Below are positions 1 to 64,000 of a DNA stretch of 64,000 nt, in pieces. The position numbers and the translations under genes are program-made. The notes under the pieces are model-generated. The model did no database searches. It saw only the letters and a program-made list of their open reading frames with translations, and was not told the DNA's origin. This stretch comes from Rhodoferax sp. PAMC 29310 (GTDB taxonomy: Bacteria > Pseudomonadota > Gammaproteobacteria > Burkholderiales > Burkholderiaceae_C): NCBI RefSeq assembly GCF_017948265.1, contig NZ_CP072852.1:1-64000 (forward strand), written 5' to 3'. Within the stretch, counting starts at the first letter, position 1, and every line of letters starts with the position of its first letter.

Positions 1-159
1 AAGCGTGAGGCAGCCAGCCTTGAGCGGGGACAAGCCCAACTGGACCGCAAGGAAGCCAGAGCCGCTCGCAATGGGCGCGTCAACGCCAATGAGCAGCGCG
101 GGATTCAGGCCAGCGAGAACGCGCAAAGCAAACGAATTTTTGCCAAAAAACACAATTAA
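1..159 (+). CDS. C-terminal end of a small charged EF-hand-like protein (partial)
   Basis: The window opens inside a reading frame that runs from base 1 to a TAA at 157-159 and encodes 52 residues. The peptide is rich in Arg, Lys, Glu and Ala, contains a DRKEARAARNGRVNANEQ stretch and ends in KRIFAKKHN. This resembles the tail of small exported betaproteobacterial hypothetical proteins that carry degenerate EF-hand-like loops (x-D/N-G-x-V-x-x-x-E). That family placement is from general familiarity, not from a search. The start lies outside the window, so signal peptide and full length cannot be judged. It is followed by a short gap and a small lipoprotein on the same strand. Confidence 0.5.
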   Translation, partial: KREAASLERGQAQLDRKEARAARNGRVNANEQRGIQASENAQSKRIFAKKHN

Positions 160-226
160 GCCGCAGCAGAGCATGGCGGTTAAGTGAGTTGATCTTGCTT
201 AACTCATTGCTCCTTGGAAAGTACAT

Positions 227-562
227 ATGAATCGAAAAATATGGGTGCTATCGCTCACGGCAATGACCATGGCGCTGAGCGCTTGCGTGGTGGCTCCCCC
301 AAGAGTTGCATTCGTCAGGCCACAGGTCGCGGTGTACGCGCCGATTGGGCCGCCGCCACAGCGGGTGGAAGTGATCACAAGCGCTCCAGGCGCGGACTTT
401 CTTTGGCTTTCTGGGTTCTGGCGCTGGGACGGGCGCCAACATTTGTGGGAGCAAGGCCATTGGGAGCGACAACGTGAACATGAGCGCTGGGAAGCCCACC
501 GGTGGGCGCAGGATGAGCGCGGGCAATGGCAATCGCACGGCGGACGCTGGCGACGGGATTGA
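227..562 (+). CDS. WXXGXW-repeat lipoprotein
   Basis: A 111-residue protein with a lipoprotein signal: Met-Asn-Arg-Lys, a hydrophobic stretch, then a lipobox LSAC that places the modified Cys at residue 20. The mature part contains tryptophan-rich GFWRWDG and WEQGHWE segments, matching the WXXGXW (YXWGXW) repeat seen in small betaproteobacterial envelope lipoproteins. The last 40 residues are very rich in Trp, Arg, Glu and His. The expected location is anchored in the inner or outer membrane facing the periplasm; its function is unknown. A purine-rich TTGGAAAG lies a few bases upstream of the ATG. The overlapping longer frames on both strands are shadows. Confidence 0.75.
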   Translation: MNRKIWVLSLTAMTMALSACVVAPPRVAFVRPQVAVYAPIGPPPQRVEVITSAPGADFLWLSGFWRWDGRQHLWEQGHWERQREHERWEAHRWAQDERGQWQSHGGRWRRD

Positions 563-1112
563 TGGCCAGTCGACTGGACCTTAACAGGTATCTATTGAAG
601 CGGATGAAGTCCACTGCGCGCATGAGCGAGGTAAGTCCATCCTGTCAGAACGGGCGCTTATTGAAGAGGGTGGAGTCCAGCGCAACGCTGCTGAGTTGGT
701 ATGAGACCCTAGCCTCCTAGGCCCCTTTAACTGGAACGGGTCTCATTGGACCGGTTGGGCAATGGTTATCGCTACCACTGACCCCACTTTCGAAGTACTT
801 TCCAATCGTCGCATCGAACGCGGTGCCATACAACTCCCTAAACTAGATGGAGTGTCTGCGATGGTAAATTCGAATTTGGTTTTGTATGCAATGCGCTGAG
901 GCTATTGCGCCATTACGCGTGTAGCGGTCCAGGTGTTTATTAAAGAGATGAAATGCAGTTTGTGAAGTCGATACTTTTCCCAGGCGGCGGGTCAGCGAGG
1001 CAGCAACACAAAGAAAAGCTGATCAATGACAAACCGTGCATGCGAGATTGCAGCGATGATGTTTCCTTGGTTGGAACCGTGAGGCCAACCGCCACACCGA
1101 AAGGAAGCACAC
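563..1112. other. Gene-poor gap with inverted and direct repeats
   Basis: No convincing gene is seen in these 550 bases. It holds a perfect 9-bp inverted repeat, ATGAGACCC at 701-709 and GGGTCTCAT at 738-746, enclosing a smaller CCTAG/CTAGG pair. It also holds an imperfect direct repeat of about 30 bases (near 592-621 and 657-688, both reading roughly TATTGAAG..G.TG.AGTCCA). The short frames here look like noise. It may be remnant DNA. Confidence 0.4.
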
Positions 1113-1320
1113 ATGAAAAAGATTGAATACTTGGAACTCGACGCGCATCGCGCGCAAATTTCCTCTGACGTGCAGCAGCTAGTCGAAAAATGCAGATCAA
1201 TCTTCGAGTGGGATGTTCCCGACGCCAATCAGGCCTTGTTGGGGCAAGCTGATTCTCGCGGCGATACGTCATGCCATCGACGAAGTCGAGCAAGCGCTGC
1301 CGGGATCTGTGCAGACCTAA
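1113..1320 (+). pseudogene. Small hypothetical protein broken by one extra G
   Basis: The frame starting at the ATG at 1113 (preceded by GGAAG) reads MKKIEYLELDAHRAQISSDV and on to DANQALL, then runs into an unlikely Ser/Arg/Cys-rich tail. If one base is removed from the GGGG run at 1241-1244, the reading continues as GKLILAAIRHAIDEVEQALPGSVQT and stops at 1318-1320. That gives a sensible 68-residue helical protein. The net shift of +1 agrees with a single G insertion. This is either a real frameshift mutation or a homopolymer sequencing error. Function is unknown; the next gene is a small helical protein on the same strand. Confidence 0.55.
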
Positions 1321-1395
1321 AAATAAGCTGACCATCCAAAAATAAGGTCAGGCCCATCGTGCCTGACAACGCATTCAACAACCAATGAGGTAACC

Positions 1396-1725
1396 ATGAA
1401 TAAGATTATTCACTTGGCAGAACAGCATATTCTTGAGTCGCAATCGCACCTTCGGCACATTGACGAGATGATGGCCAAAGCGCAAGAGGCTCGCGCCAAG
1501 AATTCTCTCAAGCCAGAAATTGAAGCCCAACTGACCCAGATTCAGGGCGCGCGGGACAAATGGGCCGAAGAACTCAAAGCATTCAGTCAACAACCCGGCG
1601 ACGATTCGACTGACGCGCTGAAGCGTGGAGAAGGCCTAAAAGGAGGTCTGCAAACCGTCGGACTGGAACTTGAAAAGGCATTGACCGCTGTCTTCTTGCC
1701 GGTAGGCCGTCCAGAGGGGCATTAA
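1396..1725 (+). CDS. Small coiled-coil hypothetical protein
   Basis: A 109-residue, cytoplasmic-looking protein. The first ~70 residues are predicted helical by eye, with heptad-like spacing of hydrophobic residues (HIDEMMAKAQEARAK... KPEIEAQLTQIQ... DKWAEELKAF). There is no signal peptide, no membrane segment and no catalytic motif that I recognise. AGGTAACC before the ATG serves as a plausible ribosome site (ATGAGGTAACCATG). The 3' end overlaps by 4 bases the convergent phasin-like remnant. Similar short helical proteins are common in Comamonadaceae accessory regions, but I cannot name a family. Confidence 0.55.
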   Translation: MNKIIHLAEQHILESQSHLRHIDEMMAKAQEARAKNSLKPEIEAQLTQIQGARDKWAEELKAFSQQPGDDSTDALKRGEGLKGGLQTVGLELEKALTAVFLPVGRPEGH

Positions 1726-2512
1726 AAACCAGTCGCATGAGACGGCTCACCGCAGTGCCAACACTGCGAATCCCGCTGCGCTTGCGGTTCGCCCGCGCAG
1801 GGGAGAACCGGGCACGCGGCGTTGGCAGTCGCCTCTGCCTTGCGTGCGACGCGACGTGCAGCGTTTGAAGTCTCAGTCGAGGTGTTGGCGACAGCCGTGA
1901 CCATCTTCTCGCCCAAGGACCGAGCCTGACGCGCGACACGGCGTGCCGCGTTCGAAGTTTCGGTGGCGGTATCGGCAACGATCTCGCCTACCTTGCGGGC
2001 GGCAGCCTTGGTGACCCTCAACTTGCGTGTTGCCAGAGCCCTGGCTGGCATTGCCTTACCGGAGACCCGCTTGACTAGTTTGCTGCTGCTTTCCTCGGCA
2101 CGCTCAGCGACCTTGTTCACCAAATCTGCGGTCGGCCTAGCGACGCGGTTCAGTATGGCCAGCGCGTTCACTTTGACGGCGCGATCATTGCATTCGGCGT
2201 TCGAGGCTACCAAGCTCACACCCATGGTGGCCGATTCACTGCCAAGCCCAGAACGTTCTGCGTCTGATCGGTGCCGAAGTGCTCACCTTTAACGCAGTAA
2301 CCGCTCACACGTTGCTGGGAATCCATCAGGTTTGAGCGCATGTCCTTGCGCAGTTCTACCGTACGGCGGTTGATGACCGCGGCAAAGCGCTGGTCTACAA
2401 ATACTGCGACGCGCTCACCACCAAGTCGGTAGGTATTGATGACGTTGGTTGCGGTGATTCCATTGGTGGCAATGACGTCGGCGGCAATGCGGAAAAGGTT
2501 CTTTTTGGGCAT
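1722..2512 (-). pseudogene. Phasin-like / Ala-Lys-Arg-rich protein, frameshifted
   Basis: Two minus-strand frames join into one protein. Reading starts at the ATG at 2512 (MPKKNLFRIAADVIATNGI...) and runs to ...GTDQTQNVLGLAVNR near 2233, where it derails. The other frame continues as TMGVSLVASNAECNDRAVKV... to a stop at 1722. The offset corresponds to one missing G in the GGCC at about 2230-2233. The first half has alternating helical segments like phasins (granule-associated proteins). The second half is Ala/Arg/Lys-rich and contains two copies of TETSNAARRVAR about 26 residues apart, reminiscent of histone-H1-like tails. The assignment to phasins is tentative. Intact length would be about 262 residues. 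It could be an inactivated gene or a sequencing error. Confidence 0.5.
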
Positions 2513-3180
2513 GCGGGACTCCGCTCGTTTGAAGAGATCAATCAGCCCGTGCGACTGCGTTTCGCAGGGTCGCTTCGAGTCGGGACTGAAGCCAGTGTGG
2601 CGACAAGTCCTATGGGATGCACCCCAAAATACTTGGTTTGCCCTAGAGGGTGCGCTCTGTTGAGTTGGCTGCATGAACTGTGATTTCGACGTTGGAGGCG
2701 TCCTGCCCCACCTAAGGCACTATCTGGGTGGCGCTTTTCCCTGTCTGGCGTTTTCGAGCGAAAAGCACGCATGCAACACTCTAACTGCGGTGCATAAAGC
2801 AATCGCAGGAAACCAAGGAGGGTCGACAGCGCCGAAGCGGGGTAAGCTTTTGATCCGGCCCCTAAAAGGTTGAATTTCTCATGTCTGCTCGCAAACAGGA
2901 AGAGCTTGGACGCCTTATGACTTCACACGGTCGAAGCGACAAAGTACTTGGGAGACCTTGTTCGATTGCCATGGACACCGATCACCTTGAAGTCCCGTTT
3001 TTTTGGACGTTTCATTTGCAAAGTTCATCCACGCAGAGCTTGTTCGCCACGATGCCGCCGAGTTCTATTTGCCGGGGCGAGGGGTCGAACGATCGGTTTA
3101 CCCTCCCGGCTGGAATTGCCTGTGGGCGTGTGCGCTGCTTCCCAGTGCCAGACGACTAATGACGTTAGAATACGAGACTC
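2513..3180. other. Gene-poor gap before tRNA-Thr
   Basis: About 670 bases with only short overlapping frames in different phases (for example 2881-3159 plus). None has a recognisable ribosome site, domain or codon pattern. TTAGAATAC at 3165-3173, about 9 bases before the tRNA, resembles a -10 box and may belong to the tRNA promoter. I see nothing else that I can support. Confidence 0.35.
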
Positions 3181-3254
3181 GCCTTGTTAGTTAAGTGGTA
3201 TAACAGCTCACTCGTAACGAGCAGTCCGGTGTCCGATTCACCGACGAGGCACCA
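3181..3254 (+). tRNA. tRNA-Thr (anticodon CGU)
   Basis: The acceptor arms GCCTTGT and ACGAGGC pair over seven positions with one wobble. The anticodon loop CTCGTAA shows anticodon CGT, reading ACG threonine codons. The T arm is CGGTG-TCCGATT-CACCG, and CCA is encoded at 3252-3254. The last pair of the anticodon stem is an A-C mismatch (GCTCA/CGAGC). A strong terminator follows at once, so this is a single-gene unit. Confidence 0.9.
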
Positions 3255-3258
3255 AACA

Positions 3259-3287
3259 AAAAGCACTGTCTGCACAGTGCTTTTTTT
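3259..3287 (+). terminator. Rho-independent terminator of tRNA-Thr
   Basis: A 9-bp perfect stem, AAGCACTGT (3261-3269) and ACAGTGCTT (3274-3282), with loop CTGC, is followed by a T run. It sits 7 bases after the tRNA CCA end. Confidence 0.9.
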
Positions 3288-3421
3288 GTGTCTGAAACAC
3301 GCATGCCAACATGCCGAAAAATTAATCTGAAAACCATGCAGCATGGAAATCCGCATGACCATGGTGGCTGTGAAATCAGAGCAGTCCATGGCACATGAGC
3401 TGCTCTGCCGGCTGGTTAGCC

Positions 3422-4447
3422 TCAAACTACTGCGGCGCCATCAACAGCCTCGCTGTGATAGGCGGTGACGCGTTCTACTTCGTTCTTCGAGCCCAAAATC
3501 ACACTCACTCGCTCGTGCAATTTGGTGGGCTGCAAGTCCAGAATGCGGGTTTTTCCGTTGGTGGCGGCGCCGCCGGCTTGTTCGATGAGCCAGCTCATGG
3601 GGTTGGCTTCGTACATGAGGCGCAGCTTGCCGGGTTTGCCGGGTTCGCGCTTGTCCCAGGGGTACATGAAGATGCCGCCACGGGTCAGGATGCGGTGCAC
3701 ATCAGCCACCATGCTGGCAATCCAGCGCATGTTGAAGTCTTTGCCGCGCGGGCCTTCGGTGCCTTGCAGGCATTCGTCGATGTAGCGTTTGATGGGCGCG
3801 TCCCAATGGCGCATATTGCTCATGTTGATGGCGAATTCCTGAGTGTCATCAGGAATGCGCACGTTCTCTTCGGTCAGAATAAATGAGCCCTGTTCGCGGT
3901 CGAGCGTGAACATGACCACACCGTCGCCCACGGTGAGTGCCAAAGTGGTTTGCGGACCAAAGATGCAGTAGCCCGCAGCAACTTGTTTGCAGCCGGGCTG
4001 CAAGAAATCTTGCTCGGACACGCCCACGCCCTCCGGCTTTTTCAGCACGCTGAAGATGGTGCCAATGCTGACGTTCACATCGATGTTGCTGGAGCCGTCC
4101 AAAGGATCAAACAGCAGCAGGTATTCGCCCTGCGGGTAACGGTTGGGCACCACGTAAATGCCTTCCATTTCCTCACTGGCCATGGCGGCCAGGTGGCCAC
4201 CCCATTCATTGGCTTCGATCAGCACCTCGTTGGCGATGATGTCGAGCTTCTTTTGCATCTCGCCCTGAATGTTCTCGCTGTCCGCGCCGCCCATGACATC
4301 GCCCAAGGCGCCTTTGTTCACCGACTGGCTGATGCTTTTGGAGGCGCGGGCCACCACTTCAAGCAGCAGGCGCAGTTCGGCCGGAATGTGGCCTTCCATG
4401 CGCTGTTGCTCAACGAGGTAGCGGGACAAAGAAATTTTGGCGGCCAT
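3422..4447 (-). CDS. fbp: Fructose-1,6-bisphosphatase class I
   Basis: This 341-residue cytoplasmic enzyme hydrolyses fructose 1,6-bisphosphate to fructose 6-phosphate, the committed step of gluconeogenesis. It has the metal-binding signature DPLDGSS at residues 114-120, preceded by the acidic SEEME at 91-95, and the substrate loop [18 protein letters not shown] typical of class I enzymes. Length is normal for the family. AGGAAC lies before the ATG at 4447. It is the last gene of a minus-strand run after pepN (45-bp gap) and probably shares its transcript. Confidence 0.97.
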
Positions 4448-4492
4448 GTGGGTTCCTGGTGACTGGTTTTTATGTGGTGACTGGCGGGCGGA

Positions 4493-7207
4493 TCAATCAG
4501 CCAGCGCGCGGGTGATGACTTCGCGCACGTCGTTGCTGAGATTGGTTTTGGCAGCAACGCGCTCAATCGCTTCGCGGGCAGCGGAGCGATAGGGCTCGGC
4601 CAGGCGCTTCCAGCGGTCCAGCGCGCGGGCGAGGCGGGCGGCCACCTGGGGGTTAGTGGCGTCCAGCTCAATCACACGGTCGCTCCAGAACTGGTAGCCA
4701 GCGGCGTCGGCGCGGTGAAACGCGGCGGGGTTGGCGTTGCAGTAACTGAAGATGACGCTGCGGGCGCGGTTGGGATTGCGCATGCTGAAGTCGGCGTGCT
4801 TCATGAGCTGGCGCACGGCGGGCAGGATCTGGCCGCCCCGGTCGCAGGCGCCGGCTTGCATGGCAAACCATTTGTCCAGCACGAGTTCTTCGTTCTTGAA
4901 GAAGGCATGAAAACGGGCCAGCGCGGGCGCTGCCAGTTCATGGCCGGTATTGACCAGCGCGTGCAGGGCGTTGGCGCGGTTGGTCATGTTGTCGGCGTCT
5001 TTGAAGCGCTGCAGCGCTTGGCCGGGCCAGGTGGCGTCGCCGCTCTCGCGGGCGGCCAGGCATAGGTTGGTCAGCGCCATACCGGCCAGCGCGCGTCGGC
5101 CGCTGGAAACAGGGTCGGGCTGGTAGGCGCCGTTGGCACTGTGGGTTTCAAGCGCCCACTGCCAGTCGTCGGCCAAGGCCACCGCCAACTGGGTGCGCAT
5201 GGATTCGCGCACCGCGTGAATGCGCTGTGGGTCAACCACCGCGAGTTGCTCGGCAATGTAGGTCTCGGAGGGCAGGGTGAGCACCAGCTCTTTGAAAGCA
5301 GCGTCCAGCGTGGGGTGACGCAAGACATGACGCATGGCGTCAATATATGCATCGTTGATGGCCTTAGCCCCCGTAATATCTGCGGGAGCCACTATCAATT
5401 CAATAGCGTTTCGCAGAGACAGGCGTTGGGCCGCTTCCCACCGGTTGAACGGGTCGGGGTCGTTGGCCAGCAAGGTGATCAGCTGCCCGTCGGTGTATTC
5501 AAAGTCCAGCACCACAGGGGCCGAGAAGCCGCGCAGGATGGACGGCACGGGTTCTTCGTCCACATTGACGAAGGTGATGGATTCGTTGGCCTGCGTCATC
5601 ACAAACAGGTGGCTGGTGCCGGATGCAGCTTCCTGGCCTTGCGCTTGCATGGGCTGGGCGTCGCCAAGGGCGCTGACCAGACCAATGCTGACGGGCAGCA
5701 CAAACGGTTCATTGGCAGTCTGGCCGGGCAGGGCGGCGCAGCTTTGCTCAAAACTCAGGGTGTAGGTGCGCGCCTGGGCGTCGTACTGGCCGGCGCCTTT
5801 CAGGTGCGGGGTGCCGGCCTGGCTGTACCAATGCTTGAACTGGGGCAACAGGCGAGCCAACTCTGACGTGGGGTTGGCGTCTGCAATGGCCTGGGCGAAG
5901 TCGTCGCAGGTCACGGCCTGGCCGTCATGGCGCTCAAAGTACAGCGTCATGCCCTTGGCAAAGCCGTCACGGCCCACCAGGGTTTGCATCATGCGAACCA
6001 CCTCGGCACCTTTTTCGTAAATGGTGACGGTGTAGAAGTTGCTGATCTCCAGGTAGCTGTCCGGGCGCACGGGGTGGGCCATGGGGCCGGCGTCTTCGGG
6101 AAACTGGGCGGTGCGCAGCACACGCACGTCTTCAATGCGCTTCACGGCACGGGCCGACGCCTCGCGGCACAGGTCTTGTGAGAACTCCTGGTCGCGGAAG
6201 ACGGTGAGGCCTTCTTTCAGGCTGAGTTGGAACCAGTCGCGGCAGGTGACGCGGTTGCCGCTCCAGTTGTGGAAGTACTCGTGGCCGACAACGCTCTCAA
6301 TGTTGGAGAAGTCGGCGTCGGTGGCGGTGGCCTGGCTGGCCAGCACATACTTGGTGTTGAAGATGTTGAGGCCCTTGTTCTCCATGGCGCCCATGTTGAA
6401 GTCGCTGGTCGCCACAATCATGAAGCGCTCCAGGTCCAGTGGCAGGCCAAAGCGGGCTTCGTCCCACACCACGGAGGCCATGAGCGAGTTCATCGCGTGC
6501 TCTGTTTTGTCCATGTCGCCTTGGCGCACATAAATTTGCAGCAGGTGGTCTTTGCCACCGCGCGAGGTGATGCGTTGCTCGCGGCACACCAACTGGCCTG
6601 CCACCAGTGCGAACAGGTAAGAGGGTTTTTTGTGCGGGTCCACCCAGGTGGCGAAGTGGCGGCCTTCGTTGCCCGTGCCTTCCATGGCGCCCGAGTCGAC
6701 GAGGTTGCCGTTGCTCAGCAGCACCGGGTACTTGGCTTTGTCGGCTCGAAGGGTGACGGTGTAGTTGGCCATCACATCAGGACGGTCCAGGAAGTAGGTG
6801 ATGCGGCGAAAGCCCTCGGCTTCACACTGGGTGAAGAAGGAGTCGTTGCTCACATACAAGCCCATGAGCTTGGTGTTTTTGATGGGCGCGCAGGTGGTGA
6901 AAATTTCAAGATCGAAGCTGCCTTCAGCGGGCAGGTTTTCCAGCACCAGGCGGCTGCCTTCCAGCTTGAAGGAGGTGCCTTGGCCGTTGACCAGCACGCG
7001 GGCCAGGTTGAGTTCTTCGCCGTCCAGCTTCAAAGCCTGTGCGGGCACGTCTGGGTTGCGACGCAGCGTCATCTTGTTCAGGACGCGGGTTTTGGCGGGG
7101 TCCAGGTCAAAAGTCAGGTGGACGGTGTCGATCCAGAAGGCGGGGGCGGTGTAGTCGCCGCGGTGAATCATGGTGGACGGGCTCTGGCCATCAAGAAGTT
7201 GCAACAT
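4493..7207 (-). CDS. pepN: Aminopeptidase N (M1 family)
   Basis: A 904-residue cytoplasmic zinc metallopeptidase that removes N-terminal residues from peptides during protein turnover. The exopeptidase motif GAMEN is at 273-277. The zinc site HEXXH is at 309-313 (HEYFH), with the third ligand Glu332 in KEGLT. Length agrees with E. coli PepN (about 870) plus small insertions. The ATG at 7207 follows GGAG at good spacing and overlaps the end of the HAD gene by 17 bases, indicating coupling. In the C-terminal helical domain, just before a conserved DAFxDAMRxVLRHP-like stretch, the coding sequence contains a copy of the dispersed ~58-bp element (5351-5408), adding about 19 residues in frame. Confidence 0.97.
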   Translation of the reverse strand: MLQLLDGQSPSTMIHRGDYTAPAFWIDTVHLTFDLDPAKTRVLNKMTLRRNPDVPAQALKLDGEELNLARVLVNGQGTSFKLEGSRLVLENLPAEGSFDLEIFTTCAPIKNTKLMGLYVSNDSFFTQCEAEGFRRITYFLDRPDVMANYTVTLRADKAKYPVLLSNGNLVDSGAMEGTGNEGRHFATWVDPHKKPSYLFALVAGQLVCREQRITSRGGKDHLLQIYVRQGDMDKTEHAMNSLMASVVWDEARFGLPLDLERFMIVATSDFNMGAMENKGLNIFNTKYVLASQATATDADFSNIESVVGHEYFHNWSGNRVTCRDWFQLSLKEGLTVFRDQEFSQDLCREASARAVKRIEDVRVLRTAQFPEDAGPMAHPVRPDSYLEISNFYTVTIYEKGAEVVRMMQTLVGRDGFAKGMTLYFERHDGQAVTCDDFAQAIADANPTSELARLLPQFKHWYSQAGTPHLKGAGQYDAQARTYTLSFEQSCAALPGQTANEPFVLPVSIGLVSALGDAQPMQAQGQEAASGTSHLFVMTQANESITFVNVDEEPVPSILRGFSAPVVLDFEYTDGQLITLLANDPDPFNRWEAAQRLSLRNAIELIVAPADITGAKAINDAYIDAMRHVLRHPTLDAAFKELVLTLPSETYIAEQLAVVDPQRIHAVRESMRTQLAVALADDWQWALETHSANGAYQPDPVSSGRRALAGMALTNLCLAARESGDATWPGQALQRFKDADNMTNRANALHALVNTGHELAAPALARFHAFFKNEELVLDKWFAMQAGACDRGGQILPAVRQLMKHADFSMRNPNRARSVIFSYCNANPAAFHRADAAGYQFWSDRVIELDATNPQVAARLARALDRWKRLAEPYRSAAREAIERVAAKTNLSNDVREVITRALAD
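5351..5408 (-). repeat. Dispersed ~58-bp element, copy A (inside pepN)
   Basis: On the minus strand it begins CGCTATTGAATTGATAG and ends GGGGGCTAAGGCCATCAACGAT. Read in the pepN frame it gives A-I-E-L-I-V-A...G-A-K-A. This is the same frame as copies B, C and E. Confidence 0.7.
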
Positions 7208-7871
7208 GGGTGTTCTCCAAAAATTGGGATGCGATCAGGGCGCGGTAGTCGGGCACAACGGCCAGCACGTGGGGGCCGGTCAACTCATCCGGGTGGTGGC
7301 TGCTGGCAATGCCAACAGCGCGCATGCCGGCGCGGCGCGCGGCTTCGATGCCTAGCGGCGCGTCTTCAAACACGATGCAGTGGGCGGGTGACACGCCCAT
7401 GCGGCGGGCGGCCTCCAGAAAAATGGCCGGGTCAGGCTTGCCCGGCAGGCCTTCGTCGCCGCCCACCGTGGTGAGGGGCGCGACGGGCATCTTGAGGTGG
7501 GTGTAGGCAAAGGCCTGGTTTTGGCGGTCGCCCGCCGTACCCACGCCCAATTTGAGGCCCAGGCCCAAGGCCATTTCAAAAAATGCTTTGAAGCCCGCCA
7601 CTTCGGCAAAAATCGGCTGGAACAGCTCGCGGTACACGGTTTCTTTTTCGTGCACATGGGCCATGGCTTGCGCCTCGTCCATATCGGCTTGTCCAAACAG
7701 ATCACGCATGCACTCTAGGCCGGTGCGGCCCGTGGTGCGGCGCATCAGGTCGTCAATGTCCACCTCCAAACCCTTGCGCCGGGCAAACTCTACCCAGCTG
7801 TGTTTGTGAGAGGGCATGGAGTCGATCATGGTGCCGTCCATGTCGAAGATCAGGGCTTGTACGGGCATCAA
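7191..7871 (-). CDS. HAD-superfamily hydrolase, beta-phosphoglucomutase-like
   Basis: A 226-residue cytoplasmic phosphatase or phosphomutase of the HAD subfamily with an alpha-helical cap. Motif [11 protein letters not shown], places the nucleophile at Asp10 and the acid/base at Asp12. The cap follows directly ([13 protein letters not shown]). Motif [15 protein letters not shown] and motif [19 protein letters not shown] are present. The usual cap-1 layout suggests a small sugar phosphate substrate, but the exact one cannot be read. The start overlaps the prfB stop (TGATG), and the gene overlaps pepN by 17 bases, so the three are translationally coupled. Confidence 0.9.
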
Positions 7872-8972
7872 ACGCCTTGCTTTAGTGAGGCTTCAATGAA
7901 CTGGTCCAGGTCGCCGTCCAGCACTTTTTGAGTGGCCGAGGTTTCGTAGTTGGTGCGCAGGTCTTTGATACGGCTGTTGTCCAGCACGTAGGAGCGAATC
8001 TGGTGGCCCCAACCCACGTCAGTCTTGGAGTCTTCCAGCTTTTGCTGCTCTTCTTGCTGCTTGCGCATCTCAAAGTCATACAGCTTGGAGCGAAGGCGCT
8101 TCCACGCCACGTCACGGTTGCCGTGCTGGCTTCGCCCGTCTTGACACTGCACCACGATGCCGGTGGGCAAGTGGGTCAGTCGCACGGCGGAGTCGGTCTT
8201 GTTGATGTGCTGGCCGCCGGCGCCGCTGGCGCGGTAGGTGTCGGTTCGCACGTCTGACGGGTTGATGTTGATCTCGATCGAATCATCAATCTCGGGGTAC
8301 ACAAACACCGACGCAAAACTGGTATGGCGCCCACCCGAGGAGTCAAACGGGCTTTTTCGCACCAAACGGTGCACACCGGTTTCAGTGCGCAACAGGCCAA
8401 AGGCGTACTCGCCCTCCACCTTGATGGTGGCGCCCTTGATGCCGGCGGTGTCGCCTGCGGTTTCGTCTTCAATGACGACTTTGAAGCCTTTGCGCTCGGC
8501 GTAGCGCAGGTACTGGCGCAGCAGCATGCTGGCCCAGTCGCAGGCTTCGGTACCACCAGCGCCAGCTTGAATGTCCACAAAGGCATTCAGCGGGTCGGCC
8601 GGGTTGTTGAACATGCGGCGGAATTCCAGCCCCTGGATGATGCCGGCCAGGCGTTCGGTGTCCGTCTCGATGGTGAGCAGGCCGGCTTCGTCGCCGTCTT
8701 CCTTGCTCATCTCGTACAGCTCGGCGTTGTCGGCCAGCTCAGAGGTGAGGCTGTCCAGCGTGACGACGACGTCGTCCAGCGATTTTTTCTCGCGGCCCAG
8801 TTCCTGGGCGCGTTTGGGGTCGTTCCAGACCGAGGGATCTTCGAGGGATGCGTTGACGGTTCTCAGCCGTTCTGATTTAGCAGGGTAGTCAAAGATACCC
8901 CCGTAACTCGACCGTGCGCTCGCTCAGGTCGGTGAGTTGGGTGCCGATGAGGTTGATGCGTTCGATTTCCAT
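7868..8972 (-). CDS. prfB: Peptide chain release factor 2 (programmed +1 frameshift)
   Basis: RF2 recognises UGA and UAA stops and triggers peptide release on the ribosome. The gene reads from the ATG at 8972 for 27 codons ([10 protein letters not shown]...VELRGYL), meets an in-frame TGA at 8889-8891, shifts +1 by skipping the T at 8891, and continues to 7868, giving 367 residues. The shift site is the textbook CTTTGAC preceded by a GGGGGT Shine-Dalgarno-like stretch. Codon-recognition motif SPF is at 207-209 and the catalytic GGQ at 252-254. A simple ORF caller would start this gene late, at 8710, and lose 87 residues. Expression is autoregulated: low RF2 favours frameshifting. Confidence 0.97.
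8886..8905 (-). promoter_or_regulatory. prfB: prfB programmed frameshift signal
   Basis: On the minus strand the order is CGGGGGTAT-CTT-TGA-C. The internal SD-like GGGGG lies 3 bases before the CTT slippery codon, and TGA is followed by C, a poor termination context. This matches the conserved bacterial RF2 recoding site. Confidence 0.95.
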
Positions 8973-9022
8973 GATGCGAGTCCTGATGGTGTGAGGTTCA
9001 AATAACCGGCTATTTTCTCACG

Positions 9023-9931
9023 TCAGGAATTCAGCAAAAAATCGTCGATCAAGGAGGCCAGAACTTGCGGCTGGTCGTGGTGCACCATGTGGCCGGCATC
9101 TGCAACATGGGCCATTTTCAGGTTCGGCACGACCTTGATCCGTTCATGGTGCTCTTTCAGCGTGAATTTGCCTTTGAACCACTGGGTCATGCTCTCGTCT
9201 TCGGCCTCGACCATCAGGGTGGGCGCGGTGATAGCGCCGTAAAGGGCTTGCACTTCTTCCAGGCGGTACAGCATGGCGTGCGGCACTTTGTGGGCCGGGT
9301 TGCCCAGAATGCGCCATTGGCCGTGCACGGTTTCCTGCGCCCAGTGGCGGGCCAGCCAGTTGGCTTTGTCGGCGCCCAGGCGGGTGTTGGTTTTCATCAG
9401 ACGATTCGCCACGCCCTCCACGGTGTCGTAAGCGCTCAGGTCCATGTCGCCCTGGTGCAGCTTCTTCAAGCTGTCCATCCAGCTGGCATAGCGGCCAGAG
9501 GCCTGGGTGGGGCGGGTGGCAGGCATGCCAAAACCTTCCAGGTTGACCAAGCGGCGAATGCGTTCAGGGCGAATGCCGGCGTAAATCATGGCCACGTTGC
9601 CGCCCATGCTGTGGCCGACCAAGTGAATGGGGCCGTGGGGCACGTAGTGGTCGAGCAAGAAGTCCAGGTCGGCCAAATAGTCGGGAAACCAGAAGTTGTC
9701 GGCCTCAGTGGTGGCGGTCAGGCCAAAACCACGCCAATCGGGGGCAATGATGTAGTGGTTGTGGTTGAGGGCGTCCACCACAAACTGGTAGCTGGCGGCC
9801 ACATCCATCCAGCCGTGCAGCAGCACCAGCGGAGTTTTGTCAGGTGCGGGTCCGCCCCAGACACGGACGTGGTACTGCAGGGTGCGAATCGGGACAAACT
9901 CGCTTCGGGAGGTTCTTTGGGCTTGGTACAT
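9023..9931 (-). CDS. Alpha/beta-fold hydrolase
   Basis: A 302-residue cytoplasmic hydrolase. The oxyanion-loop HGWMD is at 39-43, the nucleophile elbow GHSMGG puts Ser at 108, and the last part contains a plausible triad Asp/Glu (VEAEDES) and a His in DAGHMVHHDQP. This fits carboxylesterase, epoxide hydrolase or haloalkane-like members, so the substrate cannot be assigned. It is transcribed divergently from the acyl-CoA synthetase with only 26 bases between start codons, so the two share one regulatory gap and may work on related substrates. Confidence 0.85.
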   Translation of the reverse strand: MYQAQRTSRSEFVPIRTLQYHVRVWGGPAPDKTPLVLLHGWMDVAASYQFVVDALNHNHYIIAPDWRGFGLTATTEADNFWFPDYLADLDFLLDHYVPHGPIHLVGHSMGGNVAMIYAGIRPERIRRLVNLEGFGMPATRPTQASGRYASWMDSLKKLHQGDMDLSAYDTVEGVANRLMKTNTRLGADKANWLARHWAQETVHGQWRILGNPAHKVPHAMLYRLEEVQALYGAITAPTLMVEAEDESMTQWFKGKFTLKEHHERIKVVPNLKMAHVADAGHMVHHDQPQVLASLIDDFLLNS

Positions 9932-9957
9932 TTAGGGAATCATACGGAGACCCACCC

Positions 9958-11742
9958 ATGCGCGTCAGTCAAGCCAGCGACAAAGCCAGTCCCACGTTCA
10001 CCTTGCCAGAGGCCTATGCGCAGTTGCATGGCAACTTTCAATGGGCGGTGCCTGAGCACTTCAACATGGCGCAAGTGTGTTGCCAGCGCTGGGCCAGTGC
10101 ACCGAGTACTACTAAAAATATAGCTGTTATTGCAAGTGGGACGAGGGCTGAGGCCACTTTTCATTCTTATTCTGAGTTGCAGGAACAAGCCAACCGCTTG
10201 TCCAATGTCTTGACGGTGCTCGGTGTTGGCCGGGGCGACCGGGTGGCCATCGTGATGCCGCAGTGCTTCGAGACGGCGGTGGCCTACATGGCCGTGCTGC
10301 AAATGGGCGCGGTTGCCATGCCGCTGTCCATGTTGTTCGGGCCGGAGGCGCTGGAATTTCGCCTGCATGACAGCGAGGCCGTGGTCGCCATTGGTGACGC
10401 CACCAGCCTGGCCGGCTTGCAAGCCGTGCGGGATGACTGCCCGCTGTTGCGTTGCATTCTGGGCGTGGGCGATTTGATGCAAACGCTGGAAGGTGCAGAC
10501 TTCAACTACGCCGCCTCCCTGGCCCAGCAAAGGCCAGAGTTTGCGTTGGTGTCAACCCTGGCGGACGAGGCGGCGGTGTTGATCTACACCAGCGGCACCA
10601 CCGGCAACCCCAAAGGCGCGCTGATTCCGCACCGCGCCCTGATTGGCAACCTGACCGGATTTGTGTGCAGCCAGAACTGGTTTGGCTTTGACGGGGTGGA
10701 CAACGCGCAATCTGACGCCGTGTTCTGGAGCCCCGCCGACTGGGCCTGGACAGGGGGCCTGATGGACGCCTTATTGCCCACGTTGTACTTTGGCCGACCC
10801 ATCGTCGCCTTCAACGGCCGCTTCAGCCCCCAAACGGCGTTGGAGTTGATGGCGCAGTTTGGCGTGACACACACATTTTTGTTTCCCACGGCACTCAAAG
10901 CCATGATGAAGGCCTACCCCGGCACGGGCCAAGCCACGGTGCGCCAGCAGTTTGATCTCAAGCTGCAAGCCATCATGAGCGCGGGTGAGGCGGTGGGCGA
11001 CGCTGTGTTTGAGTACTGCCAGGCACAACTGGGCGTCACCGTGAACGAGATGTTTGGCCAGACCGAGGTGAACTACATCGTGGGCAACTGTGCCGTCAAA
11101 TGGCCGCCCAAGCCGGGCAGCATGGGCATGGGCTACCCCGGTCACCGGGTGGCCGTGATCGACGAGGCAGGCCGCGAGTGCCCGGTGGGCGTGGCGGGTG
11201 ACGTGGCGCTGAACCGCTTTGACGTGCATGGCCAGCCTGACCCGATTTTCTTTTTGGGCTACTGGAAGAACGCCGCCTCCACGCAAGGCAAGTTCACCGG
11301 CGACTGGTGCCGTACCGGCGACCTGGCCACGCGCGATGCCGACGGCTACCTCTGGTACCAGGGCCGTGCCGATGATGTGTTCAAGGCGGCCGGTTACCGC
11401 ATTGGCCCGGGTGAGATCGAGAACTGCCTGGTCAAGCACCCGGCTGTGGCCAATGCCGCTGTGGTGCCCAAACCTGACGCCGCGCGCGGGGCGCTGGTCA
11501 AAGCCTATGTGGTGATTGCTCCTGATTTTGTAGCTATCCGGGCAGCGTTTCCGGGGGGTGAGGCCCAATTTGATGCTGAACTGGCGGCCCAGTTGCAATT
11601 GCACATCAAAGGCAAGCTGGCACCTTATGAGTACCCCAAAGAGATTGAGTTTGTTGAGAGCCTGCCCATGACCACGACCGGCAAGGTGCAGCGCCGCGTG
11701 CTTCGCTTGCAGGAAGAGGCGCGGGCGGCGGCGCTCAAGTGA
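9958..11742 (+). CDS. AMP-binding acyl-CoA synthetase (acetyl-CoA synthetase-like)
   Basis: A 594-residue ANL-superfamily ligase that activates a carboxylic acid with ATP to acyl-AMP and then acyl-CoA. The P-loop-like YTSGTTGNPKG lies around residue 210; the adenylate motif, QTEVNYIVGN, and the hinge/C-terminal GRADDVFKAAGYRIGPGEIE are all present. The ATG at 9958 after GGAGACCC is preferred over in-frame upstream starts, which would overlap the divergent gene. The protein carries two copies of the dispersed element: B near residues 50-69 and C near residues 521-540, each adding ~19 residues in poorly conserved regions. The stop overlaps the next gene (TGATG). Exact acid substrate is unknown, probably short or medium chain. 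Confidence 0.92.
   Translation: MRVSQASDKASPTFTLPEAYAQLHGNFQWAVPEHFNMAQVCCQRWASAPSTTKNIAVIASGTRAEATFHSYSELQEQANRLSNVLTVLGVGRGDRVAIVMPQCFETAVAYMAVLQMGAVAMPLSMLFGPEALEFRLHDSEAVVAIGDATSLAGLQAVRDDCPLLRCILGVGDLMQTLEGADFNYAASLAQQRPEFALVSTLADEAAVLIYTSGTTGNPKGALIPHRALIGNLTGFVCSQNWFGFDGVDNAQSDAVFWSPADWAWTGGLMDALLPTLYFGRPIVAFNGRFSPQTALELMAQFGVTHTFLFPTALKAMMKAYPGTGQATVRQQFDLKLQAIMSAGEAVGDAVFEYCQAQLGVTVNEMFGQTEVNYIVGNCAVKWPPKPGSMGMGYPGHRVAVIDEAGRECPVGVAGDVALNRFDVHGQPDPIFFLGYWKNAASTQGKFTGDWCRTGDLATRDADGYLWYQGRADDVFKAAGYRIGPGEIENCLVKHPAVANAAVVPKPDAARGALVKAYVVIAPDFVAIRAAFPGGEAQFDAELAAQLQLHIKGKLAPYEYPKEIEFVESLPMTTTGKVQRRVLRLQEEARAAALK
10107..10164 (+). repeat. Dispersed ~58-bp element, copy B (in acyl-CoA synthetase)
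   Basis: It reads TACTACTAAAAATATAGCTG, then TGCAAGTGG, then AGGGCTGAGGCCAC. It is translated as T-T-K-N-I-A-V-I-A...R-A-E-A, in the same phase as copies A, C and E. Confidence 0.75.
11518..11576 (+). repeat. Dispersed ~58-bp element, copy C (in acyl-CoA synthetase)
   Basis: It reads GCTCCTGATTTTGTAGCTAT, then GGGCAGCG, then GGGGGTGAGGCCCAATTTGAT. It is translated A-P-D-F-V-A-I-R-A-A...G-E-A-Q-F-D. It is the second copy in the same gene and lies within the C-terminal subdomain. Confidence 0.75.
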
Positions 11743-12308
11743 TGCACCCGCTGGTTCACCTGCACCCAGACACCCACGATTTGCTTGTGGACCTGGTCTA
11801 CGCCAGCGCCGACAACGTGTCTGGTCAAGCCATTTACGCCCGTCCTTTGTGCCTGATTCACCGTGACGCGGAAGTGTGTCTGCTCAAAGCGATGCGGCTG
11901 GCGGCAGACATGAATTTGCGGCTGAAGATATTTGATGCGTTTCGCCCCGAAGAGGCGCAGTGGCGGCTGTGGGAGACCGCGCCCGACCAAGCCTACGTGG
12001 CCGACCCCCGTCTGGGCTCCAACCACACCCGTGGCATTGCGGTTGATCTGACGCTGGTGGACGCCCAAGGGCAAGAGTTGGACATGGGTACTGGCTTTGA
12101 CGACATGACGGCCTTGTCCCACCATTTCAGCGACCAGGTGTCGCCTTTGGCGCAGGCCAACCGGCTGCGGTTGTTGCAGGTGATGCAAGGCGCGGGCTTT
12201 GAGCCCATTCCTCACGAATGGTGGCATTACGCCCTGCCGGGCCATAAGCAATATCCGTTGCTGGACAGCAGCCGGTTAGGCCCGCTCAACCCCATGCTCC
12301 TCGCATGA
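11742..12308 (+). CDS. D-alanyl-D-alanine dipeptidase (M15D, VanX/DdpX-like)
   Basis: A 188-residue zinc dipeptidase that cleaves D-Ala-D-Ala. The M15 zinc motif SNHTRGIAVD gives ligands His95 and Asp102. The EWWH motif at 159-162 supplies the catalytic Glu and the third ligand His. No signal peptide is seen, so it probably acts in the cytoplasm, recycling or scavenging D-Ala-D-Ala rather than conferring glycopeptide resistance; no vanH/vanA partners are present. The ATG at 11742 overlaps the upstream TGA (TGATG). A GTG three bases earlier is a less likely start. Confidence 0.9.
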   Translation: MHPLVHLHPDTHDLLVDLVYASADNVSGQAIYARPLCLIHRDAEVCLLKAMRLAADMNLRLKIFDAFRPEEAQWRLWETAPDQAYVADPRLGSNHTRGIAVDLTLVDAQGQELDMGTGFDDMTALSHHFSDQVSPLAQANRLRLLQVMQGAGFEPIPHEWWHYALPGHKQYPLLDSSRLGPLNPMLLA

Positions 12309-12364
12309 GTGGGCTGTGCGGTTATTGCTGAGCCCTTAAACTGACCTAGCGCCGTTAGGCAACG

Positions 12365-12390
12365 CCCCGGGTTATTTGGCCGGGGTTTTT
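12365..12390 (+). terminator. Rho-independent terminator
   Basis: Stem CCCCGG (12365-12370) and CCGGGG (12380-12385) with a 9-base loop and TTTTT follows the synthetase-dipeptidase unit. Confidence 0.75.
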
Positions 12391-12426
12391 ATCTTCATCT
12401 CTGTACCTTTGATTGCGACCACATCC

Positions 12427-13491
12427 ATGAAAAACATTCAACTGGGTCAAAGTGACCTGTCCGTGACGCCCATTTGCCTGGGCACCATGACATTTGGCGA
12501 GCAGGTAGACGAGCCGACCGCGCACACCATCCTGGACCGCTCGCTGGAGCGTGGCGTCAACTTCATTGACACGGCTGAGATGTACGCCGTACCGCCTCGC
12601 GCAGAGACCTTCAATGCCACCGAAAAAATCATGGGCAACTGGCTGGCCAAAACGCCGGGTGCGCGTGAAAATTTGGTGATTGCCACCAAGGTGGCCGGTC
12701 CCTCACGTGGCATGCCCTGGATTCGCGGCGGCAGTGGCGATTTGACCGGCGACGACATCATTGCCGCTTGCGAGGGCAGTTTGAAGCGCTTGCAGACCGA
12801 TGTGATTGACCTGTACCAGATTCACTGGCCCGTGCGCAATGTGCCCGCGTTTGGCGCGGTCTATTACGACCCGACCAAGGAAAGCGCCGGCACGTCCATT
12901 CATGCCCAGCTGGAAGCCTTGCACACGCTGGTGAAGGCCGGCAAAGTGCGCGCGGTGGGCTTGTCCAACGAGACCCCTTATGGTGTGCACGAGTTTGTGC
13001 GCCTGGCCGAGCAATACGACTTGCCCCGCGTGGCCACGGTGCAAAACGCCTACTGCCTGATCAATCGCACGGTAGAAAACGGCCTGGACGAAACCATGCA
13101 CCGCCTGGGGGTGTCGCTGCTGGCCTATTCGCCACTGGCGTTTGGACTGCTCACCGGCAAATACGACGCCTCCGGTTTGACGGGCCCGGATGCCCCTGCC
13201 AACGCGCGCATCACCAGGTACGAGTCCACCCGCAAACAACGCTGGGGCCGCCCGGATGCCTTGATTGCTGCGCGGCGCTACAGCGCCCTGGCCCGTGAAC
13301 ATGGCCTCACGCCCACACAGTTGGCCTTGGCGTTTTGCTATACCAAGTGGCAAGTCGCCAGCACCATCATTGGCGTGACATCGGTGGCGCAATTGGATGA
13401 ATGTCTGGACGCCTGGGGAACCACTCTGTCGCCCGAGTTGCTCAAGCAAATTGACGCCATTCGTTGGGAAATTCGCGACCCGGCGCAGTAA
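12427..13491 (+). CDS. NADP-dependent aldo/keto reductase (Tas-like)
   Basis: A 354-residue (beta/alpha)8 oxidoreductase that reduces aldehydes or ketones with NAD(P)H. The family tetrad is visible: Asp48 and Tyr53 in FIDTAEMY, Lys88 in VIATKV, and His133 in LYQIHWP. The C-terminal Ser/Gly/Arg phosphate-binding region (TIIGVTSVAQLDE) is present. Length and the insert MPWIRGGSGDLTGDD resemble E. coli Tas. The ATG at 12427 is chosen over an upstream in-frame start because homologues begin at MKN.QLG.S. It converges on the chemoreceptor gene with a 27-bp gap. The natural substrate is unknown. Confidence 0.92.
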   Translation: MKNIQLGQSDLSVTPICLGTMTFGEQVDEPTAHTILDRSLERGVNFIDTAEMYAVPPRAETFNATEKIMGNWLAKTPGARENLVIATKVAGPSRGMPWIRGGSGDLTGDDIIAACEGSLKRLQTDVIDLYQIHWPVRNVPAFGAVYYDPTKESAGTSIHAQLEALHTLVKAGKVRAVGLSNETPYGVHEFVRLAEQYDLPRVATVQNAYCLINRTVENGLDETMHRLGVSLLAYSPLAFGLLTGKYDASGLTGPDAPANARITRYESTRKQRWGRPDALIAARRYSALAREHGLTPTQLALAFCYTKWQVASTIIGVTSVAQLDECLDAWGTTLSPELLKQIDAIRWEIRDPAQ

Positions 13492-13518
13492 TCTGGCCGG
13501 CGCGAGTTCACAAGGGTT

Positions 13519-15285
13519 TCAGAACGATTCCCAATCGTCGTCGTTGCTCGTTGCTGCGGCCGCCTTTGCCATCAGCTTTGGCGCTGGCTTGGATAGTGCG
13601 GGTGCCTTGGCGAAGGTGGCGCTGCGAGTCAAGGGTCTGGCAGCAGGTGCCGCTCTCAGCTTTGGCGTTCCGTGCCCCGGAGACTGTGAGGCCCGTGGCA
13701 GTGCGACGGGCCGGTTCTGGCGGGCCAGCAATGCTCTGGGGGCCTGCGTGTCTTCCTGGAGATTGAAGGCTGCCACCACCTGAACAAGGTCATCGGCTTG
13801 GCCGCGCAGGCTGCTTGCAGCGGCCGCCATTTCTTCCACCAAAGCCGCGTTTTGTTGGGTGACCTGGTCCATTTGGGTCACTGCCTCACCCACTTGTTGA
13901 ATGCCCAAAGCTTGTTCGTTATTGGCGGCTGAAATTTCACCGACGAGGTCTGTCACGCGTTTGATGCTGCTGACCACCTCGCCCATGGTTGCGCCTGCCT
14001 TGTCAACCAAGGTGGTGCCATGTTCCACGCGCTCGACGCTGGCTCCAATCAATGCCTTAATTTCTTTGGCAGCCTCTGCAGACCGGCCCGCGAGACTGCG
14101 TACCTCAGTTGCCACCACGGCAAAGCCGCGACCCTGCTCGCCCGCGCGGGCAGCCTCCACCGCTGCGTTGAGCGCCAAAATGTTGGTTTGAAAAGCGATG
14201 CTGTCAATGACGCCAATAATGTCGGAAATTTTTCGGCTTGACTCGTTGATGTCCTTCATGGTTTTAACCACTTCGCCGACCACCTCGCCGCCTTTGATCG
14301 CCACGCTGGACGCACTCTGGGCCAACTTGTTGGCCTGGCTGGCAGAGTCGGCATTTTGACGAACCGTGGCTCCCAGTTGTTCCATGCTGGCAGCGGTTTC
14401 TTCGAGTGCACTGGCCTGTTGTTCGGTTCGCGCCGACAGGTCGTTGTTGCCTTGCGCAATTTCGGCACTTGCGGTGGCCACACTGCCAGAGCCCTGGCGA
14501 ACCTTGGACACCACCTTGATCAAGGACTGGTTCATGAGGGAGAGAGCCATCATGAGTTTGGCCAATTCGTCAGAGCCTTTCACCTCGATGGTCTGGTTCA
14601 GGTCGCCAGCGGCGACTGAGTTTGCCACCCCGATGGCCCGATTCAGCGAGCGAGACAGGTTGCGGATTAGCATAGAGCTGGCAAATGCAGCCGCAGGCAG
14701 GCCAATTCCAAGAGAGACCACGGCGATCCAGAAAATCAGGTTGCCTAGCTCGACCGATGCGGTGTAGTCGGCTTGCGCCTCGTCGAGTTGGTATTTCAGT
14801 AGAGGTTTCAAGCTTTCTTGAAGCTTGGCGAAAAGCGGCTCCATTTTTTCGGAGAAGACCCTTTGTGCCTCACTGATGTTGGAGTCATGCAGTGCCTTGC
14901 TCGCGGGCCGGAGTCCTTGCTCCAGGAACGCAGTCCGGCTGTCGGCAAAGGTATTGGAAAGGGCAATTTCAGCAGGGTTTCGAGGGGCAGTCGTATAGAT
15001 GCCCCATATCCGTGTTATTTCGACAGTGTTGGTGTCGATTTCGACCAGGTACTTCTGAATGGCCTCAGGGGTGACATTGGTCAGTGAGGTCGCGACCAGC
15101 AAGTCATTTTGCTGAGTTAACCTCATGATTTCAGCCAGTTGCCCAGTGGGAACGGTGCTGTCTTCGTAGAGGGCCTTGAGTCCATCGTTGCCTTTGGCGA
15201 TGCCATAGAGACCCATAGCCGCTCCAGCAATCAGCATGAGAGACAGAGTAGTCACCAAAAGTATGAGCCGTGTCGAAATTTTCAT
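13519..15285 (-). CDS. Methyl-accepting chemotaxis protein with 4-helix sensor
   Basis: A 588-residue transmembrane chemoreceptor. TM1 spans about residues 7-28 and TM2 about 180-205, enclosing a helical periplasmic ligand domain (4HB-type). A HAMP linker follows, then the long methylated coiled coil. The signalling tip is intact ([28 protein letters not shown]...EVRSLAGRS, conserved in the family). The C-terminus ends DDDWESF, close to the NWETF-type pentapeptide that tethers CheR/CheB, so the receptor probably undergoes efficient methylation. A Pro/Ala/Arg linker of ~50 residues joins it to the core. The Met at 15285 is chosen because MKIS precedes TM1. No che genes are adjacent. Confidence 0.93.
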
Positions 15286-15490
15286 TTGATTCAAAGTCTT
15301 TTCCAAAAGGGGGGCAAAGGCGCACATGTGCCTTGCTCGGTTCGGATGCTAAGCCATGGCGTACCTTGGAAAACATCTATTTGGACCACTTTTATTCAAC
15401 GAGTTGGGCCGACACCTATTCCACGGCGATGGAATCGAATGCCTGCGCCACGCCTGCCCTCGTCGGGGTGACCGTGGGAAAATCCTGGTC

Positions 15491-15982
15491 ATGGCTAAAA
15501 AAGACCACGTCAGCGCCACGGCGGCGACTGAATTCCCCAAGGCAAACCACGTCTCATTCACTGAGCATGTGTACGAGTACCTGGAGCACGGCGGCGCGCT
15601 GCACAGTGCCGAGGTGCTGGGGTTCGACCCGTTTGAGGTCGTCAAGACCTTGATCATGCAAGACCAGGACGCCAAGCCGCTGGTGGTGTTAATGCATGGC
15701 AACCGCAAGGTGTCTACCAAAAACCTGGCCCGCCAGATTGGGGCCAAGTCAGTGGCGCCGTGCAAGCCCGAAGTGGCCAACCGGCACAGTGGCTATCTGG
15801 TGGGCGGCACCTCGCCGTTTGGCACTCGCAAAGACATGCCGGTTTTCGTGGAATCCTCCATCTTGTCGCTGCCCTCGATCCTGATCAATGGGGGGCGGCG
15901 GGGTTTTTTGGTCGGACTGGACCCCCAGGTGTGTGTGACCTTGTTGGGGGGTAAACCCGTGCAGTGCGCTTTGGCAGACTAG
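15491..15982 (+). CDS. ybaK: Cys-tRNA(Pro)/Cys-tRNA deacylase YbaK
   Basis: A 163-residue trans-editing enzyme of the INS superfamily that hydrolyses Cys mischarged on tRNA-Pro (and related mischarged tRNAs) in the cytoplasm. Recognised by the conserved Lys in KTLIMQ, by GNRKVSTKNLARQIGAKSV, and by the GYLVGGTSPFGTRKDMPVF loop with the GxxSPFG signature, then ILINGGRRGFLVGL. Length is normal. The ATG at 15491 matches family starts; upstream in-frame codons have no support. Confidence 0.92.
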   Translation: MAKKDHVSATAATEFPKANHVSFTEHVYEYLEHGGALHSAEVLGFDPFEVVKTLIMQDQDAKPLVVLMHGNRKVSTKNLARQIGAKSVAPCKPEVANRHSGYLVGGTSPFGTRKDMPVFVESSILSLPSILINGGRRGFLVGLDPQVCVTLLGGKPVQCALAD

Positions 15983-16064
15983 AGATTGATCGCCAGGGCC
16001 TGTTGCGCTGGCAGAATACGGCCTTCATGCCCCGGCTGACGGGCGCAGCAGCAGGAGATTTTTT

Positions 16065-16706
16065 TTGCAATCCTTTCAAGCCTTTTTCCCAATCCTGGCC
16101 GCCATTGCTGGCTATTTGATCGGGTCACTCTCGTTTGCGGTCATTGTGAGCCGCGTCATGGGGCTGAACGATCCGCGCACCTTTGGCAGCAAGAATCCGG
16201 GCGCCACCAATGTGTTGCGCTCCGGAAACAAAGGCGCGGCGGTCGCCACGCTGGTGCTGGACGCCGCCAAGGGTTGGCTGGCCGTGATGTTGGTGAAATG
16301 GTTGGGTGAGCCCTATGGCATGGCCGAAGGCACCATGGGCCTGGTTGGGTTGGCGGCTTTTGTCGGTCATCTGTACCCGGTGTTTTTCAAGTTTGAGGGT
16401 GGCAAAGGCGTGGCCACAGCGCTTGGGGTGTTGCTAGGCATCAGCTGGGTGCTGGGCTTGGCCACGGCGGCGACTTGGTTGATCATGGCAGCCTTCTTTC
16501 GCTATTCGTCGCTGGCTTCACTCACGGCGGCGCTGTTTGCGCCAGCCTATTACCTGTTTGGCGGTGGCCTTGCCTGGTATGCCAACAACGGGGTCATGGT
16601 CGCCATATCGGTCATGTCTGTGTTGTTGATCTATCGCCATATCGAGAACATCGGTCGCCTGGTGAAGGGCACGGAGTCGCGCTTGGCCAAGAAACCCAAA
16701 GCTTGA
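16065..16706 (+). CDS. plsY: Acyl-phosphate:glycerol-3-phosphate acyltransferase PlsY
   Basis: A 213-residue inner-membrane enzyme that transfers an acyl group from acyl-phosphate to glycerol 3-phosphate, the first step of phospholipid synthesis. There are about five membrane helices. Three PlsY motifs are visible: [11 protein letters not shown], then [19 protein letters not shown], and [18 protein letters not shown]. Translation appears to start at TTG (16065), preceded by AGGAG; no ATG fits. It is followed after 34 bases by a glutamine amidotransferase gene. Confidence 0.95.
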
Positions 16707-16740
16707 AGATAATCGCGGTCTTTTCCCCAATTGAGATGCC

Positions 16741-17445
16741 ATGAAAGTTTGCGTTCTGGATAACGATGTGCTGGACCCCGTGGTCGCACCCACCTATGTC
16801 AGTTATGGCGCCATGTTCGAGCGCTTGTTGCGTGAAGCCGGCGCTGAATGGACGATTGACATTTTCAACACCACACAAGGGCACTACCCGGATTCGTTTG
16901 CAGACTACGACGCTGTGTTGCTCACCGGCAGCAAGGCCGACTCGTTTTCCCAAGAACCTTGGGTGGTGGAGTTGCGCCAACGCGTGGACAGCATTCTGGC
17001 CGCCAAGCAAAAGCTGGTAGGTGTCTGTTTTGGGCACCAACTGGTGGGCTTGTGCATGGGCGCCAAAGTAGGGCGTGCGCCACAGGGTTGGGGCTCGGGT
17101 CGTATGACTTACCTGTGGCACGCCCCAGAATTCCCCCAAGCAGAGGGCCGCCAAGAGCTGTCCTTGTTGGCCAGCCACCAGGACCAGGTGTTGGAACTCC
17201 CCGCTGGAGCCCGCTTGTTGGCCAGCAGCGACTTCTGCCCCGTGGCTGCCTACGCGGTAGATGAGCATGTGTTTTGTGTGCAGGCTCATCCCGAGTTTGT
17301 GGAAGCCTACAGCGATTTCATCCTTAACAAGCGCCGCGAGACCATTGGCGAAACCATTTACCAGCAAGGCATGGACAGCCTGGCCTATGGACATGACGGC
17401 GTGCAAGTGGCCCGCATGATGGTGGCCTTCGTCGAAGGCTCGTGA
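16741..17445 (+). CDS. Class I glutamine amidotransferase-like protein
   Basis: A 234-residue protein with the triad GATase fold: nucleophile Cys96 in GVCFGHQ, and His183 and Glu185 in QAHPE. Such stand-alone domains hydrolyse glutamine or related gamma-glutamyl compounds. The GMP synthase ATP-PPase domain is absent, so it is not GuaA. Resemblance to the YfeJ/GuaA-N-like group is likely. Substrate and partner are unknown. It lies downstream of plsY on the same strand. Confidence 0.85.
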   Translation: MKVCVLDNDVLDPVVAPTYVSYGAMFERLLREAGAEWTIDIFNTTQGHYPDSFADYDAVLLTGSKADSFSQEPWVVELRQRVDSILAAKQKLVGVCFGHQLVGLCMGAKVGRAPQGWGSGRMTYLWHAPEFPQAEGRQELSLLASHQDQVLELPAGARLLASSDFCPVAAYAVDEHVFCVQAHPEFVEAYSDFILNKRRETIGETIYQQGMDSLAYGHDGVQVARMMVAFVEGS

Positions 17446-17474
17446 TTTTTTTTTGGGCGGGCGCCGCAGCGCGG

Positions 17475-17975
17475 CTAGTGCAAGGGTTTCAAGACGGAGG
17501 CCACTTCATTGGCATCCAGCGAGCGTGCGGCGCCGAATCCCGCCACGTGTCGGGCGGTGGTCACAGCAATGCCGATGAACATGAAGTCACCAAAGTGGGT
17601 CATGGGTTCGGCCTCCGGAAAGCGCGTCAGGTAGGCTTGCTTGGCATGGGCCCATCGCCTGTTGTCCACCGCAATCACCTCGGCCAGCCCCTGAAAGGTC
17701 ACGCGGGGGAGCGAAAGCACTGAGGCGTCTTCGGCCTCTTTCTGCATCACCATCATTGACACCTGGGGTCTGGCCAACATCTGATGGGTGTGAGGTGCCA
17801 GCCCACTCACATGAATCACCAACACCGCACTGATGGGGTCGACGGCAAATGGCACCATGGAGACAAAGGGCGCGCCGTCGTCACCCAGTGATCCCAAGGC
17901 CGCCACGCGCTGGTGGGTCAGCAAAGCGCGCAGGCTCTGGTTCAAACGTGAATCGTGGGGGGTGTCAGGCGACAT
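17475..17975 (-). CDS. PNPOx-like FMN-binding protein (HugZ-type)
   Basis: A 166-residue protein with the split-barrel FMN-binding fold. The N-terminal LLTHQRVAALGSLGDDGAPFVSMVPF strand pattern, then VIHVSGLAPHTHQMLARPQVSMMV, are characteristic of pyridoxamine-phosphate-oxidase-like proteins. The residues AHAKQAYLTRFPEAE recall the heme-utilisation HugZ/HutZ subgroup. It may bind flavin or heme; the reaction is unassigned. It is transcribed away from the Lrp regulator, which lies 321 bases off and could control it. Confidence 0.8.
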   Translation of the reverse strand: MSPDTPHDSRLNQSLRALLTHQRVAALGSLGDDGAPFVSMVPFAVDPISAVLVIHVSGLAPHTHQMLARPQVSMMVMQKEAEDASVLSLPRVTFQGLAEVIAVDNRRWAHAKQAYLTRFPEAEPMTHFGDFMFIGIAVTTARHVAGFGAARSLDANEVASVLKPLH

Positions 17976-18296
17976 GGTCAGTGCTTGAAATGAAGCATCA
18001 TAGACCGCAAGCGCAGGAAGTTAGTGTGGGGGGAGGGGCCGTTGACCCTGGGCGAGTATGTCGCCAGGGTGTCTGGTTAGTAGGCAGTTCCAACCCTTGT
18101 GGGGCCAGCTTGCGCATTGCAGGAGGGTGGCCCTGATTTGCATTTTCCCGTGGGTGACAGGTGAAACAAGTGTAGGCCGTGGCTCGCCGCAGAAGATTGC
18201 GCAGTTGCTTCGTTAATCTGATTGAGTGATAAATATTGCCAATATTAGTTAAAATATTGGCAGCTTATGCTTTTAATTTAATTCTGGAGGTAATTT
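17976..18296. other. Intergenic region between PNPOx-like gene and lrp-type gene
   Basis: A divergent regulatory gap of 321 bases. The last ~70 bases are strikingly AT-rich and hold the inverted repeat described separately and a GGAGG ribosome site at 18286-18290. The rest shows nothing that I can support. Confidence 0.5.
18237..18262 (+). promoter_or_regulatory. Inverted-repeat operator upstream of Lrp-type gene
   Basis: Perfect 10-bp arms TGCCAATATT (18237-18246) and AATATTGGCA (18253-18262) are separated by AGTTAA. Lrp/AsnC proteins bind AT-centred dyads and usually repress their own genes, so autoregulation is inferred. A TAAAAT at 18250-18255 could be the -10 box, placing the dyad over the promoter. 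Confidence 0.65.
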
Positions 18297-18767
18297 ATGA
18301 AACTCGATCGCTACGATCAGCACATTCTTGAAGTACTGCAAGAAGACGGGCGCATCAACAACCAGGATCTGGCTGACCGCATTGGTCTCTCACCGTCGCC
18401 CTGTCTGCGCCGCGTGAGGGCGTTGGAGGAGTCGGGCTTGATTGAGGGCTACCGGGCGATGCTGGATGCCAAAAAACTGGGGCTGTCGCTGATGGCGCTG
18501 ATCCATATTTCCATGGACAAACACACCCCCGAACGTTTTGCCAATTTTGAATCTGAAGTGACGGTGCTGCCCGAGGTGCTGGAGTGTCTTTTGATCACCG
18601 GCCAAGATGCCGACTACCAGCTGAAAGTGGCCGTGCGGGACATGGATCACTACCAGTTTTTGTTGCTGAATAAATTAACCCGAATTGAAGGCGTCACGGG
18701 CGTTCACTCCAGTTTCGTGCTTCGCCGAGTGGTGAGTCGCACCAAACTTTCCGTTTCGTTGGGTTAA
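18297..18767 (+). CDS. Lrp/AsnC family transcriptional regulator
   Basis: A 156-residue DNA-binding protein. The N-terminal winged helix (residues ~5-60) has the typical ILEVLQEDGRINNQDLADRIGLSPSPCLRRVRALEESGLI pattern. The C-terminal RAM ligand domain includes a TGQDADYQLKV effector loop. Close to Lrp itself in length and sequence style, it probably senses an amino acid and forms octamers. A perfect dyad lies 35-60 bases upstream of its start. Targets in this window are not obvious. Confidence 0.93.
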   Translation: MKLDRYDQHILEVLQEDGRINNQDLADRIGLSPSPCLRRVRALEESGLIEGYRAMLDAKKLGLSLMALIHISMDKHTPERFANFESEVTVLPEVLECLLITGQDADYQLKVAVRDMDHYQFLLLNKLTRIEGVTGVHSSFVLRRVVSRTKLSVSLG

Positions 18768-18779
18768 GGATTTTTAGAG

Positions 18780-18835
18780 CAAATCCGACACCAGCGCTCT
18801 ACCTACCTGCGGGAGAAGCTATCGAATGTGTAGCA
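18780..18835 (-). repeat. Dispersed ~58-bp element, copy D (intergenic)
   Basis: On the minus strand it reads TTGCTACACATTCGATAGCT, then CCCGCAGG, then AGAGCGCTGGTGTCGGATTTG. It starts immediately after the stop codon of the HD-domain gene and lies between it and the convergent Lrp-type gene. Confidence 0.65.
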
Positions 18836-18836
18836 A

Positions 18837-19790
18837 TTAGGGGTGCTGTGCGGCGTAGGCACCAAGCTGAAGAATCAGGTAATGGTTGAGGTGCTCGCGC
18901 ATGGCTGACGCCGCCAGGGCCGACTTGATAGCCGGGTTGCCATTGGCGGTGCGGTGCAATCTCGGCGGGTTCATGAGCGCGCCCTGTGCATCGATGACCA
19001 CCGCCACATGAGGGCGATTCGGTGTGGCACTGCGCCGCATGACGACCGCCGTCTCGCGGTTGTCCAAGCGCACATAGGTACCGGGGGGGCACAGGCCCAC
19101 TGCGCGAACCAAAGCGTGGCCAGCCTCGTCCTTGCGGTTGGTGGAGTGTTCAATGGCGGTGCGAGCCGAATCCGTGGCGCTGCGGCCTGTCCGTGACTGG
19201 CGGGGGCTGATCATCGCCGCATAGCGGTCGACCACTCTCAATATCCTGGCAAGCCGCTGCCCGGGAGGGATCTCATGCAGGTTGCCCGTGTCCGTTGACT
19301 CATCGTGATGCAGTGAAATCGTGTCCAGCCACAACTCGTCGACGACGCCGAGGTTGGACAGCATCAGCGTGCCCTTCATGGCGTGCAAACGAATGGCGTC
19401 CAGTTGGGCGCCGGTGGGGCGTTCAGCCTGGTTGGCCAACTCGTCCTGAAGTGCGGTCATGGCGATATTCATCGTCAGGGCGGCGTGCACCAGGCTGTCG
19501 CGTTCTTTGTGGGGCAGGTGCAACTCCTGCGCAATCAAGTGGCACAACACGGCGCTGACCAGTGAGTGAGAGGCGCTGTAGCCAACCGGTGAATTGCCGG
19601 CCAGCTGAAACAACAAATACAAACCCACATCGGCGTCGCGTTTGAGCAAGTCTTTCATCCAGCGGTCGTATTGCCATACCCGCTGTTCAAACTCCTGAAT
19701 GCTCGCCGGGCTGCCCAAAATAATGCCCAGGCCTGACTCCAGGTCTGACCAGAGCCCCAGCAGTTCTTCGTATTGATTTTCGTTGTGCAT
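18837..19790 (-). CDS. HD-domain phosphohydrolase-like protein, degenerate
   Basis: A 317-residue cytoplasmic protein. The middle shows an HD-GYP-like arrangement: GYSASHSLVSAVLCHLIAQEL, then LVHAALTMNIAMTALQDEL, then the metal-type ISLHHDES, then PPGQRLARILRVVDRYAAMISPRQSR. The usual HD pair and the HDxGK segment are altered (SHS, MNIAMTALQ), so hydrolytic activity is doubtful although the HHE-like motif remains. The C-terminal ~90 residues contain a small domain (YVRLDNRETAVVMRRS). It is third in a minus-strand cluster after yajQ (c-di-GMP binding) and a retropepsin, which makes a signalling role conceivable. Confidence 0.75.
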   Translation of the reverse strand: MHNENQYEELLGLWSDLESGLGIILGSPASIQEFEQRVWQYDRWMKDLLKRDADVGLYLLFQLAGNSPVGYSASHSLVSAVLCHLIAQELHLPHKERDSLVHAALTMNIAMTALQDELANQAERPTGAQLDAIRLHAMKGTLMLSNLGVVDELWLDTISLHHDESTDTGNLHEIPPGQRLARILRVVDRYAAMISPRQSRTGRSATDSARTAIEHSTNRKDEAGHALVRAVGLCPPGTYVRLDNRETAVVMRRSATPNRPHVAVVIDAQGALMNPPRLHRTANGNPAIKSALAASAMREHLNHYLILQLGAYAAQHP

Positions 19791-19805
19791 GGTTATGGAG
19801 TCGAC

Positions 19806-20453
19806 TCAATAGCGTTTTTCGAGAACCATTTGGTCATTGGTTCGGGTCATCTGAAAGCGGCTTAAAAAGCTGTTGCCCAGCAAAATATAGGGCATGGCCC
19901 CCATCGACACCACCGCATCGACTTCATGGGCCGTGACATCACCCACACGAACTGAAATTAACTTCATCTTCCAACCGGGCGTGACACCATTCGCGGTACT
20001 CATACGAATTGGCTCTCCACTTTTGTAGGCCAGTCCCATTCGATCGGCATCATTGGCGCTCATGGACACCAAGGTGGCGCCCGTGTCGACCAGCAATTGA
20101 GCCGCCCGGCCATTGATTTGCCCCTGTGCCAGGAAGTGCCCCCCCGTGCCTGCAGTCAAAACAATCTTGTTGCCGCCTGCGTTTTCAGCTGCGCTTGAGT
20201 CTCCGACCCGCGCGGGTGCATCCCCGACCCGCATGGTGTGCCGACGCCCGCCAATTTCAATAACTGCCTGGTCTCCCAGCGTCGACACAATCTTGACGCC
20301 TTGGTAAGACGCGCCCGGCGCCACACTTTTTGGGGCGCCGCCATCAACGATGATCAGTGCCTTGCCGCCCAGCATGCCTGACAAGGCGACCGATTGGGCG
20401 AGCGCAGCTGTTGCGGCGCTTGCCAGTGCGATCAGCAGGATGGCTTTTTTCAT
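19806..20453 (-). CDS. Retropepsin-like aspartic protease, exported
   Basis: A 215-residue protein with an N-terminal signal peptide (MKKAILLIALASAATAALAQ, cleaved near residue 20). A retroviral-type aspartic protease domain in the C-terminal half has the motif LLVDTGATLVSMS and the flap/second-strand pattern AVVSMGAMPYILLGNSFLSRF. The N-terminal part carries a short SH3-like repeat (VKIVSTLGDQAVIEIGGRR). Bacterial members act as single-domain dimers in the periplasm; targets are unknown. The ATG at 20453 overlaps the yajQ stop (TGATG); the TTG codon before it is ignored. It is 15 bases upstream of the HD-domain gene. Confidence 0.87.
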   Translation of the reverse strand: MKKAILLIALASAATAALAQSVALSGMLGGKALIIVDGGAPKSVAPGASYQGVKIVSTLGDQAVIEIGGRRHTMRVGDAPARVGDSSAAENAGGNKIVLTAGTGGHFLAQGQINGRAAQLLVDTGATLVSMSANDADRMGLAYKSGEPIRMSTANGVTPGWKMKLISVRVGDVTAHEVDAVVSMGAMPYILLGNSFLSRFQMTRTNDQMVLEKRY

Positions 20454-20938
20454 CAATCGCGGTAGTTGTCAAAGCTCAGCGGCATGTCCGAGATATCCTT
20501 GCGGATCAAGGCTTGGGCGGCTTGCAGGTCGTCGCGGTCTTTGCCGGTGACGCGCAACTTGCCGTCCTGAATGGCGGCTTGCACCTTGATCTTGCTGTCC
20601 TTGATCAAGCGCTGGATCTTTTTGCCTAGCTCGGTCTCAATGCCGTCGCGCACTTTGATCACCACCTTGACTTTGTCTCCGCCCATTTTTTGCACGTCGC
20701 CCTTGTCCATGAAACGCACGTCGACGTCCCGTTTTGTGAGCTTGTTGCGCAAAATGTCTTCAATTTGCGAAAGCTGAAAGTCGGCATCACCAATCAGGGT
20801 GATTTCCTTGTCTTTGAGTTCAATGGACGCAGGCGTTCCCTTGAAGTCGAAACGGGTGCCGATTTCTTTGGCGGTGTTTTCCACCGCGTGTTTTACGTCA
20901 ACGATCTTGGCTTCGCAGACGGTATCAAAAGAGGGCAT
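20453..20938 (-). CDS. yajQ: YajQ-family cyclic-di-GMP/nucleotide-binding protein
   Basis: A 161-residue cytoplasmic protein of the YajQ (UPF0234) family with two ferredoxin-like domains. It begins MPSFDTVCEAKIVDVKHAVEN and contains the diagnostic TRFDFKG and SDMPLSFDNYRD ends. Homologues bind c-di-GMP and act with LysR-type regulators in some gammaproteobacteria; here the role is inferred. It is the first gene of the yajQ-retropepsin-HD cluster. Confidence 0.93.
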   Translation of the reverse strand: MPSFDTVCEAKIVDVKHAVENTAKEIGTRFDFKGTPASIELKDKEITLIGDADFQLSQIEDILRNKLTKRDVDVRFMDKGDVQKMGGDKVKVVIKVRDGIETELGKKIQRLIKDSKIKVQAAIQDGKLRVTGKDRDDLQAAQALIRKDISDMPLSFDNYRD

Positions 20939-20964
20939 GGTTTACTCACATTCATCGGCTTGCC

Positions 20965-21020
20965 CCGAGCCTGTCCAGGGGCAATGCGCTTTGTTCTACT
21001 GAGGGCGGCGACAGGCTCGG
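20965..21020. repeat. Inverted repeat, REP-like (GAGCCTGTC type)
   Basis: CCGAGCCTGTC (20965-20975) and GACAGGCTCGG (21010-21020) form perfect 11-bp arms in the short gap between the divergent yajQ and murB. Sequences with the GACAGGCTC core are frequent intergenic repeats in betaproteobacteria (general knowledge). Here it may lie in both 5' leaders. Confidence 0.6.
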
Positions 21021-21062
21021 CCCAAACGGGAGCAGGAGCACTCCCAATGCGACAATCTTGCC

Positions 21063-22139
21063 ATGTTAGTCGAGAACAATGTGCCGCTTCAGGCATTTAA
21101 TACCTTCCATATCGTTGCAAAAGCCCTGACTTTGGTCCGAATCAAGGGCGAGTCAGACCTGCAAGCTGTGCTGCAGCACCCCGAGCTTGGCGTCCAGTCC
21201 AAGTTTGTGCTGGGTGGCGGCAGCAACATCGTGATCACCGGCGACGTGAAACCCTTGGTGCTCAAGGTTGAGGTCGTGGGGCGACGCTTGGTTGAGGAGA
21301 CCGAAAAAGCGTTCATTCTGGAAGCGGGCGCCGGTGAGAACTGGCATGACTTTGTGACTTGGACACTGGACCAAGGCTACCCGGGGTTGGAGAATATGGC
21401 CCTGATTCCTGGCACGGTAGGAGCGTCTCCCGTACAAAACGTGGGGGCGTACGGTGTTGAGTTGCAAGACCGTTTTGAGTCGCTGGACGCCGTGGACCTG
21501 GCAACCGGCAAGGTATTCACCTTGAATGCGGCGCAATGCGCCTTTGGCTACCGTGACTCCATCTTCAAGCATGGCGCTGGCGCCGTACTCACGGGCAGCG
21601 CATCACCCACGCTGGGGTTGAAAGATCGGGCGCTGATTCTTCGGGTGCGTTTTGCGCTGCCCAAAGCCTGGAAGCCGGTGTTGGGTTATGCCGATATTGA
21701 GAAAAAAATGGCTGAACATGCCTGCACCCAGCCGAGTGCGAAGCAGTTGTTCGACTGGGTGTGTGACGTGCGCCGCGCCAAGCTGCCGGACCCGGATGTG
21801 ATTGGCAACGCGGGCAGTTTCTTCAAAAATCCGACCGTGACGGCGGAGCAATGCGCCGACATCATTGCCCGAGATCCCAAGGTGGTGCATTACCGATTGG
21901 ACGATGGTTCAGTCAAGCTGGCGGCCGGTTGGCTGATTGATTCCTGTGGCTGGCGTGGCAAGTCGGTGGGGCAGGCGGGGGTCTATGAAAAGCAGGCCTT
22001 GGTGCTGGTGAACCGCGGTGTGGGCACCGACGGCCAGGGCGCCACGGGCGGTGAGGTCATGACCCTGGCCAAGGCGATTCAAACCAGCGTCTACGAACGC
22101 TTTGGCATTCGGCTGGAGCCCGAACCGGTGGTGGTTTAG
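21063..22139 (+). CDS. murB: UDP-N-acetylenolpyruvoylglucosamine reductase
   Basis: This 358-residue cytoplasmic FAD enzyme reduces UDP-GlcNAc-enolpyruvate to UDP-MurNAc for peptidoglycan synthesis. Type I MurB features are clear: N-terminal NTFHI; FAD-binding GGGSNIVITG; PGLENMALIPGTVGASPVQNVGAYGVE; YRDSIFK; and the catalytic GSFFKNP Ser. Length matches the E. coli type. It stands alone and is followed by a long terminator hairpin shared with the convergent TRAP gene. Confidence 0.97.
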   Translation: MLVENNVPLQAFNTFHIVAKALTLVRIKGESDLQAVLQHPELGVQSKFVLGGGSNIVITGDVKPLVLKVEVVGRRLVEETEKAFILEAGAGENWHDFVTWTLDQGYPGLENMALIPGTVGASPVQNVGAYGVELQDRFESLDAVDLATGKVFTLNAAQCAFGYRDSIFKHGAGAVLTGSASPTLGLKDRALILRVRFALPKAWKPVLGYADIEKKMAEHACTQPSAKQLFDWVCDVRRAKLPDPDVIGNAGSFFKNPTVTAEQCADIIARDPKVVHYRLDDGSVKLAAGWLIDSCGWRGKSVGQAGVYEKQALVLVNRGVGTDGQGATGGEVMTLAKAIQTSVYERFGIRLEPEPVVV

Positions 22140-22152
22140 GCGGCGCCCAACG

Positions 22153-22198
22153 AAAAAGGGCCGTGAATCGCACTCATCGTGCGATTCACGGCCCTTTG
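22153..22198. terminator. Bidirectional terminator between murB and TRAP operon
   Basis: A 19-bp perfect stem (22155-22173 and 22179-22197) with loop TCATC is flanked by A and T tracts. It can serve both murB and the convergent TRAP transcript. Confidence 0.92.
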
Positions 22199-22215
22199 TC
22201 AGTTTGAGCGGGCGG

Positions 22216-23235
22216 TTACTTTTTGGCGCGCATCTTTGTCAGCGTCGTCTGGGTTTCCTGCCACAGGTCCATGCCGACGTTGGCGGCAATGCCAGCGTTC
22301 ACGCGGGTCAGCTTGTCGCGCATGCGGGCCGCTTCCGGTGCCGGCAGCACGTTCACCAACATGCCTTTGCCTTTGAGCTCGTCCAGCGCCTTGGCCGCTT
22401 CAGCGCGGGTGTCTTTGCGCTCGAAATCGCGGCTGGTTTTGGCGGCGGTTAATAAGACGTTCTTCTCGTCCTTGCTCAGGCCGTCCCACCACTTTTTGCT
22501 GACCAGAACAATCCAGGGGCTGTAGACGTGGTTGGTAACCGTCAGGTATTTCTGGATCTCGTAAAACTTGCTGGAGAGAATGGTGTTGTACGGATTTTCC
22601 TGACCGTCCACGGCCTTGGTTTCCAGCGCGCTGAATAGCTCAGAGAAGGGCAATGGCACCGCGTTGGCACCCAGGCTCTTGAAGCTGTCCAGGAACACAT
22701 TGTTCTGCATCACCCGCAGCTTGATGCCGTCGAGGTCTTCCAGTTTGGTGACGGCTTGTTTGCTGTTGGTGAGGTTGCGAAAACCGTTTTCCCAGTACAC
22801 CAGGCCAATCAGGCCCTTTTCTTCCAGTTTGGCGCGGACTTTGTCGCCCACGGGGCCGTCCAATAAAGCGTCGGCTTCCTGCACGTTATTGAGCAAGAAG
22901 GGGGTGTCCCACAAGGCCATTTCCTTGGTGATGCCGACCAGCGTGGCGGTGGATCCCACCATCATCTCCTGGGCGCCGCCAATCAGGGCTTGTTGCATCT
23001 GCACATCGGAGCCCAAGGCGGCAGAGCCAATGGCGCGCAGGCGCATCTTGCCGCCTGATAATTTCTCAATTTCATCGGCCAGCACTTTGGCGGCGCGGCC
23101 TTGGTTGGATTGTTCGTTCAAGCCGTAGCCAAAACGAATCAGGCGCGGTTTGATGTCTTGGGCGCTGGCCAGCCCTGAGGCCAGCAAGCTGGCGCCAACG
23201 GCGCAAACGATCAAAGTTCGACGAATCACGGTCAT
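22216..23235 (-). CDS. dctP: TRAP transporter substrate-binding protein (DctP family)
   Basis: A 339-residue periplasmic binding protein. The signal peptide ends near ASAQD (residue 25). The DctP fold is shown by IRFGYGLNEQSNQGRAAKVLADEIEKLSGGKM, ALWDTPFLL and the substrate-anchoring Arg region GIKLRVMQNN...GANAVPLPFSELFSALETKAVDGQENP. It captures a small organic acid and delivers it to the DctQM membrane complex. Location next to gluconokinase and a LacI-type regulator suggests gluconate or a related sugar acid. It is the distal gene of the minus-strand gntK-dctQ-dctM-dctP run. Confidence 0.93.
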   Translation of the reverse strand: MTVIRRTLIVCAVGASLLASGLASAQDIKPRLIRFGYGLNEQSNQGRAAKVLADEIEKLSGGKMRLRAIGSAALGSDVQMQQALIGGAQEMMVGSTATLVGITKEMALWDTPFLLNNVQEADALLDGPVGDKVRAKLEEKGLIGLVYWENGFRNLTNSKQAVTKLEDLDGIKLRVMQNNVFLDSFKSLGANAVPLPFSELFSALETKAVDGQENPYNTILSSKFYEIQKYLTVTNHVYSPWIVLVSKKWWDGLSKDEKNVLLTAAKTSRDFERKDTRAEAAKALDELKGKGMLVNVLPAPEAARMRDKLTRVNAGIAANVGMDLWQETQTTLTKMRAKK

Positions 23236-23293
23236 AAAAGTCTCCTAGTGGTTTGAGGTGATGGGACAGGGAAAAGGTTGCATCTGAATGCGT

Positions 23294-24583
23294 CTAGCGC
23301 ATCCACACCATGGGCGCGGTGACGATCTGCGGAAAGATCACCAGCAGCAGCAAGATCAGGGTGTAAGTAATCAAAAAGGGCTTGACCCCTTTGACCACTT
23401 CATAGAGTTGCATACGGCCGACGCTGGCCACCACATTGAGCACAGTGCCCACGGGCGGCGTGATCAGCCCAATCGAGCCATTCAGAATGAACATCAGGCC
23501 AAAGTAGACCGGGTCAATACCGGCTTTGACCGCAATGGGCAGCATGACCGGCGCGATGATCAAAATGGTCGGTGTCAGGTCCAGCGCGGTGCCGATCATG
23601 ATCAAAATGAGCATCATCACGCCCATCAGCAGCTTGGGGTGTTCAATCAGTGGACCCAGCCAGCCCGACAGGGTGCCGGGCAAATCCGCCAGTGTGATCA
23701 TGTAGCTGGCCACCTGGGCGCCCGCACACAGGAACATCACCACGGCGGTGGTCTTGGCGGCACGCACCAACACGCCATGCAAGTCGGTCAGTTTCATTTC
23801 CCGGTGCACAAAGAAGGCGATCACCAGGGCGTAGAAGGCGGCAACGACGGCCGCTTCTGTGGGCGTGAAGATGCCGGTCTTCATGCCGCCAATGATGATG
23901 ATGGGCATCAATAGCGCCCAAAACGCTTTGACCGTTTCACGAATCCGGCCAGCAAAGGGCAGGGGAATGCCTGCCGGCAGGCTCAATTTGCGCAGCTCCA
24001 GCTTCCAGGCCACGATCAAGCCCACTCCCATCATCAAGCCGGGCACGATGCCTGACATGAAGAGAGCGGAGATGGAGGTATTGGTGGTGACGCCGTAAAT
24101 GATGAACGGCATTGACGGCGGAATGATGGGCGCGATGATGCCGCCAGAGGCAATCAGGCCGGCCGAGGTCGACATGGGGTAGCCATGGGTCCGCATCATG
24201 GGCAGCAAAATGGTGGCCAGTGCAGCGGTATCCGCCAGCGCTGAGCCACTCATGCTGGCCATCAGGATGGCCGCACCAATGGTGACAAAGCCCAGACCGC
24301 CGCGAATATGGCCAACCCAGGCCTGAGCCATGGTGATGATGCGTCGACTGATGCCGCCCGCGTTCATCAACTCCCCGGCCAGAATAAAGAAGGGCACAGC
24401 CAACAGCGGAAAACTGTCCACGCCGGCCACCAGGTTTTGGGCCAGCAATTGCGTGTCCCAGAAATCCAGAACCCACGCCATGGAGGCGCCTGTGAGCACC
24501 AAGGCAAAGGCCATGGGCATTCCAATGCCCATAAAAGCCAGCATGCCGAGTACAAAAACGATAGCAACTAGTCCTTGATTCAT
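23294..24583 (-). CDS. dctM: TRAP transporter large permease (DctM)
   Basis: A 429-residue inner-membrane protein with about 12 hydrophobic segments. Family signatures include PLLAVPFFILAGELMNAGGI, the repeated GSALADTAALATILLPMM and AGLIASGGIIAPIIPPSMPFIIYG, and in the second half GTALDLTPTILIIAPVMLPIA and GLITPPVGTVLNV. It couples sodium or proton flow to uptake of the ligand bound by DctP. It lies between dctQ and dctP in the operon. Confidence 0.95.
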   Translation of the reverse strand: MNQGLVAIVFVLGMLAFMGIGMPMAFALVLTGASMAWVLDFWDTQLLAQNLVAGVDSFPLLAVPFFILAGELMNAGGISRRIITMAQAWVGHIRGGLGFVTIGAAILMASMSGSALADTAALATILLPMMRTHGYPMSTSAGLIASGGIIAPIIPPSMPFIIYGVTTNTSISALFMSGIVPGLMMGVGLIVAWKLELRKLSLPAGIPLPFAGRIRETVKAFWALLMPIIIIGGMKTGIFTPTEAAVVAAFYALVIAFFVHREMKLTDLHGVLVRAAKTTAVVMFLCAGAQVASYMITLADLPGTLSGWLGPLIEHPKLLMGVMMLILIMIGTALDLTPTILIIAPVMLPIAVKAGIDPVYFGLMFILNGSIGLITPPVGTVLNVVASVGRMQLYEVVKGVKPFLITYTLILLLLVIFPQIVTAPMVWMR

Positions 24584-24613
24584 AGGGGCTTACCTGTAAT
24601 TTGATTCATAAAA

Positions 24614-25108
24614 CTATTCAACCTCTGCGGGGTGACCAAAATCAATCGCCCGACCTTGGATCAATTGAATGAGTGCCATCACGCCAATGGCGGCACTGCA
24701 CAGCAAGGCAGGCAATGGGAGCAAGGCAACCGGGTAGCCGAGCACGACGCTGGTGCTGTCCATGCCGATCACCACTTGTTGCCAGGCGCCCCAGCCCAGT
24801 AGTACGCAACTGAGGACGACCAGCGCATGGATGGCGCGTGTGGCGACCCTGAGCGAGAATTCCCGACCCGGTTTCAGCAGGGGATGCAGCAGGCTGGTGA
24901 AGGCCATGTGTTCGCCTTGGGGGTAGGCGGCCGTGGCGCCGATGAAAACCATCCAGACAAAGAGCAATCGTGACAATTCCTCACTGGCGGCAATGCCGCT
25001 GCCAAAGCCATATCGCAGCACCACATTGACGAAGACGGACCCCGCCATGATGGCCAGGCAGACTGCCATGACGGTGTTCAAAAATCCAATGACACGGGGG
25101 TTGGTCAT
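24614..25108 (-). CDS. dctQ: TRAP transporter small permease (DctQ)
   Basis: A 164-residue protein with four membrane helices. The conserved VVLRYGFGSGIAASEELSRLLFVWMVFIGATAAYPQGEHMAF pattern is diagnostic. It forms the membrane complex with DctM. The start overlaps the end of the gluconokinase gene by 4 bases (ATGA), so translation is coupled. Confidence 0.92.
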   Translation of the reverse strand: MTNPRVIGFLNTVMAVCLAIMAGSVFVNVVLRYGFGSGIAASEELSRLLFVWMVFIGATAAYPQGEHMAFTSLLHPLLKPGREFSLRVATRAIHALVVLSCVLLGWGAWQQVVIGMDSTSVVLGYPVALLPLPALLCSAAIGVMALIQLIQGRAIDFGHPAEVE

Positions 25109-25617
25109 GTGTTTTCCTTTGGATGTGTTGAGTTCAACCAGTCGGTGATGACAGGCGTCAGTTGCAACAGCGACTGGGTGGCGTCCACCTGCAACACACC
25201 TGGCTCGCCAACGGGCGACTCCAGCGCGGCAAATTGGCTGGTGACCAAACTGGGTGGAAACAAGTGTTCGCCTGCCCGCGCGGTGACGCGTTGCAAGGCA
25301 GTGGCCGGGTCAATGTCCAGAAATACAAAACACAGGCCCGGGACAAAGGAGCGCAAGCGCTCGCGGTAGGCCAGTTTGAGGGAGGAGCAGGTGAGGACCG
25401 CGCCTGCAGGCTGCTGGGCCAATGACATTCCCAAGGTGTTCAGCCAGTCGACCCGGTCCTCGTCGGTTAGAGGTAGTCCTTGGCGCATTTTTTCCTGGTT
25501 GCTTTGTGGGTGAAACTCGTCGCCCTCAATCAGGGGTAACTTCAGCGTTTGGGCCAGCATGTGCCCGGCGCTGGATTTGCCGCAACCGGCGACACCCATC
25601 ATGACGATAGATTTCAT
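25105..25617 (-). CDS. gntK: Gluconokinase
   Basis: A 170-residue cytoplasmic kinase that phosphorylates D-gluconate to 6-phosphogluconate with ATP. The P-loop GVAGCGKSS is at residues 8-16; GDEFHPQSNQEKMRQGLPLTDEDR is the substrate-binding signature; CSSLKLAYRERLR and FLDIDPATALQRV are also typical of the GntK/GntV family. The start at 25617 gives the P-loop the usual N-terminal spacing; a longer frame to 25662 would run through the operator. The GATAGCGCTATC operator lies just upstream, so repression by the divergent LacI-type protein is expected. Confidence 0.94.
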   Translation of the reverse strand: MKSIVMMGVAGCGKSSAGHMLAQTLKLPLIEGDEFHPQSNQEKMRQGLPLTDEDRVDWLNTLGMSLAQQPAGAVLTCSSLKLAYRERLRSFVPGLCFVFLDIDPATALQRVTARAGEHLFPPSLVTSQFAALESPVGEPGVLQVDATQSLLQLTPVITDWLNSTHPKENT

Positions 25618-25623
25618 AGTTTG

Positions 25624-25635
25624 GATAGCGCTATC
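25624..25635. promoter_or_regulatory. Palindromic operator at gntK
   Basis: GATAGCGCTATC is a perfect 12-bp palindrome, 7 bases upstream of the gntK start codon and so overlapping its leader. The same core recurs at 25735-25746. Confidence 0.75.
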
Positions 25636-25731
25636 TTTATCAGTGCAAAAAAACGGAATCACACCATGGCATTCCGTCGGAACAGGTCATCTTTGACAGA
25701 GAATGAAAGGCTTTTAAACCCTCAATTTCCG

Positions 25732-25749
25732 TAAGATAGCGCTATCTTA
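25732..25749. promoter_or_regulatory. Palindromic operator at the LacI-type regulator
   Basis: TAAGATAGCGCTATCTTA is a perfect 18-bp palindrome with a central CpG, typical of LacI/GalR operators. It lies 42 bases before the regulator start and 111 bases (core to core) from the gntK site. The two could be bound together with looping. Confidence 0.85.
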
Positions 25750-25790
25750 AGGCTATTGACCCACTTAATTACTAGGGTATACCCGTAAAA

Positions 25791-26816
25791 ATGAGCGCAA
25801 TACCTCGAAAAAGCAGGGCGTCTGGCCGAATCACCCTGGACGATGTGGCCTTGTCCGCCGGGGTGAGTCGCATCACCGCGTCTCGTGCCTTGCGGGGAGA
25901 GCGAAGCGTGGGCGCTGAACTGGTCACAAGGGTAGCGCAGGCGGCTCAGTCCCTCGGTTATGTGCCGGACCCAGCTGCACGCGCGCTGGCCAGTGCGCGA
26001 ACACACACCGTGGTGGTTCTGATTCCCCTGCTCTCCAATAACCTGTTTGTTGATTTGCTGGAAGCCGTGCACAGCGTGCTGCACCCGGCGGGCTACCAGA
26101 TCCTGATTGGCGTGACGCATTACCAGGCGGAAGAGGAAGAGGCTTTGCTTGGCAGCTACCTGGCGCATCGGCCGGCAGGCTTGTTGGTGACCGGCTTTGA
26201 CCGAACGCCGCGTTGCAAAGCGCTCATTGATCAAAGTGGGGTGCCTTGTGTGCATCTGATGGAAACCTCGAACGACCCGGCGCTCTATTGCGTGGGCTTC
26301 TCTCAGGCCGAGGCGGGCGGGGCGATGACGCGTCATTTGCTCAGCCAGGGGCATCGGCGCATCGCCTTTGCGGGCGCGCAGTTGGACCCTCGGGTTATGC
26401 AGCGCCTGGAGGGCTACCGTCAGGTGATGGCGGAAGCCGGTTGCCATGACCCTGTGCTGGAATACCTGAGTACAAAGCCCTCGTCCATGGCCTTGGGAGG
26501 CGAATTGCTGAGCGACATCCGGGATACGCATCCGGATGTGGATGCTGTCTTTTTTTGCAATGATGACTTGGCGCAAGGTGGTATTCTGGCGGCGCTTCGG
26601 CGGGGACTCAAAGTGCCGGAGCAGTTGGCCATTGCCGGCTTTAACGACCTGGCGGGAAGCGATCAGATGTGGCCCTCGCTGACGACGATTCGCACGCCCC
26701 GGGTCCAGATTGGAGAGAGTGCGGCCACCATGTTGCTGCAGCTGATGCGTGGCGAATCGGTTGATCAGAGCTGCATTGATCTGGGTTGGTCCCTGGTTCA
26801 GCGGAACAGCACCTGA
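25791..26816 (+). CDS. LacI/GalR-family regulator (GntR-like) of gluconate genes
   Basis: A 341-residue repressor. The N-terminal helix-turn-helix (ITLDDVALSAGVSRITASRALRG, residues ~14-36) and hinge helix (PDPAARALASART) lead into a periplasmic-binding-protein-like effector domain. Divergent from gntK, with two matching palindromes in the gap, it probably responds to gluconate or 6-phosphogluconate. A possible promoter TTGACC (25756-25761), 16 bases, TATACC (25778-25783) would start transcription almost at the ATG. No Shine-Dalgarno sequence is seen, so the mRNA may be leaderless or the true start may be slightly later. Confidence 0.93.
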   Translation: MSAIPRKSRASGRITLDDVALSAGVSRITASRALRGERSVGAELVTRVAQAAQSLGYVPDPAARALASARTHTVVVLIPLLSNNLFVDLLEAVHSVLHPAGYQILIGVTHYQAEEEEALLGSYLAHRPAGLLVTGFDRTPRCKALIDQSGVPCVHLMETSNDPALYCVGFSQAEAGGAMTRHLLSQGHRRIAFAGAQLDPRVMQRLEGYRQVMAEAGCHDPVLEYLSTKPSSMALGGELLSDIRDTHPDVDAVFFCNDDLAQGGILAALRRGLKVPEQLAIAGFNDLAGSDQMWPSLTTIRTPRVQIGESAATMLLQLMRGESVDQSCIDLGWSLVQRNST

Positions 26817-26880
26817 GCGCGTTCAGGGGTTTTTGACCTTTGGCAAGCCGGTGCTTTGCACAAGCGGCTAAATTGCAGGC

Positions 26881-27900
26881 ATGAAAAAAATTCTGGTTTT
26901 AGGCGGCACTGGCTTCGTCGGTGCCCATGTGTGTGAAAAACTGGTTCGAGACGGATGGCACGTCACAGTTCCTACCCGGCGGCGCAACAATGCGAGGCAT
27001 TTGCTGCATTTGCCGCCGTTGACCGTGCTGGAGTTGGATGTTCACGATGAACAGTCCCTCACTCAAGCCGTTGTCGGGCACGAGGCGGTGGTCAATCTTG
27101 TAGCAATTTTGCATGGCACTGAGGCCACGTTCCAGCGGGTGCATGTGGCCTTGCCTCAAAAACTGTCACGAGCGTGCCTGGCAGGCGGCGTCAAGCAGGT
27201 GGTGCATGTCAGTGCGTTAGGGGCCAACGCCGAACAACAGGAGGCTGCGCCTTCGATGTACCTGCGAAGCAAAAGTCAAGGGGAGGCGGTTCTGAGGCAG
27301 GCCGCGTCGGGCGGCGTTGCGGGTGTGGGGGCTGGTACTGGTTTCGAATTGACCTGTTTAAGGCCCAGCGTGATTTTTGGCGCAGGGGATCAGTTTTTGA
27401 ATCTGTTTGCACAGCTGCAAAAAGTATTCCCCATCATGCCGCTGGCAGGTGCCCAAGCCCGGTTTCAACCGGTCTGGGTGGAAGACGTGGCAAGCGCCGT
27501 CGTTCGCTGTGTGTCACCTGTTTCACCGGGACTTTCCGCACATCGCCCAGCGGTTTTTGAATTGGGTGGGCCGGAAGTTTTCACCCTTAAACAACTGGTT
27601 GAGTTGTCTGGCCAGTTGAGCGGCATCGCAGGCGGCAGGGGGCGTTGGGTCGTGGGTCTGCCCGACTGGATGGGGCGCTTGCAGGCTCGGTTGATGTCAT
27701 TGGCCCCGGGCGAGCCCCTGATGAGTGTGGATAACCTGGACTCGATGAAGGCGGACAACGTGACCACCGACCAATGTCCGGGTCTGGCGGAGTTGGGTAT
27801 CACTTCGACGGCCCTGCAGCCCATCGCGCAAAACTACCTCAGCAATCGCAACCCTGAGCATGGTTTGACAGGCCTTCGGATGAAGGCCCGCCACAGGTAG
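26881..27900 (+). CDS. NDUFA9-like NAD(P)-binding epimerase/dehydratase
   Basis: A 339-residue extended short-chain dehydrogenase-like protein. The Rossmann motif VLGGTGFVGAHVCEKL is at residues 5-20; VVNLVAILHG, HVSALGAN, YLRSKSQGEAVLR (with Tyr replaced in the classical YxxxK by YLRSK) and LRPSVIFGAGDQFLNLFAQL match the complex I NDUFA9/39-kDa subfamily. In bacteria it may act in ubiquinone or respiratory-chain-linked metabolism; this is inference. It stands alone and converges on argG. Confidence 0.88.
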   Translation: MKKILVLGGTGFVGAHVCEKLVRDGWHVTVPTRRRNNARHLLHLPPLTVLELDVHDEQSLTQAVVGHEAVVNLVAILHGTEATFQRVHVALPQKLSRACLAGGVKQVVHVSALGANAEQQEAAPSMYLRSKSQGEAVLRQAASGGVAGVGAGTGFELTCLRPSVIFGAGDQFLNLFAQLQKVFPIMPLAGAQARFQPVWVEDVASAVVRCVSPVSPGLSAHRPAVFELGGPEVFTLKQLVELSGQLSGIAGGRGRWVVGLPDWMGRLQARLMSLAPGEPLMSVDNLDSMKADNVTTDQCPGLAELGITSTALQPIAQNYLSNRNPEHGLTGLRMKARHR

Positions 27901-27938
27901 CTCGCTCGCTGAGTCGCGCCTCTCAAGCGCCAGCGGCT

Positions 27939-29694
<1,756 letters not shown>

Positions 29695-29750
29695 GGAAAG
29701 TGCGGTGCGGTGGACAAAGAAGAATGGCGCGTTGGCCCAGAGCGCTGATT

Positions 29751-30131
29751 TTAAGATACGTGCGATGCAAACACGGCGGGATCAAAACCCACGGTCAGGC
29801 TTGCGTCGGGCCAGACGACCACCGGTCGCTTGACAACACTGGGGTGGGCCAGCATCAATGCCGTTGCACTGGGCAGATCGGTCACGCCGAGTCGCGCAGC
29901 CTCATCAAGCTTGCGCCAGGTCGTGCCTTTGCGATTGACCAAGGTTTCCCAACCCACGGCTTGCGCCCAGTGGGGAATCTCATCGGCTGGTACGCCGAGC
30001 TTTTTGAAATCGTGAAAAGTGATCTCTACGCCGTGATCAGTCAACCAGACACGGGCTTTCTTTACGGTGTCGCAGTTGGCGATGCCGTAGACCATGACAG
30101 ACGGGGTGGTAGTGCGGGGGGCTGAATTCAT
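29751..30131 (-). CDS. ArsC/Spx-like reductase family protein (YffB type)
   Basis: A 126-residue thioredoxin-fold protein. The single Cys motif YGIANCDTVKKARVWL, then FHDFKKLGVP, and near the end the RPVVVWPD phosphate-site-like segment place it in the ArsC family, subgroup YffB/Spx-like. It lacks extra redox cysteines, so it probably uses glutathione; true arsenate reduction is uncertain. The ATG at 30131 is chosen; a Met four codons upstream is possible. It is divergent from folC with 48 bases between starts. Confidence 0.85.
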   Translation of the reverse strand: MNSAPRTTTPSVMVYGIANCDTVKKARVWLTDHGVEITFHDFKKLGVPADEIPHWAQAVGWETLVNRKGTTWRKLDEAARLGVTDLPSATALMLAHPSVVKRPVVVWPDASLTVGFDPAVFASHVS

Positions 30132-30179
30132 GGGCTGAATCATGCCATTGCTGCGGGCTAGGCGACAATCCCGCGTAGT

Positions 30180-31484
30180 ATGAAAACATTGAACGACTGG
30201 CTCGAACACTGCGAGCAATTGCACCCCAAGAACATCGACATGGGGTTGGAGCGGGTGCGAACGGTCGCCGATCGCATGCAAATCCGGTTCGACTGCCCGG
30301 TGATTACCGTGGCGGGCACCAATGGCAAGGGGTCGACCTGCGCCATGCTGGAGGCCATTTTGCTTCAGGCGGGCTACAGGACGGGCGTTTACACCTCGCC
30401 TCACCTCGTTCATTTTGAGGAGCGATTGCGGCTTCGCGGCGAAGCGGTGAATGCTACTGAATTGATAGCTGGCTTCGCAGCGGTGGAGAGGGCTAGATGC
30501 CAAAATGATACTGAAGTCTCACTCACTTATTTTGAGTTCTCCACTTTGGCCATACTGGACGTGATGTCGCGCTCCATTCTGGACGTGGTGATTCTTGAGG
30601 TTGGTTTGGGTGGCCGTCTGGACGCGGTCAACATCATTGACGCCGATTGCGCGGTGATCACCAGCGTGGATCTGGATCACATGGAGTTCCTGGGCACGGA
30701 CCGCGAGCAGATTGGGCGCGAAAAAGCCGGAGTGATGCGAACCGGGCGTCCCGTGATCGTGAGTGACCCCATGCCGCCTCAAAGCGTGCTGGACTATGCG
30801 ACTGAAATTGATGCGGATCTCTGGCGTTTTGGCGTGGACTTCAACGTCTCTGGTGACAAGCAGCAATGGGGCTGGGCAGGACGAGGCCGTCGTTACAGTG
30901 GATTGGCGTACCCTGCGCTGCGCGGCGCAAATCAACTGGTCAACGCTGCGGGGGTCCTTGCGGCGCTGGCCGCGTTGCGGAGCCGGCTGCCGGTGACGGC
31001 GCAGTCGGTGCGCAACGGGCTGGCTTTTGTGGAGTTGCCAGGCCGGTTCCAGATCATTCCGGGGCAACCCACGCTGGTGCTGGATGTGGCGCATAACCCG
31101 CATTCCGTCGCGGCTCTGGCGGCCAATTTGGATGCCATGGGCTACTTCCCGACCACCCACGCGGTGGTGGGGGCCATGGCCGACAAGGACTTGGCCACCA
31201 TGCTGGCCAAAGTGAATCCCTTGATTGACAAGTGGTATTTCACCGACTTGCCCACCGCCCGCGCGGCCACTGGCGCCAGCCTGTTCGAGCGGTGGCAGGC
31301 CCAAAACACCCGAAAGGGCGCCGTGGCGTCCGCCTATGCCGACCCGCAGTTGGCACTGAAGGCGGCCGTGGCCGCTGCCGACCCCGCTGATAGAATCGTG
31401 GTCTTCGGGTCCTTCTACACCGTGGGCGGTATTCTGAAGGATGGGCTTCCCCGACTTCATGCCCAACACCTGCCCAACTCCTGA
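30180..31484 (+). CDS. folC: Dihydrofolate synthase / folylpolyglutamate synthase
   Basis: A 434-residue bifunctional enzyme that adds glutamate to dihydropteroate and extends the polyglutamate tail of folates. ATP site: VAGTNGKGST (residues 44-53). Also VYTSPHLVHFEERLRL, LTYFEFSTLAILD, EVGLGGRLDAVN, ITSVDLDHMEFLG and LDVAHNPHS, all typical. The variable loop around residues 92-110 coincides with a copy of the dispersed element (30453-30509). It starts a cluster folC-dedD-cvpA-purF on the plus strand, the conserved arrangement in many proteobacteria. Confidence 0.96.
   Translation: MKTLNDWLEHCEQLHPKNIDMGLERVRTVADRMQIRFDCPVITVAGTNGKGSTCAMLEAILLQAGYRTGVYTSPHLVHFEERLRLRGEAVNATELIAGFAAVERARCQNDTEVSLTYFEFSTLAILDVMSRSILDVVILEVGLGGRLDAVNIIDADCAVITSVDLDHMEFLGTDREQIGREKAGVMRTGRPVIVSDPMPPQSVLDYATEIDADLWRFGVDFNVSGDKQQWGWAGRGRRYSGLAYPALRGANQLVNAAGVLAALAALRSRLPVTAQSVRNGLAFVELPGRFQIIPGQPTLVLDVAHNPHSVAALAANLDAMGYFPTTHAVVGAMADKDLATMLAKVNPLIDKWYFTDLPTARAATGASLFERWQAQNTRKGAVASAYADPQLALKAAVAAADPADRIVVFGSFYTVGGILKDGLPRLHAQHLPNS
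30453..30509 (+). repeat. Dispersed ~58-bp element, copy E (inside folC)
   Basis: It reads GCTACTGAATTGATAGCTGG, then CGCAGCGGTGGAG, then AGGGCTAGATGCCAAAATGAT. It is translated A-T-E-L-I-A...R-A-R-C-Q-N-D, in the same phase as A, B and C. The fit to FolC homology is also fair, so partial chance resemblance is possible. Confidence 0.65.
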
Positions 31485-31502
31485 TCTCCGATCCCGCACA
31501 CC

Positions 31503-32243
31503 ATGGCATTTTTCAAATTCCGCAAGCGAACCGATGAGCCTGCAGCAGCGCCCGCTCCGTCTGAGAGCGTGGAGGCCATGCGGCGCCGGGCGAAATACCG
31601 CTTGATTGGCGCGACGGTACTGGTTTTGATTGGCGTTCTCGGCTTTCCGATGCTGTTTGACAAGCAACCGCGCCCGATTGCGGTTGATACGCCCATTGAT
31701 ATCCCCGACAAAAACAAGGTCCAGCCGTTAAGTGTTCCTGCTCCGGCTGCCAAAGACACGGCGCGAGCTGAGAGCAGTACTTCTGCGCCTAAAGAAGAAA
31801 TCGTGTTGATTGCCCCGACCACAAAAACCCAGGTCGAGGCAGAAAAGCCCGTGGCGCAAACAGAGTCCAAAACCGTGGCGAAGTCGGCGGAGAAGCCGGT
31901 TGAAAAGGTTGTCGAAAAGCCTGTTGCCAAGGTGGTAATCCGGTCTGATGACGGCGCCAAGGCTCTGGCGCTGCTGCAGGGCCGTGCGCCTGAGAAAAAG
32001 GCGGAAGTTGTAGAGGGCCGCTTCGTGGTTCAGGTTGGTGCATTTGCTGAAGAAGCAGGCGCTCGCGCTGTGCGGCTGAAGGTGGAGGCCGCTGGGCTCA
32101 AAACCTATACCCACGTTGCTCAAACTAAAGAGGGCTCGCGTATTCGAGTCCGTACCGGCCCCTATAGCACCCGTGATGATGCGGAGAAGGCGGCCGAGAA
32201 AATTAAAAAATTGGGTCTGCCGGCGGCGATCCTGACGCTTTAA
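31503..32243 (+). CDS. dedD: SPOR-domain protein (DedD-like)
   Basis: A 246-residue inner-membrane protein with a single N-terminal helix (LIGATVLVLIGVLGFPMLF, residues ~37-55), a Pro/Ala/Lys/Val-rich periplasmic linker, and a C-terminal SPOR domain (about 172-246: FVVQVGAFAEEAGARAVRLKVEAAG...RIRVRTGPYSTRDDAEKAAEKIKKLGLPAAIL). SPOR domains bind denuded septal peptidoglycan, so it acts in cell division. It sits between folC and cvpA, the classical dedD position. Confidence 0.92.
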   Translation: MAFFKFRKRTDEPAAAPAPSESVEAMRRRAKYRLIGATVLVLIGVLGFPMLFDKQPRPIAVDTPIDIPDKNKVQPLSVPAPAAKDTARAESSTSAPKEEIVLIAPTTKTQVEAEKPVAQTESKTVAKSAEKPVEKVVEKPVAKVVIRSDDGAKALALLQGRAPEKKAEVVEGRFVVQVGAFAEEAGARAVRLKVEAAGLKTYTHVAQTKEGSRIRVRTGPYSTRDDAEKAAEKIKKLGLPAAILTL

Positions 32244-32266
32244 GCGGCATTTAGGAAGAGAGACCG

Positions 32267-32761
32267 ATGGGATTATTTGCTCTGGACATCATTTTTGGCA
32301 CCATTTTGGTGGTGTCTTTGCTGCTGGGCATCTGGCGCGGACTGGTCTATGAAGTCCTGTCGATGGTGAATTGGGTGCTGGCCTTTGTGTTGGCGCAGTG
32401 GTTGGCGCACGACGTGGCTTTGAAACTGCCAATGGAGGGCGCGGCTGAAGGCATTCGCTATGCCGCCGGATTCGCGTTGGTGTTCATCCTGGCCGTATTC
32501 GCAGGGGGCTTGGTCGCCGCTTTGGTCAAGAAATTGCTCAGCGCGGTCGGCCTTCAGCCTGTCGATCGGGCCCTGGGTGCTGCATTTGGTCTGGCCCGAG
32601 GCGTGGTGATGGTGTTGGCTGCCACCGTGGTCATTGGCATGTCGCCGTTGAAATTCGGCGCGTGGTGGCAGGATTCTGTCGGCGCTGGTATTTCATTGGC
32701 TGCACTCAAAGGGCTGAAGCCTGTGCTGCCGGAAGAGTTTGGAAAGTATTTGCCTTCTTGA
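32267..32761 (+). CDS. cvpA: CvpA-family membrane protein
   Basis: A 164-residue protein with four hydrophobic helices. FALDIIFGTILVVSLLLGIWRGLVYEVLSMVNWVLAF and AFGLARGVVMVLA match the CvpA (colicin V production) family. It is located directly before purF as in E. coli. It is needed for colicin V export or envelope integrity in other species; the molecular role is unclear. Confidence 0.92.
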   Translation: MGLFALDIIFGTILVVSLLLGIWRGLVYEVLSMVNWVLAFVLAQWLAHDVALKLPMEGAAEGIRYAAGFALVFILAVFAGGLVAALVKKLLSAVGLQPVDRALGAAFGLARGVVMVLAATVVIGMSPLKFGAWWQDSVGAGISLAALKGLKPVLPEEFGKYLPS

Positions 32762-32824
32762 GGCGTGGCGGAATGCGGCGGGCACCAGACGGCGCCTGAC
32801 TGGTTCTCAACTGATCGGAAATTT

Positions 32825-34291
32825 ATGTGTGGAATCGTAGGCGTTGTCAGCAACGCACCTGTCAATCAACTCATTTATGACGCTTTGCTGCTGCTTCAGC
32901 ATCGTGGTCAGGATGCCGCCGGTATTGTTACGCAGCAGGACCGCAAGTTCTACATGCACAAAGACAAGGGCATGGTGCGGGACGTGTTTCGCACGCGTGA
33001 CATGCGGTCTTTGCCCGGAAACTGCGGCCTCGGCCAGGTGCGCTATCCCACTGCAGGCAACGCATTCAGCGAGGAAGAAGCGCAACCGTTTTACGTTAAT
33101 GCGCCTTTTGGCATCGTCTTGGTCCACAACGGCAACCTGACCAACGCCCAGGCGCTGAAGTCGGAGCTGTTTACTGCGGATCACCGCCATATCAACACCG
33201 AGAGCGACTCTGAGGTTTTGTTGAATGTGCTGGCCCATGAAATTGAGGCGACCACGCGTGGACTGCCACTGAATCCCATTGATGTGTTTGAGGCTGTGCG
33301 TCGAGTCCATCGCCGCATTCGTGGCTCGTATGCCGTAATTGCGATGATCGCCGGACATGGGGTGCTGGCGTTTCGTGATCCATTTGGCATTCGTCCACTG
33401 TGCATGGGGCAGGGCGATGGCACGCTGATGCTGGCCAGCGAATCGGTGGCGCTGGAAGGATCCGCGCACAAGTTTGACCGTGACATCACGCCGGGTGAGG
33501 CTGTCTTTATTGATTTGAATGGAAAAGTTCATTCTCAACAATGCGCGGACCACACGCAGTTGAGCCCCTGTATTTTTGAATTTGTTTACCTTGCGCGTCC
33601 TGACTCCGTGATGGATGGCATTTCGGTCTACCAAGCGCGTTTGAATTTGGGCGGGACGCTGGCCAAGCGGGTGATCTCGACAGTGCCACCGAATGAGATT
33701 GATGTGGTCATCCCAATTCCCGAGTCGAGCCGCCCAAGCGCCGCCCAGTTGGCGCAGTTGTTGGGCTTGCCGTATCGCGAAGGTTTTGTGAAAAACCGCT
33801 ATGTTGGACGCACTTTCATCATGCCGGGTCAGTCCGTTCGCAAGAAGTCGGTTCGCCAGAAGCTCAATGTGATTGCCAGTGAGTTCAAAGGGCGCAATGT
33901 GCTGCTGGTCGACGATTCGATTGTGCGTGGCACTACTAGCCGCGAAATTGTGCAAATGGCACGCGAAGCGGGCGCCAAAAAAGTCTATCTGGCCAGTGCA
34001 GCGCCACCCGTGCGTTATCCCAATGTCTACGGTATCGACATGCCCACCCCCGACGAGTTGGTGGCGCACGATCGAACGGTCGAGGAGATTCGTCAGGTGA
34101 TTGGTTGTGATGCCCTGATTTATCAGGATGTTGATGCCATGAAAAAGGCGGTGGGGGGCCTGAATAGCGCGATCAAGGGCTTTGATGCCTCGTGTTTTGA
34201 CGGTGTCTACGTCACGGGAGACATCACGGCAGAAGATATTTTGCGCCTCAACTCCAGTCGTGTGGTTAGCGAAGAGTCAACCGCCGCCTAG
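32825..34291 (+). CDS. purF: Amidophosphoribosyltransferase
   Basis: A 488-residue cytoplasmic enzyme catalysing the first step of de novo purine synthesis, PRPP plus glutamine to phosphoribosylamine. The start at 32825 is fixed by the catalytic Cys2 (MCGIVGV), which becomes N-terminal after Met removal. N-terminal glutaminase domain: HRGQDAAGI, GLGQVRYPT, HNGNLTN. C-terminal phosphoribosyl domain: VLLVDDSIVRGTTSREIVQMAREAGAKKVY, with the PRPP loop. An upstream GTG in the same frame is ignored. Confidence 0.97.
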   Translation: MCGIVGVVSNAPVNQLIYDALLLLQHRGQDAAGIVTQQDRKFYMHKDKGMVRDVFRTRDMRSLPGNCGLGQVRYPTAGNAFSEEEAQPFYVNAPFGIVLVHNGNLTNAQALKSELFTADHRHINTESDSEVLLNVLAHEIEATTRGLPLNPIDVFEAVRRVHRRIRGSYAVIAMIAGHGVLAFRDPFGIRPLCMGQGDGTLMLASESVALEGSAHKFDRDITPGEAVFIDLNGKVHSQQCADHTQLSPCIFEFVYLARPDSVMDGISVYQARLNLGGTLAKRVISTVPPNEIDVVIPIPESSRPSAAQLAQLLGLPYREGFVKNRYVGRTFIMPGQSVRKKSVRQKLNVIASEFKGRNVLLVDDSIVRGTTSREIVQMAREAGAKKVYLASAAPPVRYPNVYGIDMPTPDELVAHDRTVEEIRQVIGCDALIYQDVDAMKKAVGGLNSAIKGFDASCFDGVYVTGDITAEDILRLNSSRVVSEESTAA

Positions 34292-34299
34292 CCGACGGG

Positions 34300-34475
34300 C
34301 CTATGAGTTGGGTCTGCGCGACGGTGTCACCATTCTCGTTGGCGATACCACGACAACCATCAGTGAATCGGCCTGCACTCCCACTCGGCATGGCCGCATC
34401 ACAAACGCCTGCTATTTGGCAGGGCTTGTCCAAGCATTGATCCGCGTGGCCGCGGATCTGGAACTTCAGAAATGA
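34300..34475 (+). pseudogene. C-terminal remnant of an unrecognised protein
   Basis: Between purF and gltX an open frame gives about 57 well-behaved residues (RAYELGLRDGVTILVGDTTT... [20 protein letters not shown]) ending in TGA at 34473-34475. The frame has no credible start: upstream it runs back into purF in a wrong phase. The stop overlaps the gltX ATG (ATGA), as if it were once an upstream operon gene. I read it as the surviving tail of a gene whose 5' part was deleted. I do not recognise the family. Confidence 0.45.
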
Positions 34476-35860
34476 CTAAAAAAATTCGCACACGCTTCGC
34501 ACCGTCTCCCACCGGTTTTATTCACTTGGGCAACATTCGTTCCGCCTTGTACCCGTGGGCCTTCGCCCGGGCCACAGGGGGCGAATTCGTGCTACGCATT
34601 GAAGACACGGATGTGGAACGCTCCACGCAGGCCGCGGTGGACGTCATCATTGAAGGCATGTCCTGGTTGGGGCTTGACTACGAGGAAGGCCCCTTCTATC
34701 AAATGCAGCGTATGGATCGCTACAAGGCTGTGTTGGCAGATTTGCAAACCGCCGGACATGTTTACCCTTGTTACATGAGTGTCGAAGAGCTGGATGCATT
34801 GCGCGAGCGGCAAATGGCCAACAAGGAAAAGCCCCGTTACGACGGAACATGGCGTCCCGCGTCGGGCAAAGTGTTGCCGTCCGTGCCTGAAGGCGTTATG
34901 CCAGTGCTGCGCTTCAAAAATCCGCAGGGTGGCGCCGTGGTCTGGGAAGACAAGGTCAAGGGGCAAATCGAGATCAGCAACGACGAGCTGGATGATTTGG
35001 TGATTGCGCGCCCTGACGGCACGCCAACCTACAACTTCTGCGTGGTCGTGGACGACATAGACATGGACATCACCCACGTCATTCGAGGCGATGACCATGT
35101 CAACAACACGCCGCGCCAGATCAACATCTTTAAGGCACTGGGCAAAGAACCGCCCGTGTATGCCCATCTTCCGACCGTCCTGAACGAGTTGGGTGAGAAG
35201 ATGAGCAAGCGTAATGGCGCCAAACCCGTGACCCAATACCGTGACGAGGGCTATTTGCCTGAAGCGATGGTGAATTACCTGGCGCGTTTGGGTTGGAGTC
35301 ATGGCGATGACGAAATCTTTACTCGCGCCCAGTTCTTGGAGTGGTTCAATCTGGATCACCTGGGACGTAGCGCTGCGCAGTTTGACGATGCCAAGTTGCG
35401 TTGGGTGAATGCCCAGCATCTCAAGGCCATGAGTGACGACGCTTTGGCGGCCTTGGTCAAAGCATCTTTGCTGAAGCGCTCGATTGAAACTGATCAGCGC
35501 TTGCCCAGTATTTGCGGCTTGTTCAAAGACCGCTGTGACACCACCGTGGTGCTGGCCGATTGGGTGGCGAAGTTCTATGTCGACGTCACGCCGAATTCTG
35601 ATGAACTGGCCACGCACTTGACCCCGGCCATTCAACCTGCGTTGACCTTGCTGGCCGACAAGTTGGAATCCTGCGCTTGGGACAAAGTGAGTATCGCGGC
35701 CGTGATCAAGGAAGTGCTTGCTGCCAGTGGGTTGAAAATGCCTCAGCTGGCCATGCCGGTTCGTGTGTTGGTGCTTGGCACGGCTCAAACACCGGCAATC
35801 GATGCGGTGCTGGCCTTGATCAATAAGGAAAAAGTTTTGGATTGTTTGCGCAAGGCCTAA
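34472..35860 (+). CDS. gltX: Glutamyl-tRNA synthetase
   Basis: This 462-residue class I synthetase charges tRNA-Glu. The HIGH-type motif is [17 protein letters not shown] (residues ~11-27) and the KMSKS-type motif is EKMSKRNGA near residue 245. Length is usual. It lies directly upstream of a tRNA cassette that includes two tRNA-Glu(UUC) genes; the cassette promoter overlaps its 3' end. Confidence 0.97.
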
Positions 35861-35875
35861 TTTGAGCGCTATAAT
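35846..35875 (+). promoter_or_regulatory. Probable promoter of the tRNA cassette
   Basis: TATAAT at 35870-35875 is a perfect -10 box. TTGCGC at 35846-35851 with an 18-base spacer is a fair -35 box. It straddles the gltX stop codon and predicts a transcript starting near 35882, some 40 bases before tRNA-Ala. Confidence 0.65.
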
Positions 35876-35923
35876 TTAAGGCTTGGAAACGACGAAAGCC
35901 TTTAAAAGCAATCGAAGTTGTTT

Positions 35924-35999
<76 letters not shown>

Positions 36000-36053
36000 A
36001 ATTGGTTTCTCTGCTAAAAAGCAAAGAAGCAAGACGGAAGTCCACAAGGTTTA

Positions 36054-36129
36054 GACCCCATCGTCTAGAGGCCTAGGACACTACCCTTTCACGGTAGGTA
36101 CCGGGGTTCGAATCCCCGTGGGGTCGCCA
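36054..36129 (+). tRNA. tRNA-Glu (anticodon UUC), copy 1
   Basis: Acceptor GACCCCA/TGGGGTC with discriminator G. Anticodon loop CTTTCAC between CTACC and GGTAG reads TTC. CCA is encoded. Confidence 0.95.
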
Positions 36130-36222
36130 AATTCATCGCCTGATGAGTGAAGCACAAGTTGGTAACAGTCAACCTGAGAGGGAAGGCGGCTTGGCTCGAA
36201 AGAGCGAACGTTACCACTACCA

Positions 36223-36299
36223 GGAGTGGTAGTTCAGTTGGTTAGAATACCGGCCTGTCACGCCGGGGGTCGCGGGTTCGAGTCCCGTCCACTCCGCCA
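36223..36299 (+). tRNA. tRNA-Asp (anticodon GUC), copy 1
   Basis: Acceptor GGAGTGG/CCACTCC, discriminator G, anticodon loop CTGTCAC between CCGGC and GCCGG reads GTC. CCA is encoded. Confidence 0.95.
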
Positions 36300-36401
36300 T
36301 TATCGGGAGAGCCGTTATGAATCGTTTTCGTAGCGGCTTTTTATTTCCGAGCAATCGCTTGGATTGAGGTTTGGCAGTTTGCAAAAATTGCGGGTGATTT
36401 T

Positions 36402-36477
<76 letters not shown>

Positions 36478-36533
36478 AAATTTAAGGCAGTGTGAAAATC
36501 ACTGCAGGTCAACGGAAGTCCGTAAAAGGTTTA

Positions 36534-36609
36534 GACCCCATCGTCTAGAGGCCTAGGACACTACCCTTTCACGGTAGGTACCGGGGTTCGAATCCCCGTG
36601 GGGTCGCCA
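36534..36609 (+). tRNA. tRNA-Glu (anticodon UUC), copy 2
   Basis: Identical to copy 1, 480 bases downstream. Confidence 0.95.
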
Positions 36610-36702
36610 AATTCATCACTTGATGAGTGAAGCACAAGTTGGTAACAGTCAACCCGACAGGGAAGGCGGCTTGGCTCGAAAGAGCGAACGTTACCACTAC
36701 CA

Positions 36703-36779
36703 GGAGTGGTAGTTCAGTTGGTTAGAATACCGGCCTGTCACGCCGGGGGTCGCGGGTTCGAGTCCCGTCCGCTCCGCCA
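36703..36779 (+). tRNA. tRNA-Asp (anticodon GUC), copy 2
   Basis: Differs from copy 1 by one base in the 3' acceptor strand (CCGCTCC instead of CCACTCC), turning one T-A pair into a T-G wobble. Confidence 0.95.
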
Positions 36780-36785
36780 GTAAAA

Positions 36786-36825
36786 GCAAAGCCGCTGCAA
36801 GTTAGAAACTTGCAGCGGCTTTTTG
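36786..36825 (+). terminator. Terminator of the tRNA cassette
   Basis: A 15-bp perfect stem (36788-36802 and 36808-36822) with a 5-base loop, followed by TT after the TTT of the arm. It lies 8 bases after the last CCA. Confidence 0.92.
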
Positions 36826-36946
36826 CTTTGTCCGGAGGGACGTCACAGCACCTGGAATAAGCGCTTTGGGGGTTGTCACTCAGTTTGGAGCCCGCTATCC
36901 ACTGTTGTGGACCGTTGCCCGCTCGAACCAGGGCCGAGGTGACCAA

Positions 36947-37171
36947 TCAACCAATGACGGTGAGTTCGTGGATAGGCAACATGCTGAATCCGCCGCGTGG
37001 CCACTCTACCAGTACACCATTGTCCGTGTTGGCAATAACGTAACCGTCGGTCCGCGCAATGGTGCCGCGACGAATGTGGTTCACGCGTTCACCTGTGGCA
37101 AATTTCAATGTGGGTTTAGAGGTCGAGAACAACGACAGAACAAACGCCGCGATGGTTGAAAGAGTTTTCAT
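36947..37171 (-). CDS. Small hypothetical protein with N-terminal hydrophobic segment
   Basis: A 74-residue protein starting MKTLSTIAAFVLSLF, a short signal-like or membrane-contacting helix. A compact beta-rich part follows, TGERVNHIRRGTIARTDGYVIANTDNGVLVEWPRGGFSMLPIHEL, resembling small SH3-like barrels. AAGGAAATC precedes the ATG at 37171 at ideal spacing, so this start is preferred over the longer frame. Function is unknown. It is followed upstream by a DUF3563 gene on the same strand, with a 49-bp gap. Confidence 0.6.
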   Translation of the reverse strand: MKTLSTIAAFVLSLFSTSKPTLKFATGERVNHIRRGTIARTDGYVIANTDNGVLVEWPRGGFSMLPIHELTVIG

Positions 37172-37220
37172 GATGATTTCCTTGTGGATTTGAGCAATGG
37201 GTGCGCAGCAGGGCGCGGGT

Positions 37221-37415
37221 TCAATAGCTGGTGGCAAATGGGTTGCCGGTCGACTGCGCGCGCAGCCACTGGCGCTCCCGGTACTCCAGGTCAGCGATCG
37301 AATGGGATTGGGACTGGCCCAAATAGCTTTCCAACGCGTCCTGCTGGGACGGTTGGTTGAAGAGATGGGTTGCGCCTTGGCGCAAGGACTGGGTGATGGT
37401 TTGAATGAAGGTCAT
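37221..37415 (-). CDS. DUF3563 family small protein
   Basis: A 64-residue protein whose core, ESYLGQSQSHSIADLEYRERQWLRA, matches the DUF3563 pattern (E-x-Y-L-x-x-S/A-x-D/S-x-x-D-L-E-x-R) of short betaproteobacterial proteins. No membrane segment. Function unknown. The Shine-Dalgarno sequence is weak. Confidence 0.7.
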   Translation of the reverse strand: MTFIQTITQSLRQGATHLFNQPSQQDALESYLGQSQSHSIADLEYRERQWLRAQSTGNPFATSY

Positions 37416-37710
37416 AACGACAAGCCCGATCAGGCTGATGTGTATTAGGGAAAACCCTAGTGTCTCACAATTTGCTGCGCTGCACCATAAGAGGGCCTAT
37501 ATACCGGTTATGCGCAGGGGTGATGGGTGCGGCATGTCGGACTTGCACCAGTTTGGGGAGTCGAGGGCGATTCCGCTGGCTTTCGGACCACGGGCGCAAT
37601 TGTGTGCAAAGGGCATGTCCAATTGATGCTGGCCAAATATCGGGAACGCCCGATTGGAATTCCCGGGGGAATCCATTGCGCGGCAGAGGGCCTGCGGTTA
37701 TCGTTCGGGG

Positions 37711-37881
37711 ATGAAAAAACCAAACTTCTGGGAAGTTGATCTCGTCGAGCTGTTCAAGTTGTGGATCAGCGACATCTCGACGTTTCTGATGACTTTGCTG
37801 ATGTTTCTTGGGTTGTCCCTGCCGGTGGTCATCCCAAGCTTGATTCTTTGGTACCTGTGGTCAATTGACTGGCACCCTTGA
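37711..37881 (+). CDS. Small single-pass membrane protein
   Basis: A 56-residue frame from the ATG at 37711 (preceded by GGGG) to a TGA at 37879-37881. A hydrophilic N-terminus (MKKPNFWEVDLVELFKLWIS) leads into one long hydrophobic segment (TFLMTLLMFLGLSLPVVIPS, then LILWYLW). It could be a membrane microprotein. Nothing links it to neighbours. It converges on the EamA transporter. Confidence 0.5.
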   Translation: MKKPNFWEVDLVELFKLWISDISTFLMTLLMFLGLSLPVVIPSLILWYLWSIDWHP

Positions 37882-37892
37882 CGGGCAAGAAA

Positions 37893-38819
37893 TCAAGGCC
37901 CTGATCGAGGTGCCACCAACTTTTGACGCTGCTGAGGGAACAGCCCCACCGACAAGGCGGTACCTAGCACAATGATCGATCCACAAAACAACATCCACAG
38001 TGACACCGTTTCACTGAGAAAAACCACCCCATAAATCACCGCGAACACAGGCACCACAAAGGTCACGGTGAGCGAGCGGGCAGGGCCGACGTTCTCAATC
38101 AGGCGAAAGTACAAGATATAGGCGACGCCGGTGCAGAGCACTCCCACAGCGACCAGCGCCAGCCATGCACCGGTACTCGGATCAGTCTGCGGCCAAAACC
38201 ACAGGGTGGGCAGCGCCAAACCGATCGTTGCGCCCAATTGGCTTCCGGTGGCCGTCACCAGCGATGGCATGCCGGTCAGATAGCGCTTGGTGTAGCTGGC
38301 CGCAATGCCGTAGCAAAGGCAGGCGAACAAAACTGCCAATACAGCCCAGCCCGTGGATGCGCCAGAAGCGTTTGGGGTGAAACTGGCCTTGTCCCAGGCC
38401 AGCAGGGCGACGCCCACAAAGCCGATGATCAAGCCCGTAATTCGCAATTGGTGGGGCCGGTCTTTGAGCCAGACCCAGGCCACCAGTGCACCGAACAATG
38501 GCACGGTCGCATTAAGCACCGAGGACAAGCTTGTGCTGATGGACAGCAGGGCGTAGGTGAAGCAGGCAAACGGGATGCCGGAATTGACCATGCCAATGAA
38601 AAAAACCTTTTTCCAGTTCTGCATGAGCTGCGGTCCCAAACCTTTCCATAACAGCAGTGGAAGTAAAAAGGCGGCTGCGATGCCAACCCGCAGACCGGCT
38701 GTTGGCAGAGCGCCAAACTCACTGGCGCCGAGACGCATGAACAGGAACGATGATCCCCAAATTGCGGCCAGCAGCAGAAACTCGATCAACCAAGGTTTGG
38801 ATGGGGCAGGTGAATTCAA
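37893..38819 (-). CDS. EamA/DMT-family transporter
   Basis: A 308-residue inner-membrane protein with ten hydrophobic helices in two EamA repeats; the first begins FLLLAAIWGSSFLFMRLG. The family exports or imports small metabolites; substrate is unknown. The likely start is a TTG at 38819 that overlaps the ogt stop (TTGA), because the protein N-terminus (NSPAPSKPWLIEF) then has normal length. The frame is open much further upstream through ogt and lacks an ATG near the first helix. Confidence 0.87.
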   Translation of the reverse strand: MNSPAPSKPWLIEFLLLAAIWGSSFLFMRLGASEFGALPTAGLRVGIAAAFLLPLLLWKGLGPQLMQNWKKVFFIGMVNSGIPFACFTYALLSISTSLSSVLNATVPLFGALVAWVWLKDRPHQLRITGLIIGFVGVALLAWDKASFTPNASGASTGWAVLAVLFACLCYGIAASYTKRYLTGMPSLVTATGSQLGATIGLALPTLWFWPQTDPSTGAWLALVAVGVLCTGVAYILYFRLIENVGPARSLTVTFVVPVFAVIYGVVFLSETVSLWMLFCGSIIVLGTALSVGLFPQQRQKLVAPRSGP

Positions 38820-39352
38820 AATAAGCTCGGTGTGGACACGGATTCGGAGAAGAGGCTGGGGGCGGCGCCTTCCAGCTGGAGCAGGGCGGTTTTTCGGGGC
38901 AGGCCCCCGGCATAGCCGGTGAGTGAACCATTGGCCCCCACCAAGCGGTGACAGGGCACGATGATACTGACCGGGTTTCGACCCACCGCACCCCCAACCG
39001 CGCGGACAGCCGCCGGTTTGCCAATCTTCGCGCTGATGGCACCGTAACTGGTGGTTGCGGCACAGGGAATGGCGAGCAGTGCCTGCCACACCGCTTGTTG
39101 GAAGGGCGTGCCACTGCTGAGGTCCAGCGGCACCTCAAAGGTGCGTCGCTGGCCAGCAAAATACTCGGTCAATTCGGCCTGGGCTTGTAGGAGGATCGGG
39201 TGCTCGTCCGCCACCGGCCAGTGGTTGACCTCAGGCATATGTGCCTGTTGGTCAAAGAATACACCGACCAAAGCATCGTCGGTGGCGGCCAGGGTGATGC
39301 GGCCCAGGGGGCTTTCGAAACGGGATTGAACAGTGTTTGGGGGGAATTTCAT
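38816..39352 (-). CDS. ogt: Methylated-DNA-[protein]-cysteine S-methyltransferase
   Basis: A 178-residue suicide repair protein that removes methyl groups from O6-methylguanine. Active site IVPCHR with Cys134, helix-turn-helix GTPFQQAVWQALLAIPCAATTSYGAIS, and Asn hinge/RAVGGAVGRNP motif. Together with the upstream Ada-AlkA fusion and the transporter it forms a minus-strand group, suggesting an alkylation-damage operon. A copy of the dispersed element fills the 51-bp gap between it and the Ada-AlkA gene. Confidence 0.95.
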   Translation of the reverse strand: MKFPPNTVQSRFESPLGRITLAATDDALVGVFFDQQAHMPEVNHWPVADEHPILLQAQAELTEYFAGQRRTFEVPLDLSSGTPFQQAVWQALLAIPCAATTSYGAISAKIGKPAAVRAVGGAVGRNPVSIIVPCHRLVGANGSLTGYAGGLPRKTALLQLEGAAPSLFSESVSTPSLF

Positions 39353-39415
39353 TTTTTGACCTTTTGTGTCTCTAGCCCTTGCGTTGTGAGCGCAGGCTGC
39401 TACTCATTTGATAGT
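39353..39415 (-). repeat. Dispersed ~58-bp element, copy J (gap and 3' end of ada-alkA)
   Basis: On the minus strand it runs CACTATCAAATGAGTAGCAG, then CTGCGCTC, then GGGCTAGAGACACAAAAGG. It begins inside the last codons of the Ada-AlkA gene, supplies its TGA stop (39404-39406), and ends next to the ogt start. Confidence 0.65.
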
Positions 39416-40963
39416 GATTTTGGGCTTCTCGTCGGGTTTCTTGCCTAGGGTCGCCCATGCACGGACCACGGCGTAACTTCGCCAGGGTTGCCAAACCAGT
39501 GACGCGGCCAGCGCCGCTTTGGCGGGCTGCGGCACCTGCTGGACCCCCAACGCTTTTTGCAGTGCGACATCCCCGGATGGAAACGCATCGGGCCAACGCA
39601 ACGCCCGCATGGCGATGTATTGGGCGGTCCAGTCACCCACGCCCGGCAAGGTTTTGAGGGTGGTGATCGTGCTGAGTGGGTCCGCGCCAGCGTGCAATTG
39701 CAGTCTTTGATCCAACACAGCACGGGCCAGCGCCTGGATGGCGGTCTGGCGCTGTTTGACGATGCCCAGGCTGCCAAGTACGTCGCCGCTGGCGCCGGCC
39801 AGAGCGGCCGCGGAAGGAAACAGATGGGTCAGGGCGGGAAAGGGCGTGACGATGGGCGCGCCAAACCGGCTCACCAGGCGGGTGCTCAAAGTGCGGGCCG
39901 CTGCCACGGTGATTTGCTGGCCCAAAATGGCGCGCACCGCCAGCTCGAAGCCATCCAGCGTGCCCGGCACCCGCAAGCCATCACTGTCGGGGAAGTGGCT
40001 GTGCAGGTGTTCATTGATGGGATGGGGGTCAGCATCCACATCCAGCAGGGCCCGGGCGCGCGCCAGCACCTGAGGAAGGACCTCATGTAAGGAATCACTC
40101 ACCTGAAGGTCGATTCGACAGCGGTCGGCGTCAAAAACAGCGTGAATCCAGCCAGAGTGCTGGGCCAAGCCTTGTTGGACAGCGAGCGTACGAGCCAAAC
40201 CCGGGGCGCTGCCCTCAAGGCTTACCTGCTCCAGGCTCGCAATCTGCCGGGTGGCGAAGAAGTGCAGCATGGCGGCCACGTCATAAGGCGGGCGGTAGGC
40301 CAATTTGAGCCGCAGACCGTGGGCCTTCGCAGGGCCGCTGTCGCGGCGCAAGGCACTTGGATTCAGTTTGTAGTGTTCGACAAAGGCCGCGTTGAAGCGC
40401 CGGACGCTGGAATACCCGCTGAGTGTGGCGATTTGATTGACCGGTAAATTGGTGTCAGTCAGCCACTGTTTGGCACTCAACAGGCGCCGTGTTTGAAGGT
40501 ATTGAAGCGGCGAGATGCCGAAGCGGGCCTCGAAAATGCGGCGCAAATGACGGTCGCTCACGCCCAGACGCTGGGCCAGCCGCTGCACGCTGGGTGGCCG
40601 GTCACCCCAACCCTCGGGCGAATCCAGCAGCTGCGCGGCTTGGCCGGCAAGAATGTGGGAGGCGTCCTGCGTGGACCACGCCAGGGTGTCCGGGCCACGG
40701 CTTTGACCTGACAGGCGGGGCGCAATCTCCGGGCGGCATCGCAGGCAGGGCCGAAACCCGGCGTCTTCGGCTTGCGCGGCCAGGTTGAAAAAGCGACAGT
40801 TCTCCCGCTTGGGGGTGCGTACCCGGCACACTGGGCGGCAGTAGATGCCGGTGGAGGTGACGCCGGTGAAAAAACAGCCGTCAAACCGAGCATCTTTCGC
40901 TTTCAGGGCGAGGTAGCAGGCGTCGTCTTCGGGTGAACTTTGAGGGTGGCTCATGGTGCTCAT
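39404..40963 (-). CDS. Ada-AlkA fusion: methylphosphotriester sensor and 3-methyladenine glycosylase
   Basis: A 519-residue repair and regulatory protein. The N-terminal Ada zinc domain has Cys42, Cys46, Cys73 and Cys76 (GIYCRPVC...PCLRC), which accept methyl groups from phosphotriesters. An AraC-type helix-turn-helix region (RLAQRLGVSDRHLRRIFEARFGISPLQYLQTRRLLSAKQWL) follows, and the C-terminal half is AlkA-like with an HhH-GPD segment (LPGVGDWTAQYIAMRAL) and catalytic Asp in FPSGDVALQ. It excises alkylated bases and may activate its own operon when methylated. Met at 40963 or 40954 are both possible; the upstream TTG at 40996 is unlikely. Its last residues come from repeat copy J. Confidence 0.93.
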   Translation of the reverse strand: MSTMSHPQSSPEDDACYLALKAKDARFDGCFFTGVTSTGIYCRPVCRVRTPKRENCRFFNLAAQAEDAGFRPCLRCRPEIAPRLSGQSRGPDTLAWSTQDASHILAGQAAQLLDSPEGWGDRPPSVQRLAQRLGVSDRHLRRIFEARFGISPLQYLQTRRLLSAKQWLTDTNLPVNQIATLSGYSSVRRFNAAFVEHYKLNPSALRRDSGPAKAHGLRLKLAYRPPYDVAAMLHFFATRQIASLEQVSLEGSAPGLARTLAVQQGLAQHSGWIHAVFDADRCRIDLQVSDSLHEVLPQVLARARALLDVDADPHPINEHLHSHFPDSDGLRVPGTLDGFELAVRAILGQQITVAAARTLSTRLVSRFGAPIVTPFPALTHLFPSAAALAGASGDVLGSLGIVKQRQTAIQALARAVLDQRLQLHAGADPLSTITTLKTLPGVGDWTAQYIAMRALRWPDAFPSGDVALQKALGVQQVPQPAKAALAASLVWQPWRSYAVVRAWATLGKKPDEKPKITIK

Positions 40964-41083
40964 GATAGGCCGCCGTCGAGGTAAAGCAATGCTCAAACTA
41001 GCCGTTTTCGGACATGTTCCCGACTAGGACGGCCCCTACAATCCGATGAGAAAATCAAATTCAAACCAATCAGGGAACCCGCC

Positions 41084-42466
41084 ATGCAACTCTCCGCATC
41101 CATATTCAAGGCCTACGACATTCGAGGCATCGTGCCCAGCACCATCAATGAACCGATGGCCGAAGCCCTGGGCCGCGCCTTTGGCACGGTGGCCCGCCGC
41201 GAAGGTGAGACGACGGTGGCTGTGGGCCGCGACGGCCGGTTGAGCGGTGCGGCCTTGAGTGCCGCCTTGATGCGCGGCCTGGCGGCGGCTGGCCTGGAGG
41301 TGATTGACATTGGCATGGCCACCACTCCCATGTTGTACTTTGCGGCAAACACGCTGTGCAGCAGCGGCATTCAGGTGACCGGCAGCCACAATCCGAAAGA
41401 CTACAACGGCTTCAAGATGGTGATGGCAGGGCGCGCTATTTACGGCGATGAGATCCTGTCACTGCGCGCCATGATGGAGAGCGAAACCTGGTCGCTGCAA
41501 GAGGGTGGTTCCGTGCGGTCCGTCGATGTGCTGGCCGACTACCAGGCGCGTATTGTGAGCGGCATCAATCTGTCGCGCCCCATGAAAATTGTGGTCGATT
41601 CGGGTAACGGCATTGCCGGTGCCTCTGCACCGGCGATTTTGCGGGCCCTGGGTTGTGAGGTCACAGAGCTGTTCAGTGAGGTGGATGGCAACTTCCCCAA
41701 TCACCACCCTGATCCCAGCAAGCCGGAAAATTTGCGCGACCTGATTGCCGCGCTGCAGTCCTGTGACGCAGAGATTGGCTTGGCATTTGATGGCGACGGT
41801 GACCGCTTGGGCATCGTCACCAAAGAGGGCAACACCATCTATCCGGACCGTCAAATGATGTTGTTTGCGCGCGATGTGCTCAAACGGGTCCCTGGTGGCA
41901 CCGTGCTTTTTGATGTGAAGTGCTCCCAGCGTCTGGCGCCCGATATTGCGCAGGCAGGTGGTGTGCCGCTGATGTACAAAACCGGCCACTCGCTGATCAA
42001 AGCCAAGATGAAAGAGATTGGCGCCCCCTTGGGCGGCGAGATGAGCGGCCATATTTTCTTCAAGGAGCGTTGGTACGGTTTTGACGACGGCACCTACGCA
42101 GGCGCCCGGTTGCTGGAGATTTTGAGCCAGTCACCCGACGGCAACGCGGTGCTGAATGGCTTGCCCACCAGCTTTTCCACCCCCGAATTGAACGTGAAAT
42201 GCGCCGAGGGCGAGCCCCATGCCTTGGTGGAGCAACTGGTTGCCAGTGCGAGCTTTGCGGCACCGGCTGTGCTCACGACCATCGACGGTTTGCGGGTCGA
42301 CTGGCCCGATGGTTTTGGCCTGATTCGCGCCTCCAACACCACGCCCGTGCTGGTGCTGCGCTTTGAGGGCCACACGCCCGAGGCGTTGCATCGCATTGAG
42401 GGCGAGATGTTGGCGCTGCTGCGCACCGTCAAGCCGGGGGCGACGCTGGACGAGGCGGCGCACTGA
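41084..42466 (+). CDS. Phosphomannomutase/phosphoglucomutase
   Basis: A 460-residue cytoplasmic alpha-D-phosphohexomutase that interconverts mannose or glucose 1- and 6-phosphates for LPS and polysaccharide sugars. The phosphoserine loop is TGSHNPKDYNG with Ser101; the metal-binding loop is FDGDGDRLG; the sugar loop is GGEMSGHIFF; the phosphate-binding loop is RASNTTPVLVLRFEG. It is AlgC-like in length. It is followed 10 bases later by waaC, which fits a role in feeding LPS synthesis. Confidence 0.95.
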   Translation: MQLSASIFKAYDIRGIVPSTINEPMAEALGRAFGTVARREGETTVAVGRDGRLSGAALSAALMRGLAAAGLEVIDIGMATTPMLYFAANTLCSSGIQVTGSHNPKDYNGFKMVMAGRAIYGDEILSLRAMMESETWSLQEGGSVRSVDVLADYQARIVSGINLSRPMKIVVDSGNGIAGASAPAILRALGCEVTELFSEVDGNFPNHHPDPSKPENLRDLIAALQSCDAEIGLAFDGDGDRLGIVTKEGNTIYPDRQMMLFARDVLKRVPGGTVLFDVKCSQRLAPDIAQAGGVPLMYKTGHSLIKAKMKEIGAPLGGEMSGHIFFKERWYGFDDGTYAGARLLEILSQSPDGNAVLNGLPTSFSTPELNVKCAEGEPHALVEQLVASASFAAPAVLTTIDGLRVDWPDGFGLIRASNTTPVLVLRFEGHTPEALHRIEGEMLALLRTVKPGATLDEAAH

Positions 42467-42476
42467 GCGCCTGCGC

Positions 42477-43517
42477 ATGAGAATATTAATCGTCAAACTC
42501 TCGTCGCTGGGCGATGTGGTGCACGCCATGCCGGCGGTGCAAGACATCCGTCATGCCCACCCTGAGGCTGAGATTGACTGGGTCGTCGAGCGTGGCTTTG
42601 CACCGCTGGTGCGCCGCTGCGACGGTGTTCACCGGGTGATCGAGTGCGAACTGCGGCGCTGGCGCAAGACACCGCTGGCGCCTGCTACGCGAGCGGCGTG
42701 GACTGCGTTCAAGCGCGAGTTGCAGGCGCAGGCCTATGACGCGGTGATTGATTTGCAGGGCTTGACCAAGTCAGCGCTGGTGGCTTGGTTGGCCCGCCTG
42801 ACACCGAGCGGGCGGCGTTTTGGCTTGGCAAACCAGACCGAAGGCTCCAGTTTTGAGGCGCCTGCTCGCTGGGTGGCCCACGTCGCCGTGTCGCTGCCCC
42901 CGCACATTCATGCCGTGGCGCGGTCACGCCAACTCTGCGCCCGCGTGCTGGGCTATTTGCCGCCATCTTCATCATCTTTTGGGCTTCTGGCCCAGGTGAA
43001 TCAAGCGCAGAGTGCTATCCATAGTGAAGCATCTGGCGACGCCGCGCCTCTTGGGCAGGTCGCCTTGGTGCATGGCACCTCGCGGGCTGACAAGCAATGG
43101 CCGCTGGCGCATTGGCAAGCCTTGGGCCAACGGCTCAATGAGGCGGGTTACGGCGTCGTGTTGCCGCACGGTAGCGCGGCGGAAGAGGCTACCTCCCATG
43201 AGATTGCCTCAAACCTGCCCAACGCCACCGTCTGGCCCCGCTTGGGTCTGGATGCCTTGACGGACGCATTGGCGGCCTGCGCTGGCGTGATTGGCGTGGA
43301 CAGCGGTTTGAGCCACATGGCCGTGGCGCTAGACCTGCCCCATGTGCAAATTTACAACTTTGACACCGCCTGGCGCACCGGGCCCACGGGCCCGGCGGGC
43401 AAGGCCGTGGCATCGGGCCAGAGGCGGCAGTGCAGCGTGTTTGCGCATCCGGCGCCATCCCTCGACGCGGTTTGGCAGGTTTGGTTGGGCATATCCGTGG
43501 TGCGCCAGCCCGTCTGA
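42477..43517 (+). CDS. waaC: Lipopolysaccharide heptosyltransferase I
   Basis: A 346-residue GT-B glycosyltransferase (GT9) that adds the first L-glycero-D-manno-heptose to Kdo2-lipid A at the inner membrane. N-terminal MRILIVKLSSLGDVVHAMPAVQDIR and the C-terminal donor site GVDSGLSHMAVALDLPHVQIYNFDTAWRTGP are diagnostic; LVHGTSRADKQWP lies between. The linker between the two Rossmann domains contains dispersed-element copy F in reverse orientation. The stop overlaps the waaA start (TGATG). Confidence 0.95.
   Translation: MRILIVKLSSLGDVVHAMPAVQDIRHAHPEAEIDWVVERGFAPLVRRCDGVHRVIECELRRWRKTPLAPATRAAWTAFKRELQAQAYDAVIDLQGLTKSALVAWLARLTPSGRRFGLANQTEGSSFEAPARWVAHVAVSLPPHIHAVARSRQLCARVLGYLPPSSSSFGLLAQVNQAQSAIHSEASGDAAPLGQVALVHGTSRADKQWPLAHWQALGQRLNEAGYGVVLPHGSAAEEATSHEIASNLPNATVWPRLGLDALTDALAACAGVIGVDSGLSHMAVALDLPHVQIYNFDTAWRTGPTGPAGKAVASGQRRQCSVFAHPAPSLDAVWQVWLGISVVRQPV
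42971..43026 (-). repeat. Dispersed ~58-bp element, copy F (inside waaC, antisense)
   Basis: On the plus strand it reads ATCATCTTTTGGGCTTCTGG, then AATCAAGCGCAGAG, then TGCTATCCATAGTG, the reverse complement of the consensus. It is translated S-S-F-G-L-L-A-Q-V-N-Q-A-Q-S-A-I, in the same phase as copies G and I. Confidence 0.7.
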
Positions 43518-44857
43518 TGCGCGCTCTTTATTCTCTTGCGCTGTGGATAGCTCAGCCGTTTCTGCGCCGCAAACTGGCCAAGCGCAGTGTTGATGAGCCT
43601 GGTTACGGAGTCGCGGTTGAGGAACGCTTTGGCCGCTACACCTCGGCGCCGGTCAGTGGGCAGGAACTGATCGTCTGGGTCCACGCAGTCTCGCTGGGTG
43701 AGACGCGAACGGCGGCTTTGTTGATTGCCGGTTTGCGTGAACGCCTGCCGGGCATGCGCTTGCTGTTGACCCATGGCACGGCCACCGGCCGGGCCGAGGG
43801 GACGACGCTGCTGAAAACGGGCGATATGCAGGTGTGGCAACCCTGGGACACGCCCGGTGCGGTGCAACGCTTTTTGACCCATTTCAAACCCAGCCTGTGC
43901 ATTTTGATGGAAACCGAGGTGTGGCCTAATCTGGTGGCACTCAGCCAGCAGAACGGTGTACCGCTGGTGCTGGCCAATGCCCGCATGAGTGAGAAGTCGC
44001 GGCGGCAGGCCGCTCGACTGGGGTGGTTGTCCCGGCCCGCGATGGCGGCATTGAGTGCCGTCTGGGCCCAAACCGAGGCCGACGCCGATCGCCTTCGCCA
44101 ATTGGGGGCCACCGTGCAGGGCGTCTTTGGCAACCTCAAGTTTGACGCGGCGCCCGACGCGGCCAAGCTGGCGACGGGGCGGGCATGGCGTGCCCGCACG
44201 GCGTCACCGGTGGCGCTGTTCACCAGTTCCCGCGAGGGGGAAGAAATCGTCTGGTTGAAGGCATTGAGAGATTCAACGCCTTTTAGGGCTTCAGCGCAGG
44301 CGCAGCAAGCGCAAGGTACTACTAATTCGATAGCTGTTGGCGTTCAGTGGATGGTGGTGCCACGCCATCCCCAGCGCTTTGAGGCTGTGGCGGCGCTGAT
44401 TGAGCAGCAGGGTTTCACCGTGTCACGGCGCCGCAATTGGCAAGACGGACCGCCGGTTGTTGATCCGCTGAACACCATTTGGCTAGGCGATTCACTGGGC
44501 GAAATACCAATGTATTACGGCTTGTCCGATGTGGCCTTGTTGGGCGGAAGCTTTGAGCCGCTGGGCGGGCAGAACCTGATTGAGGCTGCCGCCTGCGGTT
44601 GCCCGGTGATCATGGGGCCGAACACTTTCAATTTCCTGCAAGCGGCGGAGTTGGCGCAAGCCGCGGGGGCCGCAATACGAGTGGCGGACCTGTCGGAAGC
44701 GGTGGCCAAGACGGGTGACTTGTTGGGTAACCCGACCGATCAAGCCACCATGACACTGGCCGCCCTGGGCCTGTCGCGCACCCACCGGGGTGCGCTTGAG
44801 AAAACCGTGACGGCAGTCACCGTCCTACTTGATCAGCAGGGCGTTCACGGTTTGTAG
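43517..44857 (+). CDS. waaA: 3-deoxy-D-manno-octulosonic acid (Kdo) transferase
   Basis: A 446-residue membrane-associated GT30 glycosyltransferase that adds Kdo residues to lipid IVA. An N-terminal hydrophobic anchor (LYSLALWIAQPFL) precedes VWVHAVSLGETRTAALLIAGLRERLPGMRLLLTHGTATGR, then METEVWPNLVALSQQNGVPLVLANARMSEKS; FTSSREGEE and WMVVPRHPQRF follow, and GGSFEPLGGQNLIEAAACGCPVIMGPNTFNF closes the donor site. Copy G of the element inserts about 20 residues between FTSSREGEE and the VVPRHP motif. The 3' end overlaps the convergent tolC gene by 33 bases. Confidence 0.96.
   Translation: MRALYSLALWIAQPFLRRKLAKRSVDEPGYGVAVEERFGRYTSAPVSGQELIVWVHAVSLGETRTAALLIAGLRERLPGMRLLLTHGTATGRAEGTTLLKTGDMQVWQPWDTPGAVQRFLTHFKPSLCILMETEVWPNLVALSQQNGVPLVLANARMSEKSRRQAARLGWLSRPAMAALSAVWAQTEADADRLRQLGATVQGVFGNLKFDAAPDAAKLATGRAWRARTASPVALFTSSREGEEIVWLKALRDSTPFRASAQAQQAQGTTNSIAVGVQWMVVPRHPQRFEAVAALIEQQGFTVSRRRNWQDGPPVVDPLNTIWLGDSLGEIPMYYGLSDVALLGGSFEPLGGQNLIEAAACGCPVIMGPNTFNFLQAAELAQAAGAAIRVADLSEAVAKTGDLLGNPTDQATMTLAALGLSRTHRGALEKTVTAVTVLLDQQGVHGL
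44271..44334 (-). repeat. Dispersed ~58-bp element, copy G (inside waaA, antisense)
   Basis: On the plus strand it reads CGCCTTTTAGGGCTTCAGCG, then AGCAAGCGCAAGG, then TACTACTAATTCGATAGC. It is translated S-T-P-F-R-A-S-A-Q-A-Q-Q-A-Q-G-T-T-N-S-I-A. Most WaaA proteins that I can recall are shorter here, so it looks like an insertion. Confidence 0.75.
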
Positions 44858-46141
44858 GTCGTCGGCCTTGAGCGTGCCATTGGCCTGGCGCAACTTCAGC
44901 CCGCCGACCAACACGTCATATCGTGCCTTGGCCAGATCTCGCTTGGTCTGGAACAACTGGCTTTGGGCATTCAGCACGTCAATGTTGATGCGCACACCTA
45001 CCTGGTAACCCAGTTGGTTGGCTTCCAATGCGCTCTGACTGGACGCCTCTGCCGCTTCCAATGCCTTGACTTGGCCCTGGCCAGACAGCACGCCAAAGAA
45101 GGCCGTGCGGGTGCCTTGGCCCACGGCACGTCGGGCACCCTCCAGGTCATTGCGGGCCTTGTCCTCAAGTGCCAATGTTTCCTTGACGCGGTTCTGAATG
45201 GCATAGCCCGCAAACAAAGGCATGTTGAAGGACAGGCCGATGCTGGCAGCATTGGTGCGGTAGTCAGACGACAAGCTCGCGGAGCCATCGTTTTGCGAGA
45301 TGTTGTAGCCAGCGGTCAGATCCAGCGTGGGCTTGTGGCCCGCTTTGGCTTTCTGCGTCTCAAGCTGGGCCACGTCCAATGCGATCTGGGTTTGCTGAAT
45401 GACTGGGTGATCCGCTTCGGCTTGTGTCACCCAGGTCGTCACGTCATTGGGCACCAAGGCAGGCAGACTTAACGGCTGGGCCAGTGCTTTGGGTTCCGCA
45501 TCGGCCTTGCCCACCAACTGGTCCAGTGCCAGTTTTTTGATGCGCAAGTCATTTTCCGCGGCAATTTCCTGGGCGGTGCTCAGGTCAAAGCGGGCTTGGG
45601 CCTCGCGGGAGTCCGTGATGGTGGAGGTGCCTACTTCAAAGTTTCGTTTGGCCGACGCCAGTTGCTCGGCCACGGCCGACTTTTGCGCTTTCACGAAGTT
45701 CAGACTGTCGTGCGAGGCTAGCACGTCAAAGTAGGCTTGGCTGACCCGCACAATCAGGTCCTGGTCCGCACCCAGCAGTTGCGCCTGGGCCAGGTCCACC
45801 TGTCGCTTGCCTTGCTCGTAGGAGGCTTGATTGGCGGGGCGGTACAGGGGCTGGGAGGCACTGAGGGTGATCTGTTGCGTGCCATAGGAGCGAGTGGCAG
45901 ACAACGTGTTTTCTAGGTTGGTGCGTGAAACGCCCCCAGACAGCCCCACGGTTGGCAGGATCGCTGCTTTGGCCTGGTCAGCTTTGGCCAGCGTGGCGGC
46001 GTATTGCGACTTGGCAGACTGGTAACTTGCGTCAAATCCACGCGCCGATTCATACAGGTCAACCAGACTTTGCGACTGCGCTGCCGAACTGAAAGCGGCC
46101 CCAAGTGCGAGGAACAGAGGCAGCAGGCGATAGGAAGTCAT
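44825..46141 (-). CDS. tolC: TolC-family outer-membrane efflux protein
   Basis: A 438-residue outer-membrane channel. The signal peptide ends near SSAAQSQ (residue ~23). Two repeats of the OEP domain follow, with SLVDLYESARGFDASYQSAKSQYAATLAKADQAKAAILPTVGLSGGVSRT at the start and long coiled-coil helices; NRVKETLALEDKARNDLEGARRAVGQGTRTAFF and YQVGVRINIDVLNAQSQLFQTKRDLAKARYDVLVGGLKLRQANG in the second half. It forms the exit duct for the RND pump encoded upstream. It follows the rhodanese gene. Confidence 0.94.
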   Translation of the reverse strand: MTSYRLLPLFLALGAAFSSAAQSQSLVDLYESARGFDASYQSAKSQYAATLAKADQAKAAILPTVGLSGGVSRTNLENTLSATRSYGTQQITLSASQPLYRPANQASYEQGKRQVDLAQAQLLGADQDLIVRVSQAYFDVLASHDSLNFVKAQKSAVAEQLASAKRNFEVGTSTITDSREAQARFDLSTAQEIAAENDLRIKKLALDQLVGKADAEPKALAQPLSLPALVPNDVTTWVTQAEADHPVIQQTQIALDVAQLETQKAKAGHKPTLDLTAGYNISQNDGSASLSSDYRTNAASIGLSFNMPLFAGYAIQNRVKETLALEDKARNDLEGARRAVGQGTRTAFFGVLSGQGQVKALEAAEASSQSALEANQLGYQVGVRINIDVLNAQSQLFQTKRDLAKARYDVLVGGLKLRQANGTLKADDLQTVNALLIK

Positions 46142-46204
46142 GGTGGGCCTTGAGGGAGTAGTTGGATTGGAAAAGCAGGGGCAGAGAAATGTCGGGGACG
46201 GAAC

Positions 46205-46546
46205 TCAGTAAACGGGAATGTTGGCGTCCAACTCAGCAGACCAGGCATGAATTCCGCCAGCAATGTTCGCCACATGCTCGAACCCTTGCGCTTTCAAGAA
46301 GGAGGCGACTTGCATGCTGCGCGCGCCGTGATGGCAAAGGCAGGCCACCGGCTGAGCCGGGTTCAGCTCATTCAAACGGGGTGGAATCACGCCCATGGGA
46401 ATGGTGCGCAGGGTGAATCCGTCGGCGGTCACGCTGGCCACCCGCAACTCGGAGGGTTCACGCACATCCAGCACCAGCGGCTCGCCATGCGCCCGCATGG
46501 AATCCAGCCAGGCCGCGAGTTGGGAAGGTCTGATTTGGGTGATCAT
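46205..46546 (-). CDS. Single-domain rhodanese-like sulfurtransferase
   Basis: A 113-residue cytoplasmic rhodanese. LVLDVREPSEL and the catalytic loop ACLCHHGARSMQVASFL with Cys71 mark the active site; GGIHAWS closes the fold. It probably carries persulfide sulfur. It overlaps no gene but starts 4 bases after the pcm stop, between pcm and tolC, an order common in Burkholderiales. Confidence 0.92.
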   Translation of the reverse strand: MITQIRPSQLAAWLDSMRAHGEPLVLDVREPSELRVASVTADGFTLRTIPMGVIPPRLNELNPAQPVACLCHHGARSMQVASFLKAQGFEHVANIAGGIHAWSAELDANIPVY

Positions 46547-46549
46547 GGC

Positions 46550-47203
46550 TTAAAACGTGAAACGCTCGGGTTCCGGGAAGTTTTGCAGGCGCTGAGCAAC
46601 GGTGTCCCATGGCTGCGTGGTGGTGAAGTCGGTGTCGCTGGTGCGGGTCACCACGGTGGCGCGCATCACGGGCTCGTCACCTACGATGGCGACCAGTCGG
46701 CCACCCACTTTCAGTTGAGCCAGCAGGGCTTGCGGTACCTCTGCCACGGAACCGCTCAATACGATCACGTCAAACGGGCTTTCGGCCGATGCACCTTTGG
46801 AGCCGTCAAACTGGCGCACTTCGGCGTTGGTGATGCCGGCTTTTTGCAGGTTCTCGCGGGCCATTTTTGCAAGATCAGGGTTGATTTCCAGAGAAATAAC
46901 CCGGTGGGCTTGGTTCGCCAGCAAGGCGGCCATGTAGCCCGAGCCTGAGCCAATTTCTAGCACGTTGTCAGTTTTTTGAACAACAGCATCTTGCAGCATG
47001 CGCGCCTCGACCCGGGGAGGCAGCATGGACTGACCATGGCCCAGCGGAATTTCCATGTCGGCAAAGGCCAGCACCTTGTGGGCCAAGGGCACGAAGTCCT
47101 CACGCTTGATCACTGCCAGAAGTTGCAAAACATCGGCGTCCAGCACGTCCCAAGGACGAATCTGCTGTTCGATCATATTGAAGCGCGCTTGTTCAAAATT
47201 CAT
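46550..47203 (-). CDS. Protein-L-isoaspartate O-methyltransferase-like protein
   Basis: A 217-residue SAM-dependent methyltransferase. The motif I VLEIGSGSGYMAALLA and the family-specific LPPRVEARMLQDAV (in place of the MPEKSQPYMVAM-type acceptor loop) and FVPLAHKVLAFADMEIPLGHGQSM match the Pcm family. In this Burkholderiales gene order it is annotated as Pcm, but the isoaspartate-binding region is diverged, so repair activity is probable, not certain. Confidence 0.87.
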   Translation of the reverse strand: MNFEQARFNMIEQQIRPWDVLDADVLQLLAVIKREDFVPLAHKVLAFADMEIPLGHGQSMLPPRVEARMLQDAVVQKTDNVLEIGSGSGYMAALLANQAHRVISLEINPDLAKMARENLQKAGITNAEVRQFDGSKGASAESPFDVIVLSGSVAEVPQALLAQLKVGGRLVAIVGDEPVMRATVVTRTSDTDFTTTQPWDTVAQRLQNFPEPERFTF

Positions 47204-47244
47204 TTCGGTACTCCGGGGGGTATGTTAACTGATTCTGTAAAATT

Positions 47245-50200
47245 TTAACCGGCAGCCCTGGGGCCAGCCCAGAGACGGCGTAACCATTGCGCTAGGTCAT
47301 CCATATAGCAATACACCACCGGCACCACCACCAGCGTCAATAACGAGGAGGTGATCACGCCGCCAATGACGGCTTGGCCCATGGGCGCTCGCATCTCGGA
47401 TCCTTCCGTTAGGGCCATTGCCAGCGGCAACATGCCAAAGATCATGGCCAATGTGGTCATCAAAATCGGTCGCAGTCGCACTTTGGCGGCCAGTAGCAAG
47501 GCCTCATGGCGCTCCACACCGTCCTCGCGCGCACGAATGGCGAAGTCCACCAGCAAAATCGCATTCTTGGTGACCAGTCCCATCAACATCACCACCCCAA
47601 TGACGGAGAACAGTGACAGGGTGGAGTTGAACATCATCAAGGCCAGCACCACCCCGATCAATGTCAATGGCAGCGCGGTCATGAGCGCCAACGGTTGCAG
47701 AAGGCTCTTGAACTGGCTGGCCAGAATCATGTAAATGAACACCACCGCCAGCACCAAAGCCGAGACGGCATAGCCAAAGGCTTCGGCCATGTCTTTGGTG
47801 GATCCGCTGAACTTGTAGCTGTAGCCCGGCGGCATGGCGATGCTGTCCATGGCGGTTTTGATGTCTTTGGAGACTTCGCCCGAAGACCTGCCGGACACGT
47901 TGCCGCTGATGGCGACCTCGCGAGTCAGGTCGCGCCGGTTGATCTGGTTCGGGCCGGTTGACGCGCGGACATCGGCGACCTGGCTCAATCGCACCACACG
48001 GGCGCTGCCGTCGGCATTGCTGCCCACGGGAAAGGGCAGGTTCTGCAGGTCTTGTGGGGTGTCTCGGTGATCAGCAGCCAGGCGCACATTTACATCGTAG
48101 GTCTGGTCGTCTGGTGCGCGCCAGTTGCCCACCGTCTGGCCGGCCACCAGGGTACGCAGCGAGGCGCCAATTTGGGCCATGCTCAACCCCAAATCCGAGG
48201 CCACATCACGTTTCACCTCAATGTCCAACGTCGGTTTGTTGGGTTTGACGGACGAGTCCAGGTCCACCAGGCCCGCCACATCACGAATCTGGTTGAGCGC
48301 AGTTTTGGTCAAGCGCTCCAGCTCAGCCGTGTCCGGGCCCTGAATGGAGAACAAAATCTGCTTTTGCCCGCCCATGGGGTCCAACAAGCCCACGTGGGTC
48401 ACCGTGATGCCCGCCACTTGGCGCAGTCGGTCTCGAAGCACGACCGACATGGCGTCTACGCTGCGGCTTCGGGCTTTGCGTTCGACCAGGCGGATGTAGA
48501 TGTTGGCGTAAATCTTTCCTTGCGCCGTACCGGTGTTGATGGTCGTCAATGTGTAGTTGACTTCAGGGAACTCCCGCAGAATGGCTTCCACCTCGCGCGC
48601 CTTGGCCTCGGTGACCTCTAGCGAGGACCCCACGGGCGTGTTGAAGCTCAGCGACGTCTCAGAGAAGTCAGACTTGGGCACAAACTCGGTGCCCAGCAGC
48701 GGCACCATGAAAAGGCTGGTGACAAAAATGGCGAAGGCCATGGCAACCGTGGTCAGTCGATGGGCCAGCGACCAGCGAAGAATGCCCTGGTACAGATCTG
48801 CCAGCGAATCGGTGGCGTGATCAAACCATCCGGTCACGCGACCAATGGTTTTGTCATACAGACTGACGGGCACCCAGGGCTTGCCGTCCGGGCCCAAGCC
48901 CTTGCGGTCGTGGTCTTCAATACTTGGGTCATGCCAAATAGAGGACAGCATGGGGTCCAGCGTGAAGCTGACAAACATCGAGATCAGTACGGCCGCGACG
49001 ATGGTGATACCGAACTCGTGAAAGAACTTGCCGATGATGCCGCCCATGAAGCCAATCGGCAAAAAAACCGCCACGATCGACAGGGTGGTGGCCAACACCG
49101 CCAAACCGATTTCCTGCGTGCCTTCCAGCGAAGCCTGGTAAACCCCTTTGCCCATTTGCACGTGGCGCACGATGTTTTCACGCACCACGATGGCGTCGTC
49201 AATCAGTAGGCCCACACACAGGCTGAGCGCCATCATGGTGATCATGTTGATGGTGAAGCCGAACAGGTTCATGAATAGAAAAGTGCCAATCAAGGCAATC
49301 GGCAGCGTTAGCCCGGTGATCACCGTGGAGCGCCACGAATTGAGGAACAAGAACACGATCAGCACCGTCAACAGCGCACCTTCGATGAGTGTTTGGCGCA
49401 CGTTGGACACGGACACCCGAATCTGGCGGGACCCATCCGTGATCTGTTCAAGTCGAACCCCTGACGGGAGTTGTTGTTTGATCTCGGCCAAAGTACTAAT
49501 CAAGCCATCGACCACGGCAATGGTGTTGTCGTCTTGCGCTTTTTGGACATTGAGCAGAAGCGTGCGCTGGCCGTTGTACAGCGCCAGGCTCTCCACTTCA
49601 GGGGCGCCATCCACCACGCGAGCCACTTGCTCGACCCGAATTGGCGCGCCGCCTTTGCGACTGATGATGATGCGACCAAAGTCCTCCGGGCGTTGCATGC
49701 GTCCGGCAATCTGGATCACACGTTCCTGCTCTTTCGAGCGGATCGCTCCGACGGGCAGGTCCTGATTTTCATTGCGCACGGCAGTCACCACCTGATCGGG
49801 GCTGATGCCATACGACTCCAGCGCCTGCGGGTTCAGGAAGATGTTGATCTCCCGTTTGGTGCCGCCCACCAAGGTTACTGAGCCGACGCCGCGCACGTTC
49901 TCCAGCCGTTTTTTAAGGGTTTGCTCCGCCCAGTTGCTCAACTCGACCGGCGTCATGGGCTGGCCAATGCGGGTGTCGTTGTCGGGCAAGACGGCCACGG
50001 ACCAGATCGCACGTGAGGCTGGGTCAAAGCGCATGACACGAGGCTCTTTGACCTCGGTGCGCAGCGTGGGCCGCAGGGCGGCAATTTTCTCCCGCACGTC
50101 TTCTGCCGCTTTTCGGCCATCAATGTGCAGACCGAACTCGATGATGACGACCGACTGGCCTTCGTAGCTTCGTGAGGTGAGGGCGTTGATGCCGGCAATG

Positions 50201-50418
50201 GCGTTCACGCCTTCTTCAATCTTTTTGGAAACCTCGCTCTCCACAATCTGGGGTGAGGCGCCGGGGTATTCGGCCGTGACCACCACGACGGGAAAATCAA
50301 CGTTCGGGAACTGATCCACTTTCAGGCGTTGCAGTGAAAACAATCCCAACACGACCAAGGCCAGCATGACCATGGTGGCAAAAACCGGGTTTTTCAGGCT
50401 GACACGGGTGAACCACAT
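47245..50418 (-). CDS. RND multidrug efflux permease (HAE1 type)
   Basis: A 1057-residue inner-membrane proton antiporter with 12 helices and two large periplasmic loops. The TM4 pair [20 protein letters not shown] carries the adjacent Asp residues of the proton relay; [13 protein letters not shown] and [27 protein letters not shown] are typical of the MexF/AcrB-like HAE1 branch. TM1 starts [18 protein letters not shown]. It works with the adaptor gene (3-base gap upstream) and TolC (downstream), a complete tripartite system. Drugs or solvents are likely substrates; which ones cannot be read. Confidence 0.95.
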
Positions 50419-50421
50419 GAT

Positions 50422-51555
50422 TTACTTCGCGCCCGCTGCCAGAGTCACCGGCGTGCCTTCACGCAGGGCACCAACTGCCCCACGGATGACGACAGCGCCC
50501 GGCGAGACGCCTGCAATTTCAACCATCGCCTGGCCCTGAAACTCGCCCCGTTGGCCCAACGTGACGGGTTGGTGGGCCACCTGGTTGGTCACCACCAGTT
50601 GCACATAAGGTTGGGGCTTGTCAGTGCGAACGGCGTTGAGCGCCAGGGCCAAGGCCGTGGTTTGCCCGGTGACCAAGGTGCCTTGCGCAAACAATCCTTG
50701 GCGCAGGTTGGCCGTGGGCGCCAGCGCCAGGTAGGCCAGTACCGCACGGCTGCCGGCGGCGGCACTGGGGTTGATTCGCACCACGCGAGCTGATGTGGTG
50801 TCAGCGGCACCTTCAATGCGAAGCTGCGCGGTCTGCCCCACTTTGACGGCCATGGCGTCGGCGGCATTCAGCGGCGCCTCGAGCTCCAACGCGCTCAGGT
50901 CCACTATTTCAATGATCCGTGCGTCAATGGACAGGCGCTCACCGGGCTGCGCCAGGCGCTGGGCAACCTGGCCGGCGATGGGCGCGCGCAAGACGGTGTC
51001 ACCCTGGGACTTGGTGGCGACGTCGACCGCCGCTTGCGCCGCCTGAAAGTTGGCTTGGGCCCCAGCGAGGGTGGTGGCAGACGACTCCAGGGCAGTTTTT
51101 GAAATAAAGCCCTGCGAGACCAAGGAGTTGTTGTTGTCAAAGCTGCGTTGTGCCAAGTTGACTTGTGCCTTGGCCGACTCCGCTTGCTGCTGTGCCTGGC
51201 GCACGCGGGCCTGACTTTCGGTGGGGTCGATGCGGGCAATGATCTGACCTGCCTTGACGAAGTCTCCCTCTCTCACCGTTAACCCCTGCAACTCACCTGC
51301 AATGCGGGCCTTCACCATGGCCGAGTTGACAGCCCTCAAAGGCCCTGAAATGGCCAGGCCCTGGCTCAATTCAAGCGAGGCGGCCTGCACCAAGTCGTCC
51401 GGATTGAGTACCACCGGAACCCGTGTTTTTTGCGCGGTCTGCTGGGCTTGTAAAGCGGCCTTCTGCGCTTGGCGTGAGGAAAGTGTTCGCACGGCGCCTG
51501 CCACCAGCAAGGCAGCAACCAGGCCGATAACGACCCATTTGACTCGAAGTTTCAT
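50422..51555 (-). CDS. RND efflux periplasmic adaptor (membrane fusion protein)
   Basis: A 377-residue adaptor with an N-terminal membrane anchor (WVVIGLVAALLVAGAVRTL, residues ~6-24). The biotinyl-lipoyl half-motifs AGELQGLTVREGDFVKAGQIIARID and DTVLRAPIAGQVAQRLAQPGERL flank the alpha-helical hairpin. It links the RND pump to TolC. The start at 51555 (TGATG with the TetR stop) is preferred; a 15-residue longer version would overlap tetR. Confidence 0.94.
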   Translation of the reverse strand: MKLRVKWVVIGLVAALLVAGAVRTLSSRQAQKAALQAQQTAQKTRVPVVLNPDDLVQAASLELSQGLAISGPLRAVNSAMVKARIAGELQGLTVREGDFVKAGQIIARIDPTESQARVRQAQQQAESAKAQVNLAQRSFDNNNSLVSQGFISKTALESSATTLAGAQANFQAAQAAVDVATKSQGDTVLRAPIAGQVAQRLAQPGERLSIDARIIEIVDLSALELEAPLNAADAMAVKVGQTAQLRIEGAADTTSARVVRINPSAAAGSRAVLAYLALAPTANLRQGLFAQGTLVTGQTTALALALNAVRTDKPQPYVQLVVTNQVAHQPVTLGQRGEFQGQAMVEIAGVSPGAVVIRGAVGALREGTPVTLAAGAK

Positions 51556-52250
51556 CAGGTAATAGGAGGAGTGGGGGAAATTGAGGGAAGGCGCATGCAC
51601 ATGCCCTTGAGGATGGTTTCAACCTGGACGGCCAGATAGTCTTCTGGCACCAATTGCGCATTGGCATCACAACATGCGCCCAGTGAGTGCTTCCACATTG
51701 CTAGAAACATCATGGGGGCCAATATGACGTAAACCCCATATTGCATGTCCATGGGGGCAAACTCGCCGCTGTCCACGCCACGCTGCAGCACCCGCGCGAT
51801 CAATCGGTTGCCAGGCTCTATGACCTCTTGCTGGTAGAAAACCGCTAGCTCCGGAAAGTTGCCGGACTCACTCATCATGAGCTTGGAGATGCCGGAGGCT
51901 TTGGTGGCGCCCAGTCGCTCCCACCAGGACGTCATGCAAAAGCGGAGCAAATCGGCAGCGCTGCCCTGGAATTCGTCCATTTCCTTGGACCACTCGGTGA
52001 ATCGGACGGAAATATTCTCTCGGACCACTGCCTTGAACAACTCTTCCTTGCTGGAAAAGTACAAAAACAAGGTGCCCTTCGATACGCCCGCGCGTTTGGC
52101 CACCTCTTCGGCGCGGGTGGCCGCAAATCCTTTTTCAACAAACAGGTCAAGTGCGGCGTCCAGCAATTCACCGGGGCGTGCTTCCTTGCGCCGCTCGCGC
52201 TTGCCCTGCGCTTTGGTTTTGGATTTGCAAATAAGGTTAGAAAAAATCAT
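51555..52250 (-). CDS. TetR/AcrR-family repressor of the efflux operon
   Basis: A 231-residue regulator. The N-terminal TetR_N domain ([48 protein letters not shown], residues ~29-76) is standard. The C-terminal ligand domain contains a WW pair and a run of hydrophobics for a drug-like pocket. As first gene of the efflux run, co-transcribed with the adaptor and pump, it probably represses its own operon. The 5' region (52251-52290) is AT-richer, with an imperfect AATGACTG..GGTTATT dyad that could be the operator. Confidence 0.92.
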
Positions 52251-52422
52251 GCAGTTAATGACTGTTGGGTTATTAGTGTATCGATGACTTCAAAGCGCTG
52301 TCAATTGATCGTGAACAAGAATTTCGCAGTCATGGCATCTATTGCTGCTCAAACGGAGAAGCCGGACGCTCGTAACCCGGTCGTATTTGTCAACAAGGTT
52401 TTTGGTTTATCCTCAGGTTTGC

Positions 52423-55400
52423 ATGGATTCAGGTTCTTCACATCCGGCTTCCTTGCGGCAGCTTAGCTTGACGCTAGTGATCGGTCTTGTTACCGCGACT
52501 ACTTTCATCGTGGCCGCCTGTTTTGTTGCGTTCAGCTTGTTTCCGATGGCAAGGCAGATTGCGCAAGACCATTTTGATCACGCCCGGATTCGAGTTGAAT
52601 CCGATTTGAATGCCGCTTTCGAACCCCCGGTGGCACTGCTCGAAATGAGTCAACTTTGGTTGGCTGGTGAAGCGCCTGATCTGGCGTCACCGGTGGCTTT
52701 CAATCGTTTGTTTCAGCCCGTGTTGGAAAAATCGCCCCAAATTACATCGGTGGTGGCGGGAACCTCCACGGGGCAGGGTTGGTTGCTGCTGCAGCAAACG
52801 GATGGGACCTGGCGCAACCGGATGACGGATGTGCCGCGCTGGGGTCATCGACACCTGTTAATTGACCGCCGCGCCGACGGTAGTTTGTCACGTGAGTGGC
52901 GCGAGCAAGACTACGACCCGCGTCGACGCCCCTGGTTTCAGCCCCGTCGTGGCTGGCGCCACGACGGGGCTCATGGGTTGGACCGCACCCTACGTGTTCT
53001 TCACGACGGGTGACCCGGGTATCACGGCTTCGCTGGGCATGCCGCTGGTGGATGGCCGCAGTTTGGTGATTGGCCTGGACCTGAAACTCAGTGATCTGTC
53101 CTACAGCACGCTGAATGCCAAGGTGGGAAAAACCGGCATGGCGCTGGTGATGACTGACGACGAGCGCGTACTCGCATTACCGGCCCGACCGGCAGGTGTT
53201 GACGATGCCACATGGAAGGCACTCATCCTTAAACCCGTGTCTGAGTTGTCATTGGTCCCCGTGAATGCGGCGCTGGCGGCGTGGCGATCTCATGGGCGGA
53301 ATACGTCAGGTGTATTTGAGTTTGCTTCAGGCGCGCAGGCGTGGCTCGTGACCATTCAGCCCTATCAACTGGGGGCACAGCGGTTTTGGGTGCTCACACT
53401 GGCACCAGAAACTGATTTTTCGCCCAATTGGCGACCGATTCTGACCGCGCTGGCGGTTGCACTCTTGTTGTTGCTGGGTGTCACGGCCTGGGTCGTGAAA
53501 ACTCAAATCAAGCGCTTGACGCTTCCATTGGAGGCCTTGGCGGCAGCGAACAACAAAATAGGGCAGCTGGACTTTCAAGAGGCCGCCCCGGTGGAGAGCA
53601 ATGTGCTGGAGATCGGGCAACTTGCCAAGGCACACTCGATGATGCGGGAGATCTTGCGTGGCAATCAGACCATGCTGGCCGAGCAGGCGAAGGAGTTGCG
53701 TCGACAAAACGATGTCTTGAATGTGATCGTGAACTACTTCCCGGGCGGCGTCACGATGGTGGACGAAGAGATGCGCGTCATTGTGCGCAACGCCAAGTTC
53801 CAGCAGTTGCAGGCCTTGCCGGACCATGTGTTGGCTGGGAGAGTTGTTCTATTTGAAGACATCATCCGTCACAACGTCTTGCGGGGCGACTACGGCCCGG
53901 GTGACCCTGAACAACTGTTGGCAGATCGAATGGTCTTGACTCGCAGTGGCGAGCCCTATCTCATTGAGCGAGAGTTCACCAATGGGCGGGTGCTGGAGAT
54001 TCGCGGCTTGCCATTGCCCGGCGGCGGATTTTTGTCCAGCTATGTTGACGTCACAGAGCGCAAGGCCATAGAGGAAAAGCTGCGTCTGGCCGCCAGTGTT
54101 TTCACGCACACCAGCGAGGCCATCACGATCACCGAAGCAGACGGAACCATCATTGATGTGAATGAAGCGTTCACCCGGATCACCGGCTATAGCCGGGAAG
54201 AAGCCCTGGGCCAGCGCACCAGCCTGCTGAATTCGGGCCGCCACAACAGGGCCTTCTACACCGCGATGTGGCGCGACTTGCTTGATCAAGGCCATTGGCA
54301 CGGCGAGATCTGGAACCGGCACAAACATGGCGAGCCCTATGCGGTCATGCTGACGATCAATGCGGTGCGTGGCAACCATGGTGGCGTCGAACAATATGTG
54401 GCCCTGTTCTCTGACATCACGGCACTCAAGCAGCATCAGGCTCAGTTGGAGCACATTGCCCACTATGACGCGCTGACCAACCTGCCCAACCGGGTGTTGC
54501 TGGCCGACCGTTTGCACCAAGGTCTGGCACAGGCCCAGCGCCGGGGGCAATTGCTGGCGGTGGCGTATCTTGATCTGGACGGCTTCAAGGCCATCAACGA
54601 TGTCCATGGCCATGATGTGGGCGATCAGGTTCTCGTGGTGCTGTCCGAACTGATGCGGCAGACCTTGCGTGAGGGTGACACTTTGGCTCGCCTGGGTGGC
54701 GACGAGTTTGTGGCGGTGCTGGTGGACTTGGCCGACGTGGCCGCCTGCGAACCCATGTTGACCCGGTTGTTGGCCGCTGCTGCGCAGCCGGTTGCGGTGG
54801 CGGACGGTACGGTACAAGTTTCAGCCAGTCTGGGCGTGACGTTTTATCCGCAAATGGGAGAGGTCGATGCGGATCAGTTGCTGCGACAGGCCGATCAGGC
54901 CATGTACCAGGCGAAATTGGCAGGGCGCAATCGCTACTTTGCCTTCGATGCCGATGAGGACCGCAGTGTGCGGGGGCACCACGATAGCCTGGACCGCATT
55001 GGGCGTGCGATTGCAGACGGCGAGTTGGTTCTTCACTATCAGCCCAAGGTGAACCTTCGCACCGGACAGATCATTGGCGTGGAAGCGTTGGTTCGGTGGC
55101 AGCACCCGGAAAAAGGGCTGTTGGCGCCGGCCTTGTTTCTACCGCTCATCGAGGACCACCCTCTGGCGATCGATTTGGGGGAGTGGGTGATTCGCACGGC
55201 GTTGGCACAAGTGGCGAGCTGGCAACGGGCCGGGTTGCACCTGCCCGTGAGCGTCAACATTGGGGCCCGCCAGTTGCAGCAGCCCAATTTCTCGGAAAGA
55301 CTCCAGGCCTTGCTATGGGCCTGTCCATCGGTTGTGCCGGGTGACTTGGAGCTGGAGGTGCTGGAAACCAGTGCATTGGAGGATGTGGCGCTGGTGTCCC

Positions 55401-56122
55401 ACGTGATTGAGGCCTGTCGGGCCATTGGTGTCAAGTTTGCCCTGGATGATTTTGGCACCGGGTATTCGTCATTGACGTACCTCAAGCGCCTGCCCGTCAC
55501 CCTGCTCAAGATCGATCAGAGTTTTGTGCGTGACATGCTTGACGACCCGGATGATCTGGCCATTTTGCAGGGCGTGATTGGTCTGGCCAGTGCGTTCCGG
55601 CGGGAGGTCATTGCCGAAGGGGTGGAGACCGTGGCGCATGGTGTGATGCTGCTTCAATTGGGTTGTGAGTTGGCGCAGGGCTATGGAATTGCCCGGCCCA
55701 TGGCGGCGGAAAACGTTCCGGCCTGGTGTGCCGCGTGGCGCCCCGACGCGGCGTGGCTGAATCGGCCTCCAGTGGGGCGAGAGGCCTTGCCGTTATTGTT
55801 CGTCAGGGCCGAACTGCGGGCTTGGGTGATTGGCGTCGAGGCTTACCTGAGAGGCGCGCGCATGACCCCCCCGCCGATGGATGTGCATCAATGCCAATTG
55901 GGTCAATGGATTGATACCGGTGGGCGTCAGCGATATGGCGTGCATCAGCGTTTTCAGCGGATTGATGCCATGCACCAGGAACTACACCAACTCTCCCGAG
56001 AGCTGGTGGGGAGCCTGGACCGGGCTCACGCTTTGAACCGCCTACCCGCCCTGTACGCACTGCGCAATGGCCTGCAAACCGAGCTAAACGCCCTGATGCA
56101 GGATTTGCAGTCGCTACCATGA
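52423..56122 (+). CDS. Membrane dCache-PAS-PAS-GGDEF-EAL-CZB protein, interrupted by a frameshift
   Basis: Reading from the ATG at 52423 gives a TM helix (LSLTLVIGLVTATTFIVAAC) and a periplasmic dCache-like domain up to YDPRRRPWFQ. After the CCCC run at 52942-52945 the frame must change to continue as VVAGATTGLMGWTAPYVFFTTG. One extra C explains it. The rest is a second TM, HAMP-like linker, PAS (with VDEEMRVIVRNAKFQ), second PAS (ITEADGTIIDVNEAFTRITGYS), GGDEF with intact RLGGDEF and an RxxD inhibitory site five residues upstream (REGD), EAL with EALVRW, DDFGTGYSS and AEGVET, and a C-terminal CZB-like domain (HQCQLGQWI...H). It should both make and break c-di-GMP. The joined length is about 1232 residues. 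Confidence 0.85.
52941..52970. repeat. Perfect 12-bp hairpin at the frameshift of the GGDEF-EAL gene
   Basis: GCCCCGTCGTGG (52941-52952) and CCACGACGGGGC (52959-52970) with loop CTGGCG. The CCCC run at which the frame breaks lies in its left arm. Confidence 0.85.
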
Positions 56123-56245
56123 TTGACTATTGGTTTGCCGGGGGAACTTTCATCAAAGTGTCGTATCCTACCGGTCCACTGGAGAGCCTGCGTCGTTCGC
56201 TTTCGTTCGACCCTTTCTGCCTCTCTTGCCTCATTTTGATTTCAC

Positions 56246-57190
56246 ATGTCTCTTTCTTCATTTAATCGCCGTCAATTGCTGGCGTTCAGTGCAACTGCAC
56301 TTTCTCTTCCCGCTGTGGCCTTGGCGCCGCGTCCGGGCCGTCTGGTGGTCGTTGGCGGGGCCGAAGATCGCCTGAAAGACAAAATTATCCTGCGCCGATT
56401 TCTGTCACTTTGTGGCGGGGAAAACGCGAATATATTGGTGCTGACCGCAGCCAGTTCTGATCAACCAGCGGCATGGCGTGGATACGACCAGGTGTTTCGG
56501 GAAATGGGCGCGACCCAAACAACCCACCTGCCCATTTACACCCAGGAAGATGCAAACTCGGCCGACACCGTCAACCGGATTTTGAGTGCTGATGGCATTT
56601 TCATGAGCGGTGGAGATCAGCGCCGTTTGATGGAGCGACTTTCGAATACCGAGGCAGAACGGGCCATGCACACCGCCTTTCACCTGCGTCGCTGCTGCAT
56701 TGGCGGCACGAGTGCCGGTGCGGCTGTGATGTCACACATCATGTTGGCCGAGGGGGGCACGCCAGTGTTGCCCAAAAAAGATGCCGCGGTATTGGAGGAA
56801 GGGCTGGGCTTTGTTCCGAACGCGATCATCGATCAACACTTCTCAGAGCGCCGCCGTCTGGGCCGGTTAATGTCGGTGCTGGCCCAGCGCCCGGACCTGT
56901 TGGGGGTGGGTATTGATGAAGACACCGCCCTGATCATTGAGCGCGGCACCGGCGTCGAGGTTGTCGGCAAAGGGGTGGTCACATTGATCGATGGCCGGCG
57001 CATGCGTTCGAATTTTGGCGCGGCCGCTGCGAGCGAACATCTGGAGATGCTGGGAGTTACCCTGCATGTGCTGCCTGCGGGCAACCGCTACAGCAGCGTT
57101 GTGGACGAAACCAGCGGGAGCAGCCGCCTACCTAGGTCATTGCGCAGCGCCATTGCTGAACTGGTGGCGCCCGGGCCCATTCGCGGTTGA
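56246..57190 (+). CDS. Exported cyanophycinase (S51 family)
   Basis: A 314-residue serine peptidase-like protein that cleaves cyanophycin (multi-L-arginyl-poly-L-aspartate). It has a Tat-like N-terminus: NRRQLLAFSATALSLPAVALA, with cleavage near residue 27. The nucleophile elbow CIGGTSAGAA gives Ser156; VVVGGAEDRL, FMSGGDQRRLME and VPNAIIDQHFSERRRLGRL are typical of cyanophycinase. Secretion suggests it degrades external polymer (CphE-like) rather than an intracellular reserve; no cphA synthetase is in the window. Confidence 0.9.
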   Translation: MSLSSFNRRQLLAFSATALSLPAVALAPRPGRLVVVGGAEDRLKDKIILRRFLSLCGGENANILVLTAASSDQPAAWRGYDQVFREMGATQTTHLPIYTQEDANSADTVNRILSADGIFMSGGDQRRLMERLSNTEAERAMHTAFHLRRCCIGGTSAGAAVMSHIMLAEGGTPVLPKKDAAVLEEGLGFVPNAIIDQHFSERRRLGRLMSVLAQRPDLLGVGIDEDTALIIERGTGVEVVGKGVVTLIDGRRMRSNFGAAAASEHLEMLGVTLHVLPAGNRYSSVVDETSGSSRLPRSLRSAIAELVAPGPIRG

Positions 57191-57220
57191 TGGTGAATTT
57201 TCTTGGTATTTTTTGAAAGA

Positions 57221-57287
57221 TGATTTTGATGAAAATAGTGCTTTCTCTCCTTATCATTGTTGCGCAAGCAGCTACTGTTTCGATAGC
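57221..57287 (-). repeat. Dispersed ~58-bp element, copy H (5' end of small exported protein gene)
   Basis: On the plus strand it reads TGATTTTGATG, then ATAGTGCTTTCTC, then GCGCAAGCAGCTACT, then TTCGATAGC. This is the reverse-complement orientation. It overlaps the start codon and nearly all of the signal peptide of the following gene. Confidence 0.55.
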
Positions 57288-57477
57288 GGCCACCGAGCAC
57301 GGTGACAAGGAACGGGAGGTCGATATCGCCCGTCATCAAGCCATGGCCAGCGCACACAACAACGCGGCCAAGTGTCTGGCTTCGGGTGAAAAAGAAAATG
57401 TGTGCGAACAGGCCCTTCAAGCCGCCTGTCGCGGCTTGGCTATTGGAAAAACCTGCGGCATGAAACACGCCCACTGA
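57229..57477 (+). CDS. Small exported hypothetical protein with four Cys
   Basis: A protein of 82 residues from the ATG at 57229 (a Met three codons earlier lacks ribosome-site spacing). The signal peptide MKIVLSLLIIVAQAATVSIAA is followed by ~61 residues with HQAMASAHNNAAKCLASGEKENVCEQALQAACRGLAIGKTCGMKHAH. Its four Cys residues suggest two disulfides in the periplasm. Ends in a His-containing tail. Family and function are unknown. Its signal peptide coincides with repeat copy H. Confidence 0.65.
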   Translation: MKIVLSLLIIVAQAATVSIAATEHGDKEREVDIARHQAMASAHNNAAKCLASGEKENVCEQALQAACRGLAIGKTCGMKHAH

Positions 57478-57646
57478 CGGGGCGAGCCAGTGCCACCACC
57501 CTGTGATCTCGCCCAATAGGTGGCGAACCCGCCGGTGATCGGCCAGTTCTTGATCCAGGTCACGGTGGCCTGATCGCTTGGGGATGATAGTGCAGAGGTC
57601 AGCGCATGAAGCGCTGCTGTAATCCAATACAAGCAAGGGGGTTCTT

Positions 57647-57799
57647 ATGAAAGCGTTGTCCGACCTGTTTTCCACGGACTATGGCCTGATGACGGTGGCA
57701 GGTCTCACGTTCATGATTGGTATGGGCGTTTGGTTCGTCCGTTATTTCATGCGCAAGATTGACGAAGATGCGAAAGCGGCTGGCTTGCCAGACCGGTGA
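57647..57799 (+). CDS. DUF3149-like small membrane protein
   Basis: A 50-residue frame preceded by an AAGGGGG ribosome site. It begins MKALSDLFSTDYGLMTVAG, has one membrane helix (GLMTVAGLTFMIGMGVWFVRY) and a charged tail KIDEDAKAAG. The FSTDYGL start and single helix match the DUF3149 family of proteobacterial microproteins. Function unknown. Confidence 0.75.
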   Translation: MKALSDLFSTDYGLMTVAGLTFMIGMGVWFVRYFMRKIDEDAKAAGLPDR

Positions 57800-57912
57800 A
57801 AAAGAGGTGCCTGCGACAATTTGCGCCTCTAAAGCCTTTAAAAGGGCGGCGGTTTTGATGCCGCGGCTAGACTAAAAGATTGTGTCAATTTCAACTTTTC
57901 TAGGGGAATGAT

Positions 57913-58821
57913 TTGTTAAATAGCGATCTTGCGACCGAATTCAACAGCCTGCTGCCAGGCCAAACCACTTCAGAGGGCCCTTCCCGGAGAACGGCCCTTA
58001 AAACCGCACTGGGCGTTGGGTATGCGGCTGCCGCGATGCCTATCGTCGCGCAAACCGCCATCAACACTCCAAGTGATGGCCTGAACGTCGGCGAAGTTAA
58101 TTTCGAAGTCAATGGCTTCAAAGTACCGATGTATTTCGCGGCCCCGGCGGGCAAGAAAAATCTGCCCGTGGTGCTGGTGATCCAGGAGATTTTTGGCGTG
58201 CACGCCCACATTGCAGATGTCTGCCGGCGTTTTGCCAAGGCTGGCTATTTGGCGATTGCGCCAGAGTTGTACGCCCGTCAAGGTGACCCTAGCCAATATG
58301 GCGAGATTAGCAAATTGATGTCCGAAGTCGTGGCCAAAGTGCCAGATGCGCAGGTCATGGCTGATCTGGACGGCGCGGTTCAATGGGCGGGTGCCCATGG
58401 TGGCAACTTGGCCAAGGTGGCAATTACCGGGTTTTGCTGGGGCGGGCGGATCACCTGGCTGTACGCGGCTCACGGCCCCGTGAAGGCAGGTGTGGCGTGG
58501 TATGGGCGTTTAGTCGGCGCTGCATCCCCTTTGACGCCCAAGCACCCTGTAGAGCTGGCGGGCCAATTGAAGGCGCCCGTGCTGGGGCTCTATGGTGGTG
58601 AGGACGGAGGCATTCCGCTGACGACCGTGAACCAAATGAAAGAAGCACTGGTTGAAGCGGGCGTAAAGGGTAACAAAGCTGCCAAAGGCAGCGAGTTTGT
58701 GGTTTACCGTGATGCACCGCACGCCTTTAATGCCGATTACCGGGCCAGTTACCGCAAGGACGCCGCCGAAGATGGGTTCAAGCGAGCCTTGGCGTGGTTC
58801 AAGTCGAACGGCGTGATGTGA
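57913..58821 (+). CDS. Dienelactone hydrolase family protein, Tat-exported
   Basis: A 302-residue alpha/beta hydrolase. The N-terminus carries a Tat-like twin Arg ([24 protein letters not shown]), so it is probably periplasmic. The DLH nucleophile is Cys175 in GFCWGG, with EIFG upstream, Asp in YGGEDGGIP and the His in [11 protein letters not shown]. It would open dienelactones or act on other esters. The start is TTG at 57913 after TAGGGGA; no ATG fits the frame. A terminator hairpin follows. Confidence 0.9.
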
Positions 58822-58835
58822 TCCTGTATTGATCA

Positions 58836-58873
58836 AAATAACAAGGCCGCCGTCGGGCGGCCTTGTTATTTGT
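58836..58873 (+). terminator. Rho-independent terminator
   Basis: A 16-bp stem (58836-58851 and 58856-58871), loop GTCG, ending in ATTTG. It lies 15 bases after the DLH stop. Confidence 0.85.
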
Positions 58874-58974
58874 GAGTCGGCCCATCAATTGCCAGATTCC
58901 TGCCTCACAATCATGGGCTTGAAAATTGAGGCGTCAACCGTGCTTTCTCTCCCATCCACTCATCGGTATCTGCT

Positions 58975-59769
58975 ATGGTTTTAGTCGCAATTTTGACCGG
59001 CACCCTGCTGGCCGGTATTGGCAGCGTTTGGCTGGCTGCCTTGTTGGGGTTTGGGGTGCTGGCCAAGTACACGCAGCACATGCTGAGCATGGCGGCCGGT
59101 GCCTTGCTGGCCACCGCTTTCATGCACCTTCTGCCCGAGGCCTTCGAAAGCCAGTCCGGTGCAGACGACTTGTTTCTGACCTTGCTCATCGGCTTGGTTT
59201 TCTTTTTTCTGCTCGATAAGGCCGAGTTGTGGCACCACGGCCATGAGCACCACCACGGGGATGTGGTGGATGCCCACGCTTCACATGATCATGCACATGG
59301 CCACGGGCATTCTCATGTTCCCAAGGCCGGCAGCTGGGCGGTGTTGACGGGCGACAGCGTGCATTGTTTTGGTGACGGAGTCCTTATTGCGTCCGCCTTT
59401 ATGGCGGACATGCGCCTGGGTGTCATCGCGTCATTGGCGGTGTTGGCCCACGAAGTTCCTCACCACATGGGGGATTTGATGGTGCTGAGAACGGGCACCA
59501 ACAACAAGAAAATGGCCTTGGTCAAAGTCTCACTCGCCGGCGCCGTGACCGCGCTGGGTGGTTTGCTTGGCTATTGGCTGGTGGACCAGTTGCATGACTA
59601 TCTGCCCTACTTTTTGGTCATTGCCAGCAGCAGCTTTGTCTATGTGGCCCTGGCCGACTTGATTCCCCAGCTGCAAAAGCGATTAAGCGCCCGAGAAACC
59701 GCCGCCCAAATTGTCTGGCTGATGACGGGGATTGGCCTGGTGACTGTGGTCAGCCGGCTGGCGCACTAA
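58975..59769 (+). CDS. ZIP-family metal transporter
   Basis: A 264-residue inner-membrane protein with about eight helices. The TM2 motif HMLSMAAGALLATAFMHLLPEAFE and the later HCFGDGVLIASAF and LAHEVPHHMGDLMVL metal-site helices (conserved His/Asp/Glu in TM4 and TM5) are diagnostic. The cytoplasmic loop at residues 87-114 is extremely His-rich (HHGHEHHHG...HDHAHGHGHSH) and probably binds Zn. It imports Zn2+ or other divalent metals. Confidence 0.93.
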   Translation: MVLVAILTGTLLAGIGSVWLAALLGFGVLAKYTQHMLSMAAGALLATAFMHLLPEAFESQSGADDLFLTLLIGLVFFFLLDKAELWHHGHEHHHGDVVDAHASHDHAHGHGHSHVPKAGSWAVLTGDSVHCFGDGVLIASAFMADMRLGVIASLAVLAHEVPHHMGDLMVLRTGTNNKKMALVKVSLAGAVTALGGLLGYWLVDQLHDYLPYFLVIASSSFVYVALADLIPQLQKRLSARETAAQIVWLMTGIGLVTVVSRLAH

Positions 59770-59787
59770 GCCCCGGTCCTGGCGGGC

Positions 59788-60660
59788 CTAGCCCTTGGCG
59801 ACAGGGCGGCTCGGGTCGCTGCACCATTCGCTCCAGCTGCCTGCATACAGCGCGGTTTTACCCAAGCCGGCTACCTCCATGGCGATGATGTTGGGCACGG
59901 CGCTGACCCCACTGCCGCAGTGATGCACCACTGTTGCAGGGTCGCGACCGTCCAGCAGGGTCTCAAACTCGGCACGCAAGTCAGATGCGGATTTGAATGT
60001 GCCGTCTGCATTGAAGTTGAGCGAGAAAGGCCGATTTAGCGCACCCGGAATGTGACCGGCCACGGGGTCCAGCGGCTCGACCTCGCCTCGGTACCGCGGC
60101 GCGCCCCGAGCGTCGATCAAGGTCTGAGTCGATTTTTGTAGATTGACTGCTATCGTATTGGTAGTTGCTAGCGCAGTATTTTCGGGGGCCAGAGGCATAT
60201 TTTCGTTGAATTTGATTGCCGTCAAGTCCAGCTCGGTCGCGCTGTCGGTAGGGCCGCCTAGCGCTTGCCAGGCTTGCAGGCCGCCGTCCAGTACGGCCAC
60301 TTTGTCATGGCCCATCCATTTCAGCATCCACCACAAGCGGCCGCAGTAATTGACACCTTGGCGGTCATACACAACCACTTGCAGGGCGGGGGTTAGTCCA
60401 ATGTGATCGAGCCACGCCGCAAATGTGGCCCGTGAGGGCAGGGGGTGACGACCACCGGATGCAGCGTCGGAGGCAGATTTGGCGGCGCTGAGGTGGCGAT
60501 CCAGGTCCGCCCGCACAGCACCGGGAATGTGGGCCTGCAGGTACTGCAGGTCCCCCGCACCGGCTTGCATTAGCTCAAAGCTGCAGTCAAACACCATTGG
60601 CGGCTGGGCGCTGCCGAACAAGGTTTGAAGTTGATGTGCGGAGATCAGGGTGGTGTACAT
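59788..60660 (-). CDS. sseA: Tandem-rhodanese sulfurtransferase (thiosulfate/3-mercaptopyruvate type)
   Basis: A 290-residue cytoplasmic enzyme with two rhodanese domains. The first is the inactive one (VFDCSFELM...HIPGAVRADLDRHLS...VVVYDRQGVNYCGRLWWMLKWMG). The second holds the catalytic loop HHCGSGVSAVPNIIAM, the CGSGVTA-like type of mercaptopyruvate sulfurtransferases. It moves sulfane sulfur to acceptors. The linker between the domains is made largely from repeat copy I. Confidence 0.92.
   Translation of the reverse strand: MYTTLISAHQLQTLFGSAQPPMVFDCSFELMQAGAGDLQYLQAHIPGAVRADLDRHLSAAKSASDAASGGRHPLPSRATFAAWLDHIGLTPALQVVVYDRQGVNYCGRLWWMLKWMGHDKVAVLDGGLQAWQALGGPTDSATELDLTAIKFNENMPLAPENTALATTNTIAVNLQKSTQTLIDARGAPRYRGEVEPLDPVAGHIPGALNRPFSLNFNADGTFKSASDLRAEFETLLDGRDPATVVHHCGSGVSAVPNIIAMEVAGLGKTALYAGSWSEWCSDPSRPVAKG
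60149..60206 (+). repeat. Dispersed ~58-bp element, copy I (in sulfurtransferase linker)
   Basis: On the plus strand it reads GCTATCGTATTGGTAGTTGC, then TAGCGCAG, then GGGGGCCAGAGGCATATTTTC. In the minus-strand gene it is translated E-N-M-P-L-A-P-E-N-T-A-L-A-T-T-N-T-I-A, the same phase as F and G. Confidence 0.7.
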
Positions 60661-60688
60661 CGCCAGCTTTCAGTTGAAGGGAAATAGA

Positions 60689-61576
60689 TCAGGGGTCTTG
60701 GGCCGGGGCCGTCAAAGCCATGCGAGAGCGCAGCACGGTCGCAACCAGCCCGCTGCTCACGATCAGCGCAATGCCCGCCCAGCCCACCAGCGCAATCTGG
60801 TCGCCAAACAAGATCAAACCATAGATGGCGGCAAACACAATGCCGGAGTACTGCAGGTTGGCCACCAGCATGGTGGGACCACGACTGTAGGCGCGCGTCA
60901 TGCACCATTGGCCCAGAGAGGCGAGCACGCCAATGGGCACCAACCAGGCAGCGGCCTGCCAAGTGACTTGCGCCCAGGGCGTAAATCCGTCAATCAAGGT
61001 GGACGCCAGACCGACCGCGGCGGTGCAAAGCGCAAAGTAAAACACGGTGCGTGCCTCGGGCTCGCCCAGCTTCCCCAAGGCGGTGACCTGCAGATAAGCC
61101 AAGGCCGCGCCCATGCCAGACAGCAGGCCGACCAAGCCGGCAAACAATTGGTTTTGGTCCAGCGTGGGGCGCAAGATCATGATCACCCCCGCAAAGCTGG
61201 CCAGCACGCTGGCAAGCAAGGGCCCCTGGCGCTCCGGGTGGCCGTACAAGACAGCGCCACCAACGATGAAGGCGGCCACCCAGACGCCACTCATGTAATT
61301 GAGGGTCATGGCGGTGGCCAGTGGCAGGTGGGCAATGGCGTAAAACCAGGCACTCAAAGACAGAACGCCAATCAGTGCGCGCCAGGCATGCATCATGGGG
61401 ACGGTGGTGGCCAGCGTGGTGCCACGGGCTCTCAGTACAAAGCCCATGAAGATCACACTGACGATGCCACGGTAAAAGACGAGCTCAAAGGTGCTAAAGC
61501 TACCTGAAGCCACCTTGATGCCTACTGCCATGGTGGCAAAAAAGAAGGCGGCCAACACCATCCAGAGTGCTTGCAT
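60689..61576 (-). CDS. EamA/DMT-family transporter
   Basis: A 295-residue membrane protein with ten hydrophobic helices in two EamA halves (MVLAAFFFATMAVGIKVASG at the start; YSGIVFAAIYGLILFGDQIALVGWAGIALIVSSG near the end). Probable small-metabolite exporter of unknown substrate. It is followed by sseA and preceded by the Rieske oxygenase on the same strand with a 6-base gap, so a three-gene operon is likely. Confidence 0.88.
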   Translation of the reverse strand: MQALWMVLAAFFFATMAVGIKVASGSFSTFELVFYRGIVSVIFMGFVLRARGTTLATTVPMMHAWRALIGVLSLSAWFYAIAHLPLATAMTLNYMSGVWVAAFIVGGAVLYGHPERQGPLLASVLASFAGVIMILRPTLDQNQLFAGLVGLLSGMGAALAYLQVTALGKLGEPEARTVFYFALCTAAVGLASTLIDGFTPWAQVTWQAAAWLVPIGVLASLGQWCMTRAYSRGPTMLVANLQYSGIVFAAIYGLILFGDQIALVGWAGIALIVSSGLVATVLRSRMALTAPAQDP

Positions 61577-61582
61577 GCTGTG

Positions 61583-62737
61583 TTAACTCCGCATCTGTCG
61601 GCGGTACCAGTCGTGAAAGTGCTGCATGCCGTCTTCCATGGGGCTTTGGTAGGGTCCGACTTCGTTGTCACCCCGCGCCAGCAGGGCTTTCCGGCCAGCA
61701 TCCATGCGTTCACCGATCTCGTCGTCTTCGATGCAGGTTTCCATGTAAGCCGCTTGCTGGGCCTCCACAAATTCACGCTCAAAAGCGGCGATGTCTTCCG
61801 GGTAGTAGAACTCGACCATGTTCATGGTCTTGTTCGGCCCCATGGGGTGCAGGGTGGACACGGTCAGCACATGCGGGTACCACTCCACCATGATGTGGGG
61901 GTAGTAGGTGAGCCAGATCGCACCTTGCTTGGGGGGCTCGCCGCCCCGGTAGTCACTCAAGGCGTTTTGCCAGCGCTGATAGACCGGACTGCCTGCCGGG
62001 CCGCTCTGATCTGCCGCACCGACGGTTTGCACCGAATAGTGGTCTTTGAATTCCCAGCGCAGGTCGTCGCAGGAAACGAAACCACCCAGACCCGGGTGAA
62101 AGGGCCCGACGTGATAGTCCTCCAGATAAACCTCAATAAAGGTTTTCCAGTTGTAGTTGCACTCGTGCATCTCGACCTTGTCCAGCACGAAGCCAGTGAA
62201 GTCGAGGTCGGCGCGTGGGCCCATATCCGCCAGATCGGCGTCAATGTCGCGGCCGTTGTTTTCAAACAGCAGCCCGTTCCATTCACGCAACGGATAGTTG
62301 TTCAGGTTCAGACACGGATCGTTGGCAAAGTGCGGCGCGCCAATCAGCGTGCCTACCGGATTGGGTCCACTGCCGCTGTAGGTCCAGCGGTGCAGCGGGC
62401 ACACGATGTTGCCACCGGCCGTGCCGGCGCCGGTGTGGTTCACTGAGCCACGTCCGCGCAACATCAGCGCCTGACGGTGGCGGCAGACGTTAGAGATGAG
62501 CTCAATCCCCCCAGGGGTGCGCACCAGCGCTCGCCCTTCACCTTCTTGCGGCAGGGCGGCGTAATCGCCCACATTTGGCACACTGAGGGCATGCCCCACA
62601 TAGCGTGGCCCGAGCTCAAAGAGGGTGGCCATCTCGCGCTTGTAAAGCGCCTCGTCAAAATAACTTGAAACGGGAAGCTGGGTCGTGGCGTTGACTAACT
62701 TCGCCGGATGCCGCATGGATATTACGTTTGCGAGCAT
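61583..62737 (-). CDS. Rieske ring-hydroxylating oxygenase alpha-subunit-like protein
   Basis: A 384-residue non-heme iron oxygenase. The Rieske 2Fe-2S site is CRH (in NVCRHRQALMLRG) and CPLHRW, about 26 residues apart. The catalytic mononuclear-iron domain has NYNWKTFIEVYLEDYHVGPFHPGL, where NxxxxxDxHxxxxH places the bridging Asp and two His. No beta subunit, ferredoxin or reductase gene is adjacent. Substrate unknown; homologues adjoin xseB-ispA in other Burkholderiales. The Met at 62737 is preferred over the longer frame because AGAG lies upstream. Confidence 0.9.
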   Translation of the reverse strand: MLANVISMRHPAKLVNATTQLPVSSYFDEALYKREMATLFELGPRYVGHALSVPNVGDYAALPQEGEGRALVRTPGGIELISNVCRHRQALMLRGRGSVNHTGAGTAGGNIVCPLHRWTYSGSGPNPVGTLIGAPHFANDPCLNLNNYPLREWNGLLFENNGRDIDADLADMGPRADLDFTGFVLDKVEMHECNYNWKTFIEVYLEDYHVGPFHPGLGGFVSCDDLRWEFKDHYSVQTVGAADQSGPAGSPVYQRWQNALSDYRGGEPPKQGAIWLTYYPHIMVEWYPHVLTVSTLHPMGPNKTMNMVEFYYPEDIAAFEREFVEAQQAAYMETCIEDDEIGERMDAGRKALLARGDNEVGPYQSPMEDGMQHFHDWYRRQMRS

Positions 62738-63083
62738 GTCGTCACTCTCTGCAGAGTGGTTTTTGCACAGATGTTGCACAACTCGGTCCTTCTAGGATGC
62801 AAAAAACCCCTCAGTGAGGGGCTTGAAGGGCAGCTACCTCGAGAGCTGCCGGGATATCTATTCTAACTGCTGGGTGTTTTTGCCGGTTCCGACCCCTTAG
62901 TCTCCATCAAGCATGGGCTTTGGAGGGGAGCCCCGTGGAACGCGTTTTTGTGTTTTGAGCTGTGTCCGCGACCCCGCTGTCGCGCTATGCGGCCGGTTGA
63001 CGCCTGGTTTATGGGGTTAATTTGGAGAGGATGACCCCCCAGCGCCTAAAATCCGGGTTTCGACTGAAGGATGTGATTGCCCC
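62738..63083. other. Divergent gap with orphan minus-strand terminator and hairpins
   Basis: The gap between the Rieske gene and xseB has no ORF that I can support. On the minus strand it contains a terminator (62801-62821), a perfect 7-bp hairpin GGCAGCT/AGCTGCC (62829-62850) and GGGGCT/AGCCCC and CCCCTC/GAGGGG long-range pairs, consistent with a structured leader or non-coding RNA (see finding). Confidence 0.5.
62801..62821 (-). terminator. Leftward terminator 64 bases before the Rieske gene
   Basis: On the minus strand, stem CCCCTC (62821-62816 side) and GAGGGG (62812-62807 side) with loop ACT is followed by six U. No coding gene on the minus strand lies upstream, so it ends a non-coding transcript or acts as an attenuator in the oxygenase leader. 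Confidence 0.75.
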
Positions 63084-63320
63084 ATGGCCACTGCTGCTAA
63101 ACCCCCGTCCAATGCTCCGGCCAGCTATGAAGCGGCCCTGGAAGAGTTAGAGCAGTTGCTGGCGCGGCTGGAATCGGGCGACATGCCGCTGGCACAGCTT
63201 CTCACGCAATACCAGCGTGGCGCCACGCTGCTGAAGTACTGTCGCGACCAGTTGGAAGCTGTGGAGGGGCAGATCAAGGTATTGGACCAAGGCCCACTCA
63301 AAACATGGACACCTGAGTAA
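63084..63320 (+). CDS. xseB: Exodeoxyribonuclease VII small subunit
   Basis: A 78-residue cytoplasmic subunit that joins XseA to degrade single-stranded DNA. The core [54 protein letters not shown] is the XseB signature. It starts the xseB-ispA cluster; the ispA start follows the stop by 2 bases. Confidence 0.95.
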
Positions 63321-63322
63321 AG

Positions 63323-64000
63323 ATGGCAACGGTTTTTGACCTGACGGCCTGGAACGCCGCGCAATTGGTGCGTGTCGAGCAGGCCTTGAATCAATGGGTA
63401 ACGGCAGATGCGCCAGTGGGCGTGGACCACGGGGCGCCCGCGGCGTTGGTAGAGGCCATGCGTTATGCCGTGCTGGATGGCGGCAAGCGCTTGCGCCCCT
63501 TGCTCGTCATGGCCGCGTGGGAGGCGGTGTGTGGCGATGCGCCACTGGCCAGTCACGATGCCGAGTCGGCCATGCGTGCCGCGTGCGCGGTGGAACTGAT
63601 TCATGCCTATTCCCTGGTCCATGACGATATGCCTTGCATGGACAACGATGTGCTGCGCCGGGGCAAGCCCACGGTGCATGTGAAGTTTGGCGAAGCCAGC
63701 GCCCTGCTGGCCGGCGACGCCTTGCAGGCCTTGGCGTTTGAGTTGTTGACTCCGGAAAGCGCGACCATGGCCGGCGAACGACAAGCCTTGCTGTGCCGCT
63801 TGTTGGCTCGCGCCGCGGGCAGCGGTGGCATGGCGGGTGGGCAAGCCATTGATTTGGCCAGCGTCGGCGTGAATTTGACGGAAAACCAGTTGCGTGAAAT
63901 GCACCGCCTCAAAACTGGCGCTTTGCTGGAAGCCAGTGTCATGATGGGCGCGGCTTGTGGCCAGGCATCGCCAAAGACCTTGTCAGCGCTGCAAAGCTAT
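63323..64000 (+). CDS. ispA: Polyprenyl (farnesyl/geranyl) diphosphate synthase, partial
   Basis: The frame runs from the ATG at 63323 to the window end (226 residues, no stop). It condenses IPP with allylic diphosphates to farnesyl diphosphate. The chain-length region is LDGGKRLRPLLVMAAWEAVCG, the first Asp-rich motif is LVHDDMPCMDNDVLRRGKPTVH, and the Lys-Thr motif MHRLKTGALLEASVMMGA is seen near the end. The second Asp-rich motif lies beyond the window. Part of the xseB-ispA(-dxs) operon seen in many proteobacteria. Confidence 0.95.
   Translation, partial: MATVFDLTAWNAAQLVRVEQALNQWVTADAPVGVDHGAPAALVEAMRYAVLDGGKRLRPLLVMAAWEAVCGDAPLASHDAESAMRAACAVELIHAYSLVHDDMPCMDNDVLRRGKPTVHVKFGEASALLAGDALQALAFELLTPESATMAGERQALLCRLLARAAGSGGMAGGQAIDLASVGVNLTENQLREMHRLKTGALLEASVMMGAACGQASPKTLSALQSY

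Follow-up and report, generated by a model that had tools for sequence, protein, structure and literature searches.

Introduction

Among described repeats, BRE (Hot et al. 2011) is reported from Polaromonas, Rhodoferax, Acidovorax, Delftia and Bordetella, with some copies in coding sequences (PMC3110155). The Bordetella element is given as 75-91 bp long, with an average GC of 69%, sometimes in tandem and at most 29 per genome (PMC3110155). The USS is described as having 9-12-bp cores in 1,465-2,206 copies per genome, and sequence-specific DNA uptake was known there from two families as of 2020 (PMC7811141). Literature searches with strings of the motif matched no paper, and among the papers listed for palindromic elements of Comamonadaceae, uptake sequences of Comamonadaceae or Burkholderiales and repeats of Polaromonas or Rhodoferax, BRE alone was relevant.

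We consider a dispersed repeat noticed in the first 64,000 nucleotides of contig NZ_CP072852.1 of Rhodoferax sp. PAMC 29310, the stretch that we call the window. An earlier note, made from the letters of the window, took it for an element inserted in frame into enzyme genes. Our tentative preference, somewhat short of probable, is that the repeats are not inserted elements but form a double-stranded recognition signal, spread over the chromosome, evolving in place and read by a DNA-binding machine.

Results

The dispersed repeat of the earlier note does exist, but its unit, put there at ~58 bp, is 69 bp when measured from the information content of 28 copies in the genome, window copy H being among them. 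The motif is asymmetric, with the conserved blocks R-CTAY, TAGC, TGCGCA and GGGCTAGAGGCC, and its conserved columns stretch over all 69 bp, so that it is not a short core of about 9-12 bp of the USS/DUS type. A 6-nt spacer within it is free, near random even where copies were chosen because their core matched exactly or almost so, and close to the motif end the A/T tracts are exchangeable (AAA or TTT), their columns swapping as blocks. The GC content is 0.29-0.59, with a median of 0.43 (n=92 copies). The letters of the palindrome GCTAYT-AATT-GATAGC, which had been read as a structure, are present, but their pairing is unconserved: across copies, the motif columns show neither conservation nor covariation of hairpin pairing, the motif forms no long stem-loop with terminal inverted repeats of the RPE kind, and no terminal inverted repeat is visible in its consensus. 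A reading as an RNA element was rejected, there being neither a consensus fold nor covariation. At orthologous sites (n=14) the informative columns reach a site-mean identity of 0.79 and the uninformative ones drop to 0.45, figures in which Rhodoferax sp. PAMC 29310 is counted twice at some sites (the window and its own fetched loci).

All ten copies claimed for the window are recovered close to where they had been placed, by model R2 and by a separate matrix (Table 1). R2 finds exactly these ten at 41.7 bits or above; next comes a match of 15.8 bits, a part of copy G read backwards. Because the training of R2 included some window copies, a second matrix was built from 27 copies outside the window; with it the ten score 24.8-50.6 bits, against a peak of 0.8 bits in the control, for which the sequence of 41 regions was reversed. 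After the ten, this matrix scores highest within the window at 24545 (+), with 11.0 bits, perhaps a worn copy. Copies A, B, C, E, F, G and I are the seven that had been assigned to intact ORFs, and they do lie there, in six ORFs, while copies D, H and J are placed at gene ends. The claim of one reading frame per orientation holds for the in-gene copies of the window, and in a larger sample those two frames, the ones free of stops, account for 25 of 36.

Table 1. The ten copies in the window, with scores by the matrix built from copies outside it
Copy	Position	Strand	Placement	Score (bits)	Basis	Length in homologues
A	5343..5411	-	inside pepN (4493-7207 -); element's forward frame	44.0	Peptidase_M1	segment length nearly constant
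B	10104..10172	+	N-terminal part of AMP-binding acyl-CoA synthetase gene (ORF 9844-11742 +)	39.9	AMP-binding	equal with and without motif
C	11514..11582	+	C-terminal part of the acyl-CoA synthetase gene holding copy B	24.8		equal with and without motif in congeners
D	18770..18838	-	fills gap between two convergent gene stops (18767, 18837)	32.4	gene calls	
E	30449..30517	+	inside folC (30180-31484 +), over native conserved sequence	46.9	FolC homologues	
J	39351..39419	-	between two minus-strand genes; overlaps end of 39404-40996 and first two bases of 38816-39352	50.6	gene calls	
F	42966..43034	-	inside waaC-like heptosyltransferase (42516-43517 +); element's reverse frame	25.7	Glyco_transf_9	
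G	44270..44338	-	inside waaA-like Kdo transferase (43517-44857 +), length-variable loop	35.8	Glycos_transf_N	
H	57223..57291	-	non-coding, 32 bp past stop of 56246-57190 +	40.7		
I	60145..60213	+	inside rhodanese-type sulfurtransferase (59788-60660 -), length-variable linker	45.8	Rhodanese	linker 45-66 aa

We turn to the host proteins, which were supposed to have received about 19 extra residues by in-frame insertion and for which a comparison with homologues had been suggested. That comparison does not support the insertion: it gives equal or nearly equal lengths with and without the motif for FolC, PepN and both acyl-CoA synthetase sites, and neither a length step of 19-23 aa nor an in-frame addition of residues as in RPE is seen for copies A, B, C and E. 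FolC has the same length in 118 of 120 close homologues; in the 58 homologues lacking the motif the difference ranges from -12 to +4 aa (0 in 18 of them, 4 in 23). The scores at this site are graded, from 46.9 down to -62, with a single register in all loci above -20 (28 of 80 loci had no anchors and were left out). The best solved FolC (1w78, which we take to be the E. coli protein) aligns through site E with one 4-aa gap, outside the shared F-A-x-x-E-x-A-R. Judged by such alignments, the FolC site is native sequence. Among the 102 PepN homologues that could be matched, the segment measures 47 aa in 83 and 45-49 aa in all, with 18 of 120 left out for want of anchors. Acyl-CoA synthetase site B has 32 aa in 8/8 homologues with the motif and 10/11 without it, and site C has 38 aa in 6/6 and 3/4 respectively (left out: 8/30 at B, 18/30 at C and, for WaaA below, 1/30); a distant synthetase of known structure has 12 residues fewer at site C. 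A further coding site, L063:2936-3004, keeps exactly 69 bp in each of the six orthologues, which score 36.2, 39.0 and 22.2 in the high-copy and -6.9, -7.3 and -17.6 in the low-copy species. The motif appears to arise and fade in place without change of length, as USS and DUS do, at FolC, PepN, both synthetase sites and L063:2936. At the strictly tested coding sites, then, the motif overlies existing code, leaving the length unchanged and bringing rare codons along. Relative to genome usage, ATA is 14-fold, CTA 5.8-fold and AGG 4.4-fold higher in the in-gene copies, because the motif letters themselves dictate these codons.

These coding sites without a length step speak against the alternative of a small repeat of MITE, REP or RPE-like kind, mobile now or in the past, which inserts between genes and in frame within genes, its free positions decaying later. 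We regard this alternative as unlikely. Several observations speak for it. The non-coding copies favour gene ends, with 19 of 60 in convergent gaps compared with 90 of 630 gene pairs. The WaaA loop (site G) measures 35-44 aa with the motif and 21-62 aa without it, the motif-bearing loops being longer than most others, and because of these lengths an old insertion is possible there. A systematic test near folC finds length steps at two places whose frames may not be genic (L142, 19-25 aa longer than 5 homologues, and L106, mostly 13-18 aa longer than 22 homologues), and wide length ranges at L126 and L078, in frames that likewise may not be genic. Between genes, one site spans 81-169 bp where the motif is present and often 14-41 bp where it is absent, and at another the genome G014 bears a copy of 53.3 bits in opposite orientation. 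The spacing differences and this copy suggest that insertion between genes may occur, and some intergenic sites are compatible with it. Counting against our preferred reading, WaaC is longer than its solved relatives by about 8 residues and the sulfurtransferase by about 5; for WaaC (site F) the anchor test matched 5/30 loci, and 21/30 in a comparison whose scan window did not reach far enough to give many of the scores. Against mobility stand also the consensus without visible terminal inverted repeat, the lack of hairpin covariation, and conservation that is position-specific with a random spacer. No clean empty site of the MITE kind was found at the sites compared. A REP driven by RAYT is unsupported: the 6-kb stretch around the sole Y1_Tnp gene found in Rhodoferax sp. 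PAMC 29310 has no copy, and Y1_Tnp is also present in the zero-match genomes G009, G012 and G027.

On the scale of the chromosome, the motif is over-represented in the manner of USS and DUS, with 92 copies in an 800-kb sample (control maximum 0.8 bits), or about 530 copies per genome. The spread is even (mean 2.3 per 20 kb, variance 2.0), and ten copies in 64 kb are not unusual for this genome. Strand use is almost equal, 77 + and 73 - among the 150 copies listed (summed from bins). The plasmids of Polaromonas JS666 and R. ferrireducens T118 hold 1 copy in 350 kb, in a search confined to the plasmids of both strains, and BLAST of one copy against plasmids, a method insensitive for a degenerate motif, matched 3 of 72,556 records. 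An exact-pattern scan of viral contigs gave 20 stretches and says little, because only 1/102 unbiased copies fits the pattern.

The expectation of similar sequences in Comamonadaceae is borne out, for 68 of the 141 genera sampled in the family have the motif; in the rest of the order the same model finds it in six genomes, with one or two copies each. The genus is split: among 60 genomes, with at most 84 matches listed for each, 31 have at least 72 matches and 29 at most 35. On the best tree the copy-number class changes at least 7 times, 2 changes being forced by well-supported branches. Over the site-by-genome cases, at sites selected for motif presence in Rhodoferax sp. PAMC 29310, the motif is found in 34/38 for the high-copy species, counting the genome of the window among them, and in 0/31 for the low-copy congeners. 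Some lineages retain the motif from species to species, others have almost none of it anywhere in the genome, and it shows lineage dialects. Presence of comEC, tried as the on/off switch, was dropped as uninformative on the copy-number class: 52 of the 60 genomes lie above the cut-off, and the 8 below are four high-copy and four low-copy drafts.

Discussion

For a signal that evolves in place, we infer that one trans-acting reader maintains the motif, through selection or biased recombination. The likeliest reader in our view, though somewhat short of probable, is the machinery that takes up or recombines DNA in natural transformation. The motif would then mark self DNA, as USS does in Haemophilus and DUS in Neisseria; better-matching fragments would be taken up and recombined more often, so that matches would build up where protein or intergenic sequence tolerates them. 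More doubtful is the proposal in its full form, that Comamonadaceae have a third, independently evolved signal for uptake or recombination of self DNA, of about 70 bp and with dialects, which would overwrite coding sequence, dictate codons and core-enzyme loop peptides, and have been lost genome-wide more than once together with its reader.

Could the reader instead be a chromosome-organising or replication/repair protein, its sites kept at hundreds of places by ordinary selection? A long double-stranded motif with A/T tracts, the near-equal use of both strands and the even spread would suit such a protein. Orthologous sites, however, freely have or lack the motif, so no single place seems important, and its near-absence in several congeners would require the loss of an otherwise useful system; we judge this account improbable. 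That the motif is simply BRE, already named, is the least likely possibility, for the overlapping genera, the copies within coding sequences (PMC3110155) and an Ottowia copy pair 14 bp apart that recalls the tandem habit of BRE are set against a Bordetella element of different length, GC and copy number, the two being compared by description only.

If the motif is indeed such an uptake signal, a third family with a far longer uptake motif would mean that the trait evolves repeatedly, and the congeners would supply natural on/off pairs for finding the reader. Whatever the reader, many genera appear to have protein loops shaped by a signal that is itself non-coding, and protein segments that bear the motif can be mistaken for inserts.

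Comparison with known systems

The likeness to BRE is one of description, in overlapping genera and some coding copies in both (PMC3110155), and by description the motif is also set apart, with 69 bp, a median GC of 0.43 and hundreds of copies per genome. The GTAG/CGTC REPs with RAYT transposases are likewise dispersed and often near gene 3' ends, but the motif is longer, has no conserved palindrome and is unlinked to a Y1_Tnp gene (PMC3733652). The resemblance to the palindromic elements of Rickettsia that the earlier note saw does not extend beyond repeats translated in frame within enzyme genes (PMC2229807): RPE are 105-146-bp stem-loops described as insertions (PMC2229807), whereas the motif has no conserved hairpin and, where the test was strict (A, B, C and E), adds no residues. 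From USS and DUS the motif differs in having 69 bp instead of a 9-12-bp core (PMC7811141), in its much lower density (about 1 per 9 kb), in belonging to a different family and in an uptake role that is putative. It shares with them, as those sources describe them, many chromosomal copies, evolution in place, a preference for permissive spots, A/T-rich flanks and lineage dialects (PMC7811141, PMC2397512, PMC3630211).

Definition and detection of the motif

We begin by considering the unit itself. All ten window segments share a unit of 69 bp, the borders of which are set by the per-column information of 28 genome copies (window copy H included) that match a 14-base core in all positions or all but one. 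Its consensus is approximately AAnTRCTATTnAATnnATAGCTGCTTGCGCAnnnnnnACGAGGGCTAGAGGCCnATTTnnC, followed by an A-rich end. In the window, a covariance model built on 37 copies, window copies among them, picks out exactly these ten, all scoring 41.7 bits or more; the next match scores 15.8. Because this model includes window copies, we use an independent matrix of 27 copies from outside the window, by which the ten score 24.8 to 50.6 bits; the reversed sequence of 41 regions, taken as a control, reaches a maximum of 0.8 bits. An eleventh place in the window, perhaps a worn copy, also scores above this control.

Locations of individual features (L, fetched loci; G000, this genome)
Feature	Location	Strand	Remark
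Eleventh place	window 24545	+	11.0 bits by independent matrix
tRNA-Ala, tRNA-Glu, tRNA-Asp cluster	window 35924-36779	+	twice in tandem, ~480 bp apart
Intergenic copy	L060:7049-7117		opposite-strand copy in closest relative (L277 near 1291), 53.3 bits
Coding site	L063:2936-3004
Tandem copies, Ottowia	L126 1512-1580, 1595-1663		14 bp apart
Divergent Y1_Tnp (RAYT-like) gene	G000:C1:4306788-4307114		similar-scoring matches in most congeners searched

Abundance and genomic context

The genome of Rhodoferax sp. PAMC 29310, a single contig of 4.59 Mb, holds at least 150 copies by model search (the weakest of those listed at E 2e-9). Forty evenly spaced 20-kb stretches contain 92 copies at E <=1e-4 (36 + 56; mean 2.3 per stretch, variance 2.0), from which the genome total is extrapolated to about 530. 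The 150 listed copies divide 77 to 73 between the strands; judged by GC skew, slightly more of them may point along the lagging strand, a weak bias with ori and ter estimated only.

Genes were called with our own simple codon-based caller (82% coding). Of 107 copies placed, 39 have coding signal to either side within an ORF, 63 fall outside and 5 are unclear; the 39 are perhaps an undercount, because copy B falls outside by this rule, yet inside its gene by homology. Copies outside genes are over-represented between convergent genes: such neighbours make up 90 of 630 gene pairs, and their gaps take 19 of 60 copies. Divergent neighbours make up 95 of the 630, and their gaps take 6 of the 60. 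The two frames that the earlier note gave as the only ones free of stops account for 25 of the 36 in-gene copies above threshold. Codons in excess in the in-gene copies are ATA (14.3-fold), CTA (5.8), GCT (5.2) and AGG (4.4); this excess of rare codons is a consequence of the motif; it tells what the motif imposes but not, by itself, why.

Coding sites with and without the motif

The earlier note proposed an in-frame insertion adding about 19 residues to each host, a proposal that finds no support at the coding sites tested strictly (FolC, PepN, acyl-CoA synthetase sites B and C, and the L063 site), where no length step is found. The alignment with the best solved FolC (1w78), which we take to be the E. 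coli enzyme, runs across the motif with a single 4-aa gap and has F-A-x-x-E-x-A-R in common. The length is equal in 118 of 120 close FolC homologues, many of which probably carry the motif themselves, and the comparison with 58 motif-free loci gives differences of -12 to +4 aa (0 in 18, +4 in 23, +1 in 8). In the FolC locus scan, the anchors of which matched in 52 of 80 loci, all anchored loci scoring above -20 have the motif at one register, and the scores grade smoothly, for instance through Rhodoferax (L130, 34.6), Polaromonas (L080, 32.1) and Ottowia (L126, 25.8), down to -62. Alignment to the best solved PepN (4qhp) needs a single gap position; among 102 matched homologues the segment is 47 aa long in 83 and 45-49 aa long in every one. 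Site B has 32 aa in 8/8 synthetases with the motif and 10/11 without; site C has 38 aa in 6/6 and 3/4. The L063 site is exactly 69 bp in all six comparable orthologues, scoring 36.2, 39.0 and 22.2 in three species with many motif matches by model search (high-copy) and -6.9, -7.3 and -17.6 in three with few (low-copy).

Support for a signal at the DNA level

At 14 orthologous motif sites the mean identity is 0.79 in informative and 0.45 in uninformative columns, as compared with 0.74 and 0.29 between unrelated copies, so that the informative ones act like a maintained standard; the flanks of these sites are ~82% identical, counted over aligned parts only. Even among core-selected copies, the sequence in spacer columns 32-37 is close to random, which is not what decay from one master copy would give. 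For the putative hairpin, no supporting base-pair covariation is found: at columns 9-17 the pair is C-A in 46 of 129, and G occurs more often with T than with C. The A/T-tract columns 56-58 switch jointly, with either TTT or AAA (z above 11), a pattern suggesting that duplex DNA is read by its shape.

Distribution and possible readers

The model search, counting up to 84 matches per genome, gives at least 72 in 31 of 60 congeners and at most 35 in the other 29. Four coding sites were selected for having the motif in this genome. There the motif score exceeds 15 in 34 of the 38 cases from high-copy species (this genome counted with them) and in none of the 31 from low-copy species. A tree of 42 congeners was made without the motif columns, and 12 of its rows have under half of the columns; on it the high and low labels change at least 7 times (shuffled mean 14.3), and well-supported branches force 2 changes. 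We infer a trans-acting factor gained or lost more than once.

Farther out in the family, 122 of 299 genomes show the motif, as do 68 of 141 genera. At the level of the order, this genome's model, which remote dialects could escape, matched 10 of 200 genomes: four of the family, counting this genome, and six of other families, with 1-2 copies each. Dialects occur among genera, 19 Acidovorax-type copies reading taGCGC-n-AGCGCtAG where this genome has tgCGCA-n6-aCg-GgGCtag. Each of twenty stretches labelled viral (L211-L230) contains one or more strong copies, up to two or three in some; the stretches may be host DNA or the flanks of prophages.

As to what reads the motif, the closest fit in published behaviour is with uptake signals, and a chromosome-organising protein is a serious rival as reader. 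The presence of comEC does not explain the switch: it is matched in 60/60 congeners, 52 over the cut-off, and the other eight, all drafts, split evenly between high- and low-copy genomes (four each). A link to Y1_Tnp, a RAYT-like transposase family, is not supported either, since no motif lies in the 6-kb stretch around the one gene of this genome, and 53 of 60 congeners have at least one such gene, including three with zero motif matches.

Sites that point to a change of length

Some copies may instead have been inserted, either in intergenic gaps or in a tolerant loop like the one of WaaA, where site G spans 35-44 aa with the motif and 21-62 aa (mostly 21-30) without. In a systematic test near folC, the host in L142 is 19-25 aa longer than five homologues, and that in L106, the copy of which is an intergenic site read in an open frame, is mostly 13-18 aa longer than 22 homologues; L126 and L078 show wide length ranges. 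The L106 intergenic site has 81-169 bp with the motif and often 14-41 bp without, some motif-free ones having 68-97. The intergenic copy of this genome at L060 faces an opposite-strand copy in seemingly the same gap of its closest relative, as if intergenic copies may turn over or flip, in a comparison series (with the L063 site) where most flank alignments failed at one flank and few intergenic sites were compared. Given these lengths and the opposite strands at L060, insertion at such places may have happened.

Other hosts vary. At WaaC site F, the distance from FGL to HGTSR is 36 aa in the window gene and 29-43 in low-copy species, and one congener (G015) is 14 aa shorter; the sulfurtransferase linker runs from 45 to 66 aa, most commonly 49. 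The excess over solved structures is 12 residues at site C, 4 at site B, ~8 in WaaC and ~5 in the sulfurtransferase.

Comparison with known elements

Judged from search listings, no published report other than that on BRE (below) was found. Uptake signals are described for two families (PMC7811141). USS (Pasteurellaceae) evolve by point mutation, are scarcer in coding and newly acquired sequence, and have bent AT tracts and variant motifs (PMC7811141). DUS (Neisseriaceae) occupy permissive core places, many being thought to arise from recombination and not point mutation (PMC2397512), and have dialects (PMC3630211); an origin by recombination, as for DUS, could also yield length changes. The motif differs from both in its length and low density, and its uptake role is putative.

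The palindromic elements of Rickettsia are stem-loops reported as in-frame insertions (PMC2229807), unlike what is seen at the strictly tested motif sites. Finally, the motif might conceivably be the beta-proteobacterial repeat element BRE (Hot et al. 2011), described as a repeat of Bordetella and several Comamonadaceae, at times within coding sequences and of unknown function (PMC3110155). The tandem pair in L126 resembles an arrangement reported there for BRE, whereas the reported length, GC and copy number of BRE differ, which sets the two apart by description, not by sequence.
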